Shown piece after piece: positions 1 to 64,000 of a stretch of DNA of 64,000 bases (within the stretch, counting starts at the first letter, position 1; each line of letters starts with the position of its first letter). The translations under genes and the position numbers were made by a program. The notes below the pieces were generated by a model that was not told the origin of the DNA, did no database searches, and worked only from the letters and a program-made list of their open reading frames with translations. Source of the DNA: Paramacrobiotus metropolitanus (taxonomy: Eukaryota; Tardigrada; Eutardigrada; Parachela; Macrobiotidae); the NCBI RefSeq assembly GCF_019649055.1, contig NW_026570229.1:992001-1056000 (forward strand). Reading direction: 5' to 3'.

Positions 1-341
1 TTCATCGGCGGAATGAAGACTTCGTTGCGGAAGAGCTGTGGAGTGACCCAGTAGCTCTGAGTAACCACCAGTTGACTGCCGTCGGAATGGACACACTCAT
101 ACTGACCGACATGGGCGTGCGAAAAGTTGATCAAACGGATGGAGAACGCGCCGGTAGCCAGGTCGTACTCCGGCACCTCGGTGCTGTGCCATACAAACAT
201 GTCCTGAGAATCATATTTTTTTGCGCAGTTGCAGATGTAATATCCTCCCGGTTGGGTAACGACTTCGTCATCCAATGGATCTGGGACCGGCATTTTAACT
301 CCGTTGTATGTAAAGGCCGGCGGAATCTTCACGTGTGAAAC
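1..341 (-). CDS. Ig-like domain protein, partial exon at window edge
   Basis: The minus strand is open for 113 codons from 341 to the window edge, with no stop. A splice acceptor (pyrimidine-rich tract ending in ACACAG, AG at 343-342) precedes it. The translation shows the immunoglobulin-fold pattern: a Tyr-Tyr-Ile-Cys strand, then Phe-Val-Trp about 15 residues later, then Ser-Ile-Arg-Leu-Ile and a Val-Gly-Gln-Tyr-Glu-Cys strand, which corresponds to the canonical D-x-G-x-Y-x-C. The exon continues past the left edge of the window, so the 3' part of the gene is missing, and no upstream exon was identified. The likely role is a secreted or cell-surface protein, inferred from the fold only. Ligand and family are unknown. 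Confidence 0.65.
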
Positions 342-2698
342 CTGTGTGTAACATAGGGAAAGAAGAAAAAGGCAATTTTTTAAGGCATACAATTTACGCG
401 TTTCATTGGCTTAAAATGTGCTTTTTTATTTCATTAAGCACGGTAACATGATACTCCACAGTTTAAGAAACAGTCAATCATAATATGTATATGACAAAAT
501 TCATTTAATGCTGCCGTTCGTTCCATTGTGAAGGAGCGGCAGCTTAAAATTAACCCAGTGTGAACTTAAACTGAATACTTTGATTACTTCCGTCATTTAA
601 ACATTGTTGCTGTACTGTTCAAATAAGTACTGGATTACCCAAAACACAGAATTTAACAGATCAACGGAGACTCTCTAGATAATGACTAACGAGTACATTA
701 GATGCTATTTCTCGGTTAGCTGAATCGCACACTTACAGTAAACAGTGTAGATCATAATAGTCAACGTTAATCAGGCATCACCTGCTATATAATTAAGTTC
801 TCGGCTTGGAAATTATTTGATTGACGAAATAATCGCCATAGATAAACAGTAAGTTTAAAACAGCTATCAGCTGGGATATATTCAGGATTTCTATGGCCGC
901 CGGCCGGTGTGCAGCGAGTGCAGCTCTTCAGATAGCAGATCGAACTAGTGTGACACAATTGGCTCCTTTGATCGAATCTGGGAGAAAGTATTGCAAATTT
1001 AAAGAACTGCTGGTAATTTAAAAAAAGCAAACACGTCGGTAATGTTCCAGATTTGCTGCACGTCCCCGTCGTGTTAACGACACGCCAGTACGTCCAGTTG
1101 GGCGTGTATTAACTGCATGATTGTGGGTTAATTGCCAAGTGAATTTTTGGAATCAGCCGGGTCGTTTTTTCGCATTTTTCAAAGGACCTAATTAGGTTCA
1201 TCACTGTACTTTCTTTTATATTTGTTTTCGATAACGGAGTGTTGCGGCGTATACTGTTGCCAACGGAAAACCTATAACTAGCCGGTAGATCCATGTTTTT
1301 AAGCACAATTAATGACTCTTATTCTGAACCACCAAGGCAGGTAGACAAAATTCCTGGATTCTGTATTTTTTGGCAATTATGAATTCATGAATTTCTGCTT
1401 TGTCGTGAATTAGTTAACTAGTTCAGTCCGGTGTGAACAAAATCTCTGGCCTGTTATCTTACCTTTTACAGTAGGTCTGTTTACTGTTATGATGAGTGTT
1501 TGATATGCAAATGTCTCAAACAAAACACTGCAAGCACTTCCGGCGGGCAAAATGTTCTAACCGCCTTGGTGTGGAAGTTTCGAGCGTTGTTTGTCGAAAG
1601 CTGCATGGCAATGTTCGCTGTTAATTTATATGCTGCTATATAATTAAGTTCTCGTCTTCAAAATGAGAAAACGATGTTAGCTCTTCGAAAAGTTTATGCT
1701 GCAGCGTGGCAGAAATACAATACTAGAAAGTACGAGGACTAATAAATTTTTCGCATTTTGGCTTTTAATATCCGGGAAAGCTCGAAGAGCCCGGTTATAT
1801 TTTCTACTCTACGGTCTCTACCGTTTTGCTTGCGCCATTCGGGCAGTATATACAAAATATAAGCCCAAATGTAAGCAACTAACTGAAGCCAGCCGAGTAC
1901 TTGCAGGTTTGTGTGAAGATAAACACACCTATACTAAATTTATTAATAAAGTCTGCTTTGAGAACTTCAAAGTAAATTGGGCATACTTAAAATGTTATGC
2001 AGTTTGCTTTCGCAGATGTGAAAAGTTCCGAACACTTTTACAAAGTACTACTGCTCGTTGTATATTTTGCTCATAATGCAGTTTTGCTCTTGGTCTCTAA
2101 TAAAATACAGTCTTCAAACGCTATCAACTATATTTACGCAAAATTTAAGCGAAAATTTGCCTTGTTGAAAAACAGGGTACAGTATATTTGTATCAGATTA
2201 TTCAGACTGTATGTGTAAGTTGCAACTTGCAGTTAATTGTAACGGCGTTGCGACACTCGGGAGTTTCCTTTCGCGCTTCCCACTCCCATCTGGTTTGTTG
2301 GATAATTAAAACTAGGTGGCACAGATTTATGGTGACTTCAATCAAGCACGGTAACATGCCGAGGGAATTATCGAGCGGATGCGCGAACAACACAAGGAAA
2401 TCATCGGCGTAACAGCGTTTCGGTACAGGAAAGCGGTAAACAGGATTTATAATTCCACGAACAGATTTCTGTCCTCATAAGGGCTCAAATCCTGTTGGAT
2501 TCCCGGTTTGGAAGAGCTTGTCGTAAAAAGAATTACTAATGATAATATCACATGGATCCCGAATCGTGCCGGTGATTATAACATCATATGACGTTATATG
2601 TTGGGTCTCTCTCTACTTTGACCCAGGTTGTCATCGCTCTCAGTTTTCAGTGAACGGTTGTGTCTTGTGTGCATCGTTTTACAATTGTTTTCGCTGAT
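342..2698. other. Intergenic / upstream region with relic of the array
   Basis: No convincing gene is present. The region holds the presumed intron upstream of the Ig exon. It also has two related short blocks (around 784 and 1632, both with CTATATAATTAAGTTCTCG) and one copy of the CTTCCGG...CCGCCT block (about 1514-1580) that elsewhere lies in intron 1 of the tandem family. That block before the first complete copy suggests a decayed older unit. The sequence just before 2699 must contain the promoter of the first copy, but it is not recognisably like the promoter module of copies at 22, 29 and 58 kb. Confidence 0.4.
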
Positions 2699-5600
2699 AT
2701 GGGATTCAAAAAGTCATTTACTTTTTCCGTGAACAAAGAACTGTTCTCCTCATATCCAGAAATCTTAACAGAATCCGTGGTGGTCTTGTGGTTCGCGTGT
2801 GAAATTTGTATGAAATTCGGTTTGCGTGTCCTACCGGATTGGCGTACCAGTCGATTAGATCCCGATCACTACAACTCTTTCGATTCCCTGCTCGAACTGT
2901 CTGGACTGGTAAGTAGCCCCGTAGCTGAAGCATCATCAAACAAATACTATTTTTATATTTCTTATTTGTATATATATTTGTATAATATTTATTTTTCTAT
3001 ATTAATGCTTCAACGTGGGTTAAATTAACCAGCTATTTTGTATTTTCTGTTTTTGCATGCTTCTTAACTTTAAATGTTCTGTGCCTTGATCGAATACGGT
3101 GTTCTAAAGGCAAATGCTCATCCCAGTCGTTGCATCCCTCTTTTCAACCGACGCTTAATTAATTTGAGGCACGGCCAAGTTTACATTTTTTTGAAATTTT
3201 GTTAATATTTTTCTTGGTATTACATCAATTTCCTCCTTGTATCTCTTTAAATACAAAGCACAGCTCAAGCAAGCAGAGATAATATTAATTTGTACTCAAT
3301 AACAAATTCCTCACGATTCTTACCAGAGACAGAGCACTTGGTACTGTATCGTTTTATGAACTTATGGAGATTTTTACGGCCCATACATCTGTTGTCGTGA
3401 ATATCGAACAACTACAAGTATAGTTTGCAGCATTCATATTTTCTTCACAGAAGAGCAATAGGTAGGTCAAAGTCTCGAACAAAACATTTCCGGTGCGAGC
3501 GCTTCCGGTAAGAGGAACTGCCAACCGCCTCTGGGTGGGAGCTTTAGGGGATGTTTGCAGTCACGATTTATAGTTACTTACTAAATAGTTCTTCTTATCT
3601 TTACCAGTCATTAATTCTGAATTTGTGTTGCTCATCAATAGACAATAATCATAAATATGTTGAAAAGCAAGTGGTTTTTCGATTCTAAACAAAATTTTAT
3701 GTCGCACCAAGTTCGACCGACTAGAAAGAACGCTGTTACTTAATGAATTCGCTATTCATCGCTCGTGGAAGTTTTACACCAGGGTTAGTTTAAAGCGAGA
3801 TTTGGGGAGACCATTACAAAATCTAGTTGGGTTCTTCTGTTTCTTGAACAAACAACACAGCTATGTATATGCTCGGGCGTTGCAATATGTTTTGCTAAAA
3901 CTAACTGCATTATATTATGTAAAACAGTATTTTCGTAAAAATCGACGCTTTCTAAGTGCGTGGATCATAATTAAAACGCGTTAAAAGCAATCATATTTCC
4001 TTGCTCAAGACTCCAGAGGAGATCAGCTCTCGGCACCATTCTGTTGTGTTTTTCTTTGCCTTGTTTACTGTTAATGCAGGCAGGTAACCCGTTATGCAGG
4101 CATATATGATTTTCTGCGGCCGTTCGATTATCTACATACTAAAACTCTGAAATAAGTAAAGAAACGGGAGTTTTATTTTACAAAGTACACAGTACACAAA
4201 ATGATGATATGCCGTTCGTTACCTGTAAGACAAAAATATGGCGTTCGTAACTCATTCTATGTTTTCCACTGGGAAATCCTACATATTTCGTTTCATTACG
4301 GGATTTGCTTTGTACCTTGCGAGTTGCGAATATGCTTCAAGTGCTCGATAAAATGGTGGATGCCCAAGATCGCTTTACCACCCGCTCTGTATGTGGAACG
4401 GTGCAACTACCTGTGAGCGAGTGTGGAGTGACTTTGCTTCGCAGACAGTCTGAGATACAGTTTATACCGGATATGCAAAACAAGCAACAGGGGCGTTCAT
4501 TATAAAACATAATTTCCTTTTATACATACTGTTTATGTATAGTGGATCTCAACGGCGCTTAGTCAATAAAATTATAAAAGTACTACTTATCTGGAAAAAT
4601 CGTTCAGCAGTCAAAATTTAATAAAACTAAGCAGTAAACGGTGAGGTCTCCAGTTTCCACAAAAAAAGGAAACTACGAAGCAATATGTTAATAATAAGAA
4701 AAAAAATTTCTAACTTTTTGCAGAAGGTCAATGCATGCTTCTGGGATGACGTCATGTCGGGATGGATGCAACCACATCCGGTCACCATTAACCAGTCGGC
4801 TGGGTTGGTTGTGGTACCACCTTCTTCATCGAACGTTCTCCTCGCTTACGTGGCCACTGTGACAACCATTCTTCTAACGGCATTCCTCGGCATCTCGTTT
4901 TGTTACCTGGTATACGAAAATCGCGACCGGACAATTCCCTTACCGAAGGACCACCTGTTGCGCTGCCGTGGACTGGCGGCGTTAGGCCGTTATAAGTTTA
5001 TTCAGGCGGCCGTCAAAATTCCTCTGCCACTGCCAGCTTACATTTTTGCCGTGTTGGTTGGTTGGTTGACTGTTGTCATCAGCTCAGTAATCCACTATGC
5101 GTTTTGGATGGTTGTCGAGGTCCTGCCAGTGGTGGTCCTGGCATGGATGTCAGTCATAATGGCCATGACTGTATTTGGCCCATCCACGGTGTTCCCTGGC
5201 TGTATCCTCTTCGCTAGCATATTGATCATGTATTGCGCCGGCCGAATTTGGGGATTGTGGATGAATGAGACCTATCATGCACTAACTATAAAGAAAATTA
5301 GGTAGGTAGGAAGTTTTTACCTGTCGGGTGAGGATTAAAACTACAAAATGATTTTCGTCAATAAATTAAGTTAAACTTTAATATACTAACACACTGTTTA
5401 TTGATATTAGGGTTAAACCAATAATTTATTTACTTAGTAACTTACTGTAGATATAGTGCTGCAGTTCACACTGGTAGTCGTTGTATTGATTTCCTCTTTA
5501 AGAAATCGTGTTATGCCGTATTATGTACTTTCAGGAAGCTGATTGCTGCGAAATCCAGTGTAAAACCGACGTTATCGATCATTACCTCACCGGGAAAGCC

Positions 5601-7225
5601 GATCGTAGTCGCAGGCACGGACCCTTACTATGAAGCCTGGAAAATCTCAGTCTGTTACTTCTTGGTATTCTGTTCGGGATGCCTTGCCGCTTATTACAAC
5701 GTCTGGCCATTGTGTCGAAAATTTCCTACCGTTAGTCGATGGCAAAGCAACAAGGATAGCGCCAACTGGACCTACTGGCAGGTTGTCAATCTAACGGGGA
5801 CCTGCAGCAAACACGGAACAGTAAGTGCTGATCTTTCTGGGACAAGAACCTGTTCCAAAAGCTTTGCTTTCTGTAGAAGCACTCTGACGCGCACCTATCT
5901 GTACTTGTGCCCACTCTATGTTGTGCATCATTTTTGATTTTGATGGATTAAATTTTCAAGTAGAACTTGATACTCGAGCTAATACTTCCGAACACTGAGT
6001 AGCAGGCTGCTTTCGAACATTTGAGATGGCCGCTTGTATTAAGTTGATATACCTGTAATGAGACACAATAATGATAAGTACTTGAAGTACTTTTTTTAGG
6101 GTTTCGATCAGGGGATCGCGATGCTGTCCTACTGGGTGGATTTGCAGTCGGAGGAACTGCAATCAGCGCATACCGGCAATTCCGATCTGCTGGCCAGCTT
6201 CACTCCGTCGTACCCACGCGTCGTCAGCTGGATATTCTTGGTGTGGAGTGGAGCGCTGTCCGGCGCCAGTGGTCTGCCCTACGCCGTCCTGCGTTATGCG
6301 AAGGGTATCTTCGTTGGCTTGTTCGTATTGATTGTCGGGGGACTGCTCGTCCACGGCGGTGTCCTTGTTTACTATAACAAATGGCGTCGGTGTGCCCTAG
6401 TCCAGCGGAGCGTGGTGGCTGACGACAGGTTGTCATTCTTAAATTAGGCTGTGCTTGGTAATACTGAAGGCTGTTTTGCCGTCCATACTTAGGACCCGTT
6501 TTTCTAAAAATTTTCTGTTCTTCTCCCTGATTTGCGCACCGGTTCGCGGCCATATCATTTTCCCGTTTCTTCTTCTTAAGGTAGACCCCTGCCTGTGCGC
6601 GCCTATTCCCTTTAATAAGCACGGGCATGTTTATTATTTCAGTGATGAACCTCTACTGGTGCCTGCTAACGTTGCGGCGGAGGAGAGCGGTTTAATGAAC
6701 GACGCGCCATCAGATCGTGTTCCATTATTGGCTGATGTAAAGACAGATGTTACCTGCATTGTGTTATCCGATCATTTGCAAGATCCCGCCACTAACGACC
6801 ACGTCATTCCGGAAGCCAAGGACGAACACGGTGCGCAGGTGGCTATCGAATGCACACCCATGGCTGCGCCACAGAACACAGTGGCTACAGGGCCCTTTTG
6901 CGTGTGCGAACAACTGAGCACTATTTGGTTGTTCGTGGTGGTCGCGCATTGCCCGGTAGTCTGCGGCGTGCTGCTCCCGTATTCGGTGGTGGGGCTGTTC
7001 CTGTGGGAAGAACTGCAGTTACCCGCTCTGCTGCTGCTGCTCACGGCCTACACAGTGTGGGTCTACCGCCGATTGGTGATGCTTGTGTGGTTGATGTGGT
7101 ACGGTGAGGAGATTATTAGAAAAGAATACGAAGTCCGCTGTGGACTCCGTTGCGCTTGCTGTGGAGAGATGATTCCGGCGGACGAGCTGGAGGAAAGACT
7201 AGTGGAGCCGCTGCTCACGAAATAG
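2699..7225 (+). CDS. Multi-pass membrane protein, tandem family copy 1 (subfamily I, intact)
   Basis: Five exons are predicted: 2699-2908, 4724-5301, 5535-5820, 6100-6428 and 6643-7225. All junctions are GT-AG with intron phases 0, 2, 0, 2, and together they give 661 residues with no internal stop. The start is the ATG at 2699, because all full paralogues begin at the same place (Met-Gly-x-Lys). Hydrophobic segments lie near residues 20-40, 107-133, 175-195, 198-220, 224-243, 298-317, 398-420, 427-450, 560-583 and 594-616. Exon 3 encodes a probable non-cytoplasmic loop with an Asn-Trp-Thr and an Asn-Leu-Thr sequon. The tail has a Cys-rich stretch (CxCC). The exon 4 donor (AG|GTTGTC) is weak. 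I do not recognise the family. It is likely a plasma-membrane protein; function is unknown. Confidence 0.75.
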
Positions 7226-9237
7226 TGCGGTTGGTTTCTGGCTGCTCCGTTAGTATTCTTCGGCATCGGGAATTATTATAATTGTGGCAGGAAAGATCGA
7301 ATTCTCGTTTCGCACATAAATTCGCCCAATCCATTTTCTATCTCTAAAAATAAGCAAATGTGTTTAAACTGAACGTTTCTAACATATGAACATAAAAGGG
7401 ATTAGTAATCAGCATGAAATTTAATTTTTGGGCCATGATCTTTGTCCATTTTAAAAATTTCATGTTTATAGCTATAGGCTACAATATTATTTTTTGCATT
7501 GCCGGTGCTGTGAAAATTACTGTTATGAAATTGTGTGCACATTTAGCTTAATCGCCGTACAGAAATGCAAAATTACCGAATGAACTTGCTGATATGCAAC
7601 CATTCTAAAACTTTCGCCTTTCGAAAGTGATAGTTCGAGCGAGTTTGTAGTATATTAAGTAGAAGCGTGCGCCGAGACTTGGTCGATTCTCGATCGATTG
7701 TAAGAAGAGCATCGTTGGATTGTGTAAACACCGTCCTATCAACACTCATATATCCCGATTTATGCCGCAATCACCCCAGATTCTTGACTCCTCACTGGAA
7801 GCCTGTTACGCACAGTCGACGGTCTTTCATTTTCCAGCGTGTCCCGTGTGGTCATATGTCCGTCCCTTCCGGAGAAGAAGTAACTGCACATCGGTGCTGG
7901 TTTCGTGACCTATATTCGGGCCGAATAATTCGGCCCAGTAATACGCATACTTCTAGCGTACCAGCATGTACCTGCTGTAGCCGTATAATTTGGAATTTCA
8001 TAATATAAATGTTTCATGTGATTTCATCAATGATCGACTTTGTGCAAGCCCCTTCTTGTAAAATCAACAGGTTGATATTTCATGGTATCTAGTGAATATC
8101 AATAATTATGGTAATTAAAATGTGCATAATACTAAGAATTATGTGGATGTATAGTTAAAACTGTACAATAATAATAGCTGTAAGCGTATTATATCTCCTG
8201 CAATTTTAACAACTATTTATTCTACTAAGTATCTTTTAAAGGTCAACAAAATCACGGATATTTTTGGAACTTACAGCTTGCTTCATAATGTGAGTTATTT
8301 CTAGTTTAAACTGGGTTTCAGCGGCCAGTTACACATTCTCCATTGGCACTTAATTGTAAGATGAAGGAAGTGCTGGAGTGGTGGAAACCAATTTAAGTTA
8401 AGCAAACAAATCTGCGGAATCCAGGATAATTCGAATTACGCTAGTTTACTACGGGTAGGTAATTTGAATTATGCTTCTATGATTAACTAGTGACATCATT
8501 AATGCGCATCTCAAATCTTCGCGGTGGTAACCGGTGAAATTTGTCATGTTTTTGTGTGTTCGAGACGAAGTTTGCAGACGTTTGTTACATATATCGAAAA
8601 AAATTATTCCAATTTTTTCAAATTCAAAGTACTGTCACTACGGTTACTGTATTAGTCTGTATATATCTAAACTTCCTTTGCTCTCTTTCAGTCTTTATTA
8701 ATATTGCCTTTTAACTCGACTTGAGCTAATCAAAGTAATGCACCATTTGAAACCAACTACTTTATCAAATGAAAACGTGTTTTCAGAAGATTTTTCAGCA
8801 TTTTGGCTTAAAATTTTATTCGACAGCAATTTCTTCAGCATTTTGACTTCATGAATGTTTTTCGGCAATTTTTTCCTTTACATTTTGACAGTGGCTTCTA
8901 GCAAATATCTCTGGCTAGGACTAACCGGATTCTGACTTCTTGTTTCATCACATACGTACATACAAGGTTTCCGTGAAATATTTCGCGATAGATCAGGGGT
9001 ATTATACGAAGACGGTCCAGAAATTCACTAAATTAAATAAGTCCAGAAAGCGACTTTAATCAAATTTTTTACAGTTCCTTTATACAAACTGGTTGCCCTC
9101 ACGCGAAGAGGTTGTGTAATGTTGATGTAAAAAATATATAAGCAATTCAAACGCGAAGCAATGCGCAGTGAATTACATCGCATAATTTTTATTAGCACAA
9201 GCCAGTTAGAATACATGAATTGGCAACAAATAGAGAA
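7226..9237. other. Gene-free AT-rich region downstream of copy 1
   Basis: The first ~60 bases after the stop resemble the 3' flank of other copies (GGTTGGTTTC, then CGGCATCGGG), so they are probably 3' UTR. The rest is AT-rich with only short, unconvincing reading frames. At about 8790-8895 there are repeats of TTTTTCAGCATTTTG. Their complement recurs near 20890-20990 and, more weakly, near 16850, so this is a dispersed low-copy repeat. No gene is seen. Confidence 0.4.
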
Positions 9238-9645
9238 TTACAATAACAAAATTTCTTCTAATTTATCCGCTCCTTCCATCGTCCCCAGCACGGAAGCCGC
9301 GTTGCCTCGTTGTATTTCGATCGACAGACGTTGACGTAAGAATTCGTGTGAGCGAGGTTCCCCGGTGTGTTGCTGTAGCCGCTTGCCGATTTCCTTTATT
9401 AAAGCAGATGCCGATTTTCCCCAGGGCCCGAAGGTTTCAAAGGCTAGTGCTGCAAAAATGTATCTACCTACAAGGTACGCATAGAGTCTGGCTTTCTTGT
9501 CTTCGGCTTGGGCCGCGGCGGATCCGGCAGCTGAGGAAGTGGACTTGATATGGGACGAGGCGACAGTGTCGACGCAGGTGACATCCCATGCCAGACACAT
9601 ACCACGTTTCCAGGCAAAGGTAATTGGTACGACTGTACGAGTATC
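9238..9645 (-). mobile_element. LINE-type retrotransposon 3' remnant (C-terminal tail)
   Basis: A minus-strand reading frame of about 137 codons ends at 9238. Its C-terminus has the pattern found at the end of many invertebrate non-LTR retrotransposon proteins: Trp-Asp-Val-Thr near the start, Ala-Phe-Glu-Thr-Phe-Gly-Pro-Trp-Gly, Thr-Gly-Glu-Pro-Arg-Ser, and Gln-Arg-Gly-Asn-Ala-Ala-Ser-Val-Leu-Gly-Thr. The assignment rests on remembered family patterns, not a search. The frame loses similarity near 9645, where the CTTCCGG...CCGCCT array block begins. That is what 5' truncation at insertion would give. No reverse transcriptase domain is present here. Confidence 0.65.
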
Positions 9646-9734
9646 AAACAAAGCACTTCAGACACTTCCGGCGCCTGAAAACTGGCAACCGCCTTGGTAC
9701 GGGGGTTTTGATATTCTGTCAACGGTAAACAAGT

Positions 9735-10542
9735 AGGGGTCTACGGGCAGGATAATTCAGAGTTCCCAGTCTTCGTAAATTAGGTATCTGTTCGATAGAA
9801 ACGAAGTTCTCCAGAATTCGGAACCAATCATTTCTTCCGAGATTCAAGGTAGCAGCATTTACAGCTGCCAGATCGAAAGATGCTAGTTAACGAATCTGTC
9901 GCTCTTGGATGCACTATATCAAGGTTAATCCTGATTTTGTATTATTTTGCATTTGTTTTATTGTTTATATTTTCTGTTTGTTAATTACTCTTTTTGCGTG
10001 GGACTTCTGGACAGTACAAAATCTTTGTATGTCTTTGTAACGAAGACAAAAAATATTCCCTGGTTAAGATTTTACCCCGTACTGAACCTTTGCAGGTTTG
10101 TGCGGGGTTCACGGATAAGATTGCTTGAAGTTGACAGAAACCTCCATACTCCATAGCTGACATTTTATCCCATTTCGATGCTCTGAGCCTCTGACGGTGG
10201 CAAAATGACGATGATGCTTTCAATCCTTTCCATTTTTGAGAGCACTCTTACGCACGTGCTACTACACTGGTAATGTGTTTTAACTTTTAACGAAGTGGCT
10301 GTCCTGTCGCAATCATGGCGTTTATACGGCCAGCTAAATAGTTAGATAACCGCACTCTGACTGGCGTAATAGCTTACTTATAATAGGCAATTTGAATTTT
10401 TCTAATTCTGGTATTTTTCACCTATTATTATGACTCCAAAAAAGCATTATATTTTAAATCCGAAAATTTTCTGAGTATGATGTAACTTGTAAGCAGTAGT
10501 TTATTAAAAGCGAGGTCACCTAAGCAGTAAATACATTTTCAG
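9735..10542. other. Unassigned sequence, probable relic introns
   Basis: No gene is seen. The segment lies between an array intron-1 block (about 9650-9720) and a decayed exon 4 (10543-10903). It is therefore probably what remains of exons 2-3 and introns of a lost subfamily I unit, but no exon 2 or 3 can be recognised. Confidence 0.3.
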
Positions 10543-10903
10543 AGATTCGATCAAGAGAACGCGATATTATCATAATGGATCAGGATGGACCTGCAACCTT
10601 GAGTGAGCTGCGCTCGCAACATGCCGCGAATTCGGCGATACAGGCCAGCTTCGCTCCGTCCTTTCCATCATCTGCCGTCGGCTCAGTGTTTCGGATGTGG
10701 ACCGTGTGGTGTAGGTGCTGTCCGCCATTAATGGTGTACGAGCACCGTTTTCGGTCCTGCACCGTTACGTCAAGAGCTTTCATTGACGTCGTCGTTGTAA
10801 TCGATGAGGGATTATGGTCTTAACGGTGTCCCCATCTGCCATGATAAATGGCGCCGATGAGTCCTGGTTCAGCGCAGTATGGAGACTGTTCAGTGTTCAC
10901 AAG
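10543..10903 (+). pseudogene. Relic exon 4 of the tandem membrane-protein family
   Basis: The acceptor (ATTTTCAG) and the conserved exon 4 opening (Arg-Phe-Asp-Gln) are still visible. The following ATG-CTG-TCA-TAC-TGG of intact copies reads ATA-TTA-TCA-TAA-TGG, giving an immediate stop. Similar sequence continues through the Ala-Ser-Phe-x-Pro-Ser region, the GTGTGG core and the GATAAATGGCGCCG end, but with frame breaks and extra bases; the intact exon is 329 bases and this is about 361. The 3' end is closest to the subfamily I copies at 6.4 and 51.0 kb. No other exon of this unit is recognisable. Confidence 0.7.
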
Positions 10904-11384
10904 GTAATTGAATAGCTGTAAAACGGGTGCGATTTCCCGACACATACAGAGTAGGCTAATTAAAATGGTAATCATAGTTTTTAACGCGGTGGACGCTGAT
11001 TCAGCGTCAATTATGCACCGCGAGCGCCGGTTATTGTGCTGTCCGAGCCACCCAGGGTAGGCCAAGTTTACGTCTGCCGCCCATTTGCCTTTTCAGTTTG
11101 CCTTTTTCGACATTACCTTTGACTTTATTTTTACCGCCATGAAAATCGTTGCCCTCTACCGTATAAGGTTTCTTCACTGTTTTTTTAACGACGCAAATGC
11201 AGGTAATTGGTTTGAGCTTTTTTGAAAATTTTTAATTGCTCTGTAAAGGGTGCGATCTACTTAATCAGGCAAAGAAGAAAACCGGAAGGAAACCGTTTGT
11301 GGGAACTACAATTCACCAGTACCCAACCGAATGACCGTCGCCCATTCACTTACTGTAGGTGCCCAACAGAGAGACCATAAATCC
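10904..11384. other. Unassigned intergenic sequence
   Basis: Mixed composition with a GC-richer stretch around 10985-11070. No supported gene, RNA or repeat unit was recognised. Confidence 0.3.
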
Positions 11385-11469
11385 ATGCCATACAAGCCGC
11401 TGCACTACACTATGATAGCTACAGCCATCGCCTTACTGGCCCTTACATGTGCGGTTGCGCCGTGGATGT
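11385..11469 (+). CDS. Possible signal-peptide first exon
   Basis: ATG at 11385 opens 28 codons with the layout of a secretory signal: a short polar start (Met-Pro-Tyr-Lys-Pro-Leu-His-Tyr-Thr) then a strongly hydrophobic, Ala/Leu-rich core of about 16 residues ending Ala-Val-Ala. It runs directly into an excellent donor (T|GTAAGTAAG at 11470). No following exon with a matching phase (phase 1) was recognised in the next few kilobases. It may be an orphaned first exon of a lost gene or a real gene with distant exons. A chance match cannot be excluded. Confidence 0.35.
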
Positions 11470-11589
11470 GTAAGTAAGAACGTGTGCAGAAAGAAAGTGA
11501 ATAAGTCTAGAGCTTAATTTTCAAAAATTCAAGATATCAGTTAAATTAAAAAAATATAAGTCTACGGTGCATTAAATGCCCCAGACGCA

Positions 11590-12059
11590 CATATGCGATG
11601 ATTACGACAGCTTCTGGGCGTCTGGTCACTTCGGCCGCGTTATAGCTCGACCGCACAGGACCACTTCGGCCAACGTTCGATTCTGCCGAAGCTCCAGTTT
11701 AATTGGCTTTTGAAACGCGAACCGCCGACCGATGTCTTAAGTTTTAACACAATCTTTATCATCAGCATTCGCGTTAAGGAGAAGTGATTTGGCGTCTGCT
11801 CAAGCAGATTATGTCCTTACTCGTACGAATGCATAATCTAGTCGGCTGCCGTCATTTCCTGCAATCATGAATAGCTAAGGGCAGCGCTTGATAATGTTTT
11901 CATGATAATTATCGTCTGACACCAAAAATTTAGCCTGTCTGAGCTCGCCACCGCTTTTTATTGGCTGCAAGCGGAGAACAGTGAAGAATTTATGCTCATA
12001 TATATATTTTTACTTACACTGTTTTGCAGTCGCTTAGTCGAAAAATTTGTTTTGTAGAA
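11590..12059 (+). promoter_or_regulatory. Upstream module of family copy at 12 kb
   Basis: This region aligns by eye with the sequence upstream of the copy at 58 kb. Shared stretches include CGCGAACC(G)GC(C/G)G(A/C)CCGATGTCTT, TTTATCATCAGCATTCGCGTTA and GGCGTCTGCTCAAGCAGATTATGTCCTTACTCGTA. Such conservation outside exons suggests duplicated promoter or 5' UTR sequence. The hairpin seen upstream of other copies is only weakly recognisable here (about 11590-11660). No TATA box or start site can be fixed from sequence alone. Confidence 0.5.
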
Positions 12060-15000
12060 ATGGGGATTAAAACGTTTTTCACTTCTTTGTTGGACAAGAA
12101 ACTGTATTCATCTTATCCAGAAATTTTACTGGAATCCGCTTTGGTGCTGTGGTTTGTGTGTCAAATTTGTTTGAAGTTTGGACTGCAGATTCTTCCGGAA
12201 TGGCGATCCAATCGATTAGACGCCGACAAAATGAATGCTTTCGATTATTGGCTCGAGCTGTCTGGATTGGTAAGTCTCGCTTGCACACGTTGCCCTAAGA
12301 AACCCATATGAAAATTCTACCTTGTTTGCTATATTAACAGACAAATCTTTTCTTTGCTTGGCAATGCAGTCATTTGACTATTTTACTGCAGTCCAGTTTA
12401 TAGCGGATATTAAACTGGAGACTTTTTGAACACCCCGCTGTTTTTTCAACAAATGGTTATTTTGATTCGCGCTGACGTTTTCTTGCTGACGTTATTTTAT
12501 CGTATTTTTGCGCAAATGAAACTTTTATTTTGTTGTTATAATACACTCACTGTAGATTAGCACAGTTCAATCAAGCAGAGAAAACAGTCTTGCGATATTT
12601 AACCATAACATGCATCCTTTAATATTTGAACTTAAAAGATTGTGCATCCTGCGCGCATCCCTTGTCGGCCATGCCCTCCAATCAGAGTGAGGCTGAGCCA
12701 CCAGACCCATTTTTTGCACAACAGCCGCACTGTATAGCCAAACCTTTTGGCAACTTCCGGTGCGCAACAACAGACTACCGACCCGGTGCATGAGGTTAAC
12801 AGACTGCAGTAAGAGCCATAATTAATGCGTAAGCAATTCTGAGCGATTAAAGAAAGGTTTGTTTAAGAAGCAGCCCCAGAGAAACTTTTTAATCGGTTTG
12901 TTGCCAACCGATTAAAGACATTCGCGACCTTCTTTGGTCGGAAGTTTCTTAATCGGTACGAGTAGTGATCAACAACCCCTTCTAATGGTGGCTTGAAATC
13001 GGCCAGTAGTAGCTACCAGCTGTTTGACGAGGTGCTTTTGGGGATTTGTAAAACTCTTAGTCGCTGTAGTTATTAATCACTTTCTTTGATCAACGGAGTT
13101 CTTCAACAAAATAAGGAGTTTCTACAAGAAATAAAATTTGATCTGGTAGCTTGTAGTAATGCCTAAAACATGTCATAACTGCAGAATCTGTTGTTCATGG
13201 ACATTTTGCACCATAGCGAAGCACCCGATTTAACTGAATTTCTGCGTAGCCTCTTTGAGCAGTATATTTTTACAGGCGTAAATGCTTAAATATTTTAATA
13301 AATGAAACAAATTGTACCATGAAAGTTGGAGCTCCAACCTCGTGGTTACATTTTTTGCTGATGCTGAAATACTTTATAGTAATATTACTCGTACAAACGC
13401 TGTACGGCCGGTACAGGCAGGCCATGAACAACGTAAACAGACCGAATTTGCACTTGCGTACCATAATGTGCTAATAGCTTGAGCATTATACAACCATAAA
13501 GACAGCAAGCATGCTGCAAATACTGCAGTTACTTCCGTACAAAAACTCAGTGGCTATCATGTGTGAATGGCTGCATTGAAAGGTCATGTCAAAACTGCAA
13601 GCTTTTATAATGTTTGCAGAAGGTTGACGCATGCTTCTGGGATGGCGCCATGTCGGGATGGATACAGCAGAATTCGACCGTTGCCAGTTTGGAATCCAAC
13701 GGTACGAGTGAGGTTCTTCCCCTTTCCTCGACCGGAATGCTGGGTTACGTGGTTACTCTGGTGACCATCGTTCTTGCGGCCATCTTAAGCATCTCGTTAG
13801 TTTTCCTGGCAGTCGTCAACCGCCAGTGGAAGTATTCTTCATCGAAGGACCAACTGCCATACTTTCGAAGATGGAAGGCGCTGATCCAAAAGAGCATTGG
13901 CTGCGCCGCCGAAATTCATCTGCCCGATAAGTTACTTATCGTGGTGTATGTCTTGATCGGCATCGTCAGCTTCGTCGTCTACTACCCCGGTTGGGTGATC
14001 TTCAACGCTCTGACAGTACTTCTGGCGTGGGTGTTTGTAACACTGGCTATAAATGTTTCCGGCCCATCCGCGGTATTTCCTGGCTGCATCCTCTTTGCCA
14101 GCATACTGGCCGTTTATTGCACCGGCCGAATTTGGGGATTGTGGATGAACGACACCTATGGTTCACTGGTGATTAAGGGATTCAGGTAGAAGAGTTTCGG
14201 CGAATGCGTACGGCATCGGATACTCATTCATACATACGACATACATACGGAACGTGAATACATCAAATGTACAAAAGAATTACACACACTATTAATTCTC
14301 AAAATAAATTTCATTTATTACGGTTATTTCTCGAAAAATGACTACGTTTTCTGAAAATCATTACATAGCGCTGTTTGAAACACTTGACACTTGCAGAAAA
14401 CTGACTTCTCCGAAATCCACCGAGAAACCTTCATCAAGCTGGGCTTCGGTGAAAAAGGAAGTTGCGGGCAGTGACAGAAACCAAGGAAGAGGACGCTGGA
14501 GACGTGCAGCATGCTGCATGGTTGCCTTTTGCATTGGATGCTTTGTCGTCTATCACAACGTTTGGCCTTTGTTTAAACAATTTCCGCTCGTCCATCAATG
14601 GATGAGCAGCTCCTGCAACTGCAAACCCGGAAGTGGCAACTGGACGTATTGGCGCGTTGTCAATACAACGGGAAGCTGCAATAAAGCCGGAACAGTACGT
14701 GCTCGCGTTTTTGAAACCAAAACTACATAATTTTGTATTACGCCCGAAAAATTTTATGATGAACCAACAGTCAAAAAGATCTGGCTTATTAGACGTCCGA
14801 AACATTAGAAAAAAATAGATTTATTTGTTTCAGAACTTAAAACTATAATTTAAACTTCTGTCGTTTGCCACCAGGACAGCATTTTTGGGATGCTTAAACG
14901 AAAAAAGAAAAATAACATTAAATGCGTTTTTACAGCGTTTCAGCCAAGAAACCACGATGCTGTCATACTGGGTTGATCTACAATCGCATGAATTGCGTAC

Positions 15001-16040
15001 GGCCCCTAGCGGCAATTCGGAGCTGCTGATCAGCTTCACTCCGTCCTTCTCACCAGCCGTCGGCTGGACGTACTTGGTATGGTGTGGGGTGCTGTCCGGC
15101 GCCAGCGGTATAGTGGTTATAACCCTGCGTTACGCGATATGGAGCATGATTTGCTACATCGTTTTGTGGGTCTTATGGCTGCTCTTACGTTCGGGTGTTC
15201 GTGCTTGCCATAAAAAATACCGTCGATACGTGTCAACCGAACGAAGCAGGAACCCCGACTACAGGTAAAATAGTATAGGTAACGTTGTTCAGTGACCACA
15301 CTGGTCTACGCATAACCAGAGCTGTGTCGATTATAATTACGGGCGGCTAAAAAAGCGACATCATTAGTTCCATGGGTGCGGGTTGGTTTTTATTCGGTTT
15401 TCTGTGATACCACCTGATATTTTCTACCAAGATCGTGTGTCAGATGCATGTTCTAAAACAAGGAATACTTTGTTACTTCAGGAAACAATCGCAGCTATTA
15501 AATGCGGACGATGCGGCACAGGTGACCGCTGCCCTGCACAACGCGCCATCAGCTGGTTTCCCGGAGTCGTCTATCGATGAAACTTCTGTCTGCACGGCAC
15601 CTTCCGATCATTTGCAAGGAAACACCATTGCCAACCCAGGATTTCTGGAAGCAAAGGGCAATCGCAGTGTGCAAGTGGCTATCGAATGTGCACCCCAGGC
15701 ACCTACACCCAAAGACGCAGATCAGATAGAAGACTTCTTGGGCGAGATATGGGGTTATAGGAAGTTACCCCTGCTGCTCGTCATTTGTCCCTTATTCTGC
15801 GGCTGGGTGCTCCCGTATCCCCTGGTGGGACTCTTCCTGCCTGAACGTTTGCAGCTGCCCGGCTTGCTGTTGCTGCTGACGGCATGCTCGATTTGGATGT
15901 ACTGCAAGCTGGTGCAGTTTGTCCGGTTGACGTGGCGTGATTGGTGTTGCTGTGCAAAAAAACTGGAAGGGTGTTGCGTTGGTGGAAAGCGCGCAGGACA
16001 ATCCAGCCCAGACGAGGAGGAGTGCGTTCGTCTTTCCTAA
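12060..16040 (+). CDS. Multi-pass membrane protein, tandem family copy (subfamily II, intact)
   Basis: Exons 12060-12269, 13620-14185, 14397-14694, 14936-15264 and 15482-16040 join in frame (phases 0, 2, 0, 2) to 653 residues. Exon 2 opens with the conserved Lys-Val-Asp-Ala-Cys-Phe-Trp-Asp and Met-Ser-Gly-Trp. It carries four hydrophobic segments and ends with Thr-Gly-Arg-Ile-Trp-Gly-Leu-Trp-Met-Asn. Exon 3 gives one hydrophobic segment, then an Asn-Trp-Thr/Asn-Thr-Thr glycosylation-type loop. Exon 4 has Leu-Ser-Tyr-Trp-Val-Asp-Leu-Gln and two hydrophobic segments. Exon 5 has a variable acidic linker, then Leu-Pro-Tyr-Pro-Leu-Val-Gly-Leu-Phe-Leu-Pro-Glu-Arg and a Leu-rich helix. The tail contains a Cys cluster (Trp-Cys-Cys-Cys), possibly lipid-modified. 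Family and function are not recognised. Confidence 0.8.
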
Positions 16041-16779
16041 ATAATTCAGTTGGTTTCCGACTGTTCAGTTTCTGTTAGATTGCCGGTATCGGACAAGATT
16101 ATCATTAAAAGTCTTAATTTCTGTGCTCATTAATAGTGAAGTTTTCGTCCATTTCTAGTTCGGAGATTGAACGAATTTGACAGGCAGAAAGACATAATAA
16201 AAATGCGTGAGTAAAAATGGTTTTTGGTTATTGGGGCTGCGAATTCCATTCATTCAAAATTTTTAGATAAATCTAACTCTGGACGGGTTGGTGCTCATCA
16301 GATCAGTTGATTTTTGAAAGATGTTAGAAATCTTGACTTGAAGATATTGATTCTTGTGATCAGGGGCCAGAAAAGAGAATATATAAAATGTCTTGCTTGT
16401 TTCATTGAAGTACATTAAAGCTACTCAGGCAGTACATTGTATAACAGCACATTGAAGCTATTTCGTCTAATATTCTCTAACGCCGCGATCGCAGCGCACA
16501 CTGATGATCGACATAATGGTTTACAAAGCGCACTACCATTGCGTCATCACTCATGCGTAATAGGCAGTACTCGTACGTACAGATACTCGTACTTTTGATA
16601 CAGTGATGTTACCGGTAAAAAGAATACGAAAGCGGCTACCACTGCATTCAAAAACTTCACCGAAAGCGACAGAATTTTATTCGTGCCGAACTCAGCAGCA
16701 AGAAACGGAAAACTTTTTTCATGCCGTAAAAATCCGGAAGATTCCGGTACAAGTAGCCGGCACTCTTAGCCAGCTAGAG
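16041..16779. other. 3' flank and intergenic sequence
   Basis: The first ~100 bases match the 3' flanks of other copies (GTTGGTTTCCGACTG, then a GCCGGTATCGG-like string), consistent with a 3' UTR duplicated with the gene. The remainder is AT-rich with no supported gene. Confidence 0.35.
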
Positions 16780-18740
16780 CAGTAAACAATACATCCGCTG
16801 GACGCAAGTGTCAAAATATAAAAAAAAATTTAGCCGAAAAAAAACTTTAAAGTGTCAAATGCCGAGAAATTTCGTCTTGAATAGAATTTCGTCAAGTCAG
16901 GATGTTGAAAGAAATTTCCTACTCGTAGAGATAAATTATTTTTATTTTGAAATGAAATTTGTTTCAAACTTCACAATCATGAGCACGGGAAGCCAGAATA
17001 TACAAACGACGTGCCTTAAGGCCTGTGACAGTGAACATAGGCGGAAAAGGCGCAATGAACTGGCAGTCACACAAAGCATGTCAATTCTGCAATATGGCGA
17101 CTCTTCTTAAATCTATCGATGCCCCAGAATTTCGTGTCATGTGTAAGTTATCCATGACACAGTATAATGTATATATGTACATATACAGTATAACGAGTGT
17201 TTGTTATGTTTCGCAGTGGATGGACAATGGACACTCAACCTCTCTGTCCGGACTGAATTGTTATTTCAGTATGTTTGTGATTGCATGCAGGGTCACTATG
17301 AAATAAACATTCGCCAAGTGTCGTAAGCTGCTCATGGCGTACAGATACACGCAGGATCGTTATACTACAGGCAAAAGTGTTTTACATTATGTATCTCTGG
17401 AAACGTTTGAATTTATGGTCACGTTTGGCGCCGCGCCACATAAATTATAAGTGCCGAGTAATTCATGAATTAGGCATGGCTAGTGCACCTCTAATACTTG
17501 CATTATCACACATTTTATTATATTTAGGAATAATTTATTTTATTATATTTAGTACGTTGAATACTTAAATATTGGAGATATTGCATTAAATTTTATACTA
17601 TCACGATAACTGCAGTGTAGTGACCATCGTTCTAATGCTAATACTGCGCTCAGTGTGCGCTGCCTGTATCTTTACGCCCTTAATTTCTCGACAAGCTTGT
17701 GTCGCATCCTCTGTAGGTAAATATGGCACGTTTTATTTAAAGTTTAGCGGTAGCTCACCTAGAGTAGTGCACTGTTTGTTATACCACCAGTTATAGCGCG
17801 TTTGACGTGCATGCGTTCGCATTTTGTAACATATCTGAACATAATTAATTAACGAGAATGAGTAATCTCATCACACCGTTTTCTGTCGTATGCCTGCAGA
17901 AATCCTTTCGTAACTTTCAAAGATTGGGGACGATGGAGAGCGCTTGAGTGCATCTTACTAGAAGTTCTTGACTTCTTCTGTGATAAACCTTTTCTGCATT
18001 TACATTCCGACTGCATTCCAGGTGTTACACCCCCAACTGCGAAAGCAGAATAAGCATTAAAAGGCATCATATCCGCATGTACAGACTATACAGTACGTGC
18101 AAATGCGGCTAACTACGGCAGCACTGCAGAAACTCAGAAAAGCAGTTAACGGCGTACAGAATTCTCGTTTTGTGCGCACGGTAGAGTTCATACAACGTCG
18201 GCAGTATTTGTTGGGTGTTTCAGCCTTTTTTTATCGTACAAATATCATAAAAAATGTCCCAGTGCAACAAACGTCCCAGGTGAAATAACTGCTGGACAGG
18301 TAGCCGCACCTTAAGATCGCCATGACCAGGCACCTGGCGATTTTAAGGTGCGGTCAGATGCCTATCAACTTAGCGATAGTCCATTGACCTTCGAAACGCA
18401 AACCCCGGCGGTCCATCTTTTAACAGTGTTTATCATCGGCATTGACGTCACAGAGAAGTGTAAGCCGGGTTTGGCACCTGCGAACGCACGCAGCTCAAGT
18501 CTACTAATCGAACGAGCACATACTCTGGTCGGCTCAGGCAACCATCAACGGCCAACGGGCAACGGGTTTGCATGATATCATTTGGCAGTTGGCACTAGCA
18601 AGTAGCAATCAATTTTTGGCAGGCTGAGTCTGCCTCTGATATCATCGGCTCTGATCTATCTCTGTCATTTATTTCGCATCTGCGGGCGGCGAATGGTGTA
18701 TTCATACTCGTATTTGTAGTCAGTACTGTAATATTAATTA
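16780..18740. repeat. Duplicated segment A1 with orphan promoter module
   Basis: Several blocks recur in the same order at 20812-22200, on the other side of the pogo element. Examples are AGCCAGCTAGAGCAGTAAAC (16772 and 20812), GCAGTGGATGGACAATGGACA (near 17214 and 21218), AAGCATTAAAAGGCAT (18053 and 21311), the 50 bp hairpin (18304 and 21762), and the GCTGCGGGCGGCGAATGGTG stretch (18683 and 22147). The second copy leads into exon 1 at 22279. This copy leads only into the pogo terminus, so its gene has been lost. Confidence 0.65.
18304..18353. promoter_or_regulatory. Hairpin of the upstream module (orphan copy)
   Basis: An 18 bp arm starting CCGCACCTTAAGATCGCC is followed, after a 14 bp loop, by GGCGATTTTAAGGTGCGG. 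The arms pair except for one G/T position. Related hairpins lie upstream of three exon 1 sequences (21762, about 28646 and about 57709). It could be a dimeric protein site, a promoter-associated structure or a small inverted-repeat element carried by duplication. Confidence 0.55.
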
Positions 18741-20691
18741 CTGTGTTGTCGACTCAAGTTGGCACCCTTTTTTACAGTACAGCAAATCTATGCTATAAAG
18801 CTCTGTGCGCCGTGCAGGCGTGCACTTGAATTGCCCGCACAGTGGGAAACATACTTAAAGGGCGGCTGGCAGCGACTGCCGCCAAAAAAACCCCTGTCCG
18901 TTAACAACGACAATTAGCATTTTAAAATTTGATAACTGGCAAAGATTGTTTGTTTTTTGCTGGGATTTCTTTTTTTTAACTAATATGACGAAACAGTATA
19001 GTTCTGAATTCGTGAAAAGCATCATGCTTAGTTTCCAGGCATCAGGTCTATCTCCTCACAAGTTTGCCAAATCTCAGCCACATGTTTCGGAAACAACACT
19101 TCGACGGTGGATTTCGTGAGTTTTCATTTCATTTTTCACAGTAAGTATACTGACGTAAGAAAATGTTTCAGAGAATTGTCAAATGGCATCCCTGTCGGTA
19201 AAGGGAAAAAGCGCAGACGACGCAGCGGTCGCGGTTTCCAGCACATCGATCCGCCTCTGACGAAATGGATACTCGAGCAGTTTGGAAAGGGCCTGTGTGT
19301 GACTAACGACATGATTAAAGAACATGCGCTGTTGTTAGCTTGTAATCCAGCGTTCAAGGCTTCTCAAGGATGGCTGGTGGATTTCAAAAAGCGGAATAAA
19401 CTGGTCTATCGCGCAGCTACGCACATATCCCGCAAGCAGGGAATGACACGGGAGGATATTGTGAGTAAACGTAATTTTAAATTTTCCAGTAAATGTGAAG
19501 ACAAACCAGTTGTCTGATAATTTATTGTGTATTTTATTAGGAAGAGGAAGAACAGTATATCGATGCGATGATAGATTTGAAGGCAGCGCTGGAGTGCGGT
19601 AGCGATGCGGGTGACCTGAAGCGGATCCTGAACATGGATCAGACGATGGTCCGGCTGGTTGCGCCTAAGCTTCACTCCGTAGTGCCCGTCGGCTCCAAGC
19701 AAGTGAGGTTAATTCACCCACCAGGAGACAAAGAAGGTTTACGGTCACATTGACAGTGTCGGCCGATGGTTCCCTGTTGCCGGCCGTTATTGTGTTCAAG
19801 GGTGCAGCAAAAACAGGAAAGCTTTCAGATGGGATAATGCGTTCGCTAAAGGCACCCGCAAATATAATTATTGCAAGCTCAAAATCTGCGTGGTGGACTG
19901 AAGATTTGGACCATGAGTGGATCGGCACGACGTTTCCTTTTGACGGTCGCGTCAGGACCTTGATTCGCGATCAGTATACAGTCCACAAAATGCATTCTAG
20001 TGCCGAGCTGCTGGAAGAGCGTAGTGTTTCGCAATTGTTCATTCCAGCTGGGCAGACCGGCCGCTACTCCGCATTGGATGTGGGAATAAATAAAGCGTTC
20101 AAAGCCTTCTATAAGACTGAATATGAGAAGTGGCGCCGAGAGCAAAATCCAAATAACTGCACCAAGTCCGGGTATCTCCAAAAGCCGAATCGTCAAGATT
20201 TTATCGATATGGTTTCGCGAGCAGCGTACAAAATTACTCCGGAATGTATAAAGAGTTCATTTCGTGCAGCGGGAATAATTACAGCAGAGAACTATGCTGA
20301 AATCGATGAAAATCATGTTCCTGATGAGCAACCCAGTGAACTGGAAATTAGCCTTTTCGATCCTCAGTTACTGAATGGAGAATAACGTCCTGTTGTTTTT
20401 TTTGCATATTATTTCAAAGTGATGTTAGGTTTTATTATGTTTGGGGTTTATTATGCAGAATTGATGATCGTTTATTTGTGTACAGAGTTCTGTTTTACGA
20501 CGAATAAAGCGAAGTTCACGTAGCCATTCTTAATGGTCAGTCGTGTTTTGGCGGCAGTCGCTGCCAGCCGCCCTGTAAGTATGTTTCCCACTGTGCGGGC
20601 AATTCAAGTGCACGCCTGCACGGCGCACAGAGCTTTATAGCATAGATTTGCTGTACTGTAAAAAAGGGTGCCAACTTGGTCGACAACACAG
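18741..20691 (+). mobile_element. pogo/Tigger-type DNA transposon (1951 bp)
   Basis: Long terminal inverted repeats of about 145 bp run inward from 18741 and 20691. They share CTGTGTTGTCGA, AAGTTGGCACCC, TTTTTTACAG and GGGCGGCTGGCAGCGACTGC. The termini are flanked on both sides by TA, the target duplication expected for the Tc1/mariner superfamily. Inside is a transposase with an N-terminal psq-type helix-turn-helix, a CENP-B-type DNA-binding domain and a DDE_1 domain. Two flanking copies of one host segment (16.8-18.7 and 20.8-22.3 kb) bracket it. The arms are nearly identical, so the insertion looks young, but the transposase is broken. Confidence 0.85.
18985..20385 (+). pseudogene. pogo-type transposase, frameshifted
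   Basis: Predicted exons are 18985-19115, 19172-19460 and 19541-20385, joined by GT-AG introns. Residues 1-44 form a psq-like helix-turn-helix ending Thr-Leu-Arg-Arg-Trp-Ile-Ser. The next ~95 residues match the CENP-B HTH layout (Ile-Asp-Pro-Pro-Leu-Thr-Lys-Trp... Gly-Trp-Leu-x-x-Phe). The catalytic aspartates are visible as Asn-Met-Asp-Gln-Thr, Leu-Ile-Arg-Asp-Gln-Tyr and Leu-Asp-Val-Gly-Ile-Asn-Lys, a DDD triad. Near 19736-19745 one base appears to be missing: the frame runs into a TGA at 19753, and the following frame carries the rest of the domain. The copy cannot make full-length enzyme as read. Confidence 0.8.
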
Positions 20692-22278
20692 TATCACCAA
20701 AATTAAAAGAGAAAGATCTAGAAAGTAAAAATAAAGCCGTAAAGCACGAGTACAGATGTTAAAGTACTAAGCAGCTACTGTATGCCATATTCCGTCACCC
20801 GCCATTGTAGCCAGCTAGAGCAGTAAACAATACATTTGCTGGACTGGACTGTGTCAAAATGTAAAGAAAATATTGCCGAAAAAAAATTTTATGCAGTCAA
20901 AATGCTGAAAAATTTATGTTCTGAATAGAAGTCAAAATGTGGAAATTTTGCCAAGTCAAGTCAAGTCAAAATGTTGAAAAAAATTTCCTGGAGTTAAATT
21001 ATTTTTATTTTGAAATGAAACTTGGTTCGAACTGTGCATGGCATCAGAAGCCAGAATATAAAGACGTGAGAGAGCACCCAGGCAGAAAAGGAGCAAAAGA
21101 ATTGGCATCGAAACAAAGCATATTAATTCTGCAACTTTATCCAATGGCGACTTCTCTTAAATCTATTGATGCTCCAGAATTCCGTGTCATGCATAACCAG
21201 TGCGTGTCATGTTTCGCAGTGGATGGACAATGGACACCCAGACTCTCTGCCTAGACTGATTTCCTAGTTAAGCGGTTTGTAATTGCATGCAGGCCTCTTA
21301 TTCTCAGAATAAGCATTAAAAGGCATAATATCCGCATGTACAGTATGTACGTACAAATGCGGTTAACTCCGGCAGCACGGCAGAAACGCAGGACAGCAAC
21401 TCACTCGAAAAATATTTATTTCACATTATCATTTGAATTCACTTTAATTTAATAAGTATTGAGTAATCATTACTAAGTACAAATTAATTAAGTAAGTATT
21501 ACTAAGTATTATTTAACAGGTACGGTATTTGATTTGTCGATGTAATGTTCAGCTATTAATATCTTTCTGTTCACAAGCGATGAAATATAAAACGGCGCAC
21601 AGAATTTGGTTTTGTGCGTCCACTGTCCGGCTCACTAAACGTCGGTAATATTTGCTGGGTGGTTATGTCGTGGTTCATTTTTCTCGTACAATTATCATAA
21701 AAAAAAGTACCGGTGCAAGTGCAACAAACGTCCCAAGTGAAATAACCTGCTGGACAGGTAACCGCACCTTAAGATCGCCCTGACCAGGCGCCTCATGGCG
21801 ATTTTAAGGTACGGTTAGCTGCCTATCAACTTAGGCTTACTTAGCGATAGACCTTCGCAGCGCAAACCGGCGGCCGATCTCTTAACACAGTGTTTATCAT
21901 CGGCATTTGCTTTACAGAGAGGCGATAAGCCGGGTTTGGCGCCTGCGCATGCACGCAGATCAAGTCCACTACTCGCGGGACGAGCACATACTATGGTCGG
22001 CTCGTGCATCCATCAACGGTCAACGGTTAACGCATAATGATGTTTGCATGATATCATCTGGAGCTAGCAATCTCTGGCAGGCAGAGTCTGCCTCTGATAT
22101 CATCGGCTCTGCTCTGTCTTTGTCATCTACGTACTGTATTTAGCAGCTGCGGGCGGCGAATGGTGCTGTAGTTCGTAGTTCATACTGGGATTTATAGTTA
22201 ATAATATTCCGTTTATAATATGGGATTTATAGCTCATTCCGTTTTGAGTCACTCCATCGGAAAATTTGTTTTGCTGAA
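20692..22278. repeat. Duplicated segment A2, leading into exon 1
   Basis: This is the second copy of segment A1 (16780-18740). It includes the hairpin at 21762-21814, a GGCGCCTGCGCATGCACGCAG stretch resembling an NRF-1-type palindrome, and GCTGCGGGCGGCGAATGGTG just before the first exon of the next family copy at 22279. Short reading frames here have counterparts in A1 but are not conserved as proteins, so they are not treated as genes. Confidence 0.6.
21762..21814. promoter_or_regulatory. Hairpin upstream of family copy at 22 kb
   Basis: Inverted repeat CCGCACCTTAAGATCGCC / GGCGATTTTAAGGTACGG with a short loop. It is about 460 bp upstream of the ATG at 22279 and is the same structure as at 18304. 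Confidence 0.5.
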
Positions 22279-25200
22279 ATGGGGAGTAAAAGGTTTTTAG
22301 CTTATTTGTTGGACAAGAAACGGTATTCGTCGTATCCAGAAATTTTATTGGAATCCGCTTTGGTGTTGGGGTTGGTCTGTGAAATCTGTTTGAAGTTTGG
22401 ATTGCAAGTTCTGCCAGAATGGCGAGCCAGTCGCTTGGACCCGAATAAATACAACCCTTTCGATTCCCTGATCGAATTGTCTGGAGTGGTAAGTCTCGCT
22501 TGCCACTGTTGACCTGGAAAATTCATACTTCTATAGCAACAATATAGCAATATATACAACAAAGTATATATTCTTGCTAGCATAACAATTCTGCTGCGCT
22601 TGCTATATTATGGTGCTGTACGAAAATCCGTATCTCGGTACGGTGACTCGGTTTAATATTGTAGCAGTTTGTATGCTTGTTGGACAACAGTCCACTCATG
22701 CTTGAACTGCCTTACCATGGTTAGAGTAAATACATACTACATGCATTTACTTAATCGGAATCTGAATTCATGTAACTAGCCGCTACCTCCGTGTTTTCCA
22801 CTAATGTTTAATTTGATTCACGTTGGCGTTTTGATTCAGCTTGACGATATTTTACCGTGCAGAGTATTCCTTTTGCGTTAATTTTTATGATTTTTATTAT
22901 GATATTGTCTACTCACGATAGCACAGCTCAATAAGGCAGAGTTAGTAAAACACATATCTTCAATGACCAATGTTACAAAAATAACGGATAAGTGGACAAT
23001 GGACATCCTTTAATATTCGAATTTACCGGGCTTTGTACTTTGTCTGTTGTTCCTGGCCAATCACTCGCAAAACACTAATTACAATCGCACTCAGCAACCA
23101 AACCTCTCGGCAGCTTCCGGTTCGTAGGAGCCGTCAGCCGCCTCGGTGTGATAGCCAGATACACGGCCTGCAGTAAAATTTCGGGTTAGCATTACGTATC
23201 TCCACTCCAGCAAGTGCCAATTGTATCCGAGTCCTCCAATCAAAAATAGGAGTTCCTCCAAAAAATTAAGTTATTTGAACTCGCAGTATGCTAGCGATGG
23301 CAAAAGTTCTGTTACTCCTGGTCCCTGGACATTTTACGCCAGAGTTAAACGCCCGATTTAATTTAGGTGTTGCATGACCCATTTTTGCAAGGAACTTCTA
23401 CAGACGTAAATATCAATAACAGATAAAACGCGTACCTCGTGCTTACGGGTTTGTTCGATGTTAAAATTCCTTATACATGTAGTTCATACTTTATAATTTT
23501 CAGCTGTAATATTAGGCAAAGTATAGGCCATCAGTGCTGGCAGCCCTCGAGGAATATAAACAGACGAAAGAATTGCAGTTGTACTCGTATACTTTATTTT
23601 CAGCCCTATAATTGTCACACAGGCAACAAATGTGCAGCCAGTAAATACTTTTCTCATATATAAACTCAGTGGCTATCTTGTCTGAATGGTGACATTAAAC
23701 AGTATGAATCTGCCAGGTCGTAATGTATGCTCTTCCACCCTTTGCAGAAGGCTGATGCATGTTTCTGGGAAGACGCTCTGTCGGGATGGACACAACCGCC
23801 CCCGATCACCGATGCCCGTCTGGTATCCAGTGGCTCGGTGGGACTCTTTCCGCTGCTTCGACCAGAATCCTGGGTTACGTAGGTACCCGTGCGGCCATGA
23901 TTCTTGCGGCGATCTTAAGCGTATCCCTAGTATTCCTCGTTGCCGTCAACCGCGGCTATGCGTGTCCCGTGCAGCAGGACCAACTGCCCTGTTGTCGAAG
24001 ACTGGCGGTCCAAATGCACAAGTACATTCCGTATGTCGCCAAAATCCATCTTCCCGAACCCATAGTGATCATCCTGCATGCGGTGATCGGCATCGTCAGC
24101 TTCATCATTTACTATAGTGGCTGGATAATCTGCGGTGCTCTCCCGATGTTGATTTTGGCATGGCTGTGTGTTATATCGGCCATAGCTTTCTTCGGTCCTT
24201 CCGCGGTATTCCCCAGCTGTATCCTTTTCGCTGGCATACTGGCCGTTTATTGCACCGGCCGAATTTGGGGATTATGGATGAATGAGACCTATTCTGCACT
24301 GATTAAAAAAGCAATCAGGTACAGCTAGAAAAGTTTTGCCGGCCACGATCGGCATCGTATGCGTCTACACTCGCGACTTGTACAGCTTGAATATTTTTGA
24401 TAGCTGTACAGTTGAATTATGTATCCGTGTACAAAATGTACCAATTATTTATTATCCTACAGATTGATATTACATACAGTACAATTGTACCTGGAATAAT
24501 AACGCAGTTTGCTGAAAATATATTCAAATGCTGCTACTTGGTTAACTTACAGAAAACTAAAACCATGGTCGGGAGAGCTGGGAAAGTGCAGCTTGCTGCA
24601 TAACAGCCTTTTTCTTCGGATGCTGTGCCGTCTTCGCCAACGTCTGGTCGTTGTTTCAGCTATTTCCCTCCGTCAATTATTGGCTACACATCCAATATAA
24701 AGCAATACAACACACCGAGACTGGTAGTGGCAACTGGACGTATTGGCACGTTGCCAATATAACGGAGAACTGTACAAAACCCGTAACAGTACGTGCTACA
24801 ATAGCGTTTTTGAAGCCACTAATATGTAGTACTGGAGGAGAGGGGTTTACGTAGTATCGAAGAACAGACGGAGCCAGTGCTTTCCAAACTGATTCCGGCT
24901 TTAGAAAAATTGAAAAGACTGCTTTAATTTGTCTTCAAAATTGCAGGCAGTCATACTGTCTGCCTATTTGTTTTGATTGCACGTTCACGTTATTTGAACT
25001 ACGATCTTGAAAAACTAAACTATTCTTTCCACGCTTTGTTTTCACAAGGAAAACGTACTGGGCAGCATTTTTGTGATGGTTCATCGTAGGGCGAAAACTA
25101 ATGAAAGTAAATGCGTTTCTACAGAATTTCGGCCAGAGAGTTGCGATGCTGTCATACTGGGTGGATCTGGAATCGGAAGAATTGCGTGCTTCTCCAAGCG

Positions 25201-26483
25201 GTAATTCGGAGCTACTGCTCAGCTTCACCCCGGCCTTCTCACCGGCCGTCGGTAGGGCGTTCCTGGTGTGGAGTGGAGTGCTGTCCGGCGTCAACGGTGT
25301 TCCATTTGCGGCCTTGCTGGGCGCGGAATTCATTATCATTGGCATTGGCGTGGTGGGTGCCTGTGGACTCCTCATTTACGTCGGTGTTCGTGCCTTCTAT
25401 AACAAATGCCGCCGATATGGCCCGACTGAACGAAGCAAAATGACCGGTTGCAGGTGAAGTACCAATTTTATTCTTTGGCATTATATTACGCAGATGCCTG
25501 CTAGTCTGGAGACTGGAATTAGAGACAGAACGTACCCGTGAACTAAATGGACCGTTTACAGTACATATTGCACAAAAATATCGCTGCTCAGTGACCACAC
25601 AAAGTCAGCGTTGTCGCAGCTGCCTGGTTGCGTGATTTACCGCATTCTGAAGCCCATGCATTTTACATTTCATGAATGTGCTGTACCATGTACCGATGTA
25701 CGTATCGGTTTGTCCATACTAATACGAGTACAACTACGAGCATCACCTGGTAAAGCTGCCCGTTTTGTGAAAAGGGCTACGAAGAAAACCTATACTGATG
25801 AATTACGACACCTTGAGTTCCAAGGGTGGTTTCGGTTAGCTGAACAGCCTGAACATCAGAAAACACCGATATGGGCGAGGTGCGTGTCTAATAAGAACGG
25901 CCTGTTTTATTTCAGGAAACAACCACAGCTGTCGAATGCGGACGCTGCGGCGGTAGAGACCGGTATTTTGGGCAGCACGTCATCAGTTCGTTCGCACCTA
26001 TCATCAAACGTGGCGGCCGATGGAACTCGTGTCAGAACTGCCCATTATCGTTCCCTGGGGAACATCGTCGACAACCAAGAATTCGCGAAAGCAACGGACA
26101 ATCACGGTGTGCAAGTGTCTATCGAACGCACAATCAACGCACCGATGCCGAAAGACGCAGAAATCTCTTGCATGTGTGTTGTATGGGGCTATAGGAATTT
26201 ACTTCCGCTGGTAGCCATTTACCCTTTACTCTGCGGCCGCTTCCTGCCGTATCCCCTGGTGGGGCTGTTCCTGCCCGAACGCCTGCAGCTACCCGGTCTC
26301 CTGTTGCTGCTGACGGCGTACAGTATCTGGATGTACCGCAAGTTGGTGGGGTGTGTATGGCTGATGTGGTGTGGTGGAGAATCCGGAAAAAAGGAAAGGA
26401 AAGACCCTCGCGCTGGTGGAAACAGCAGCATGCGTCAACCCAGCCCAAAGGCCCAGGAAGAGTCTCTCCTGAAAATAGTTTAG
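22279..26483 (+). pseudogene. Tandem family copy (subfamily II) with frameshift and damaged exon 3
   Basis: Exons lie at 22279-22488, 23748-24318, 24553-24788, 25125-25453 and 25916-26483 with the family's splice sites. Exons 1, 4 and 5 read through normally. Exon 2 is 571 bases where the phase needs 572: one T is missing in the CCGCT(T)GCTTCGACC region near 23849, so the frame breaks after about 34 codons. Exon 3 lacks about 80 bases after its first few codons and its frame does not match the family. Apart from a sequencing error at one site, two independent lesions argue for a pseudogene. The last exon is open back to 25611 through the preceding intron, which is probably chance. Confidence 0.75.
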
Positions 26484-28158
26484 TTGGTTTCCGACTGTCC
26501 AGCTTCCATTAGGTTACCGGCACCGGGCACGATGATTACTGAAGATTTTACTTCTTTGGTGTGTAGCCTGTATCAGTGAAGTTTTTCGTCCACTTCTGGC
26601 ATACAGATGCGGTGTTTATCAACGAATTCCTTCGGCGATTCCTAGCATACTATATACTGTAAGTAAATCTGTTAAGCAGGAAGATACATAACTAAGAAGA
26701 ACACAAAACCTTTTCTTGGGTTTTGGCCGCGATTTCCATTCATTCAAATACGTTAGATAATTCAATCTGTTGGGCGAGTTTGTACCCATTACATTACTGT
26801 ATTTGAAGCATCCTTGCCTAAATTGTTTCCACCATGTCCCTCTTCCCTAAGGTACTTGGACTGTGCAGCGTACACTGTACGCATAATGCCATGTATTTTG
26901 GTCTGCTCAGTTTCTTTTGGAGCTTCGCGGTGGGCTATGTTCCTACAGTACAAGTATTTTGTTGTTGCTGTTATTATTAGTTGTTATTTTGTTGTTGTAT
27001 CAGCTTAACCTATCAGCTTAATGTATCAGCTTAATGTATCAGATTAATGTATCAGCTTAATGCATCAGCTTAACGTATCAGCTTATTTTGCTGTTGTTGT
27101 TATTATTATTATTTGTTGTTTTTGTTATTTTGTTGTTGTATCAGCGTAACGTCTATAACAATCAGAAAGAGGCCCGAAGGTCGGGGTCACCCTATCATAA
27201 AAAGTCTTTTGTATGAATATTCCGCACATTCCGCTGGGAAACATAAAAACAAGCAATTTCTCAGATACAGAACAAGACACCCAATATATTGCTGTACGAA
27301 GACGTTCGAGGGCAAAATTTGACATCGCAAAATGTTGTCAGCATCACCCTGAATATGTCGACCTCCACTGCATCAGAAGATACTGCAGTGTTGACCTCCT
27401 CCAAAATTGTTTTGAATAATTTAAATTAATGCTGTTTTTTACCTCTCGCCTCCATGTCACAATTTTCTGATCTGGTTTTGGATATTACTGTTCATTACTG
27501 CCATAACTACTTGGATATTGTTCTCATAATAAACCGTGCGCAATAGGACTCTTTGACTTCCGGTTCCGTTGCGGAAATCAATGGTAGCCGCCGTCTTCAG
27601 GCGGATATGCTGACTACTGCATAGCGCCATTCAGCAGTGCTGACACTCCCTGGACCGTCCCTGAAAACGATTATATGAGCACTGTATTTTACACGAAAAC
27701 ATCTGTAATCAAACGGGCAAAAATACATGTAGGTACTATATCAGATCTGCTTGCGGCTTGCTTGCGACCCCGTGACCGGGTAGGGGACAGGTCCATAACA
27801 ATAAAGGTTCACCTGCAGCAGGGATATCCAATCGTAACCCGCGCTGGCCACCTGCCGACGACATCTGCTGCACTCAACAACGCAGTGCCGGCTAGTACTG
27901 GTAGTGCCTAGTGGTTGCCGATTTCTGGACTTCGTTTTTTTATGAAATCGTTTTCCTCTTTATTAAAAATCGAAGCCAAGTGGCCACCTCGGAAACGACT
28001 GCAAAAGTCTTCCGTCTCTCCCATGTAGTCTTCTGATTCAGTTCTGAATGGGATCGGATCGGTGCTCAAATATGCTTGAATAAACATTAACCTGGTTCAA
28101 CATTTAGCAGTTTTTTTTTTGCTGCCAAGACAAATGCGGCGGTTTGGTTAGCAATACT
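26484..28158. other. 3' flank, simple repeats, unassigned sequence
   Basis: The start is paralogous 3' flank; the 26806-26940 stretch resembles 37075-37200 downstream of another copy. It is followed by a 12 bp satellite (26998-27086) and a TTGTTG/TTATTA-rich tract to about 27140. Around 27550 a CTTCCGG...GCCGCC block like those in intron 1 recurs. A GC-richer part (27740-27910) has no convincing coding pattern. Confidence 0.35.
26998..27086. repeat. 12 bp tandem repeat (TATCAGCTTAAT)
   Basis: About seven tandem copies of TATCAGCTTAAT with single-base variants (TATCAGATTAAT, CATCAGCTTAAC), embedded in TTG/TTA-rich simple sequence. Confidence 0.85.
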
Positions 28159-28651
28159 TTATAGCAGTTCTTGTCTTCTTGATGTTTTCCAGGACGATGG
28201 GCAGCCAGTAGGCACAGGAGTACTAGCAAAGGTCGGATGTGGCTCGTGCCAATTACTCGTGTTTGGTTTGGAGGCGCAGAGCCACGTACCAGTCGCCCGG
28301 GTATTGTGGTCGCTGAATGCACCGTGCACGGATCCTCCGTCAGAGCTTTGTGAATGCTTAGGTTGTCCTACCGCCCAGTTTCTGCTCTCGACCGGCGTTT
28401 CGTCTATGAAATAGGCTTCCCATGTATCTTCCACTTCAATTAGACCGAACCAGTAATCCATTCCCAGGCTAGCCAGTAGCCACTATGGCGTTGAGGTAAT
28501 TCTGCTCGTTGGCACTCGCCACACTGGCTAGTGTCGTTCCTGGGAAATTGGTTTGACAAAATTCATTGGCTTTGGTGAAGCTTATAATAACTGCAAACCA
28601 TCGATGAACACAGATTTGCGCTGTAGATCTAATAATTTGCTGGGCAGCCAC
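28159..28651 (-). pseudogene. C-type lectin-like domain, frameshifted fragment
   Basis: Reading leftward from 28651, one frame gives the first half of a C-type lectin fold (Ser-Phe-Thr-Lys-Ala-Asn-Glu-Phe-Cys ... Thr-Thr-Leu-Ala-Ser-Val). It stops at 28469-28471. The adjoining frame gives the second half (Tyr-Trp-Phe-Gly-Leu ... Asn-Trp-Ala-Val-Gly-Gln-Pro ... Gly-Thr-Trp-Leu-Cys). At the join the bases read ACTGGC-TAGC-CTGGGA; removing four bases would reunite the frames and remove the stop, so a 4 bp insertion is inferred. The N-terminus is cut off near 28651, where the array promoter module begins, and the C-terminal Cys pattern is poor. Confidence 0.65.
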
Positions 28652-29124
28652 GTTTACCTCAAAATCGCTATGACCCGCTGAATCATGCCGATTTTAAGGT
28701 GCGGTTAGCTGTTTTCTAGTGCTTTGATACTTCTACACAAAGCGACGTCCGATCCCCAAATTCAAGGTCTGTTATCAGCATTTGCCTTACTGAGAAGCGA
28801 TCAAATGGACTTGGCGCCTGCGCAAGCAGATTACGTACTATACTCGTATGAGCACATAATTATTATGCTGGTCGGTGGCCCCCGCAGCCAACGGCTAACG
28901 GCAGCGCTGTGCAGTGTGCATGATGATATCATCTGACAACACACTGCTTGCGTCTTTACTCTCTGCTGCTGACCGCTTTACTCTCTGCTGCTGACTTGTG
29001 AGTCATAGCTTGTCGTCGCTTTGTAGTTGCTGCGGGCAGGGAATGGTGTTACAGTTTAAACTCGTTTTATATTGGCTTGCACCGTTTTGCAGTTGCTTAA
29101 TGTAGAAAATTTAGTTTTGTTAAA
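28652..29124 (+). promoter_or_regulatory. Upstream module of family copy at 29 kb
   Basis: This module is homologous to 21760-22278. It contains a diverged hairpin (about 28646-28705), TTATCAGCATTTGCCTTACTGAG, GGCGCCTGCGCAAGCAGATTACG and GCTGCGGGCAGGGAATGGTG before the ATG at 29125. The left end abuts the truncated lectin fragment. Confidence 0.5.
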
Positions 29125-29743
29125 ATGGGGATTAGGAAGTTTTTAACGTATTTGTTGGACAAGAAACGGTATTCGTCTTATCCAGAAATTTTAGGGGAAT
29201 CCGCTTTGGTGCTGTGGTTTGTGTGCCAGATTTGCTTGAAGTTTGGACAGCGGGTTCTTCCAGAATGGCGAACCATTCGATTGGACCCGGACAGAAAGAA
29301 TTCTTTCGATTCCCTGCTCGAACTGTCTGGATTGGTAAGTCTCGCTTGCACACGATGTCACGCTCTCATTTGCAAACTTATATAAAAATCGTAATAATGA
29401 TTATTGAAGTTCATATGAAAATTGAATAGTCTCGTACTTCATTTGTTACGCTATACTGCGAAAAGCCTTGGAGTGGCAATATACTGTAGCTACTAGCTAT
29501 GTAGTACTTAATTAGTGGTACAAAACCAACCAAATAACCAATTACTTATACGACAATGGTGTTCTACCTAGAAGAAATATTTAACTGCAGACTGAATTTG
29601 CGGACCAGCCGCTGCATCCGAGTTTTTTTATCTGTTGAATATTTTATTCGTACTGGTATTAGGCTACTGTTATTTTACCGTATTTTTTGCGTAAATCAAA
29701 CTTTTGTTGTTGTTGTTAAAGTAAATTTATTGTTATTACTTAC

Positions 29744-29944
29744 ATCCGTAACTTCGTATACACGATTGCCGATGCCCGCGATGATCGGGCGAACCGCTGG
29801 GCCGATTTCAACGCGGCCAAGTGCGTTAGAACAGTCGAAACGGCGCGAAGGTTCATAGGCTACTGCGGAATCGATGCGCCCCAAAGGGAGGCACGAACCC
29901 CAGAGAACAAGCTGCTGCCATGGGCCTCCATATACGAACGTATG
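29744..29944 (-). CDS. Orphan GC-rich exon inside intron 1, unknown protein
   Basis: On the minus strand, exactly 67 open codons lie between an acceptor (CCGCATTAG, AG at 29946-29945) and a consensus donor (GAT|GTAAGT at 29743). They are clearly GC-richer than the surrounding intron. The peptide begins His-Thr-Phe-Val-Tyr-Gly-Gly-Pro-Trp and ends Ile-Gly-Asn-Arg-Val-Tyr-Glu-Val-Thr-Asp. I do not recognise a family. It could be an exon of an antisense gene or a captured gene fragment; no partner exon was identified. Confidence 0.35.
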
Positions 29945-30069
29945 CTAATGCGGAGCTACAGAGGCAGACCGCGCCCTTCGGCATCGCTTCGCTAACAACT
30001 CATGAAATACTGTAAAAAACGAAAGAAAATGAAAATAATCAACCTGATTATTAATGTAATCCGTGTTTT

Positions 30070-30255
30070 TCTTAGGTTTCTTAGGTTTTCCTAGATTTTT
30101 TAGATTTTCTCAGATTTATTATTTTCAGATTCTGAGGTTTCTTAGGATTTGTAGCTTTCTTAGGTTTCTTTGGCTTCTTAAATTTTCTCCGATTTATTAT
30201 TTTCAGATTCTCAGGTTTCTTAGGTTTTCACAGTTTATTATATTTTCAGTTTTCT
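30070..30255. repeat. GGTTTCTTA-type degenerate tandem repeat
   Basis: The region has repeats of (C/A)TTAGGTTT(C/T)TTAGG and CAGATTTATTATTTTCAGATTCT. The short unit is the reverse complement of the CCTAAGAAA repeat at 56120-56330, so the two arrays are related. Confidence 0.7.
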
Positions 30256-33013
30256 TTAGCGGTCGGAATAAACCTACGTCGAAATGAGTGTACGCCACGA
30301 AATTTTTTTTTTGTGGATATAAGTTCCGTAAACTGGTTGTTGTATATATTATCCGCTCAGGATAGCTTAGCACTGCTCAATCAAGCAGAGCAAATGAAGT
30401 CGTACGATTGTTAATCACAAACTATGTAGCTGTACTGGTGGACATCCTTTTTCCTAATTTTAAATGGTTTGGTACTCTCCGCGCATTCTTGCGTGTTATT
30501 CCGGACCAAGCACAGCACAACCCACTGCAGAGTGCAGACCATTAATTCGCATGACAGCCAAACCTTCCGGCAGCTTCCGGTGCGCAAAAACCGGCAACCG
30601 CCTCGGTAGGAAAGCTTGGCGCATTGCCTGCAGACTTACCTAACAACTAGTAACAAGTAACAGGCTAAAACAAAATAAGAAGTACTAGTACCGAACCTGG
30701 TGCTCCGGGACATGATATACCAGAGCGAAGCGCCCGATCTAATTGAGTTTATGCGTGGCCAAGGATTTACAGATACTATAGCTGTAGTAAGTTCTTACTT
30801 ATAGTAAGTACTTGGCGTGGCCCATTCGAGCAAGATGCTCGCACAGTCGTACAGACGCATATAAAAACGTACTATGCATATTTAATATTACCAATGAAAT
30901 ATAATCCACACTGATACTCGTACCTTGTGCTTACGGGCTTATTAGTTTTTTTATGCTAAAAATCTATATAGACTGTTTCTGTAGCTGGAATAATACGCGC
31001 ACTATAAGCGGTCGGTACAGGCCGGACAAAGTGAACAGAAAAGCTTGCAATTTTGTATAATACTTCGCTTATTGCTTGTAAATTAATTATTATGCTTACT
31101 ATTCACGCGGCAAACACTTTTTCCCCGTAAATCAACTTATTGGCTGAATTGTGTGAATGGGTGCATTAAACCATGTGAATCTCAAAACCTGTCACGTCAT
31201 AATCGTTTGTTGTTACAATCTTTTGCAGCATGTTGACGCATGCTTCTGGGATGACGCCATGTCGGGATGGACAAAGCCGCAGCCATATACCGTTGCCCGT
31301 TTGATATCAAACAGCTCGGTTTGGGTCCTTCCTCCTGCTTCGACCAGAATCCTGGGCTACGTGGTCACCCTCGTGTGCATCATGCTTGCGGCTATCCTAG
31401 CCGTTTCGTTAGTTTTCCTGATGGCCGTTAATCGCCACTGGACGCGTCCCGTATCGACGGACCAACTTCCTTACTGCCGAAAATTAGCTGTGCAGCTCAA
31501 GAAGCGCATTCGGTGTGCCGCTAACATTCATCTGCCCGATAGCATGGTGATCCTGCTGCATACGGTGATCGGCATAGCGAGTTTCATCGTCTACTATCAT
31601 AGCTGGATGATCGTCAACGCTCTGATGGTGCTTTTGGCGTGGCTGTCTGTTATACTGGCCATAAATGTATTTGGCCCTTCCACGGTATTCCCTGCCTGTG
31701 TCGTCTTTGTTGCCATACTGACCGTTTATTGCACCGGCAGGATTTGGGGATTGTGGATGAATGACACCTATGCAGCACTTATTAAAAAGGAAATCAGGTA
31801 GAAGATTTGTTGCCGAACACCAGCGGCATAGTATACATAATGTTTTACATTTGTTCAACATAAATTCGATACCTGTACAACATTTTCTGTTATGATAGCT
31901 TTACAGCTATAAAGATGAACTACAAACAGTATTAGTATCCAAGATAATTTTGCAGTTTCATCAAGAAAAATAACACTGTGTGTTGAAAATACTCACCTCC
32001 CGCTATTTGAATAACCTACAGGAAACTAACTGCTGCAAAGTCAACCGATAAACCTTTACCAATCGATGCTCTACTGGAAAAGAAATTTACGAACAGCAGC
32101 AGAAAACCAGGGCGAGGGCGTTGGGAAAGTGCAGCTTGCTGTATGATAGCCTTCTGCATGGGATGCATTGTCGTCTACTACAACGTCTGGCCAATTTCCC
32201 TCCGCCAGTCAATGGTTAAGCAACACCGGGAGTAGCAACACCGGAACTGGAAGTAACAGCACTGGGAGCAGCAGCACCGGAAGTGGCAACTGGTCGTATT
32301 GGCGCGTTGTTGCTACAACGGGGAACTGCACTAAACCCGGAACAGTACGTGCTCGGTGCTGACGTTTTTGAAACCAGTAATGAGTCTGTATTACGCTAGG
32401 TGAAGAGTTTGACTCTTGGATTGATCAATAGTATAAAACAACCGATTTCGGCTTTACCAAAAAATATTTAATAATACTATAATTAACGGTTTTCGAAATT
32501 TCTCTGACTTTCTCTGCATCTGTGCTCTTACGAATAGTTTATTTCAAATGCCTTCGAATAACTGAAACTACGATCTTTAAAACCTGAATTGAACTTCAGA
32601 GGTTTAGTCACCATGAAAACTTTGGATAGCATTTTTGCGATGATGTAGCGTAGGGAGAAAAATAACAACGGATGAGTTTTACAGCGTTTCGGCCAGAAAA
32701 TCGCGATGCTGTCTTACTGGGTAGATCTGCAATCGGAAGAACTGCGAGCGAACACTAGCGGCAATTCCAAACTGCTGGCCAGCTCCACCCCGTCCTTCTC
32801 ACCGGCCGTCAGCTGGGCGTTCTTGGTGTGGTGTGGAGTGCTGTCCGGCGTCAGTGGTATACCGTTTTTGATCCTGCAATACGCGGAATATATTATCATT
32901 GGCTTAGCCGTCTTAGTCTTATGTGTAGCGCTGTTGCATTGGGGTGTCCGTGCCTGCTGCAAAAAATTCCGTCGATCTGTCTCAGCTGAGCGAAGCAGGA
33001 AGACTGGCTACAA

Positions 33014-35622
33014 GTGAGGTATTTATCTATGACATTAACTGTGTTACATCGACATACCCTCGTGAAAATAAAAGTTACTAAAAACATCCAGTTACCAAAA
33101 GAAGTACTTGTAAAGTTACGCTAAACTTACAAAAAAGTTTTCATGACAGCCGATTATAACTTGGACCTTTCACATAACTTACGGAATACTTCAAGTTGGT
33201 CAAAAGTTACTTACTCGTATTACAGCACTGACGCACAGTCACGCACTGTTTGAAAATTTATTTTTTGTAATCTTAAGCATAATAAGCAGTCACCAATGGA
33301 CGTAAGTTGCTACTTTATACAGCGCAACTGCACAAAAACATTTTATGCGATGTAGTTTTAAAATATTAAAATAATAAACATATGATTAATCTTTTAGTTA
33401 GTAATTGCATATGTACATATGTATACAATACATATTTCACTTCAGTTTATGTTTCTGTGGTTCATACAGATAATAAACAATGAATTAAGTAATTCGGTGG
33501 CGTCGTAAAACAAAATAACCAATGTGGCTTTTAATTACTAGCAAACTAGTAAATAAATAAGACTCCGTACTGCAATAAAATTTTATTGAAACACATTACA
33601 AAAAAATAAAGCAATCATTTTGTGGCAGTATACGAAGCAGCTATGTGAAAGGTATGCATGTTACCCCACGAGGTGGCAGCCGCAATAAGAACGCACGGTC
33701 GAGCACGTAAACATAGCTCAGCTCGCTAATAACGCAGTCGAGCCGTTGAAATTCAACACACTTGTGACTTGTAGGAAATTATGAATCAGTTTGTTTCACT
33801 TTTTAGTTTATTTTATTACACTTTGCTTTGATGTTAAGGGTTTAACAGAAAATGATAAGGTCTGATACCAGACGTGATTTGTAGCTTTCTGTATGGAATT
33901 TTGAAACATTGAGTCAGAAAGCAGTACCAGGTGTAGACTGCTTCTTCACGGGTCTACGAGCAGAATCGCCGTTGAGAGCGTCTCTGCTGAATGACGAACC
34001 TGCAGCTGGGTTGTTGGACGAACCTGCCTTGATTCTCAGTCATTCTTTCTGTTACAACAGGTATGATGACTGGTTTTAAAACGTTATATAAACGTAGCCA
34101 TATGATTTTGGAGTCGACTTCGTTCTAGTAAGCGTAGAAGAATTGAAAATTTAAATTTTTTGTCTTTGTTTTACGCTGGACGGAGTCGATTCTCTCAAAT
34201 TTGCTCACATCCATATGAAGATCCCTTCACACGTTATAGTTTTAAAAATTTACGCTTCTACTTGTCAGTCTTAAAGGCAGTCAAGCTAATTTTGTTGTAT
34301 TTCGTCACAGGTTCTTCGGTTATTTTTGGAGTCGACTCCATGGAACGATCTCTTCCCCTTCGTTAAGCATGAATTACTGGCACCTTCGCTGCGAACGCAC
34401 ACGAGCGTACACTGGGCCTTTGGATGGAGGTGTGAAGCACACTGCCAGTCTCAGCAAAGGTGAGCTCCACAAACTGGATTCAGACGTTAGTAATTTGAGT
34501 AAGTTGGTGTGGAGTTAATTGTTAAGTTACTTAAGTAACTGAGTTTGTGTACGTGCAGACCACAATTTTTAATTTGTGGTAAATGTTTTCCCGTTCCTTA
34601 GGAAACTAACGGATTTCATTGCCCATTTGATGGACTGGAGTCGACTCCGGAACCGACACAGACTTTTTGTGGTTTAATTTCTGGCTTTTGCATTATATTC
34701 TTCCTATTTAAATTTCTGTATTTTAAAACAGCAAGTGCAGCACTCAGACGATAGTTTGATGTTTATTTGTGGGTTTTTTTCTGTAATTTCAGTGTTATTT
34801 TTTGTGCGTTGAATAGAAGTATGTGCAAAATTACGAGTAATGTGCGGCAAAAGTTGCAATAAAGCTTCTGACAACGATAAAGCAAAAGTTCTGAATACAG
34901 TGCAATAAAACTTCTAAAAACGACTGCCAAATTAAGTTGGGAATTATAAGTTCTACACTAACTTTTACAGCACAAAAAGGTATAGCCGCTGTTCAAAGAT
35001 TGTTACAAAAAAACATAAATTTTCACGGGGGATAGCCCCGTCCGGAAGAGAGACCGAATGTACCCCCAACTCCCAAGTAAAACTGCAACCTGTGTACAGT
35101 AATGCAAATAATACAGATCATGAGTTTTCCACTCAAACTTACTGTATTGAGTGTGCAGTGCAGGCCTGTGTGGTTAAATGCACGCTGCACAGCTTGCACA
35201 GGCACTTGCTGTACAACCGCTGCGCACTGATTTTAAATCTGGATGGGATGTATGGGAATGCTCGAAGCTCCTTTTTCTCTTTCCGAACGGGCTTGTGGTC
35301 ATGATTTTCACACAAATATGTGTGACTAAAAAAAAACGTCTTGAGTTTCGTGTACGGTTTGGCCTGGTATTTATTCAGTTCAGTTTCCTCTTGTATTGCA
35401 CAATGTACCGGGATTTTTCCATCAGGTTTGTTTTTCGGTTTCCACCAAGGTTCTTTTCCATTTAAGCGCTCATTATTATTGTTTATTGTACGGCAGGCAG
35501 GTAACCCATTAAAAGGCTAGGATCGAGTTCTAGCCTGGGAATTTAAACCTGGCTAAATAACAGGAATCATGAAATTAGAGCAAAAGCCACAAAACAAGAG
35601 AAGTACTAAGAAAAGAAAGGCA
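33014..35622. other. Expanded intron 4 of the 29 kb copy
   Basis: AT-rich sequence with no supported gene. It holds two exact copies of the palindrome GGAGTCGACTCC (34328, 34637) and two near copies (34110, about 34180). A stretch at about 35497-35560 (CGGCAGGCAGGTAACCCATTAA ... TTTAAACCTGGCT) recurs at about 46996-47060. Confidence 0.4.
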
Positions 35623-35991
35623 TCAATTAATAGTAACATGCTTCAGTGCATTACGAAAAACAGCAAGCGAGCTGCTCTTAAGAATGTCGCTTCCGGCCTC
35701 GGTTAGCTGGCTCATAACGTTGTTCAGCCTCCACGCCAACGTGGACTTCCCCGTCCTTGTCCTTCCCTGTCCTTCGATGAAGGTCCTGTTTCCGCTTCGA
35801 AGGCTGTACGGTTTGGAATCGTGTTTTACGACGATCATTTCGGTGAGGTAACGGGGCACTTGGAACTTCTCCGGGTGCAGAATTTTGTAAAGCCAAGTTG
35901 CTTCCTGGTGTTTCCATCGCTTAAACAGTGGCGTTATCTCGTATTGCTTCATTAGGTCGGTGGTGGACACTTCGGCATAGTTGGCAATAGC
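35623..35991 (-). mobile_element. LINE-type retrotransposon 3' fragment (second family)
   Basis: A minus-strand frame of about 122 codons ends at 35623. It shows the C-terminal pattern of non-LTR reverse transcriptase proteins: Pro-Tyr-Ser-Leu-Arg-Ser-Gly, then Arg-Thr-Arg-Thr-Gly-Lys-Ser, then an Asn (usual WN-LP position) and Phe-Arg-Asn-Ala-Leu-Lys near the end. It is unlike the tails at 9.2 and 36.3 kb, so it comes from another family. It is truncated on its 5' side in intron 4 of the broken copy. Confidence 0.55.
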
Positions 35992-36310
35992 TCAAGTTTC
36001 ACATTTAAGAAGAAGGATCTGTTTTGTTATTCCAGGAAAAAATCGCAGCTGTTAAAGGAGGACCTTGCGCAGGAGACTGGTATTCTGAACAGGGAGGCCT
36101 CAGCTCGTATCCCGGGGTCGTCTAGCGTGACGGCAGACGGTACTCATATCTGCATTGCCCCATTCGACAATTTGCAAGGGGACATCACTGACAACCGAGA
36201 ATTTCCGAAAGCAAAGGAATGTCATGGTGCGCACTTGTCTATCGAATGCACATCCAGGGCACCTACAACGGATGACGTAGAGTCCACAATACCCGACTGC
36301 TTGTGTCACT

Positions 36311-36492
36311 TCTGTTTTTTTTAAACAATATCAAGATCTAATTACGGTCGAACGAAACAACATTCTCGACGGTCCCCATTACTGAAGCAGCATTACCACG
36401 TTGAATTGCTAAAGAGATGTTCTGTTTCAAAAACTCCAGAGTCTGGAGTCCAGACTACGAATCTCGCCGGTTTGTAGCAAAATGAGTCTATA
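36311..36492 (-). mobile_element. LINE tail inserted in exon 5 of a family copy
   Basis: On the minus strand this reads Leu-Gln-Thr-Gly-Glu-Ile-Arg-Ser, a frame break, then Glu-Phe-Leu-Lys-Gln ... Gln-Arg-Gly-Asn-Ala-Ala-Ser-Val-Met-Gly-Thr, a stop, a short untranslated part and a run of A (the T run at 36311-36318 on +). It matches the C-terminus of the element at 9238. Host exon sequence resumes at about 36493 with Leu-Val-Val-Val-Cys-Pro-Leu. About 20 host bases appear to be lost at the site. Confidence 0.7.
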
Positions 36493-36767
36493 GACAGCTA
36501 TTCGTGCTGGTCGTAGTTTGCCCCTTATTCATGGGCTGGGAGCTCCCGTATCCTCTGGTGGGACTCTTCCTGCCCGAACGCCTGCAGCTGCCCGGCTTCC
36601 TGCTGCTGCTAACGGCGTACAGCATTTGGATGTACGAGTACTGCAAGCTGGTGAAGTGTGTGCGGCTGACATGGTACGGTCGGCACTCCCGTAAAAACGC
36701 TCGCGTTGGCAGAAACTGCATGCAACGACCAAGCCCAGACGCCCGGGAGTGTACTCGTCTCTCCTGA

Positions 36768-37544
36768 AATACTTCAGCTGGTTTCTGGCTAGTCAGTTTT
36801 CATTAGATTGTCGGCATGGAGCATGAATATCACTGGAAGATTACTTTTGCGGCCTTTAATAACGAAGTTGTTCGTTGATTTCTAGCACAAAGATGGTACG
36901 TTTATCAAAGACGTCTACCACCGGTTTCTAGTATGCAGTTTTTAATATCTATTGGGCTGGAAGATACAAAAAAGGATGAAAAGGAACATTTTTTCTGGTC
37001 GCGATTTCAATTTAAACACAAACTTCAGATAACCCAAGCAAATTTATATCCATCAAAATTTTTGAAGCATGCATGATACTTGCCTAAATTGTTTTAACCG
37101 TATTACTCTTTCCTTCGGTACTCCTACTTTACACTCCATCCCCATGTATTCCGTATGTATTTTGTTCTGTTGAGTTTCTTTTTGAGTTCCGTATTCCGAA
37201 ATATATATAATATATAGTGCGAATATCGTCTATGTATCTCATCTGGGCTTGTAAGTTATTATTTTTAGAACAACTGCTTTGGCTTCGCCTGCGCGAGTAC
37301 ATGTGTACCGGTATATGCCATAAAATTATGCGCATATTCTACCTTTCTCCAGAGCATAAATTTTGCTGATAAGTTCACCATTGCAGTACTTGTACTGTAC
37401 TCGCCATCAATCAATGAAACTGCACAACTACTACCCACAACAGAAACATTTAAATAATTTAGTTTCTACGTAACAATTTAAACGTGACCTCGCGTATTCA
37501 AAATACTGCTATTGTTCCAAGCGCTACCACCAGGCACCAGTCGA
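36768..37544. other. 3' flank of the 29 kb copy
   Basis: Starts with the family's 3' flank (TTCAGCTGGTTTCTGGCTAG, GTCGGCATGGAGCATGA). It continues as AT-rich sequence resembling 26520-26940 and holds no supported gene. Confidence 0.4.
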
Positions 37545-37651
37545 AAACCTGAAGAATATCAGAATCACTGGAGTAACTAGCATGGGAAACGCGGCTTCAG
37601 TTTTAGGAACAATGGATGGAGTTGAAAAGTTTATTGAACTCTTTCTGTTGT
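37545..37651 (+). mobile_element. LINE tail remnant, + strand
   Basis: The last ~23 codons before the TGA at 37649-37651 read Gly-Asn-Ala-Ala-Ser-Val-Leu-Gly-Thr-Met-Asp-Gly ... Leu-Phe-Leu-Leu. These match the end of the element at 9238 residue by residue in the core. Upstream sequence is degraded and the 5' limit is uncertain. It lies next to a truncated family exon 5. Confidence 0.55.
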
Positions 37652-37739
37652 GATAATTAAGCTTTTTTCATTGTTTGGTTAACTTGTAAATGTTTATTGA
37701 TTTGTACTCTGCCGTCGTTTTATCCTTTTATCCTAATCC

Positions 37740-38143
37740 CGGTAGTCAAGAAGAAACCCGATGCGCAAGGGTCTGTCGTATGCGAGTCCAAGACTTCAAC
37801 ACCGGCCGATGGAGAGCGCTTCTGTATATGTGAGATCGTATTCTGCAACGCTTGGCTCTACATACTGGCCGCCCATTGCTCGGCGATCTGTGGTGTATGG
37901 CTTCCGTATTCCTTGGTGGGTCTTTTCCTGCCCGAACGTCTGCAACTGCCCGGTCTCCTGCTGCTGCTAACGGCCTCCACCGTTTGCATGTACCGCTTCT
38001 TGGTAAAGTCTGTGCAGCAAATGCAGTGCAGTATGCAGTCTATTTGTATTGCGGATGATAACGACCCTGGCATTGGCTGCAAAGACAGTACTGCGATCAA
38101 CGGCCCCGAGCGCCCAGCGATGGAATCGTTTCCAACGAAATAA
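37740..38143 (+). pseudogene. Relic exon 5 of the tandem family (subfamily I type)
   Basis: The frame from about 37750 to the TAA at 38141-38143 carries the C-terminal module: Cys-Ile-Cys-Glu, a hydrophobic helix ending Ala-His-Cys-Ser-Ala-Ile-Cys-Gly, then Leu-Pro-Tyr-Ser-Leu-Val-Gly-Leu-Phe-Leu-Pro-Glu-Arg-Leu-Gln-Leu-Pro and a Leu-rich helix. It ends Pro-Thr-Lys like the copies at 2.7 and 48.9 kb. The 5' part of the exon and all other exons are missing; a LINE tail lies directly upstream. Confidence 0.7.
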
Positions 38144-38803
38144 TTCGGTTTGCTTGCCCCGATGCAGTTGAAATGCTTCGGGCACCGGGCATGATCATTC
38201 AGTAGCACCATAGTAATCGGTTAGATATTTCGTTGGTTTCGTTTCGTTTTAATATTTCGTTTCGTAAGAGTAGAAATCGTAACGGAATTTCCCGCGCAAA
38301 AATTAAGCTTACCATTTTTGGCTAAATACAGAAACGAACGAGCATGAAAATCCAGTTTGGTTTACTATTTTGGTACACCAGTGAATTAAATTTACAGATT
38401 TCAGTTGATGCTTTATGATTGCCCCAGGCACCTGGTGGACATTTTCAAGAATTGTTTTAAAACTTTATTATTTTGTTTTCCGCCAGTACTATCTATGTGG
38501 TCACTCTATACAATTGTGGAGCGGAGCCAAGGAGCAGCATTGCACGTCTGATTGCCATTGTTCATTGACAATATTCTTCAAAATTTTCACTTCTCCGCTT
38601 GATGCCATAATTAACCAGGATGCTGAGCGTCGCTCACTGGAAGCCCATCGTTAGGAATCACGCCCATCCCGTGGTTTCTCATGATCTCATCTGTGCTCTA
38701 GTCCCCCTGCAGTGCTCTGTCCGTCACTTCCGGAACTGAGGTGTCCGCAAACACTTCCATCACATCCGACAACTGGCTTAGTCATACGCGCGTTTTACGT
38801 CCA
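38144..38803. other. Intergenic flank between relic exon 5 and LTR element
   Basis: AT-rich, no gene. It contains another CACTTCCGG...GTGTCCGC block near 38727 resembling the intron-1 blocks. Confidence 0.3.
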
Positions 38804-39108
38804 TGTCTCGGAGAAGCGCTCACGCTGCATAGAGAAAACACAACGAAACCACAACTCCTCGAAAGATCACTTTATTTCTTTGAAATAAAGACTAGAAAAA
38901 GGGCATCATAAACAAATCTCAAGGGAAAAAGGGCATGAAATCATGAGGAAGCTAGGAAACGATGTTAACGGTTCCTAGGCTGGCACTCGAATGGCAAACA
39001 CACGATTTCTCGTGTGTGCAGAATGGCAAAAATGGCAAAAATGGCAAGCCGATGGTGTGGTGAGGCATATGTGCCAATATCCTGTGCTCTATGCACGGCA
39101 CTCTGACA
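38804..39108 (-). repeat. LTR (3' LTR of the minus-strand element)
   Basis: About 305 bp. On the minus strand it starts TGTCAGAG and ends CGAGACA, a short TGTC/GACA inverted end. It contains AAGTTATTTC-like and AATAAAG-bearing sequence. It differs from the right copy at only a few single bases and by one extra copy of an ~11 bp ATGGCAAAA unit. Confidence 0.85.
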
Positions 39109-39897
39109 TGCCACGGGACGGGATGCCGAGGTCCCTTGAGGCTCAAAACAGGAATGAGAAATGAAAGAAATGCATCCTAAATGCAACATAATAAGCAAGA
39201 GCAACTCTTATTATAAAAAAATGTGTCATTTATTCCATCACAGGTTAGTGAGAACACACGCTGCAAAATGCGGCGTAAATTTACACGGCACATTATACTT
39301 TTTACGGCAGTTTATTGCTGTTCATTCAATGCATTTAATGCATCTATATTCTATGCTTAACATAAAGGCCTCGCCTAATACGGTAGACGTAGTCCTTGTT
39401 TCGGCGCTATTGTCGAGCACTCCATCCTTTTCGTCCGGATAGTACAGTGACTCCTTATCGGCACATTATTTGACGGTTTTTTTATCCATGTCCACTGCAG
39501 TGTTATCCAATGGTCGGTATTTCCACTGAAGCGGAGATTACCGTTTGACGAATTTCATTTGCAGTACTCGCTGCTGGATCAGTGTTTACTGTACTGGCTG
39601 GCGCAGCATTTGCTGTCTCCGGTTTTCTGTTCGTTCATCAACGTCCATTGACGTGCAACAAGGTGTGTAATTCCTTGATCTACGGATGGGAATAACCCGG
39701 TTTTGAGACACCTGCTGTGTCCTGAAATAACGATCGTTATGTAATTACGGTATTAAATGCGGGGTAGCATCTCCGTTAATTATTAATACAAGACGCGAGA
39801 TATCGCCTCTCTGCAGTTTTACTTCACTACTTAAGTTATCTCGAACTGGTGTTAATGCGGGGTATCGCGTCTCCGGTGAAGTAAGTACAAAAAGATA

Positions 39898-40962
39898 CTA
39901 TTTTAGTATTTCACGGGGTATCTCAATTACGAGATAATTGATTTTACCAGCGTTAGGTAAATGAGTGTAGCCATTGGCACCTTTGCGCACTCGCAATAAA
40001 AGTCGTTTTCTAACTGCCGGTTTATTAGCGGCATTGCGCTTACCGGTATTTTCCACTGCATTTACAGTTTCCCATTCGTCTTGATTTTCACAATTAATTT
40101 CTTCAGCGATCGCTGAGTTTTCTACTTCTAATGCTGCAGAGTTTTCTGCTGAGGTACGGACCACATCATTAGTGGGGGAATTATTAGCAGAATTATCTGC
40201 GGAGGCACGGACTACCTCATTCTGGGGGAGTTCAGTCAAATTATGATTATCCAATAGATCCTTAATTAATAAGGTTTCGTTCTTTCGGTCTTCTTCTGTG
40301 GTTCTGTATGGCTTTATGCGTTCGCAATTAACGATTCGGATTTCCTCCGATTTATCGGAATTTATCCGTTTTAACTCAACGGCATTCGTGTACGGGAATC
40401 CGATGATTTCCCATGGTTCGATTTCGAATCTACGGCGAAACGATTCCGTCTCCCCTTTCTTCTTCTCTATTTTAAGGATCACCAGATCCCCTATGTTAAA
40501 AGTATCCTCCGATCGACCCTTGCCGAACCGCTCGGCATTTTTCTCAAATTCGTTGCGGATATGCAACTCTGCTATATCGTGAGCACGGCTCAAGTTATAG
40601 CGGAAATCTTCCATGTATTCGCGAATTGTCGCATGGTCGGGTGGCAGGTTCGTTTTGGTTTCTGTGTCTGCAGGAATAACCTGCTCTCTACCGTATAACA
40701 TAAAATATGGCGACATATTTGTCGTCTTATTTGCTACTCGGTTTTTTCCGGCGATTACAAAAGGGAGGACTTTGTCCCAATTACGTTCCCGGCCATCACT
40801 AGCGTACATCGCGAGTGAGTCGGCTATTGTCTGCATTTGTCTTTCGACAAGTCCACGTCCGATCGGATGATACGCAGCACCAAAATGGTGCTGTATTCTT
40901 AATCTTTTATTTATTGCTTCCAATAAATGATTGTGGAAGTGTGTTCCTCTATCGGTGTTCAA
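39898..40962 (-). pseudogene. Integrase, C-terminal part of pol
   Basis: A 354-codon frame begins within the integrase catalytic core. Asn-Thr-Asp-Arg-Gly-Thr-His-Phe carries the second catalytic Asp, and the glutamate follows in the Gly-Leu-Val-Glu-Arg region. Then come a GPY/F-like C-terminal module (Glu-Pro-Trp-Glu-Ile-Ile-Gly) and a long acidic/Asn-rich tail. The zinc-binding N-terminus and first catalytic Asp are missing, as is everything between protease linker and core. The join is marked by a duplicated ACCTCAGATATT at 40965-40995. Neither strand here shows a Tyr-x-Asp-Asp reverse transcriptase motif. Confidence 0.75.
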
Positions 40963-41080
40963 TATCTGAGGTGTTGCTTAATATCTGAGGTGTTTATTAT
41001 TCAGTGGTTTAACCACTCCTTCCATCGGCCGTATACGCCGCTCAATGTACATATGCGGACTAGGAAGAAATAAAAATTTG

Positions 41081-42583
41081 TCAGTATCGAATTTCGTCTG
41101 CATCGAAATGGACATTCACTGTCGCCCAATTAGTACCCGGATTAATTAATAATTTTTCGCCGGCGAAGACTTTGATAGGCTTAGCGCGTGTACCGCGGTA
41201 AGAAGGGTTAATGATCGGGGACTGGGAAAATTCCCAAGTCGGTAATTCATTAGTGGTCTCGGCAGAATCAGTGGGCCCTACCAATTCTGCATTTACGATA
41301 ATTAGATTATTAGGATCCGGTACTACTTCGATGTTAGCTTGATTAATTAAATTATTATTAGTTTCATTAGTAGCGGCAGTATCGAGGGTATTCCTCACTA
41401 CGGTGGACGGATCGTCTTTTAAAAATTCAACTACACGCGCCATTGGCGCAAAACTAACTGACCGATTATGGTTTGCTATGGTTTTTACAACCGTTTCATT
41501 AGCGTAATTATCAAGTGGTTTACACTCCTTCAACTGGTACGGCAATACCGGTAATTTACGTCTCGTTAACTGCGCTAATACGCGCAACGGTGTACGCAAT
41601 ACATACGGTAGTGGTATTTTAAGATATTTAAATATTTCGATCAGATATTTCTGTTTTTCTTCCAACACGTTATATTCCGCTTTGTATTGCTTTGCAAGGT
41701 TAACTACGATTTCTCTTGCTTTCGCAGAGTCAATACCGGGTACCGGTATTTCATCATCCATAAACAGGTACATTATATTTGTACCATCCTCTTTAGCCTT
41801 AATTAATTCCTGTATTTCTTTTACGAGTACTCTGTACTCTGCCCAAAGGCGCCGAAAGGTAGCTTTCGCTACTAACCTGATTTTTGGTGATTTTTTTAAC
41901 ACCGATTTACGGATAGTATACTCTTCTGATTTATTTACCGTGGCATTTGCCACGGGTATCGGGAAGACTTTGCTCCCTATTGGTACGGTTTCTTCCTGTG
42001 CGGCCTCTTGTGCCAATGCTATTGGTTCGCCAGTAATTTCTCCCGCTACCACGGGTATCGGGGAGACTTTCTCCTCTACGGTGTTTGTCGTTTATATAAC
42101 AGGCGACACTGATTCATTTATTAACGGGTCTGTATTTCCGTCTGGTTGGTACTCTAGATAACGTATTTTGTTGTTCCGTACTGCATAAAAAGTATGCTGT
42201 AGAAAGTCCTGGCCTAGCAAGACTTTGATTTCGTCGGTCGTCGGTTTAATATAAACCGAATGGATGGCTTCAAAATCGCGTATTTTAACGATTATCCGAC
42301 AATAATGCGTTACTAAAAAGCCGCGCACTCCGCCAATACCACGGATATGCAAAGATTTAGTTAATGGAATTTTCGCGGCGCATATTTCCGTAGCAAATTC
42401 GCTAGAGATTAGCGAGGTTTCTGCTCCTGTATCTATCATTACTGGCGCTTCGCGCCCGTTTATAGTTGCATTTAACATTAGTGGGTGTGCGCGTCTAGGT
42501 TCAGTGTAATTAATTACAGCGGTACAGAAGTTAATAGTAGCATTGCTACTATCCGATGATTCATCGGGTTCAACGATTCGCAA
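41081..42583 (-). pseudogene. pol N-terminal part: aspartic protease plus linker, in-frame stop
   Basis: The frame from 42583 encodes a retropepsin-like domain with Met-Ile-Asp-Thr-Gly-Ala-Glu-Thr-Ser and a downstream Leu-Gly-Gln-Asp-Phe-Leu, the conserved C-terminal protease signature. It reaches an in-frame TAA at 42092-42094. The same frame reopens and runs from about 42052 to 41081 (323 codons) with a basic, helix-rich stretch and a segment of unknown function. The frame is offset by -1 relative to gag, as in many retroelements that use -1 frameshifting. It ends where reverse transcriptase would be expected. Confidence 0.7.
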
Positions 42584-42651
42584 TCCGTTGATTGTGATTA
42601 TTTCAGTTTTGTCCGGCGGTTTGGGCGGATTCGGGTCAGTAAAGCCGGAAT

Positions 42652-45171
42652 TTACCGCCCTTCCTCGTTTTCCTGATCAGCCAAACCCGAAAACGGATTA
42701 TTATCCGGTAACGGTGATCCAGGCGTCGGACGTATCCGATCCTCTACTGGGCCGATACTCTGGCGGGAATTACTCCTCTGTCTGGCCGGCGAATTAGGTT
42801 CGCTTCCTGATTGACTGCCATTACGGCGCTGGTAGAAATCGGCGGCATATCGCCGATTTCCAGTCTCTGGGTCGTGATACGCTAGGTAGGTTGGATTTTC
42901 GCATCGCGGTTTATCGCGAAACTGACATTCGCGGAAGTAATGCCCGCACAAATCGCAGTGCTGGCAGTACTTCACCACTCTATTGCCACGCAAAGTTTTC
43001 TGCAAGGCTGGTGACCAATCGGTTGCTTCCTGTATTCTACTAATATTATTTGCCCACTGCTCTTTACGAGGCGGTGTGCGACTATCTTCTCCACTATTTC
43101 GAATATCGCTGCTTTCAGCTTTGCTGATATTACTACGGATATTACCGGTATTATTGTTACGGTTACCGTAACTCGGTTTTCCACTGTTCTTACTGCTTGG
43201 CCGCGGCGGGCTGGCCGCCGCTGCCGCGTACGATTTTGGTTGGACTTGTGCAGTTCGCACATTGACTACATCGGCATCTCTATCCTGTTTGCGTCGGACA
43301 TTCCCGACTGGAATAACGTATTTTTCCGGATTATTAGATGACAAATACCGTAATATCTCGAGAAATCTCTCGGGAGTATCAGGTCGCATGACTTCCATTT
43401 TATCATGGAGTTTCTCATGGGACTTTAGTCCACGCATTAGGAATGATACGAACTGTTCGGGTGTGCCATTAAACCCAGCGCGATCGCGCAAAGTCATCAT
43501 GGCCTGGTAGTAACTTTCCAGAGTTTCCTGGCCAGGTCGGTAGTTACGATTTGTTAGCTCTGCTTACGCGTTAACTGATCGCTTTGAATCGCCAAATCTG
43601 GCGATTAACTGCTGTTTCCATTCACGATATGTTGTGGGTGCCGCGTTAGAGGTGATCAACCCATTGTACCATACAATGGCTTCATCCTTTAGGCAATACG
43701 CCAGCTCCGTAATTTTCCTCTCGTCGGTAGTCCACCGATTTGCGGTGGCTGCGTGATCAAATTTTATTATAAAACTATCGATGTCTTCTTTGCTACCATT
43801 GTAGCTGGGACGCGGTACGGGCTGTCGCATCACTTCAGCCAAGTCCGATTTCCTAACAGGGCTTACTGTCCTACTTTGTCCGATGCCTGCTCGCTGAATC
43901 TCTTCCCGCAAAATACTGCGGATAAACTGCTGTTTGTCAGCACTCGGCATTTCCCGGGAACCACTCTCGTTCATTGCCGAGGGTGTATGTTGTGTCCGAG
44001 ACAATTGCGTCTCTTCGGTATTTACGGCGTATGCTCTACTGAGCGGTCGCTCGCCGTATTCTACGGCTTCTGGATTCATCTGTCGATCGTACAGCGTTCG
44101 ATAATCTTTTGCTAGAGAATTGAATTTCCCAATTAGGGATTTATGTTCGGTCTGGCTCTCGTGCAGCATAGACTGCACGTTCTTCAGATCCGTCATTTGA
44201 TTAAAGTTGTTAGTCTTTAATCGCTGGTTCTCCTGCCACACTTGATCAAGCATGGTGTCTTTCTCAGTTAATTGCTGATTCATATCGGAATTTCTAGCAC
44301 GTGCTTCGTCTACTTTTGCTTTTAATTCGGCAATTGCCGCATCCCTTTCACCTATTACAGCCCGCAAGCCCAATACAATTTTCTCCATATTTTTAAAGGA
44401 GCTGTGGGCGTGCTGGTACTGGTTTTTGTGGTGTTGGACTTCGTCCTCAGCTACTTCTAGCTTCCTCTGCAGATCTTTAATCACTACCCGGTTTGCCGAA
44501 ATTGTTTCGGTCGCTTGTTTCAATTCCACAATAGTGGAACCTGTTGTCGGCTTAGCCGCAGAGTTTAACAATTCGTTTAAATTAGCGGTATATGATTGCG
44601 TCTTACGCAATGTACTCGGTATCACTGTCACGGGTTCCTCTTCTTCTTCCGTCGTTGCGGATTTATTCAACTCGCTTTCGCTTACTTGAGAAAACGACCC
44701 TGTTGTGGCCGTTGACTCTGTGGTACTATCAGAGCGTTCTGGTGCTGCTGCACGTTCTTCTTCCCGATTATCGGGATTAACTTGTCGGACCTTATCTGGA
44801 GTTAGCGGCCTGAAGAACAACTGATCAGGCGGCTCCATTACTGGTGTGTCAAGGAGACTATCTCCTTGATCCATTACGGTCGCTTTACGCGGTTTACGGG
44901 GTTTATCTTCCAAAACTTTGTGGGTAATTTCCACACCTGCTTCTTTTAACTGGTGTGTCTTGCTACGGGTCACTTTATCCTGTTGCGTATCCTTGCTCGT
45001 GCCAGCCTTTGCTGGATCGTCTGTTATCCCTTTGAGAACCTTACTGGCTGATTTAATCACATCTTCTACGCCTTGTTTCAGCCTGTCAATGGCTGGTTGT
45101 TTTCTAGTCGGAGAACGATGTATCGGCATTATGCCGTCTACCGCGGTGTTGCTAAATTCAAAGAATACCAA
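42652..45171 (-). pseudogene. gag, interrupted by one in-frame stop
   Basis: One reading frame spans 840 codons except for a TAA at 43564-43566. Upstream of the stop are a charged N-terminal part, a long coiled-coil region (roughly codons 210-360) and the beginning of a retrotransposon gag domain (Pro-Ser-Tyr-Asn-Gly, Trp-Tyr-Asn-Gly, Trp-Lys-Gln-Gln-Leu). The gag domain continues directly after the stop (Tyr-Arg-Pro-Gly-Gln-Glu-Thr-Leu-Glu-Ser-Tyr-Tyr). A CCHC zinc knuckle follows (Cys-x2-Cys-x4-His-x4-Cys) and then a Ser/Pro/Asn-rich end. Continuity of the domain across the TAA favours a nonsense mutation over two genes. Confidence 0.8.
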
Positions 45172-45963
45172 ACGGTAATAATCTCCGTCAAATTCTAGAC
45201 TTATCTTATGTAAAGTACAGAGCTGCTTTGCAGCTTACGGTTTGCACAGTAGGAAAATTGGCCTGGGCAGCTATGAATGGCCTGCTTCACGCAATTCTAT
45301 TGAGCTGCTCTGCAGCTTTACCCACACAAAAGACGGCTATCGCTGATAAAGATCAGCTAGTTCCTTGACATAACGTTCAAATAGAATCAGGAAATCCGCT
45401 CTGTGAAGCCATCGCTCCGCTGCAAATAACCTTTAACGATTGTTCCCTCAATAAATTATTAATAGTTTCGGATGGAACATCGTTCCTTTTCACAAAAGGA
45501 TATCGTCCAGGTAGACTGTAACAATATCTGTTACAATAACTTTCACTACTCTACCATCTATCACAATGGCCAAGACTTTCTTCATTTTAATCGCAAATTA
45601 ACTGCACGGTGTTCAATTATTCGAAAACAATCGTTTTCTTCCTTCCTTGTTTTCTCAAAATAGCTATATCTATTCTCTGGACAGAAATAATCCGTCTGTT
45701 TGGGAATTAATCCTGTGAACTCTAAATTCTAGGCTTAATGCCTACCACTTTGGTACGCTATCCGCGGTTCTTCTCCTTGCTGGCGGCCGCGTGCCTTCCG
45801 AACCAGCGACGCTCCTTGCTTCTGAACTGGGGGAGTTCTTCCGCTGCTGGTTGTTCTTTGCTGGCTATCGCTGGTGAACCGAGGTCTCCACTGAAGGAAG
45901 GGAAACTTCTGTGTCACGGCGTGGTCAGTGTAACGAGTGCAAAACTGAGGGAATGACAGGGAT

Positions 45964-45981
45964 CTTATGGCATCTCCACCA
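45964..45981 (-). promoter_or_regulatory. Probable tRNA primer-binding site of the LTR element
   Basis: Read on the minus strand, the sequence right after the 5' LTR is TGGTGGAGATGCCATAAG. It starts with TGG, the complement of a tRNA 3' CCA end, as expected for priming of minus-strand DNA synthesis. The tRNA identity cannot be set from sequence alone. Confidence 0.6.
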
Positions 45982-46275
45982 TCTCGGAGAAGCGCTCACG
46001 CTGTATAGAGAAAACACAACGAAACCACAACTCCTCGAAAGATAACTTTATTTCTTTGAAATAAAGACTAGAAAAATGGCATCATAAACAAATCTCAAGG
46101 GAAAAAGGGCATGAAATCATGAGGAAGCTAGGAAACGATGTTAACGGTTCCTAGGCTGGCACTCGAATGGCAAACACACGATTTCTCGTGTGTGCAGAAT
46201 GGCAAAAATGGCAAGCCGATGGTGTGGTGAGGCATATGTGCCAATATCCTGTGCTCTATGCACGGCACTCTGACA
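45982..46275 (-). repeat. LTR (5' LTR of the minus-strand element)
   Basis: About 294 bp, nearly identical to 38804-39108 apart from a few substitutions and one missing ~11 bp unit. Its inner end lacks the final CA and directly adjoins the primer-binding site. Confidence 0.85.
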
Positions 46276-48910
46276 TATGTACCCGTGTTTTGTCAAATGC
46301 ATATGGCAAATAATAATAAACGAAAGTGGCTTTAGTCTCTGACGGAGTATCTAAAACACTGAATCTCATAACGTGTTATCAATTTCGTCTCTGTTAATTT
46401 TGTACTGTTTGTTATGTTATTCCCGAAATAATTGGCATTAATTCCTCTGGGGGATCCTGTCGCGATCGACATACAAAACATACAAAGTCTGGCCAGTCGG
46501 CAAAAGAACGTTCTTTTAATGGCCGTGAATTTAATTTGCTGGACTTCGTTGGCTCTCATTGGTTTAGTTTAGTGTATTCATGGAGCAGACAAACCCTCCA
46601 GGCACTCACGAGTCTGGTCAGTAGTGATTTCACAGTCCAACAACAAAGAAAAGTTTACAGAAAATGTTTTTGGCTTTGAGCATAGGCAGGTAGGTCAGAA
46701 GACTCAGATCAAAGCCACAGCAAATCAAATCGGTACAACGTCCGGATCCCATTACTTTATGAAACAAATCTATTGAAACCTTTATCCCTCACTGCCAGGT
46801 CGTGTTTCCAATCCACAGTTTTGCCGCAGGTACAATAAGGCGTTCTTTCCGGCGGAAGTCAGACCTCGCGCTGATGTCCGTGAACGGGACGAGATCACAC
46901 TTGCATGATGGAACATCAAAACTGTGGCGGCTGCGGATCTTATACATACAGCCGCACTGCTTCCTTCTGGCGCCATCGCTCGACTGTTTATTGCAACGGC
47001 AGGCAGGTAACCCATTAATAACTAGGATCTATTCTAGCGTGGGAGTTTAAACCTGGCTGGGATTATGCTCTACGGCTCGTACAGCTGCGGTGTTACCGCA
47101 CCGTATCATCGGTGACTGTCCGTAGGGCGGCGTTCTGTCACTGCATCAGCTTCTGCTCTAAATAATAAAAACGGCAGCACCGGCACTAGGGAATCAAGAT
47201 AATAAAATTAACAGTATCTCTGCTGGAAATACAGCGTATCTTACCTGCAGCATATATTGGGTATTCTTCTCATTTATGTTAACTGGCTGCTTGAATAAAA
47301 TATCGTTTTATGAGCGGACGGAGTTTTGTAAGATGTACAGATAACAGATACGTTGTGCTCTTGTCGGCTATCGGAATTCCGAAGCGTTCACTTCACAGCA
47401 GGCCATTCCGTAGCACAAAGTGTCAAACAAAATACAGTATGCCAATCACTTCCGGCGCGCAAACTACCAACCGCCTCGGTGCGGAAGCTTTAAGCGATAC
47501 AGGCAGTAGCCGTAAAACTGCAGGATGCACCTATACCAGTCATAATGAGTCATTTCAAAAATCATGTACCACTTGCTTTCCACTAAAATTATGGTCATAA
47601 ATCATAACTCCTATTCAAAATAAGAAAGCAAGTGATTCTATGTACAAAGCTTTATATCACACCATGTTATTTAATGAATTTATAGTTCTTACATCCAGGT
47701 TGGCTGAAATAAAAGCGCCCGATTTAATTTTTCTAATTTAACGCCTGGGCCATTTGAGCAGAATCGGCGGACCATAGACGCCAACGTTTTCTTTCCTGTT
47801 TTTTTCTACGTACAAACGTACTTGGATTATATCGCACTTGCAGGTTTGTACGTGTAACAGTATTTAAAGGCATTTTGTAAATTTTATAGTTTATAGCTGA
47901 AATGTTTAACGGGTTACTTCTGAATTAAAATCGTGTAGTTAAGCGCAGTACTTCTGTAACTTTAAAATTCAGTCTATTAAGCCTCATGAACTACTTATAA
48001 AGAGCTGAGTTCCCTTTTTATATGATCACATATACTTGGCGTTGTACATAACATTAGCATGTTAATGATGTTATTAAAACCGTGTGGAGGTCGCGTATAA
48101 GAATTTGTAAAACCGGGTCTCTTCTCATTGTGTGCTACACCATGGTAGAAACTATCACATTGTCTTACGCATATAAGTGCTGTTGCGTAAGACGTTCTGC
48201 ATCGTCCTATGGTGCTTCCGGACGCCAAATATATATTCAGGAATTATACGGAATGATTTGAGATTATCTAGTATTTCCAGTGCGACGGTATTGATGAATT
48301 CACGAGTAACAGTAATTCAAAAGTTATGACTATCATGCTTTCATGCAAAATTATTAAAATTCAGATACGGTGTTCTATGAAGTCTTTGTAAGAAAGTGAA
48401 AAGGACCAACGTAAGCAAAAGCCAGTTCTAAAAAACATAAAATTTGAAAAGTCCGTGTTTTCTTGCAATTTTGACTTCATTTTTAATATCCTTTAAAAAG
48501 AAGCTGTCTCACAAGACAAGCGAGAATCCATTGCTTTTAGTACTTATGCAAACGAGATCTAAACGGTTAACATGATCTCGCAATGTAGTACGATGTACGA
48601 CAATGTATAATCGCCCTACAAGCCCCATGTAGAGAGATCCTGCTGCAGATAGCCTGAATATTGTCAGTTGAATAGCGGTCGAGGCACAAAATTTTTAACG
48701 CTGTCCTATTTTCACTCATTCGACCCAATTTTCTTTAATTACGGTTATTACTGGAAATGGAACAAGGGCATTCATTAGAATGAAATGGATCAATAACGCA
48801 TAGTTACTGTATTTGATCCAACTGTCCGTAGCAGCGCGTCCGGTACATGTAGGCTTGAAGCGCGAGGTTCCACAGACTGTTCGGAATGTTTACTGTATCA
48901 CATCTTGTAG
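46276..48910. other. Upstream region / intron 1 remnant of the 48.9 kb copy
   Basis: No exon 1 of the family can be found here, although an intron-1 type block (about 47427-47500: TCAAACAAAATAC ... CACTTCCGGCGCGCAAAC ... CCGCCTCGGTG) is present. A stretch near 46996-47060 recurs at 35497. A GC-richer piece (46790-46990) has open frames on both strands but no recognisable domain. Confidence 0.4.
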
Positions 48911-51900
48911 AGGGTCAACGCATGCTTCTGGGATGACGTCCTGTCAGGATGGATACAGCCGCACTGGGTTACTGTTTTCCATGCAGCATCCGTGGGGTTG
49001 GTCGGGGTTCCACCCACTGCGTCGAACCTTGTCCTCGGTTACGTGGCCACCATGACGACCATCCTCCTTGCGGCGGTTCTCGGCGTCTCCCTCTGTTGCC
49101 TGGTATTTGTTAACCGCGACTGGATGTTTCCTTTTCCGGAGGACCATCTGCTGCACTGCCGTGGATTAACGGCGTTGGCCTGCTGCAAATATATTCGGAT
49201 GCCCGTAAAAATTCCCGAGCGGGCTTACACAACCACCGTGATATATGCTGTGATCGTCGCCGTTGGCGCTGTGGTTCACTATGCTGCTTGGCTGTTCTTG
49301 GGCACCTTGCCGGTGGTGCTTCTAGCCTGGATGTCAGTTATACTGGCCGTAACTGTATGCGGCCCATCCGCGGTGTTCTCTGGCTGTATCCTCTTCGCTG
49401 GCATATTGATCGTTTATTGCTCCGGTCGGGTTTTGGGATTATGGATGAATGGGACTTATTATGCACTTATTAAAAGGAAAATCAGGTAGAAAGTTTATAA
49501 TTTTCGGTTACCTTAACAGCTACAAACAATAACGAATTATGTCCATGCGGTAGACTATGGCTACTATGACGTTTTTCGCATTCCGGACATTTTTACAGTT
49601 CTTGTCGCGTCTGGACACCAGATGCACGATAATCTTACTTGTTTCGACATGATAAAACCTTGTCAAAAATTGCTTATAGTTGATGATTAGTGTTTTTATA
49701 CAAGTTTGTACGCACTTATAAAAAGTATCAAAAGTTTCTTATGTAGAGCAACGCAGAGAATGCCGTATCTCTGCTATCAAGTAAGCGAATCCATATTGCA
49801 AAGTGTCCAGAAAGTGCAAAATGTCGAAGTATAATTAGTTGTGTGAGTTCAAAAAACGAGTATTTTACTTATTTATTGGTAAAATTTTTAAACATCAGCC
49901 AGTGCTGCATTGTAATCTGCAAATATACCAAAAATGTCCGTAGTTATAAAAGAATACGTTCATCCGTAATATTCGCAGGAAGTTGACAGATGCGAAATCT
50001 ACCATAAAGCCGTTATCAATCAACCTGCCACTGGAAATGCCGTCGATCCCAGTCATCAACGAGATCCATAAAGGCGTGAAAAGCGCTATTGTAACCTATC
50101 GATCTTGTGTTTCGGATGCGCTGCCGTCTATTACAACGCCTGGCCGTTGTGTCTGCAGTTTCCCTCCGTTTGTCAGTGGAAGAGCAGCACCGGGAGCGCC
50201 AATTGGACGTACAGGTACTGGAAGGTCGTCAACACCACCGGAACTTGCAGCAGCATGGAACAGTACGTACTCGCATTTCCGAAACGAATAATTTTCTGCA
50301 AAAAAAAACGAAAGAACCTGAAGATCTGTTTGAAAAGCCGCATTCATACATAGTTACATACTTACATGCATGAGAAACATATAAGTGCGCCTATTACTTT
50401 AATAGACACCAGGCAGTAGTCATCAAACAGTCAAAAATTTAAACGCGAACACGCTACTCCACAGTCAAAATTTAACACTTAAAAACGTACATACTCGTAC
50501 GGCTTTTGAAACAATCACTACAGAGTATATAGTATATCTTTGCCTACTTCCTTGCGTGTACGGTACTTCAGCAGTTAATTTTTGCTTTTATGTTCGCTTT
50601 TATTTTGATACTTCCTGCCTTTAGAAAATTAAACCTTACAATAGTGATATTTTTGCAACAGAAAAATGTGGGACAAACAGCATCGTGTGATACAGTAGCT
50701 AAAAAACAGGGAGAAAAAAGACCCGAGTGCTTCTTCTTCAGAGTTTCGACCAAGGGACCGCGATGCTGTCATACTGGGTGGATCTGCAGTCGGCGGAATA
50801 GCGCTCGATACACACTGCCAATTCCGATCTGCTAGCTAGCTTCACCCCGACGTACCCACCCGTCGTCAGCTGGATGTTCCTGGTGTGGAATGGAGCGTTG
50901 GCCGGCGCCAGTGGTGTACCATATACAGCCGTAAGGTACGCGGAAGCTATCGTCATTGGCTTGGTCGTCGTTGGACTACTAGTTCATGACGGGGTTCGTG
51001 TGTGCTACAATAAATGGCGCCGGCGTGTCCTCATCCAGTGAAGCACGGAGACTCTCAGACTAGTGACAGGTTGGTACCTTAATATCTGTAAACAAGGCTG
51101 TTCTTGGTAGACCGGGCGGCTGTTCGAATTGTCACTTCTGTCTAAATGTCACCATGACAAGCGTCCCGGCGTCGTCGAAAGATTCTACTTCGTCTCAAGG
51201 TTCGAAAGGCCTCCGGCGACATAATGTGTTGTCGCGATGCGTAACGGCCGTGTGAGTCGTGCCCGTACTAGGCAAGTAATAAGTACCTGTACAGTAATAA
51301 GTACAGTAATTTTTGCGGGCAGTTAAAGTGGAACTGCCCCAACGAAAACGAGGAATTTCGGCGCACCCCCAGATCCTTTTTTTTACAAATTTTCGGCTGC
51401 ACTATATCATAGAAGAAATGAAATTAGAGTGAGCGAAAGCGAACACATATTTCCCCCTTCCGTTCATGAATACCTGTTCGCCATTCGGTACCATGAGCAT
51501 TCCGTATCGGACTGGTAGATACGAAACGCGATTAATAAGATGTGGGTATCTACACGGAGATGTTGATTATTTCAGGGATGATTCGCCACCCTTGTCTGCG
51601 GAGCACACTGAGGAGACTGGCTTACTGGGCAGCGTACCATTAGATCGTGAGCCTGAATCAGTTGACGTGGAGACGGATGAGAACGTCATTGCGCCATCCG
51701 ATCCTTTGCCAGAGGAGGAGCCTGGCGACCAAGTATCCCGTGAAGCTAAGAATAAACACGAAAAACCGGTGTCTGTCGAGTGCACACCGCCTATGGCTCT
51801 TACGACAAAACGCGCAAAGGCTAAAAAACCCTGTTGCCGGTGTGAAGATCTGAGCATTCTTTGGTTATTTGCTGGCCGCTCATTGTCCGCTACTTTGCTG

Positions 51901-52147
51901 TATGGCGTTCCCATGTTCCCTGGTGGGACTGTTCCTGCCCGAAGAACTGCAGCTACCCGGTATCCTGTTGCTGCTAACGGCGTATACTGTCTGGGTCTAC
52001 CGCAAGCTGGTGATGTTTGGGTGGCAGATGTGGTGTGGTGTGCAGTTCTGTAACAAGAAACTGAAAGACCGTGGCGTTGGCTGGCGAGACGTTATTGCGG
52101 GCAACAAGCGTCTGCATCCTGTAACGGAATCATCTCCCACGAAATGA
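48911..52147 (+). pseudogene. Tandem family copy (subfamily I), no exon 1, multiple lesions
   Basis: Exon 2 (48911-49485) is fully open and closest to the copy at 4724. Exon 3 (49979-50262) changes frame near 50100 and again near its end; it is 284 bases where the phase needs a multiple of three plus one. Exon 4 (50742-51069) has a TAG soon after Leu-Gln-Ser-Ala-Glu and a TGA near its end, and is one base short. Exon 5 (51576-52147) loses one base near 51868, so the final helices are out of frame with the linker. No first exon was found upstream, where the LTR element and repeats lie. The lesions are too many for sequencing error. Confidence 0.8.
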
Positions 52148-52293
52148 TGTGGTTGATTTCCGGCTGTTGAATCTTCTGCTGATTACGTTTGCGGCATCGG
52201 GCACGATCAATATTCTCATAATACGATTCCAATTTTCCGTTTGGTAGTCTAAGCAGGGCGCAATCCGAGGGAAACCGAGAAACGGCTGAAAAA

Positions 52294-52366
52294 GGCGCCG
52301 ATGGGGGAATCGAACCCCGGCTACGTCGTTAGATCCGCGTAGGCAGTACCACTGCACCACGGCGCA
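52294..52366 (-). tRNA. tRNA-like sequence (possible tRNA pseudogene)
   Basis: A 73-base minus-strand sequence has an acceptor-like pairing (GCGCCG with CGGCGC), an A-box-like TGGTGCAGTGG, and a B-box/T-arm GGGGTTCGATTCCCC. The anticodon arm does not fold normally: CTACG pairs with CGTAG but leaves a 12-base loop, and the D-stem is poor. So no anticodon is assigned. It could be a tRNA pseudogene or a tRNA-derived element with intact polymerase III promoter boxes. Confidence 0.45.
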
Positions 52367-54196
52367 ATACGTTGAAATCCTTTGAAAGATTTTGTCGCTT
52401 TACGTGAGCCGCTTCTCGCCTCACAGTAGTAAGAATATAACCCATCGATTTCTAACGATAAGATTAAGCAAATCTATTCATAATGCTATAGTTATAGTTG
52501 TGCTTGATGTTTTTGATTTACGGTTCTTTATCCATACGAAAGTTTTTACGGAGATAGGTTTATGAAAGAGTTTGTACAAGGAAATTTAAAGCATTCTACT
52601 TAGAACTGTATCCACCGACCACCGTATTTCACAGCATTTTAAATCGCATCCAAGTCTGCTGCATATGTAAAATGATTTACGTTTCAAGGAATTGTAAACA
52701 AGCAAGGATACGAGCTGCATTTGTCAGCTATTATAACTTCCCGTACATCTTCAAAATTTTTATCCGAAAATAACATCATTTCCAAGAGCAGAAAGGTTTC
52801 ATGTCAGAGCAGGATGTTTCCCTTAATTTCAAGAGAAGTGACCCGGTACATATAGTTCCACAGCGGGTGTATATCTGTACACCGATGATACACGATATCT
52901 GCCCATCACGAATACATAGATGCATTCGCACGAAAGGGTATCAAGGCCCATGAACACCGTCCATCCGTGTCGCTGCCCGGGAGTGCCAACGTGCCCCGCT
53001 CCAAAACACCAGTCGGCTGGCCAGTGAAAATCCGCTTTCCGGTGTGCCCTCCACAACCGGCTGGACGAGGTTGTTATTCGCGACAACCATGCCTAACACA
53101 GCCAGGGTTAACTAGTAAGATGCTGCGTTAATATTTATTAATTATTACGATGGGGACGACAGGGCAGGACCGGTGGATTTCATCATTCCAAGGATGGTAC
53201 TGAATAACCTAAGAAACATGCGTACTAATTCCAGCAGATATTTGTCTGTTATCGCATATCACAGTGGTAAGGCAAGCCGGGGTTGTATCCACGGAAATTT
53301 TAAGGATAATTTGGAATTTTAAATACTCGTAATTTGAAAGAGAACGATGATTACTTATCAGTGCTACCCGGACAAGCTGCAACGTAAACAGCTGTTCAAA
53401 ACACTGGCGAATTCGAATTGTATACGCCAGGGCAACCGCAACCTGATGGCAGTTTGTGAAAACCAGCCAGCCTCCGGAAGTCGCTATTTCTGTCGCTAAG
53501 CAGATGCTCGGAAGTCAAAACAGCGATTTTAAACACTGCTCATTCAACTAATGATTTGTTAGCCAAACCGGAAATAACTAAAACGTATCGGAAAAAGTGC
53601 TCTACAAGGAAATGTTAGCTGTCAAGTGGGATTTTATTACAGCAGTGACTTATTGCTGCCAGCGCTTCGCACCATGAAATTCGGTACTGTATTGTAGCCG
53701 TACAAATGAGATCTGTAGTGAAGATGTACATCTCATTGGTGCTAGTTCAACCGGAAACATCTGAATGTGTACTTGTACGAGATGACCAGTTCTAACGTCG
53801 ATTTTCTAGACTTCTGAGATTGTCTGAATGTTCTGAAATCATTCTTGCTCTTGCCCTTGCTCTTCCCCAGTGACTTTTCAGCTGATTAAAAATGTTTGTG
53901 CACTTTGAGAATCGCGCCGGTATCGGTTAAAATGTTCGCAATTGCATAACTGACTTTTGGGTAATTCGCTAACTCGTAACATCGCCGACGGTCACCGACG
54001 AACCATCAAACCTCGTTTTATCGTGGTACGGGTGGATTAACCCACTCCACTAGTGGCAGCTTAGAAGTTGCCGTTGCAGTATTATAAATTCTGTTTACTG
54101 CGCGCCTGAAGTATGGTATGCCCTGGTAGCGCTGCGCTGAGTTCTCTGTTCGTCAGACCACTCAGACAGGCAATGAGCATTGAGCAGTGTTTGCAC
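52367..54196. other. Intergenic region
   Basis: No gene is supported. A GC-richer stretch at 52829-53086 is open on the minus strand for 85 codons in one frame and 50 in another, with no recognisable domain. The remainder is AT-rich single-copy-looking sequence. Confidence 0.3.
54189..54196. repeat. Target-site duplication, left (GTTTGCAC)
   Basis: This 8 bp sequence is repeated exactly at 54587-54594, immediately outside the ends of the element at 54197-54586. Eight bases is the hAT superfamily length. Confidence 0.85.
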
Positions 54197-54586
54197 TAGA
54201 GATGGCAACGGCTTCGCAGAGGCCGGCTAAATGGCTTTTGGCCAGCCGGCTGACGGTTTTTTCAAGCCGTAGCCGACGACAGGCCGGCTGCTTAAGCCGG
54301 CTGAGACTTCAGCCAACAGCGGCCTAGCCGGCGGCTGACTCAGCTGAAGCGGCTTGAGCGGTGGCATTGTTGTGCAACTATGGTGGAGAAAAATTGCACC
54401 ACTGACTCACTTTATGCCAGATTTTTTCAGCTTGCGCCTAGTTGCAATCGCTTTCCTCTGTAGTATTCTTACATTGAATTCGGCCGTTATGGTGCCATTT
54501 GGTCTGCGGCTCTAGCCGGCTGAGGCTTCCAGCCGCGTTGCGTTAGCCGGCTAGGGCTTCTGCCGGCCGTCAGCCGGCCGTCTCTA
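54197..54586. mobile_element. Non-autonomous hAT element (390 bp MITE)
   Basis: The ends are TAGAGATGGCAACGGC and, inverted, TAGAGACGGCCGGC, giving short imperfect terminal inverted repeats that start TAGAGA like many hAT elements. An exact 8 bp duplication GTTTGCAC flanks it. The interior has no coding capacity but many copies of AGCCGGCT-type motifs in both orientations, a layout expected of subterminal transposase-binding repeats. Confidence 0.85.
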
Positions 54587-55227
54587 GTTTGCACCGCCCC
54601 TATGCCGCATATTAGGGGTAGAAACACATGCTGAAATTAGAAATAGAAACTCACCAGCAGCATCGAACCGTCACATTTCCCAAAATACGAGACTTCTATC
54701 AACTAGTAGGAAATAAAATATGTAGTATTTAACAAATACCCATGAAGCGCAGTTCACTCTACAATCAAAGTTAAAAATTAATAATTTTATTTTAATTCGG
54801 CTATCGTACAAGTGCGCCGCGCCACATGCGTACGGACTGTTAAGTTAGTGTTATGGAAATATGCGACCGTTTGTTTATCCCCGCAGCCTCGCCCACCTAA
54901 GGTAAGGTGCCGCCAATCGTGCAGAAGAAACCGATCTTTTAAGTGCTGATGGCGGATATGCTGCATCACATGGTTATCATGGCCAGATTATATCCGAATT
55001 CAGTGCGACTACGAGCTGAAGTAAAGCTGTGTCTACGGAGCACTGGGTGGCGTGCTTTCTCCGTCACGGCGGTGTACTCTTGCTCTGTTCCTAAGAACCA
55101 GACAAACTGCAATTCAAAGATCCTGGTTTTCTTTCCTGATTCCTTGCACCCTGGTTAGGACTTCGTTACCGTTGGCCTTGCAACTACAGCCCTGTTCTCA
55201 TCGGAAACACTGAGAAGCCAACGTACA

Positions 55228-55821
55228 ATGGCTACCCGGAGAAGCCAACGTATATTGGCTACCCAAGCAGCGTCCAGCAGTTCCCCGAATCAACAAATGA
55301 GCAAACGGGAAGAGTGGAAAACACTAACTGTGGAAGAGCGTCTAAACCGCCTGGGTGACAGTTGCCAGAGTGTGAGGGATCGCCAGTATGAAGCAGACAC
55401 GTACGTCTTGGCCCCGAAATTTGAAGCAGGCGACCCCGTGGTGGTGTGCTATGAGGGTATCTACTACAACGCAATGGTTGGCGTTGTGCTAAAGAAAGCC
55501 TGGGATTGTCCGGATCTGAAGAAGAAGGTGCCCCTGTATCGCATCAGATATCCCTCCACGAAGAAGAGCAAGACGGAGGAGGTTGCGGAGTATGATCTGA
55601 TGGGGGTGACCAAGCACACCGTGCTGCATGAGCTGTTGTATGCGCACTACTGGAATAAGGGAAAACTACAGACAGGGACGACGCAGAAGAAGGATCCCGC
55701 GAATGAAATCTTTGAACTGCCAGCTGGCGTGCTGCAAGACATGCAGAAGGTATGGCACGAGCACATCCAGCGGGCTGAGCCGGGTGTCAGGAGCTTCACT
55801 GAGTGGATCGGGATGGAATAA
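55228..55821 (+). CDS. Single-exon chromo-barrel-like protein
   Basis: Encodes 197 residues. Residues about 68-135 resemble the MRG15/Esa1-type chromo barrel: Phe-Glu-Ala-Gly-Asp-Pro-Val-Val-Val-Cys-Tyr-Glu-Gly-Ile-Tyr-Tyr-Asn-Ala opening strands, then Val-Pro-Leu-Tyr-Arg-Ile-Arg-Tyr-Pro, then an acidic Glu-Glu-Val-Ala-Glu-Tyr-Asp-Leu-Met. Such modules bind modified histone tails or act as chromatin adaptors; here the role is inferred. The N-terminus is basic and Ser-rich (Arg-Arg-Ser-Gln-Arg). The MRG domain expected after a full MRG15 barrel is absent. The lack of introns in an intron-rich region suggests a retrocopy or a single-exon gene. ATG at 55228 follows a short tandem duplication (GAGAAGCCAACGTA repeated). 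Confidence 0.6.
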   Translation: MATRRSQRILATQAASSSSPNQQMSKREEWKTLTVEERLNRLGDSCQSVRDRQYEADTYVLAPKFEAGDPVVVCYEGIYYNAMVGVVLKKAWDCPDLKKKVPLYRIRYPSTKKSKTEEVAEYDLMGVTKHTVLHELLYAHYWNKGKLQTGTTQKKDPANEIFELPAGVLQDMQKVWHEHIQRAEPGVRSFTEWIGME

Positions 55822-56021
55822 GGTTGCACTGGCAGTACTAAGAGTACTGCACATCTGCGACTGCTGCTTTCTCACATTTCACGCCTTTTGCAGTTTATCT
55901 GCATGCCCGTTCGGAGTAAAAATTTGATTTATTTTGATGAATCAAACAAGGCAACACAAGGCAACTGGCATAATTTTTAGTCCGGTTACTTATGTAATAC
56001 TGTTTTTTTGGCCCGCGCTCA

Positions 56022-56432
56022 AGCTCTGACTCTGACTCAGACTCTGACCGCTAAAACTCTGACTCTGACTAATCAAAGTCTGACTCTGACTGTCCAAACT
56101 CTGACTCTGACTCTGACTGAATAACCTAACCTAAGAATAACCTAAGAAACCTAAGAAAACTAAGAAACCTAAGAAACCTAAGAAACTTAAGAAACCCAAG
56201 AAACCCAAGAAACCTAAGAATAACCTAAGAATAACCTAAGAAACCTAAGAAGCCTAAGAAACCTAAGAAACCTAAGAAACCTAAGAAACCTTAGAAACCT
56301 AAGAAACCTATTAAGAAACCTAAGAAACCTTCAGAGTCAGAGTCAGACTTTGAGCGGTCAGAGTCAGACTTTGAGTAGTCAGAGTCAGAGTTTGAGTGGT
56401 CAGAATCAGAGTCAGAGTCAGAGTTGGAGTCT
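56022..56432. repeat. Inverted-repeat array: CTCTGA arms around CCTAAGAAA repeats
   Basis: The left arm (about 56022-56118) is a CTCTGACTCTGACT-type array. The right arm (about 56333-56432) is its reverse complement (CAGAGTCAGAGTCAGA), including matching spacers such as GACCGCT and AGCGGTC. Between them are about twenty copies of CCTAAGAAA with variants. A transcript could fold into a long hairpin. Reading frames through it encode only Ser/Asp repeats and are not genes. Confidence 0.85.
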
Positions 56433-56434
56433 AG

Positions 56435-57025
56435 GCCTGTTTTTTTCTGTGCTGTGCTTCGCACGGTGTAATGGCATACACAGTGATACACTTAACATAT
56501 CTGTAGACTTCACTTGACCGTATTTGCTGTTTTTTGGGATAAAACATTTCTGTAAAAGATTTCGGCAACGAATTTCCGGGCGCGTAGCAAACTGACTATG
56601 CGCCCGGAAACTTTCCGGGGCATAGAAGTGACCAAACTTAATATAGGAGAATATCACGGACAGGTATAAGCGCGTTTTGAAGATTGTGTTTGATTTGTGT
56701 GACAGCACAGAGTTTTAATAGAACTTTTATTCAAAATGCATAATTATGCCAGTGTGTTAGCCTGCTTAACAACGCAGAAACGATCATTTCCTTCAAGTAA
56801 ACGTTTGGTAATTAAATTTCGGCTGATTATCGGTAGAAATTAAGTGCACGTAAACTTGTACCTAATTTTTCACTTCCGCAAAAGACAGATATTACCGGCA
56901 ATCAAGTGACCTTAGCTGTTTATTATTTTACTGTTATTTAAGAAAAACATTATTGGTATGGCAATTTTGATGTCACGATATTGCTAATTTAGTTATATCC
57001 GCTAAAAAAAGGGGCTTTAATCGAG
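56435..57025. other. Intergenic sequence
   Basis: No gene. It contains a perfect short inverted repeat TTTCCGGGCGC ... GCGCCCGGAAA (about 56572-56610). Confidence 0.4.
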
Positions 57026-57425
57026 CATGGCTGCAGAAATACCCGTGGATGGCGTATTCCGAAAAAGATTGCGGAGCATAGGTATTGTCGATTTGATGAC
57101 ATTTTCGCAAAACCATCATATGCGCAGCAGCTGGGAACATTCCTAAAAAAACCGTTACGAAACTGGAAGAAAGTGCACACTGTAGACAAAACTCACTCTC
57201 ACACCGACTTTCATAATGCAGCTACAACTGCAGCTCAGCAGTTTCTGTTCACCATGCATAATCCAGACAAAAACGTTTGAACCAGCTTGACAAATCTGCA
57301 AGCAAACGACGTAAAATTGCGGAAGAATGGGTAAAATCTATTTCACGTACCTTTTTGACGTGTGGAAACAAGGCATTTCTCTGCGGGGTCACGATGACAG
57401 CTGCGTAATTTGGCGGTATGTATGT
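57026..57425 (+). pseudogene. Decayed hAT transposase-like fragment with TTF-type zinc finger
   Basis: Pieces in shifting frames match the TTF-type zinc-finger region common in hAT-derived proteins of animals. They read Trp-Leu-Gln-Lys-Tyr-Pro-Trp-Met-Ala-Tyr-Ser-Glu-Lys, then Leu-Gly-Thr-Phe-Leu-Lys-Lys-Pro-Leu-Arg-Asn-Trp-Lys-Lys with His/His spacing, then Arg-Arg-Lys-Ile-Ala-Glu-Glu-Trp, then Gln-Gly-Ile-Ser-Leu-Arg-Gly-His-Asp-Asp. The last string resembles the F-C-G-x-Q-G-I-x-L-R-G-H motif. Several stops and frame changes are present. Recognition is from memory of the family pattern. Confidence 0.55.
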
Positions 57426-57699
57426 GTATACCAATAATTTACAAAAATAATGCATGTATATCGTATACTTATGGTTCATATTGTTATTTTTTTACATGTT
57501 TATGTCTCGGTTCACATGTAGTTCTCCACTTGCCGCCCCCTCATGAACGAAGTTTAGTCCGGAAACTCTTGAGAATGCTGCAAGATTTTCCCTTTTCCGT
57601 TGAACGCGATCAGTTGACAGTTCACTAGTTACCATTTTCAATATAATTCGTAACATCAGCAGCGAGTCGGCCAAACGTTGATGCCAGCGTAGTCAATTC

Positions 57700-58172
57700 C
57701 TGGGCGGGTAACCATAACTTAAAACCGACAGGAGCCGTTGACTCAAGGCGATTTGAAGGTGTGGATACCAACCTAACAAATTAGCGATATGTTTATTGAC
57801 CTTTGAAACGCGAACCGGCGGCCGATGTCTTTAAAACAAGATTTATCATCAGCATTCGCGTTACGGAGTAGCGGTAAATCAAACCGAATTTGGCGTCTGC
57901 TCAAGCAGATTATGTCCTTACTCGTATGTGTATGTAATATTCTGGTCGGCTTGCGTCGATTCCCGCAACCGTACGTCAATAGCCAAGGGCAGCGCTTAAT
58001 GTTGTTTGCAGGAAATCATCTGACAACAACGACTTAGTCTCTGCTCTGTCTGAACCTGCCGTCGCTGTTTAGTAGCTGCGGGCGGGAAATGGTGCTATAG
58101 TTTGTACGGGTATTTATATTTACTTACACACCGTTTTGCTGCCGCATAATCCGGAAAATTTTTTTCCCTAAG
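57700..58172 (+). promoter_or_regulatory. Upstream module of family copy at 58 kb
   Basis: Contains a diverged hairpin (57709-57766: GGTAACCATAACTTAAAACCG ... GGCGATTTGAAGGTGTGG), TTTATCATCAGCATTCGCGTTA, GGCGTCTGCTCAAGCAGATTATGTCC and GCTGCGGGCGGGAAATGGTG before the ATG at 58173. It is closest to the module of the 12 kb copy. Confidence 0.55.
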
Positions 58173-61100
58173 ATGGGGATTAAACAGTTTTTCACAAATT
58201 TATTAGACAAGAAACCGTATTCATCCTATCCAGAAATTTTATGGGAATCCGTCTTGGTACTGTGGTTTGCATGCCAGATTTGTTTGAAGATTGGTTTACG
58301 CGTTCTTCCAGAATGGGGAACCAGTCGCTTAGACCAGGATACATACAGCCCTTTCGATTACCTACTCCAACGTTCTGGATTGGTAAGTGACCGTAAGTCT
58401 CATTTGCACATATTGCCCCAAGAAATTCATATAAAAATTCGGTTTATTACTGAACGATATTATCTTGAGCTAAAACTGTAGCACTCGGTATCCGCATGCT
58501 TGTTTTGTAATAATCCACTGCTGAAAACAAATATTTATTCGCAAACCGAATTAAGGTAACAAGCCATGCTTTTTAACTAACTGTTGTTTTCATTTACGCT
58601 GGTGCTTTCAGGCTTACCTTAATTTATCGTAAGTTTTTCTCCAAAGTTCATTATTTTTTGTTGTGTTTTATATCTACTCTTGTTAGCACAGCTCAATTCA
58701 GGCCGAGGTAATAAGATATATTGCGATAGTAAAAAATAACGGGCAAGAGCACATCCATTAATTAATTTTATGAATTTAACGAGTAATGTTAAATTACTCT
58801 GCGCGCATCCTTTGTCTGTTAAGTATTCCCGACCAAACACTCCGAGCGGGTCGTTAAAATTGTAGTGTCCGACGAAACCTCTCGGCAACTTCTGGTGAGT
58901 ATACACCCGCAGCCGCCTTGGCATGGCAGCCTAATATTGCCTGCAGTAAACCACTAAAACTTCCCAGTGTTAGATTAACTCCTGCCAGTGCCAGTTGGCA
59001 GTTGTATCAAAATAACAGCTCTCCAACAAAAAAAGGAATTTCTACAAAAAATAAATTCTGACCTCGCAGCTTGCTAGAGAAGCCACAGAATGTAAACCCG
59101 CCTAATTTATTCCTCCATGACATTTTATAGCCGCTTTAATGATGTTTTTGTGTGGCCGATTCGAGCACGGTACGTGTGCAACATTATAACTGCAATAATT
59201 ACTGGCCACGGAAACCCGTATCTCATGACGATTTGTTTAATGCTATCACGTTTTATAGCTCATACTTCATAGACGTAATATTACGCAAACTGCCCCCACA
59301 AAATGTAAATAGAATTCCGCTGGCTACTGTTCACGGCATTTATCGCTTGCATAATATATGCAGCCATACGGGTAACAAGTCCTGTATTCCCGAATCCCGT
59401 ACAGATACATGAATGCAGTGGCAAACTCGTGTGACTGGCTGCATTACACAGTGCAACTGTCACGCCATAATATAATATACTTCATATTCTTGTGCTCTTT
59501 GCAGAAGGTTGACGAATGCTTCTGGGACGACGCCTTGTCGGGATGGATCCAACCGCATCTGTCCACCGCTGCCCGTTTGGTATCGAGTGGCACGTCTGGG
59601 GTTCTTCCCCTTGCTTCAACCAGAATCCTGGGCTACGCAGTCACAATAACCACCATCGTTCTTGCGGGCATCTTAAGCGTCTCGTTAGTTTACCTGGCAG
59701 TCGTCAACCGCCACTGGACCCAACCGTTAGCGAAGAACCAGCTGCCGTACTGTCGCAGATTTGCAACGCAGATCCAAAAGTACATTAAATACGCCACCAG
59801 AATTCAGCTGTCCGACTGCATGGTATTCGGGCTGCATGTGGCGGTTGGCATCGTCAGCTTCGTCGTCTACTACCCCGGCTGGATGATCTTCAACGCCTTG
59901 ATAGTATTTATGGCGTGGATGTTTGTCACACTGGCCATAAATATTGCTGGCCCATCCGCGGTATTTCCTGGCTGTATCATGTTTTCTAGCATACTGACCG
60001 TTTACTGTATCGGCAGAATTTGGGGATTGTGGATGAATAACACCTATGCTGCACTGATTAAAAAAGGAGTCAGGTAGGGAATTTTGCCGGATACGAACGG
60101 TATCGTACACGTAAACACCCAGCACTAGAACAACATGTACAGTACAGTATATCTGTGCTTTCAATACTCGTATAAACGAACTACAAACAATATTACAGAT
60201 AAATAAGCTGATTGCAGTATATTACAAGTGTACCTCGGAAAATAATGCAGTTTGCTGAAAATATGTACGTACCGCTGTTTCAAAAACTTGCAGAAAACTG
60301 ACTGCTGCAAAATCCACCGAGAAGCCTTTATCAAACGATGCCCCATTGGAAAAGACATTGGCTGGTAATGACAGAAAGCATGGAAGAGGACGCTGGGGAA
60401 CTGCAGCATGCTACATGATTGCCTTTTGCATTGGATGCATTGTCGTCAGCCACAACGTCGACCCATTGTTTAACAAATTTCCCGCTGTCGTTCAATGGTT
60501 AAGCAGCACCGTCACGAGCAACACCGGAAGTAGCAACACCGGAAGTAACAACACCGAAAGTGGCAACACCGGAAGTGGCAACGCCGGAAGTAGCAGCACT
60601 GGGAGTTGCAATACTAGAAGGGGTAGCTGGACGTATTGGCAGGTTGTCAGTACAACGGGGAACTGCACTAAACCCGGAACAGTACGCAATCGCGTTTTTG
60701 AAGAACATAATAAATTAAGTTTTTGTACTACAGTATTACAGGAGAAGAATTCTAGGATTGATGAACAGTCTAAGAGACGTCAGAAGAAAATTAGAAAGAA
60801 AAAATCAGAAAATCAGAAAAAGGCTTAGACGTCAGAAAAACGTTAGAAAGAATGGTTGTATTTTTTTTCCGAGCTGAATAAACTAAACTGCACTTCTAAC
60901 GTCTGCCGTAAGAAAATTCTGAGCAGTATTTTGAAGAAAGTACTAGTAACAATAAATGTAATTTTACAGCGATTCGGCCAAGAAATCACGATGCTGTCAT
61001 ACTGGGTGGACCTGCAATCTGCAGAACTGCGCTCGATGCCAGCTAGCAGCAATACCGCGCTGCTGCTCAGCTTCACCCCGTCCTTCTCACCAGCCGTCGG

Positions 61101-62220
61101 ATGGACGTTTCTGGTGTGGAGTGGAGTGCTGTCCGGCCTCAGCCGTATACCGATTATGGCCATGCGTTGTGCTGTATGGAGCACGGTTGTCATCTCCGTC
61201 ATGTACTCCTGTGGACTGCTCTTATGGACGGGTGTTCGTGCCTGCTGTAAAAAAAGCCCACGAGATGTTAAAGCCGAGCGAAGCAGTAGAAGCCCACGAG
61301 ATGTTAAAGCCGAGCGAAGCAGTAGGACCGAAAACAGGTGGAATAATTATTATTTTTTACAAGATGGCATCGTAGCGTAATAACTAATGACCGCACATAA
61401 CCCGAGCTGTCTCAATTGATTGGTCGCGCACTGTTCTACGTAAACCCATGCGCTTGACTTTTTCACGCATGCACTTGCCTTTCACTTTCCGGGCGGGATT
61501 GTAATAATGATTTTCTCACTTAATTACGCGCGGCTGAAAAATGATGCCGTTATTTTCATGTGTGCGTGTTGGTTCTTATTTGGTTCTTCTAGCACTATGT
61601 ACCTGATCTGTTGCACGAGGCCCGTGTTCTGTAACAAGGGCTGTTGTTATTTCAGGAAACAATCACCGCTATTAACTGCGGACGTTTCGACGCAGGAGAC
61701 CGATATTGCGAACCGGGAGCCATCGGCTCATTTGCCGGAGTTGATTAACGTTACGATAGATGATACTCGCTCTTGCACTGTACCTTCCGACCATTTGCTA
61801 GGGGATACCATTGGCAACCAAAAACTCCCGGAAGCAAAGGACAGTCACGCTGTAGAAGTGTCTATCGAATGTGCACCTAACCCGAATGATGCTGCGGAGC
61901 CATCAGAATGTGGCGGCCTGTGTGACATATGGGGTTATAGGAAGTTAGGCCTGCTGCTCGTCATTTGCCCCTTATTGTGCGGCTGGGTACTCCCGTATCC
62001 AGTGGTGGGCCTCTTCCTGCCTGAACGTCTGCAGCTGCCCGGCTTGCTGTTGCTGCTGACGGCGTACTCGATTTGGATGTACTGCAAGCTTGTACAGTTT
62101 GTCCGGCTGACGTGGCGCGATTGGTGTTGCTGTACAAAAAAATTGGAAGGGTGTTGCTTTGGTCGAAATCGCGCGCAACAACCCAGCCCACACGCCGAGG
62201 AGTGTGTTCGTCTTTCTTAA
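58173..62220 (+). CDS. Multi-pass membrane protein, tandem family copy (subfamily II, intact, longest)
   Basis: Exons 58173-58382, 59505-60073, 60294-60681, 60970-61337 and 61656-62220 join in frame to 699 residues. Compared with the 12 kb copy, exon 3 is longer because of a Ser/Thr/Asn/Gly-rich repeat (about 60509-60616) between the first loop helix and the conserved Trp-Thr-Tyr-Trp. Exon 4 is longer because of an exact-looking 36 bp tandem duplication (about 61252-61323) adding Ser-Pro-Arg-Asp-Val-Lys-Ala-Glu-Arg-Ser-Ser-Arg. All splice sites are consensus GT-AG. The Asn-Trp-Thr sequon of other copies is Ser-Trp-Thr here, but Asn-Cys-Thr remains. Family and function are not recognised; a plasma-membrane location is inferred. 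Confidence 0.8.
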
Positions 62221-64000
62221 AATCATTCGGCTGGTGTTCGGCTTTTTAGCTCGTTTTGTGAACCTGGCATGATTAATACCGGAGGAGTTAAATTTCTGCT
62301 GTCTTTATTAATAAAACAGAGTATTTGTTGATTTTTAGTGTAAATTTCAATAAGTTTATTGGGCTGGACGAAAAAAATGATCTGAATATGAAAATTGTTT
62401 TGTGGCTTCTGTGGCCGCGATTTGCATTCATACATAAACTTTAGATAATTCCACTTGTTGGCGAGTTTGCACTCATCAGTCCATTGACTTTGGAAAGATG
62501 TTAGATATGTTGTCTAGGAGATATTGTTGAAATTAGGCTTCTAAAACCTAAAATGTTTTGTGTCAGCATTCACAACCAGTAATTGTGAATTTTCGAAAAC
62601 GCTTCAAGTTCAAGTTTAAAATCAAGTTCAAGTCAAAAAAGTAGCGGAGGGTATGCCTCGAGCCTTCGAAACATGAATTTGAACTTGCAAAAATGATCTT
62701 TTCCAAGCTTCAGTTCAAGTTGGAAGGCCCTCCAACTTGAGCTACTTTCAGATTGTTGCCGTTTGTGAACGGCCGAATTATAAACTTGAACTATAGCAAA
62801 TGTTTAGAAGAAAAAACATTTTTCTGCAACTTCTTTGCCTATCTGCAAGTTTAGTTTGTGGTGGTTTAGACACTAACGGTGATCAACGGAGAGGACCGAT
62901 TTCTTGATTTCTGTCGTGGAACTGACACCAACTAACCGCTGGGTGCGGCAGTTACCCACTTGGCTGTAGACAGACGCTGCAAAGCTTTGTGCTGCTTAAT
63001 TACTTCACCTCTTTGCGAACACTAGGCAATTGTAAGGTAAAAGATAGAGAAAAATCTAGCAATTTTTTTGAATGCACGGAAGGCCGTTTCTGTTCACAAT
63101 GAATCCCTGAAGGTTTAGTTGAAATTAGCATGGTACCCTATGGACGGCGGAGTACTCGCACACCACCACTTGTAGCTCTAGCTCGTAGGTCCCTATGGTA
63201 ATTTTAAGAACGGATAAAAACCTTTGTTCTCCATCAAATCTTCCTCCCGTGGTATCAAAAAACACTTCAGAATTTTCTCATGGGTGTAGTCTAAACTTTC
63301 ATGAGATGTGAAAAGCGAAAGTGATGCCTAAGGATCCTGAAACCAGTCATCAAATTTTCGTAAGGCAGCATCGCTACCGCGTGCAGGGGACGGTTAGGAA
63401 AATTCATGAACTTCAGTTTGGTTTGCTGCGTTTCGAAAAGTCATAAGTGTTCAAGTTAAACTTAAAACACATGGTTAACTTCAAGTTGCTAACTTGTATT
63501 TGAACTTGTGTCTGAATTTGAAGTGGTTTCGAAAAGTCCCAAATATCTACAGCACTTATACGTACTGTAAAACAGTAAGTGGGCTTATCAAATACTCTTT
63601 TTTACGATGTAATATATGTTTGTACATGGGAAAATTTACCAATAATTTTTATTATTGCCCGCCAAAATCGAAGCACGCATTGCATATGTACATAGTTAGA
63701 TAGAAACACAAGTACAGAGTATGTACGCAGACTACCTATGATGTTGAAAAGCGTTTCATTTTCAAAAGCCACGATATACCGCAGAATATCTTTTACATAT
63801 CATGCTATCTACAACCTCGCGGGTTTGAAATGATTTCATTACTTAGTATCCTAACTTTTCTTACTGCCTCCGTAGTGTATGCCTTACGTATACACTAAAG
63901 TTTCTTAAATTTTCCTAACGGAAATGTGGAATACTGTACTGACCGGATGCATGTATAACTTGCCAGTTTACTTTATATGGCCCTGAGTTATTACTCTTGC
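62221..64000. other. 3' flank and gene-free end of window
   Basis: The first ~80 bases are family-type 3' flank (TTCGGCTGGTGTTCGGC, CCTGGCATGATTAATACCGG). From about 62600 many TTCAAGTT/AACTTGAA motifs occur, including the near-palindrome CAAGTTGGAAGGCCCTCCAACTTG (62717-62740). No gene is supported to the edge. Confidence 0.4.

What the first reader, a model, noticed from the sequence alone, without database searches (positions are those of the whole stretch)
2699..62220. Unrecognised tandem family of ten-helix membrane proteins
At least eight same-strand units (three intact, three broken, two relic exons) share five exons, identical intron phases (0,2,0,2) and conserved signatures: Cys-Phe-Trp-Asp, Gly-Arg-Ile-Trp-Gly-Leu-Trp-Met-Asn, Leu-Ser-Tyr-Trp-Val-Asp-Leu and Gly-Leu-Phe-Leu-Pro-Glu-Arg-Leu-Gln-Leu-Pro. 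I cannot match it to a known family. Local amplification and decay of polytopic proteins is typical of chemoreceptor, transporter or conflict-related families. This is the strongest candidate for an undescribed system here.
Basis: partly seen in the sequence, partly recalled or inferred. Interest (0 to 1): 0.85.

Follow-up and report, generated by a model that had tools for sequence, protein, structure and literature searches.

The report
Large orphan tardigrade membrane-protein gene family
The window holds part of a tandem array of genes for multi-pass membrane proteins that match no family we could search; about a hundred related copies are spread over what is very probably a water bear (tardigrade) genome, and those examined are under selection to stay functional, so this looks like an undescribed sensory or transport family.

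Summary
Units at 2699, 12060 and 58173 splice into intact frames of 661, 653 and 699 aa with GT-AG introns and phases 0,2,0,2. Three further units are broken and three exon relics remain, one on the minus strand. The array is a corner of a larger family: exon-2 searches of the genome give about 108 copies on 20 contigs, 78 with a full open exon 2, some of them probably haplotig copies. The genome is very probably Paramacrobiotus metropolitanus. No credible match was found in Pfam, NCBIfam (three members only), PDB sequences, bacterial genomes or viral contigs. dN/dS is 0.18-0.60 per exon. "Ten-helix" is a hydropathy count: 2 of 8 members lack segment 8, and loop charge and glycosylation motifs suggest about eight crossings. 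Function is untested. Best guess: a lineage-expanded chemosensory, probably ionotropic, receptor family (about 0.4); a transporter family is the main functional rival.

The parts
2699..7225 (+). unit A, intact: exons 2699-2908, 4724-5301, 5535-5820, 6100-6428, 6643-7225; 661 aa
12060..16040 (+). unit B, intact: exons 12060-12269, 13620-14185, 14397-14694, 14936-15264, 15482-16040; 653 aa
22279..26483 (+). unit C, broken: e1 22279-22488; e2 23748-24319 in two frames; e3 24561-24788 truncated; e4 25125-25457; e5 match 25917-26459, frame open to 26483
29125..36767 (+). unit D, broken: e1 29125-29334; e2 31229-31801 open; e3 32023-32344 in two frames; e4 32685-33017; e5 in two pieces 36037-36282 and 36489-36767
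37733..38143 (+). relic: second part of exon 5
48911..52072 (+). unit F, broken: no exon 1 found; e2 48911-49489 open; e3 50072-50251; e4 50744-51059 with TAG at 50799-50801; e5 51610-52072 in two frames
58173..62220 (+). unit H, intact: exons 58173-58382, 59505-60073, 60294-60681, 60970-61337, 61656-62220; 699 aa
10543..10703 (+). relic of exon 4, two frames
1043..1159 (-). relic of exon 3 (NWTYW stretch), minus strand

Best explanation
The units are members of a large, old, birth-and-death family of polytopic membrane proteins, very probably in the tardigrade Paramacrobiotus metropolitanus. Genes were copied whole, with five exons and flanking DNA, and then diverged or decayed. The inferred protein has a cytoplasmic N-terminus, about eight membrane crossings plus one or two re-entrant or peripheral hydrophobic segments, two glycosylatable outer loops (C-x-WD...W after segment 1; NWTYW...C...LSYWVDL after segment 6), variable inner loops, and a cytoplasmic C-terminus. 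I think it most likely works as a chemosensory receptor that is itself a ligand-gated channel. A conserved helical core (segment 1, the G-x-x-AVFP/GRIWGLWM hairpin, the LPERLQLP hairpin) would form the pore or gate, and variable segments would tune the ligand, giving many receptors with different specificities. Shown: the family, gene structure, spread, purifying selection and lack of known relatives in the libraries searched. Inferred: topology, glycosylation, surface location, channel and sensory role.
For: About 108 copies in same-strand runs on several contigs, 78 with a full open exon 2; the 12 C9 rows and 2 C88-end rows of a 36-row tree form one 100/100 group. dN/dS 0.18-0.60 by exon, lowest in segment 1 (0.10, 17 of 28 pairs usable) and the GPSAVFP/GRIWG stretch (0.22-0.26), highest in the acidic inner loop and C-tail (0.69-0.71). 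Upstream DNA of B, C, D, H is similar (0.65-0.66 against 0.37-0.46 for random pieces; intron 1 also 0.48-0.59). Loops 2 and 3 are basic; the segment 6-7 loop holds 21 N-glycosylation motifs, in 8 of 8 members. Poorly conserved inner loops fit a self-contained channel or transporter better than a G-protein-coupled receptor (inference). Size, tandem spread and decay resemble known chemoreceptor families (general knowledge).
Against: No expression, ligand or structure data. The genome already has insect-type gustatory receptors (36 matches to PF08395), unrelated to this family; they share only 2 contigs with it (C9, C51), so there is no clustering with known chemosensory genes. No region has dN/dS above 1, so ligand-driven diversification is not shown. 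The cytoplasmic N-terminus is conserved (0.22), which does not fit a simple 'inner parts vary' rule. Transporter and structural roles fit the same sequence facts.
Confidence: 0.4

Rival explanations
1. A lineage-expanded solute or lipid transporter family, with paralogs differing in substrate.
For: Polytopic core with conserved glycine/proline/acidic hairpins and mostly poorly conserved inner loops; expanded transporter families are common (general knowledge).
Against: No match to a transporter family in Pfam or PDB sequences. About 100 copies with frequent decay is more usual for receptors (general knowledge).
Confidence: 0.27
2. A reproduction or recognition family (sperm, egg or allorecognition surface proteins).
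For: P. metropolitanus has male-biased gene regions on 29 scaffolds (PMC11191345, section 16 read); large tandem families can be of this kind.
Against: The outer loops have dN/dS 0.28-0.43 and are not hypervariable. The main text of that paper names no scaffold numbered 8, 9, 10 or 88; its figures and tables were not seen, so this says little.
Confidence: 0.12
3. A very divergent branch of a known family (for example chemoreceptor superfamily, TMC, anoctamin, innexin-like) that sequence profiles cannot detect. This is a question of ancestry and overlaps the functional readings.
Against: PDB searches with profiles of 3, 23, 8 and 12 members and Pfam scans of single members found nothing credible; profile comparison with gustatory receptors of the genome gave probability 0.4%. 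The scan did recognise 8 of 8 such receptors, but these had been picked with the same profile, so this control is weak.
Confidence: 0.3
4. Decaying repeats or chance open frames, not genes.
For: Three of six window units are broken.
Against: Three intact spliced frames, dN/dS well below 1, phases conserved in distant members at junctions 1-3, further open copies outside the window.
Confidence: 0.02

Closest known systems
Insect-type gustatory/odorant receptors (Pfam 7tm_7, 7tm_6)
   Same: Polytopic family with many copies, in the same genome; expected ionotropic sensory use (recalled).
   Different: No profile match, hhalign probability 0.4%; spliced products of 600-723 aa from five exons against 30 of 36 receptor matches in reported open frames of 335-449 aa; large outer loops.
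TMC, anoctamin, OSCA/TMEM63 channels (ten or eleven helices; recalled)
   Same: Similar number of hydrophobic segments.
   Different: No Pfam or PDB sequence match; helix count here is uncertain.
Connexin/innexin/CALHM-type four-helix channels (recalled)
   Same: Each half of the protein can be read as helix, large outer loop, helix, inner loop, helix, helix (inference).
   Different: A duplication of such a unit was tested and is not supported; no profile match.

Membership tests
Insect-type chemoreceptors (7tm_7 / 7tm_6) | Match to the Pfam profile | tested here: not met
   0 of 8 full-length members and 0 of 23 exon-2 sequences; 8 of 8 gustatory receptors matched, but they were picked with that profile
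Insect-type chemoreceptors (7tm_7 / 7tm_6) | Profile similarity to receptors of the same genome | tested here: not met
   hhalign probability 0.4%, 8 against 8 sequences
Insect-type chemoreceptors (7tm_7 / 7tm_6) | Seven helices, N-terminus inside | tested here: inconclusive
   ten hydrophobic segments in A, B, H, eight or nine in two distant members; about eight crossings inferred; no structure
G-protein-coupled receptors | Match to a 7tm Pfam profile | tested here: not met
   no 7tm family among the listed matches
TMC / anoctamin / OSCA channels | Match to family profile or solved chain | tested here: not met
TMC / anoctamin / OSCA channels | Shared fold | not testable with these tools
   structure prediction switched off
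Known transporters (SLC, MFS, ABC) | Match to family profile or solved chain | tested here: not met
Bacterial or viral gene by transfer | Relative in bacterial genomes or viral contigs | tested here: not met
   12 and 11 pattern hits, none a relative (exon 2 only, one short peptide pattern each)
Ionotropic chemosensory receptor (functional class) | Sensory expression and ligand-gated current | not testable with these tools
   no expression or assay data

The most novel reading that the evidence does not exclude
A new class of animal ligand-gated channel or receptor, perhaps confined to tardigrades, with about 100 genes in one species and working alongside the insect-type gustatory receptors as a second chemosensory repertoire, with a fold not yet in structure databases.
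Probability: 0.2. Interest if true: 0.85.

Novelty: new variant of a known kind. Interest (0 to 1): 0.6.

Why it matters
Large families of multi-pass membrane proteins usually show what an animal lineage senses, transports or recognises. How tardigrades sense food, mates or drying is, as far as I know, little studied; none of the titles listed in my searches (only part of the hits is listed in the first two) describes tardigrade chemoreceptors. A family of about 100 copies with no recognised relatives is a concrete, testable candidate. If structure shows a new fold, it would add a channel or transporter class.

Tried and rejected
Pfam near-hits (Mobilization_B E 0.005-0.012, TMEM9 0.0036, PMP22_Claudin 0.07-0.1, DUF2567 0.0059 and others) are below the curated cut-offs where these are shown, hit one or two sequences per scan, and name unrelated families: rejected. 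Pentapeptide_2 (E 4.9e-5, one of three members) is probably the Ser-Asn-Thr-Gly repeat in unit H: rejected as low complexity (inference). ATP synthase subunit c/b and an acetyltransferase in PDB (E 0.05-2.3): chance matches.

Internal duplication (two four-helix halves): hhalign of halves gave probability 0.8%, and a shuffled control scored higher (40 shuffles tried). Exon by exon, only e1 against e3 exceeded its 30 shuffles, at probability 1.7%; the five other pairs tried did not. Not supported.

Horizontal transfer from bacteria or viruses: no relatives found. An extra-intron reading for the C57/C51/C1 members, written in the notebook, was corrected: they carry a longer inner loop in one open frame. 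The C59 and C81 members do have exon 2 split over two frames.

The automatic gene builder misplaced exon 4 in two of the three intact window units (644 and 654 aa in place of 661 and 699), so its exon-4 ends in distant members are unsure. A first search for scaffold names used word starts and was repeated with match anywhere, same result.
Full report
WHERE IT IS. The window is G000:C9:992001-1056000 of a 169.8 Mb genome in 533 contigs. The genome is very probably that of the tardigrade Paramacrobiotus metropolitanus. A paper on that species (PMC11191345; passages and section 16 seen) gives 170 Mbp, a longest scaffold of 4.48 M, and two DMRT genes on scaffold 5, whose surroundings are drawn for 1.96-2.37 Mb. 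Here the genome is 169.8 Mb, contig C1 is 4,484,719 bases, and two of the five DM domains found lie on C5 at 2.135 and 2.163 Mb. The name is an inference; the tools give none.

THE OBSERVATION. Three intact five-exon genes (A, B, H) of 661, 653 and 699 aa splice with GT-AG introns in phases 0,2,0,2. Three broken units (C, D, F) and three relic pieces accompany them. The relic of exon 3 is on the minus strand.

EXON STRUCTURE IN OTHER MEMBERS. Best splice sites chosen without imposing a phase, on window and outside copies with adjoining exon hits, gave phase 0 in 24 of 24, phase 2 in 10 of 11, phase 0 in 14 of 14 and phase 2 in 7 of 10 for the four junctions, donor and acceptor together. Donors alone at junction 4 were undecided (phase 2 in 7, phase 0 in 8, phase 1 in 3 of 18). 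The complete models were built with these phases imposed. They gave stop-free proteins of 600-723 aa for 7 loci outside the window (L004, L011, L012, L014, L017, L019, L021; L014 and L019 are near-copies). L003 and L005 gave models that look damaged, L022 and L028 gave none, and the other outside loci in that run lacked one or more exon hits. The builder misplaced exon 4 in window units A and H, so exon-4 ends in distant members are unsure. Four more C9 loci (L038, L039, L041, L042) show open frames for all five exons; in a fifth (L040) exon 1 matches only from its ninth position.

THE FAMILY. Proteins B and A each find 76 pieces in the own genome, where only the best 68 of 350 and 67 of 352 candidates were scored. 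Two divergent exon-2 queries, for which all 137 and 138 candidates were scored, find 124 and 123 pieces at E <= 0.001. I pooled the rows with six places seen only and merged neighbouring pieces. This gave 108 copies on 20 contigs, 78 covering exon 2 without a stop. The figure is approximate. Six copies lie on C365, where one tested stretch of about 5 kb matches C88 at 88-99% including non-coding DNA, so it is probably a haplotig or a recent duplicate. At least one counted copy (L005) carries an internal duplication in exon 2. An open exon 2 does not prove an intact gene. C9 carries 19 copies, all on the plus strand. The most distant query (C1) finds 166 pieces at E <= 0.05; the rows listed are again this family.

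A tree of 36 exon-2 sequences puts all 12 C9 rows and the 2 rows from the end of C88 in one group (100/100), and the C57, C51 and C1 members on the other side of the midpoint root, which is for drawing only. DNA upstream of exon 1 is similar between units B, C, D and H (0.65-0.66 against 0.37-0.46 in ten random controls), and intron 1 less so (0.48-0.59). So whole genes with flanking DNA were duplicated; that this includes the promoter is inference.

SELECTION. Among A, B, H and six outside members, mean dN/dS (NG86) is 0.18 for exon 1 (8 sequences, 26 of 28 pairs usable), and 0.48, 0.42, 0.42 and 0.60 for exons 2-5 (9 sequences, 36 of 36 pairs). Pairs with dS above 2.5 or failed estimates were dropped, more of them in short segments (17 of 28 pairs left for segment 1). 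By segment it runs from 0.10 (segment 1), 0.22 (N-terminus) and 0.22-0.26 (GPSAVFP/GRIWGLWM) to 0.63-0.71 (loop 2, the first helix after it, the linker before segment 6, segment 8, the acidic loop, the C-tail). The outer loops have 0.28-0.43. These are coding genes under purifying selection. Positive selection is not shown.

TOPOLOGY. Ten hydrophobic segments show in A, B and H. In an eight-member alignment, segment 8 is missing and segment 9 weak in 2 of 8 (L017, L021). Loop 2 (8.0 K+R in 39 residues) and loop 3 (9.9 in 55) are basic and so probably inside. Loop 4 has 21 N-glycosylation motifs, in 8 of 8 members, and loop 1 has 8, in 6 of 8, so both are probably outside. Against this, loop 3 also has a motif in 6 of 8, next to the membrane, and loop 6 has one in 3 of 8. 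If the loop assignment holds, three segments between two inner loops cannot all cross, nor can two segments between an outer and an inner loop. I infer about eight crossings with both ends inside. This is inference; the structure tool was off.

RELATIVES. No library gave a credible match: Pfam with single exons, full proteins and divergent members, NCBIfam with three members, PDB sequences with four profiles, bacterial and archaeal genomes and viral contigs, the last two with one exon-2 pattern each. Eight gustatory receptors from this genome, 13-24% identical to the first of them, were all recognised as 7tm_7; as they had been found with that profile, this shows only that the scan works on such divergent sequences. 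Profile comparison of the family with these receptors gave probability 0.4%. Whether other tardigrades or other animals carry the family could not be tested.

LITERATURE. Searches for tardigrade chemoreceptors, tardigrade-specific membrane families and this genome (listings and starts of abstracts seen, often a part of the hits) showed no description of the family. Term searches in four papers showed no passage on it: PMC11191345, PMC5531438, PMC6652013 and PMC9224920. [quoted passage not shown] The first is said to occur widely and the second has a known domain, so neither is likely to be this family, but I could not compare sequences. Supplements were not readable, and most subscription papers are not in the library.

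FUNCTION. The size, tandem spread, decay, moderate dN/dS and polytopic form fit a chemosensory family. The mostly poorly conserved inner loops fit a self-contained channel or transporter rather than a G-protein-coupled receptor. The outer loops, not hypervariable, argue against an arms-race recognition family. I give the chemosensory channel 0.4. I treat 'hidden branch of a known fold' (0.3) as a question of ancestry that overlaps the functional readings. The novelty label reflects that lineage-specific expanded membrane families are a known kind, while this one has no kin found here.

Noticed in passing
window 39898-45234 (-): Gypsy-type retroelement pieces between relic exon 5 and unit F: aspartyl protease (E 1.8e-11) and a weak integrase match below cut-off (E 0.0062); scanned in five separate pieces.
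   Followed up: partly
window 19032-20385 (+): Tc5/pogo-like transposase: HTH_Tnp_Tc5 and DDE_1 in two neighbouring open frames between units B and C.
   Followed up: partly
window 55159-55818 (+): 220-aa open frame without a Pfam match at 0.01; by recall it resembles MRG/chromo-barrel proteins.
   Followed up: no
G000, 36 places; L030-L037: Insect-type gustatory receptors (PF08395), 30 of 36 in reported open frames of 335-449 aa; no listed title on tardigrade receptors in my searches.
   Followed up: partly
G000 C365 and C88; L019 and L014: C365 matches C88 at 88-99% over about 5 kb including non-coding DNA: probable haplotig or recent duplication.
   Followed up: partly
L005 2700-3455; G000:C9:963359-964102: Exon 2 appears with an internally duplicated stretch of roughly 45-60 residues.
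   Followed up: no
window 60519-60627 (+): Ser-Asn-Thr-Gly repeat expansion in exon 3 of unit H, in a probable outer loop.
   Followed up: no
L026, L027 (C59, C81): Divergent members, one copy per contig, with exon 2 split over two frames.
   Followed up: no
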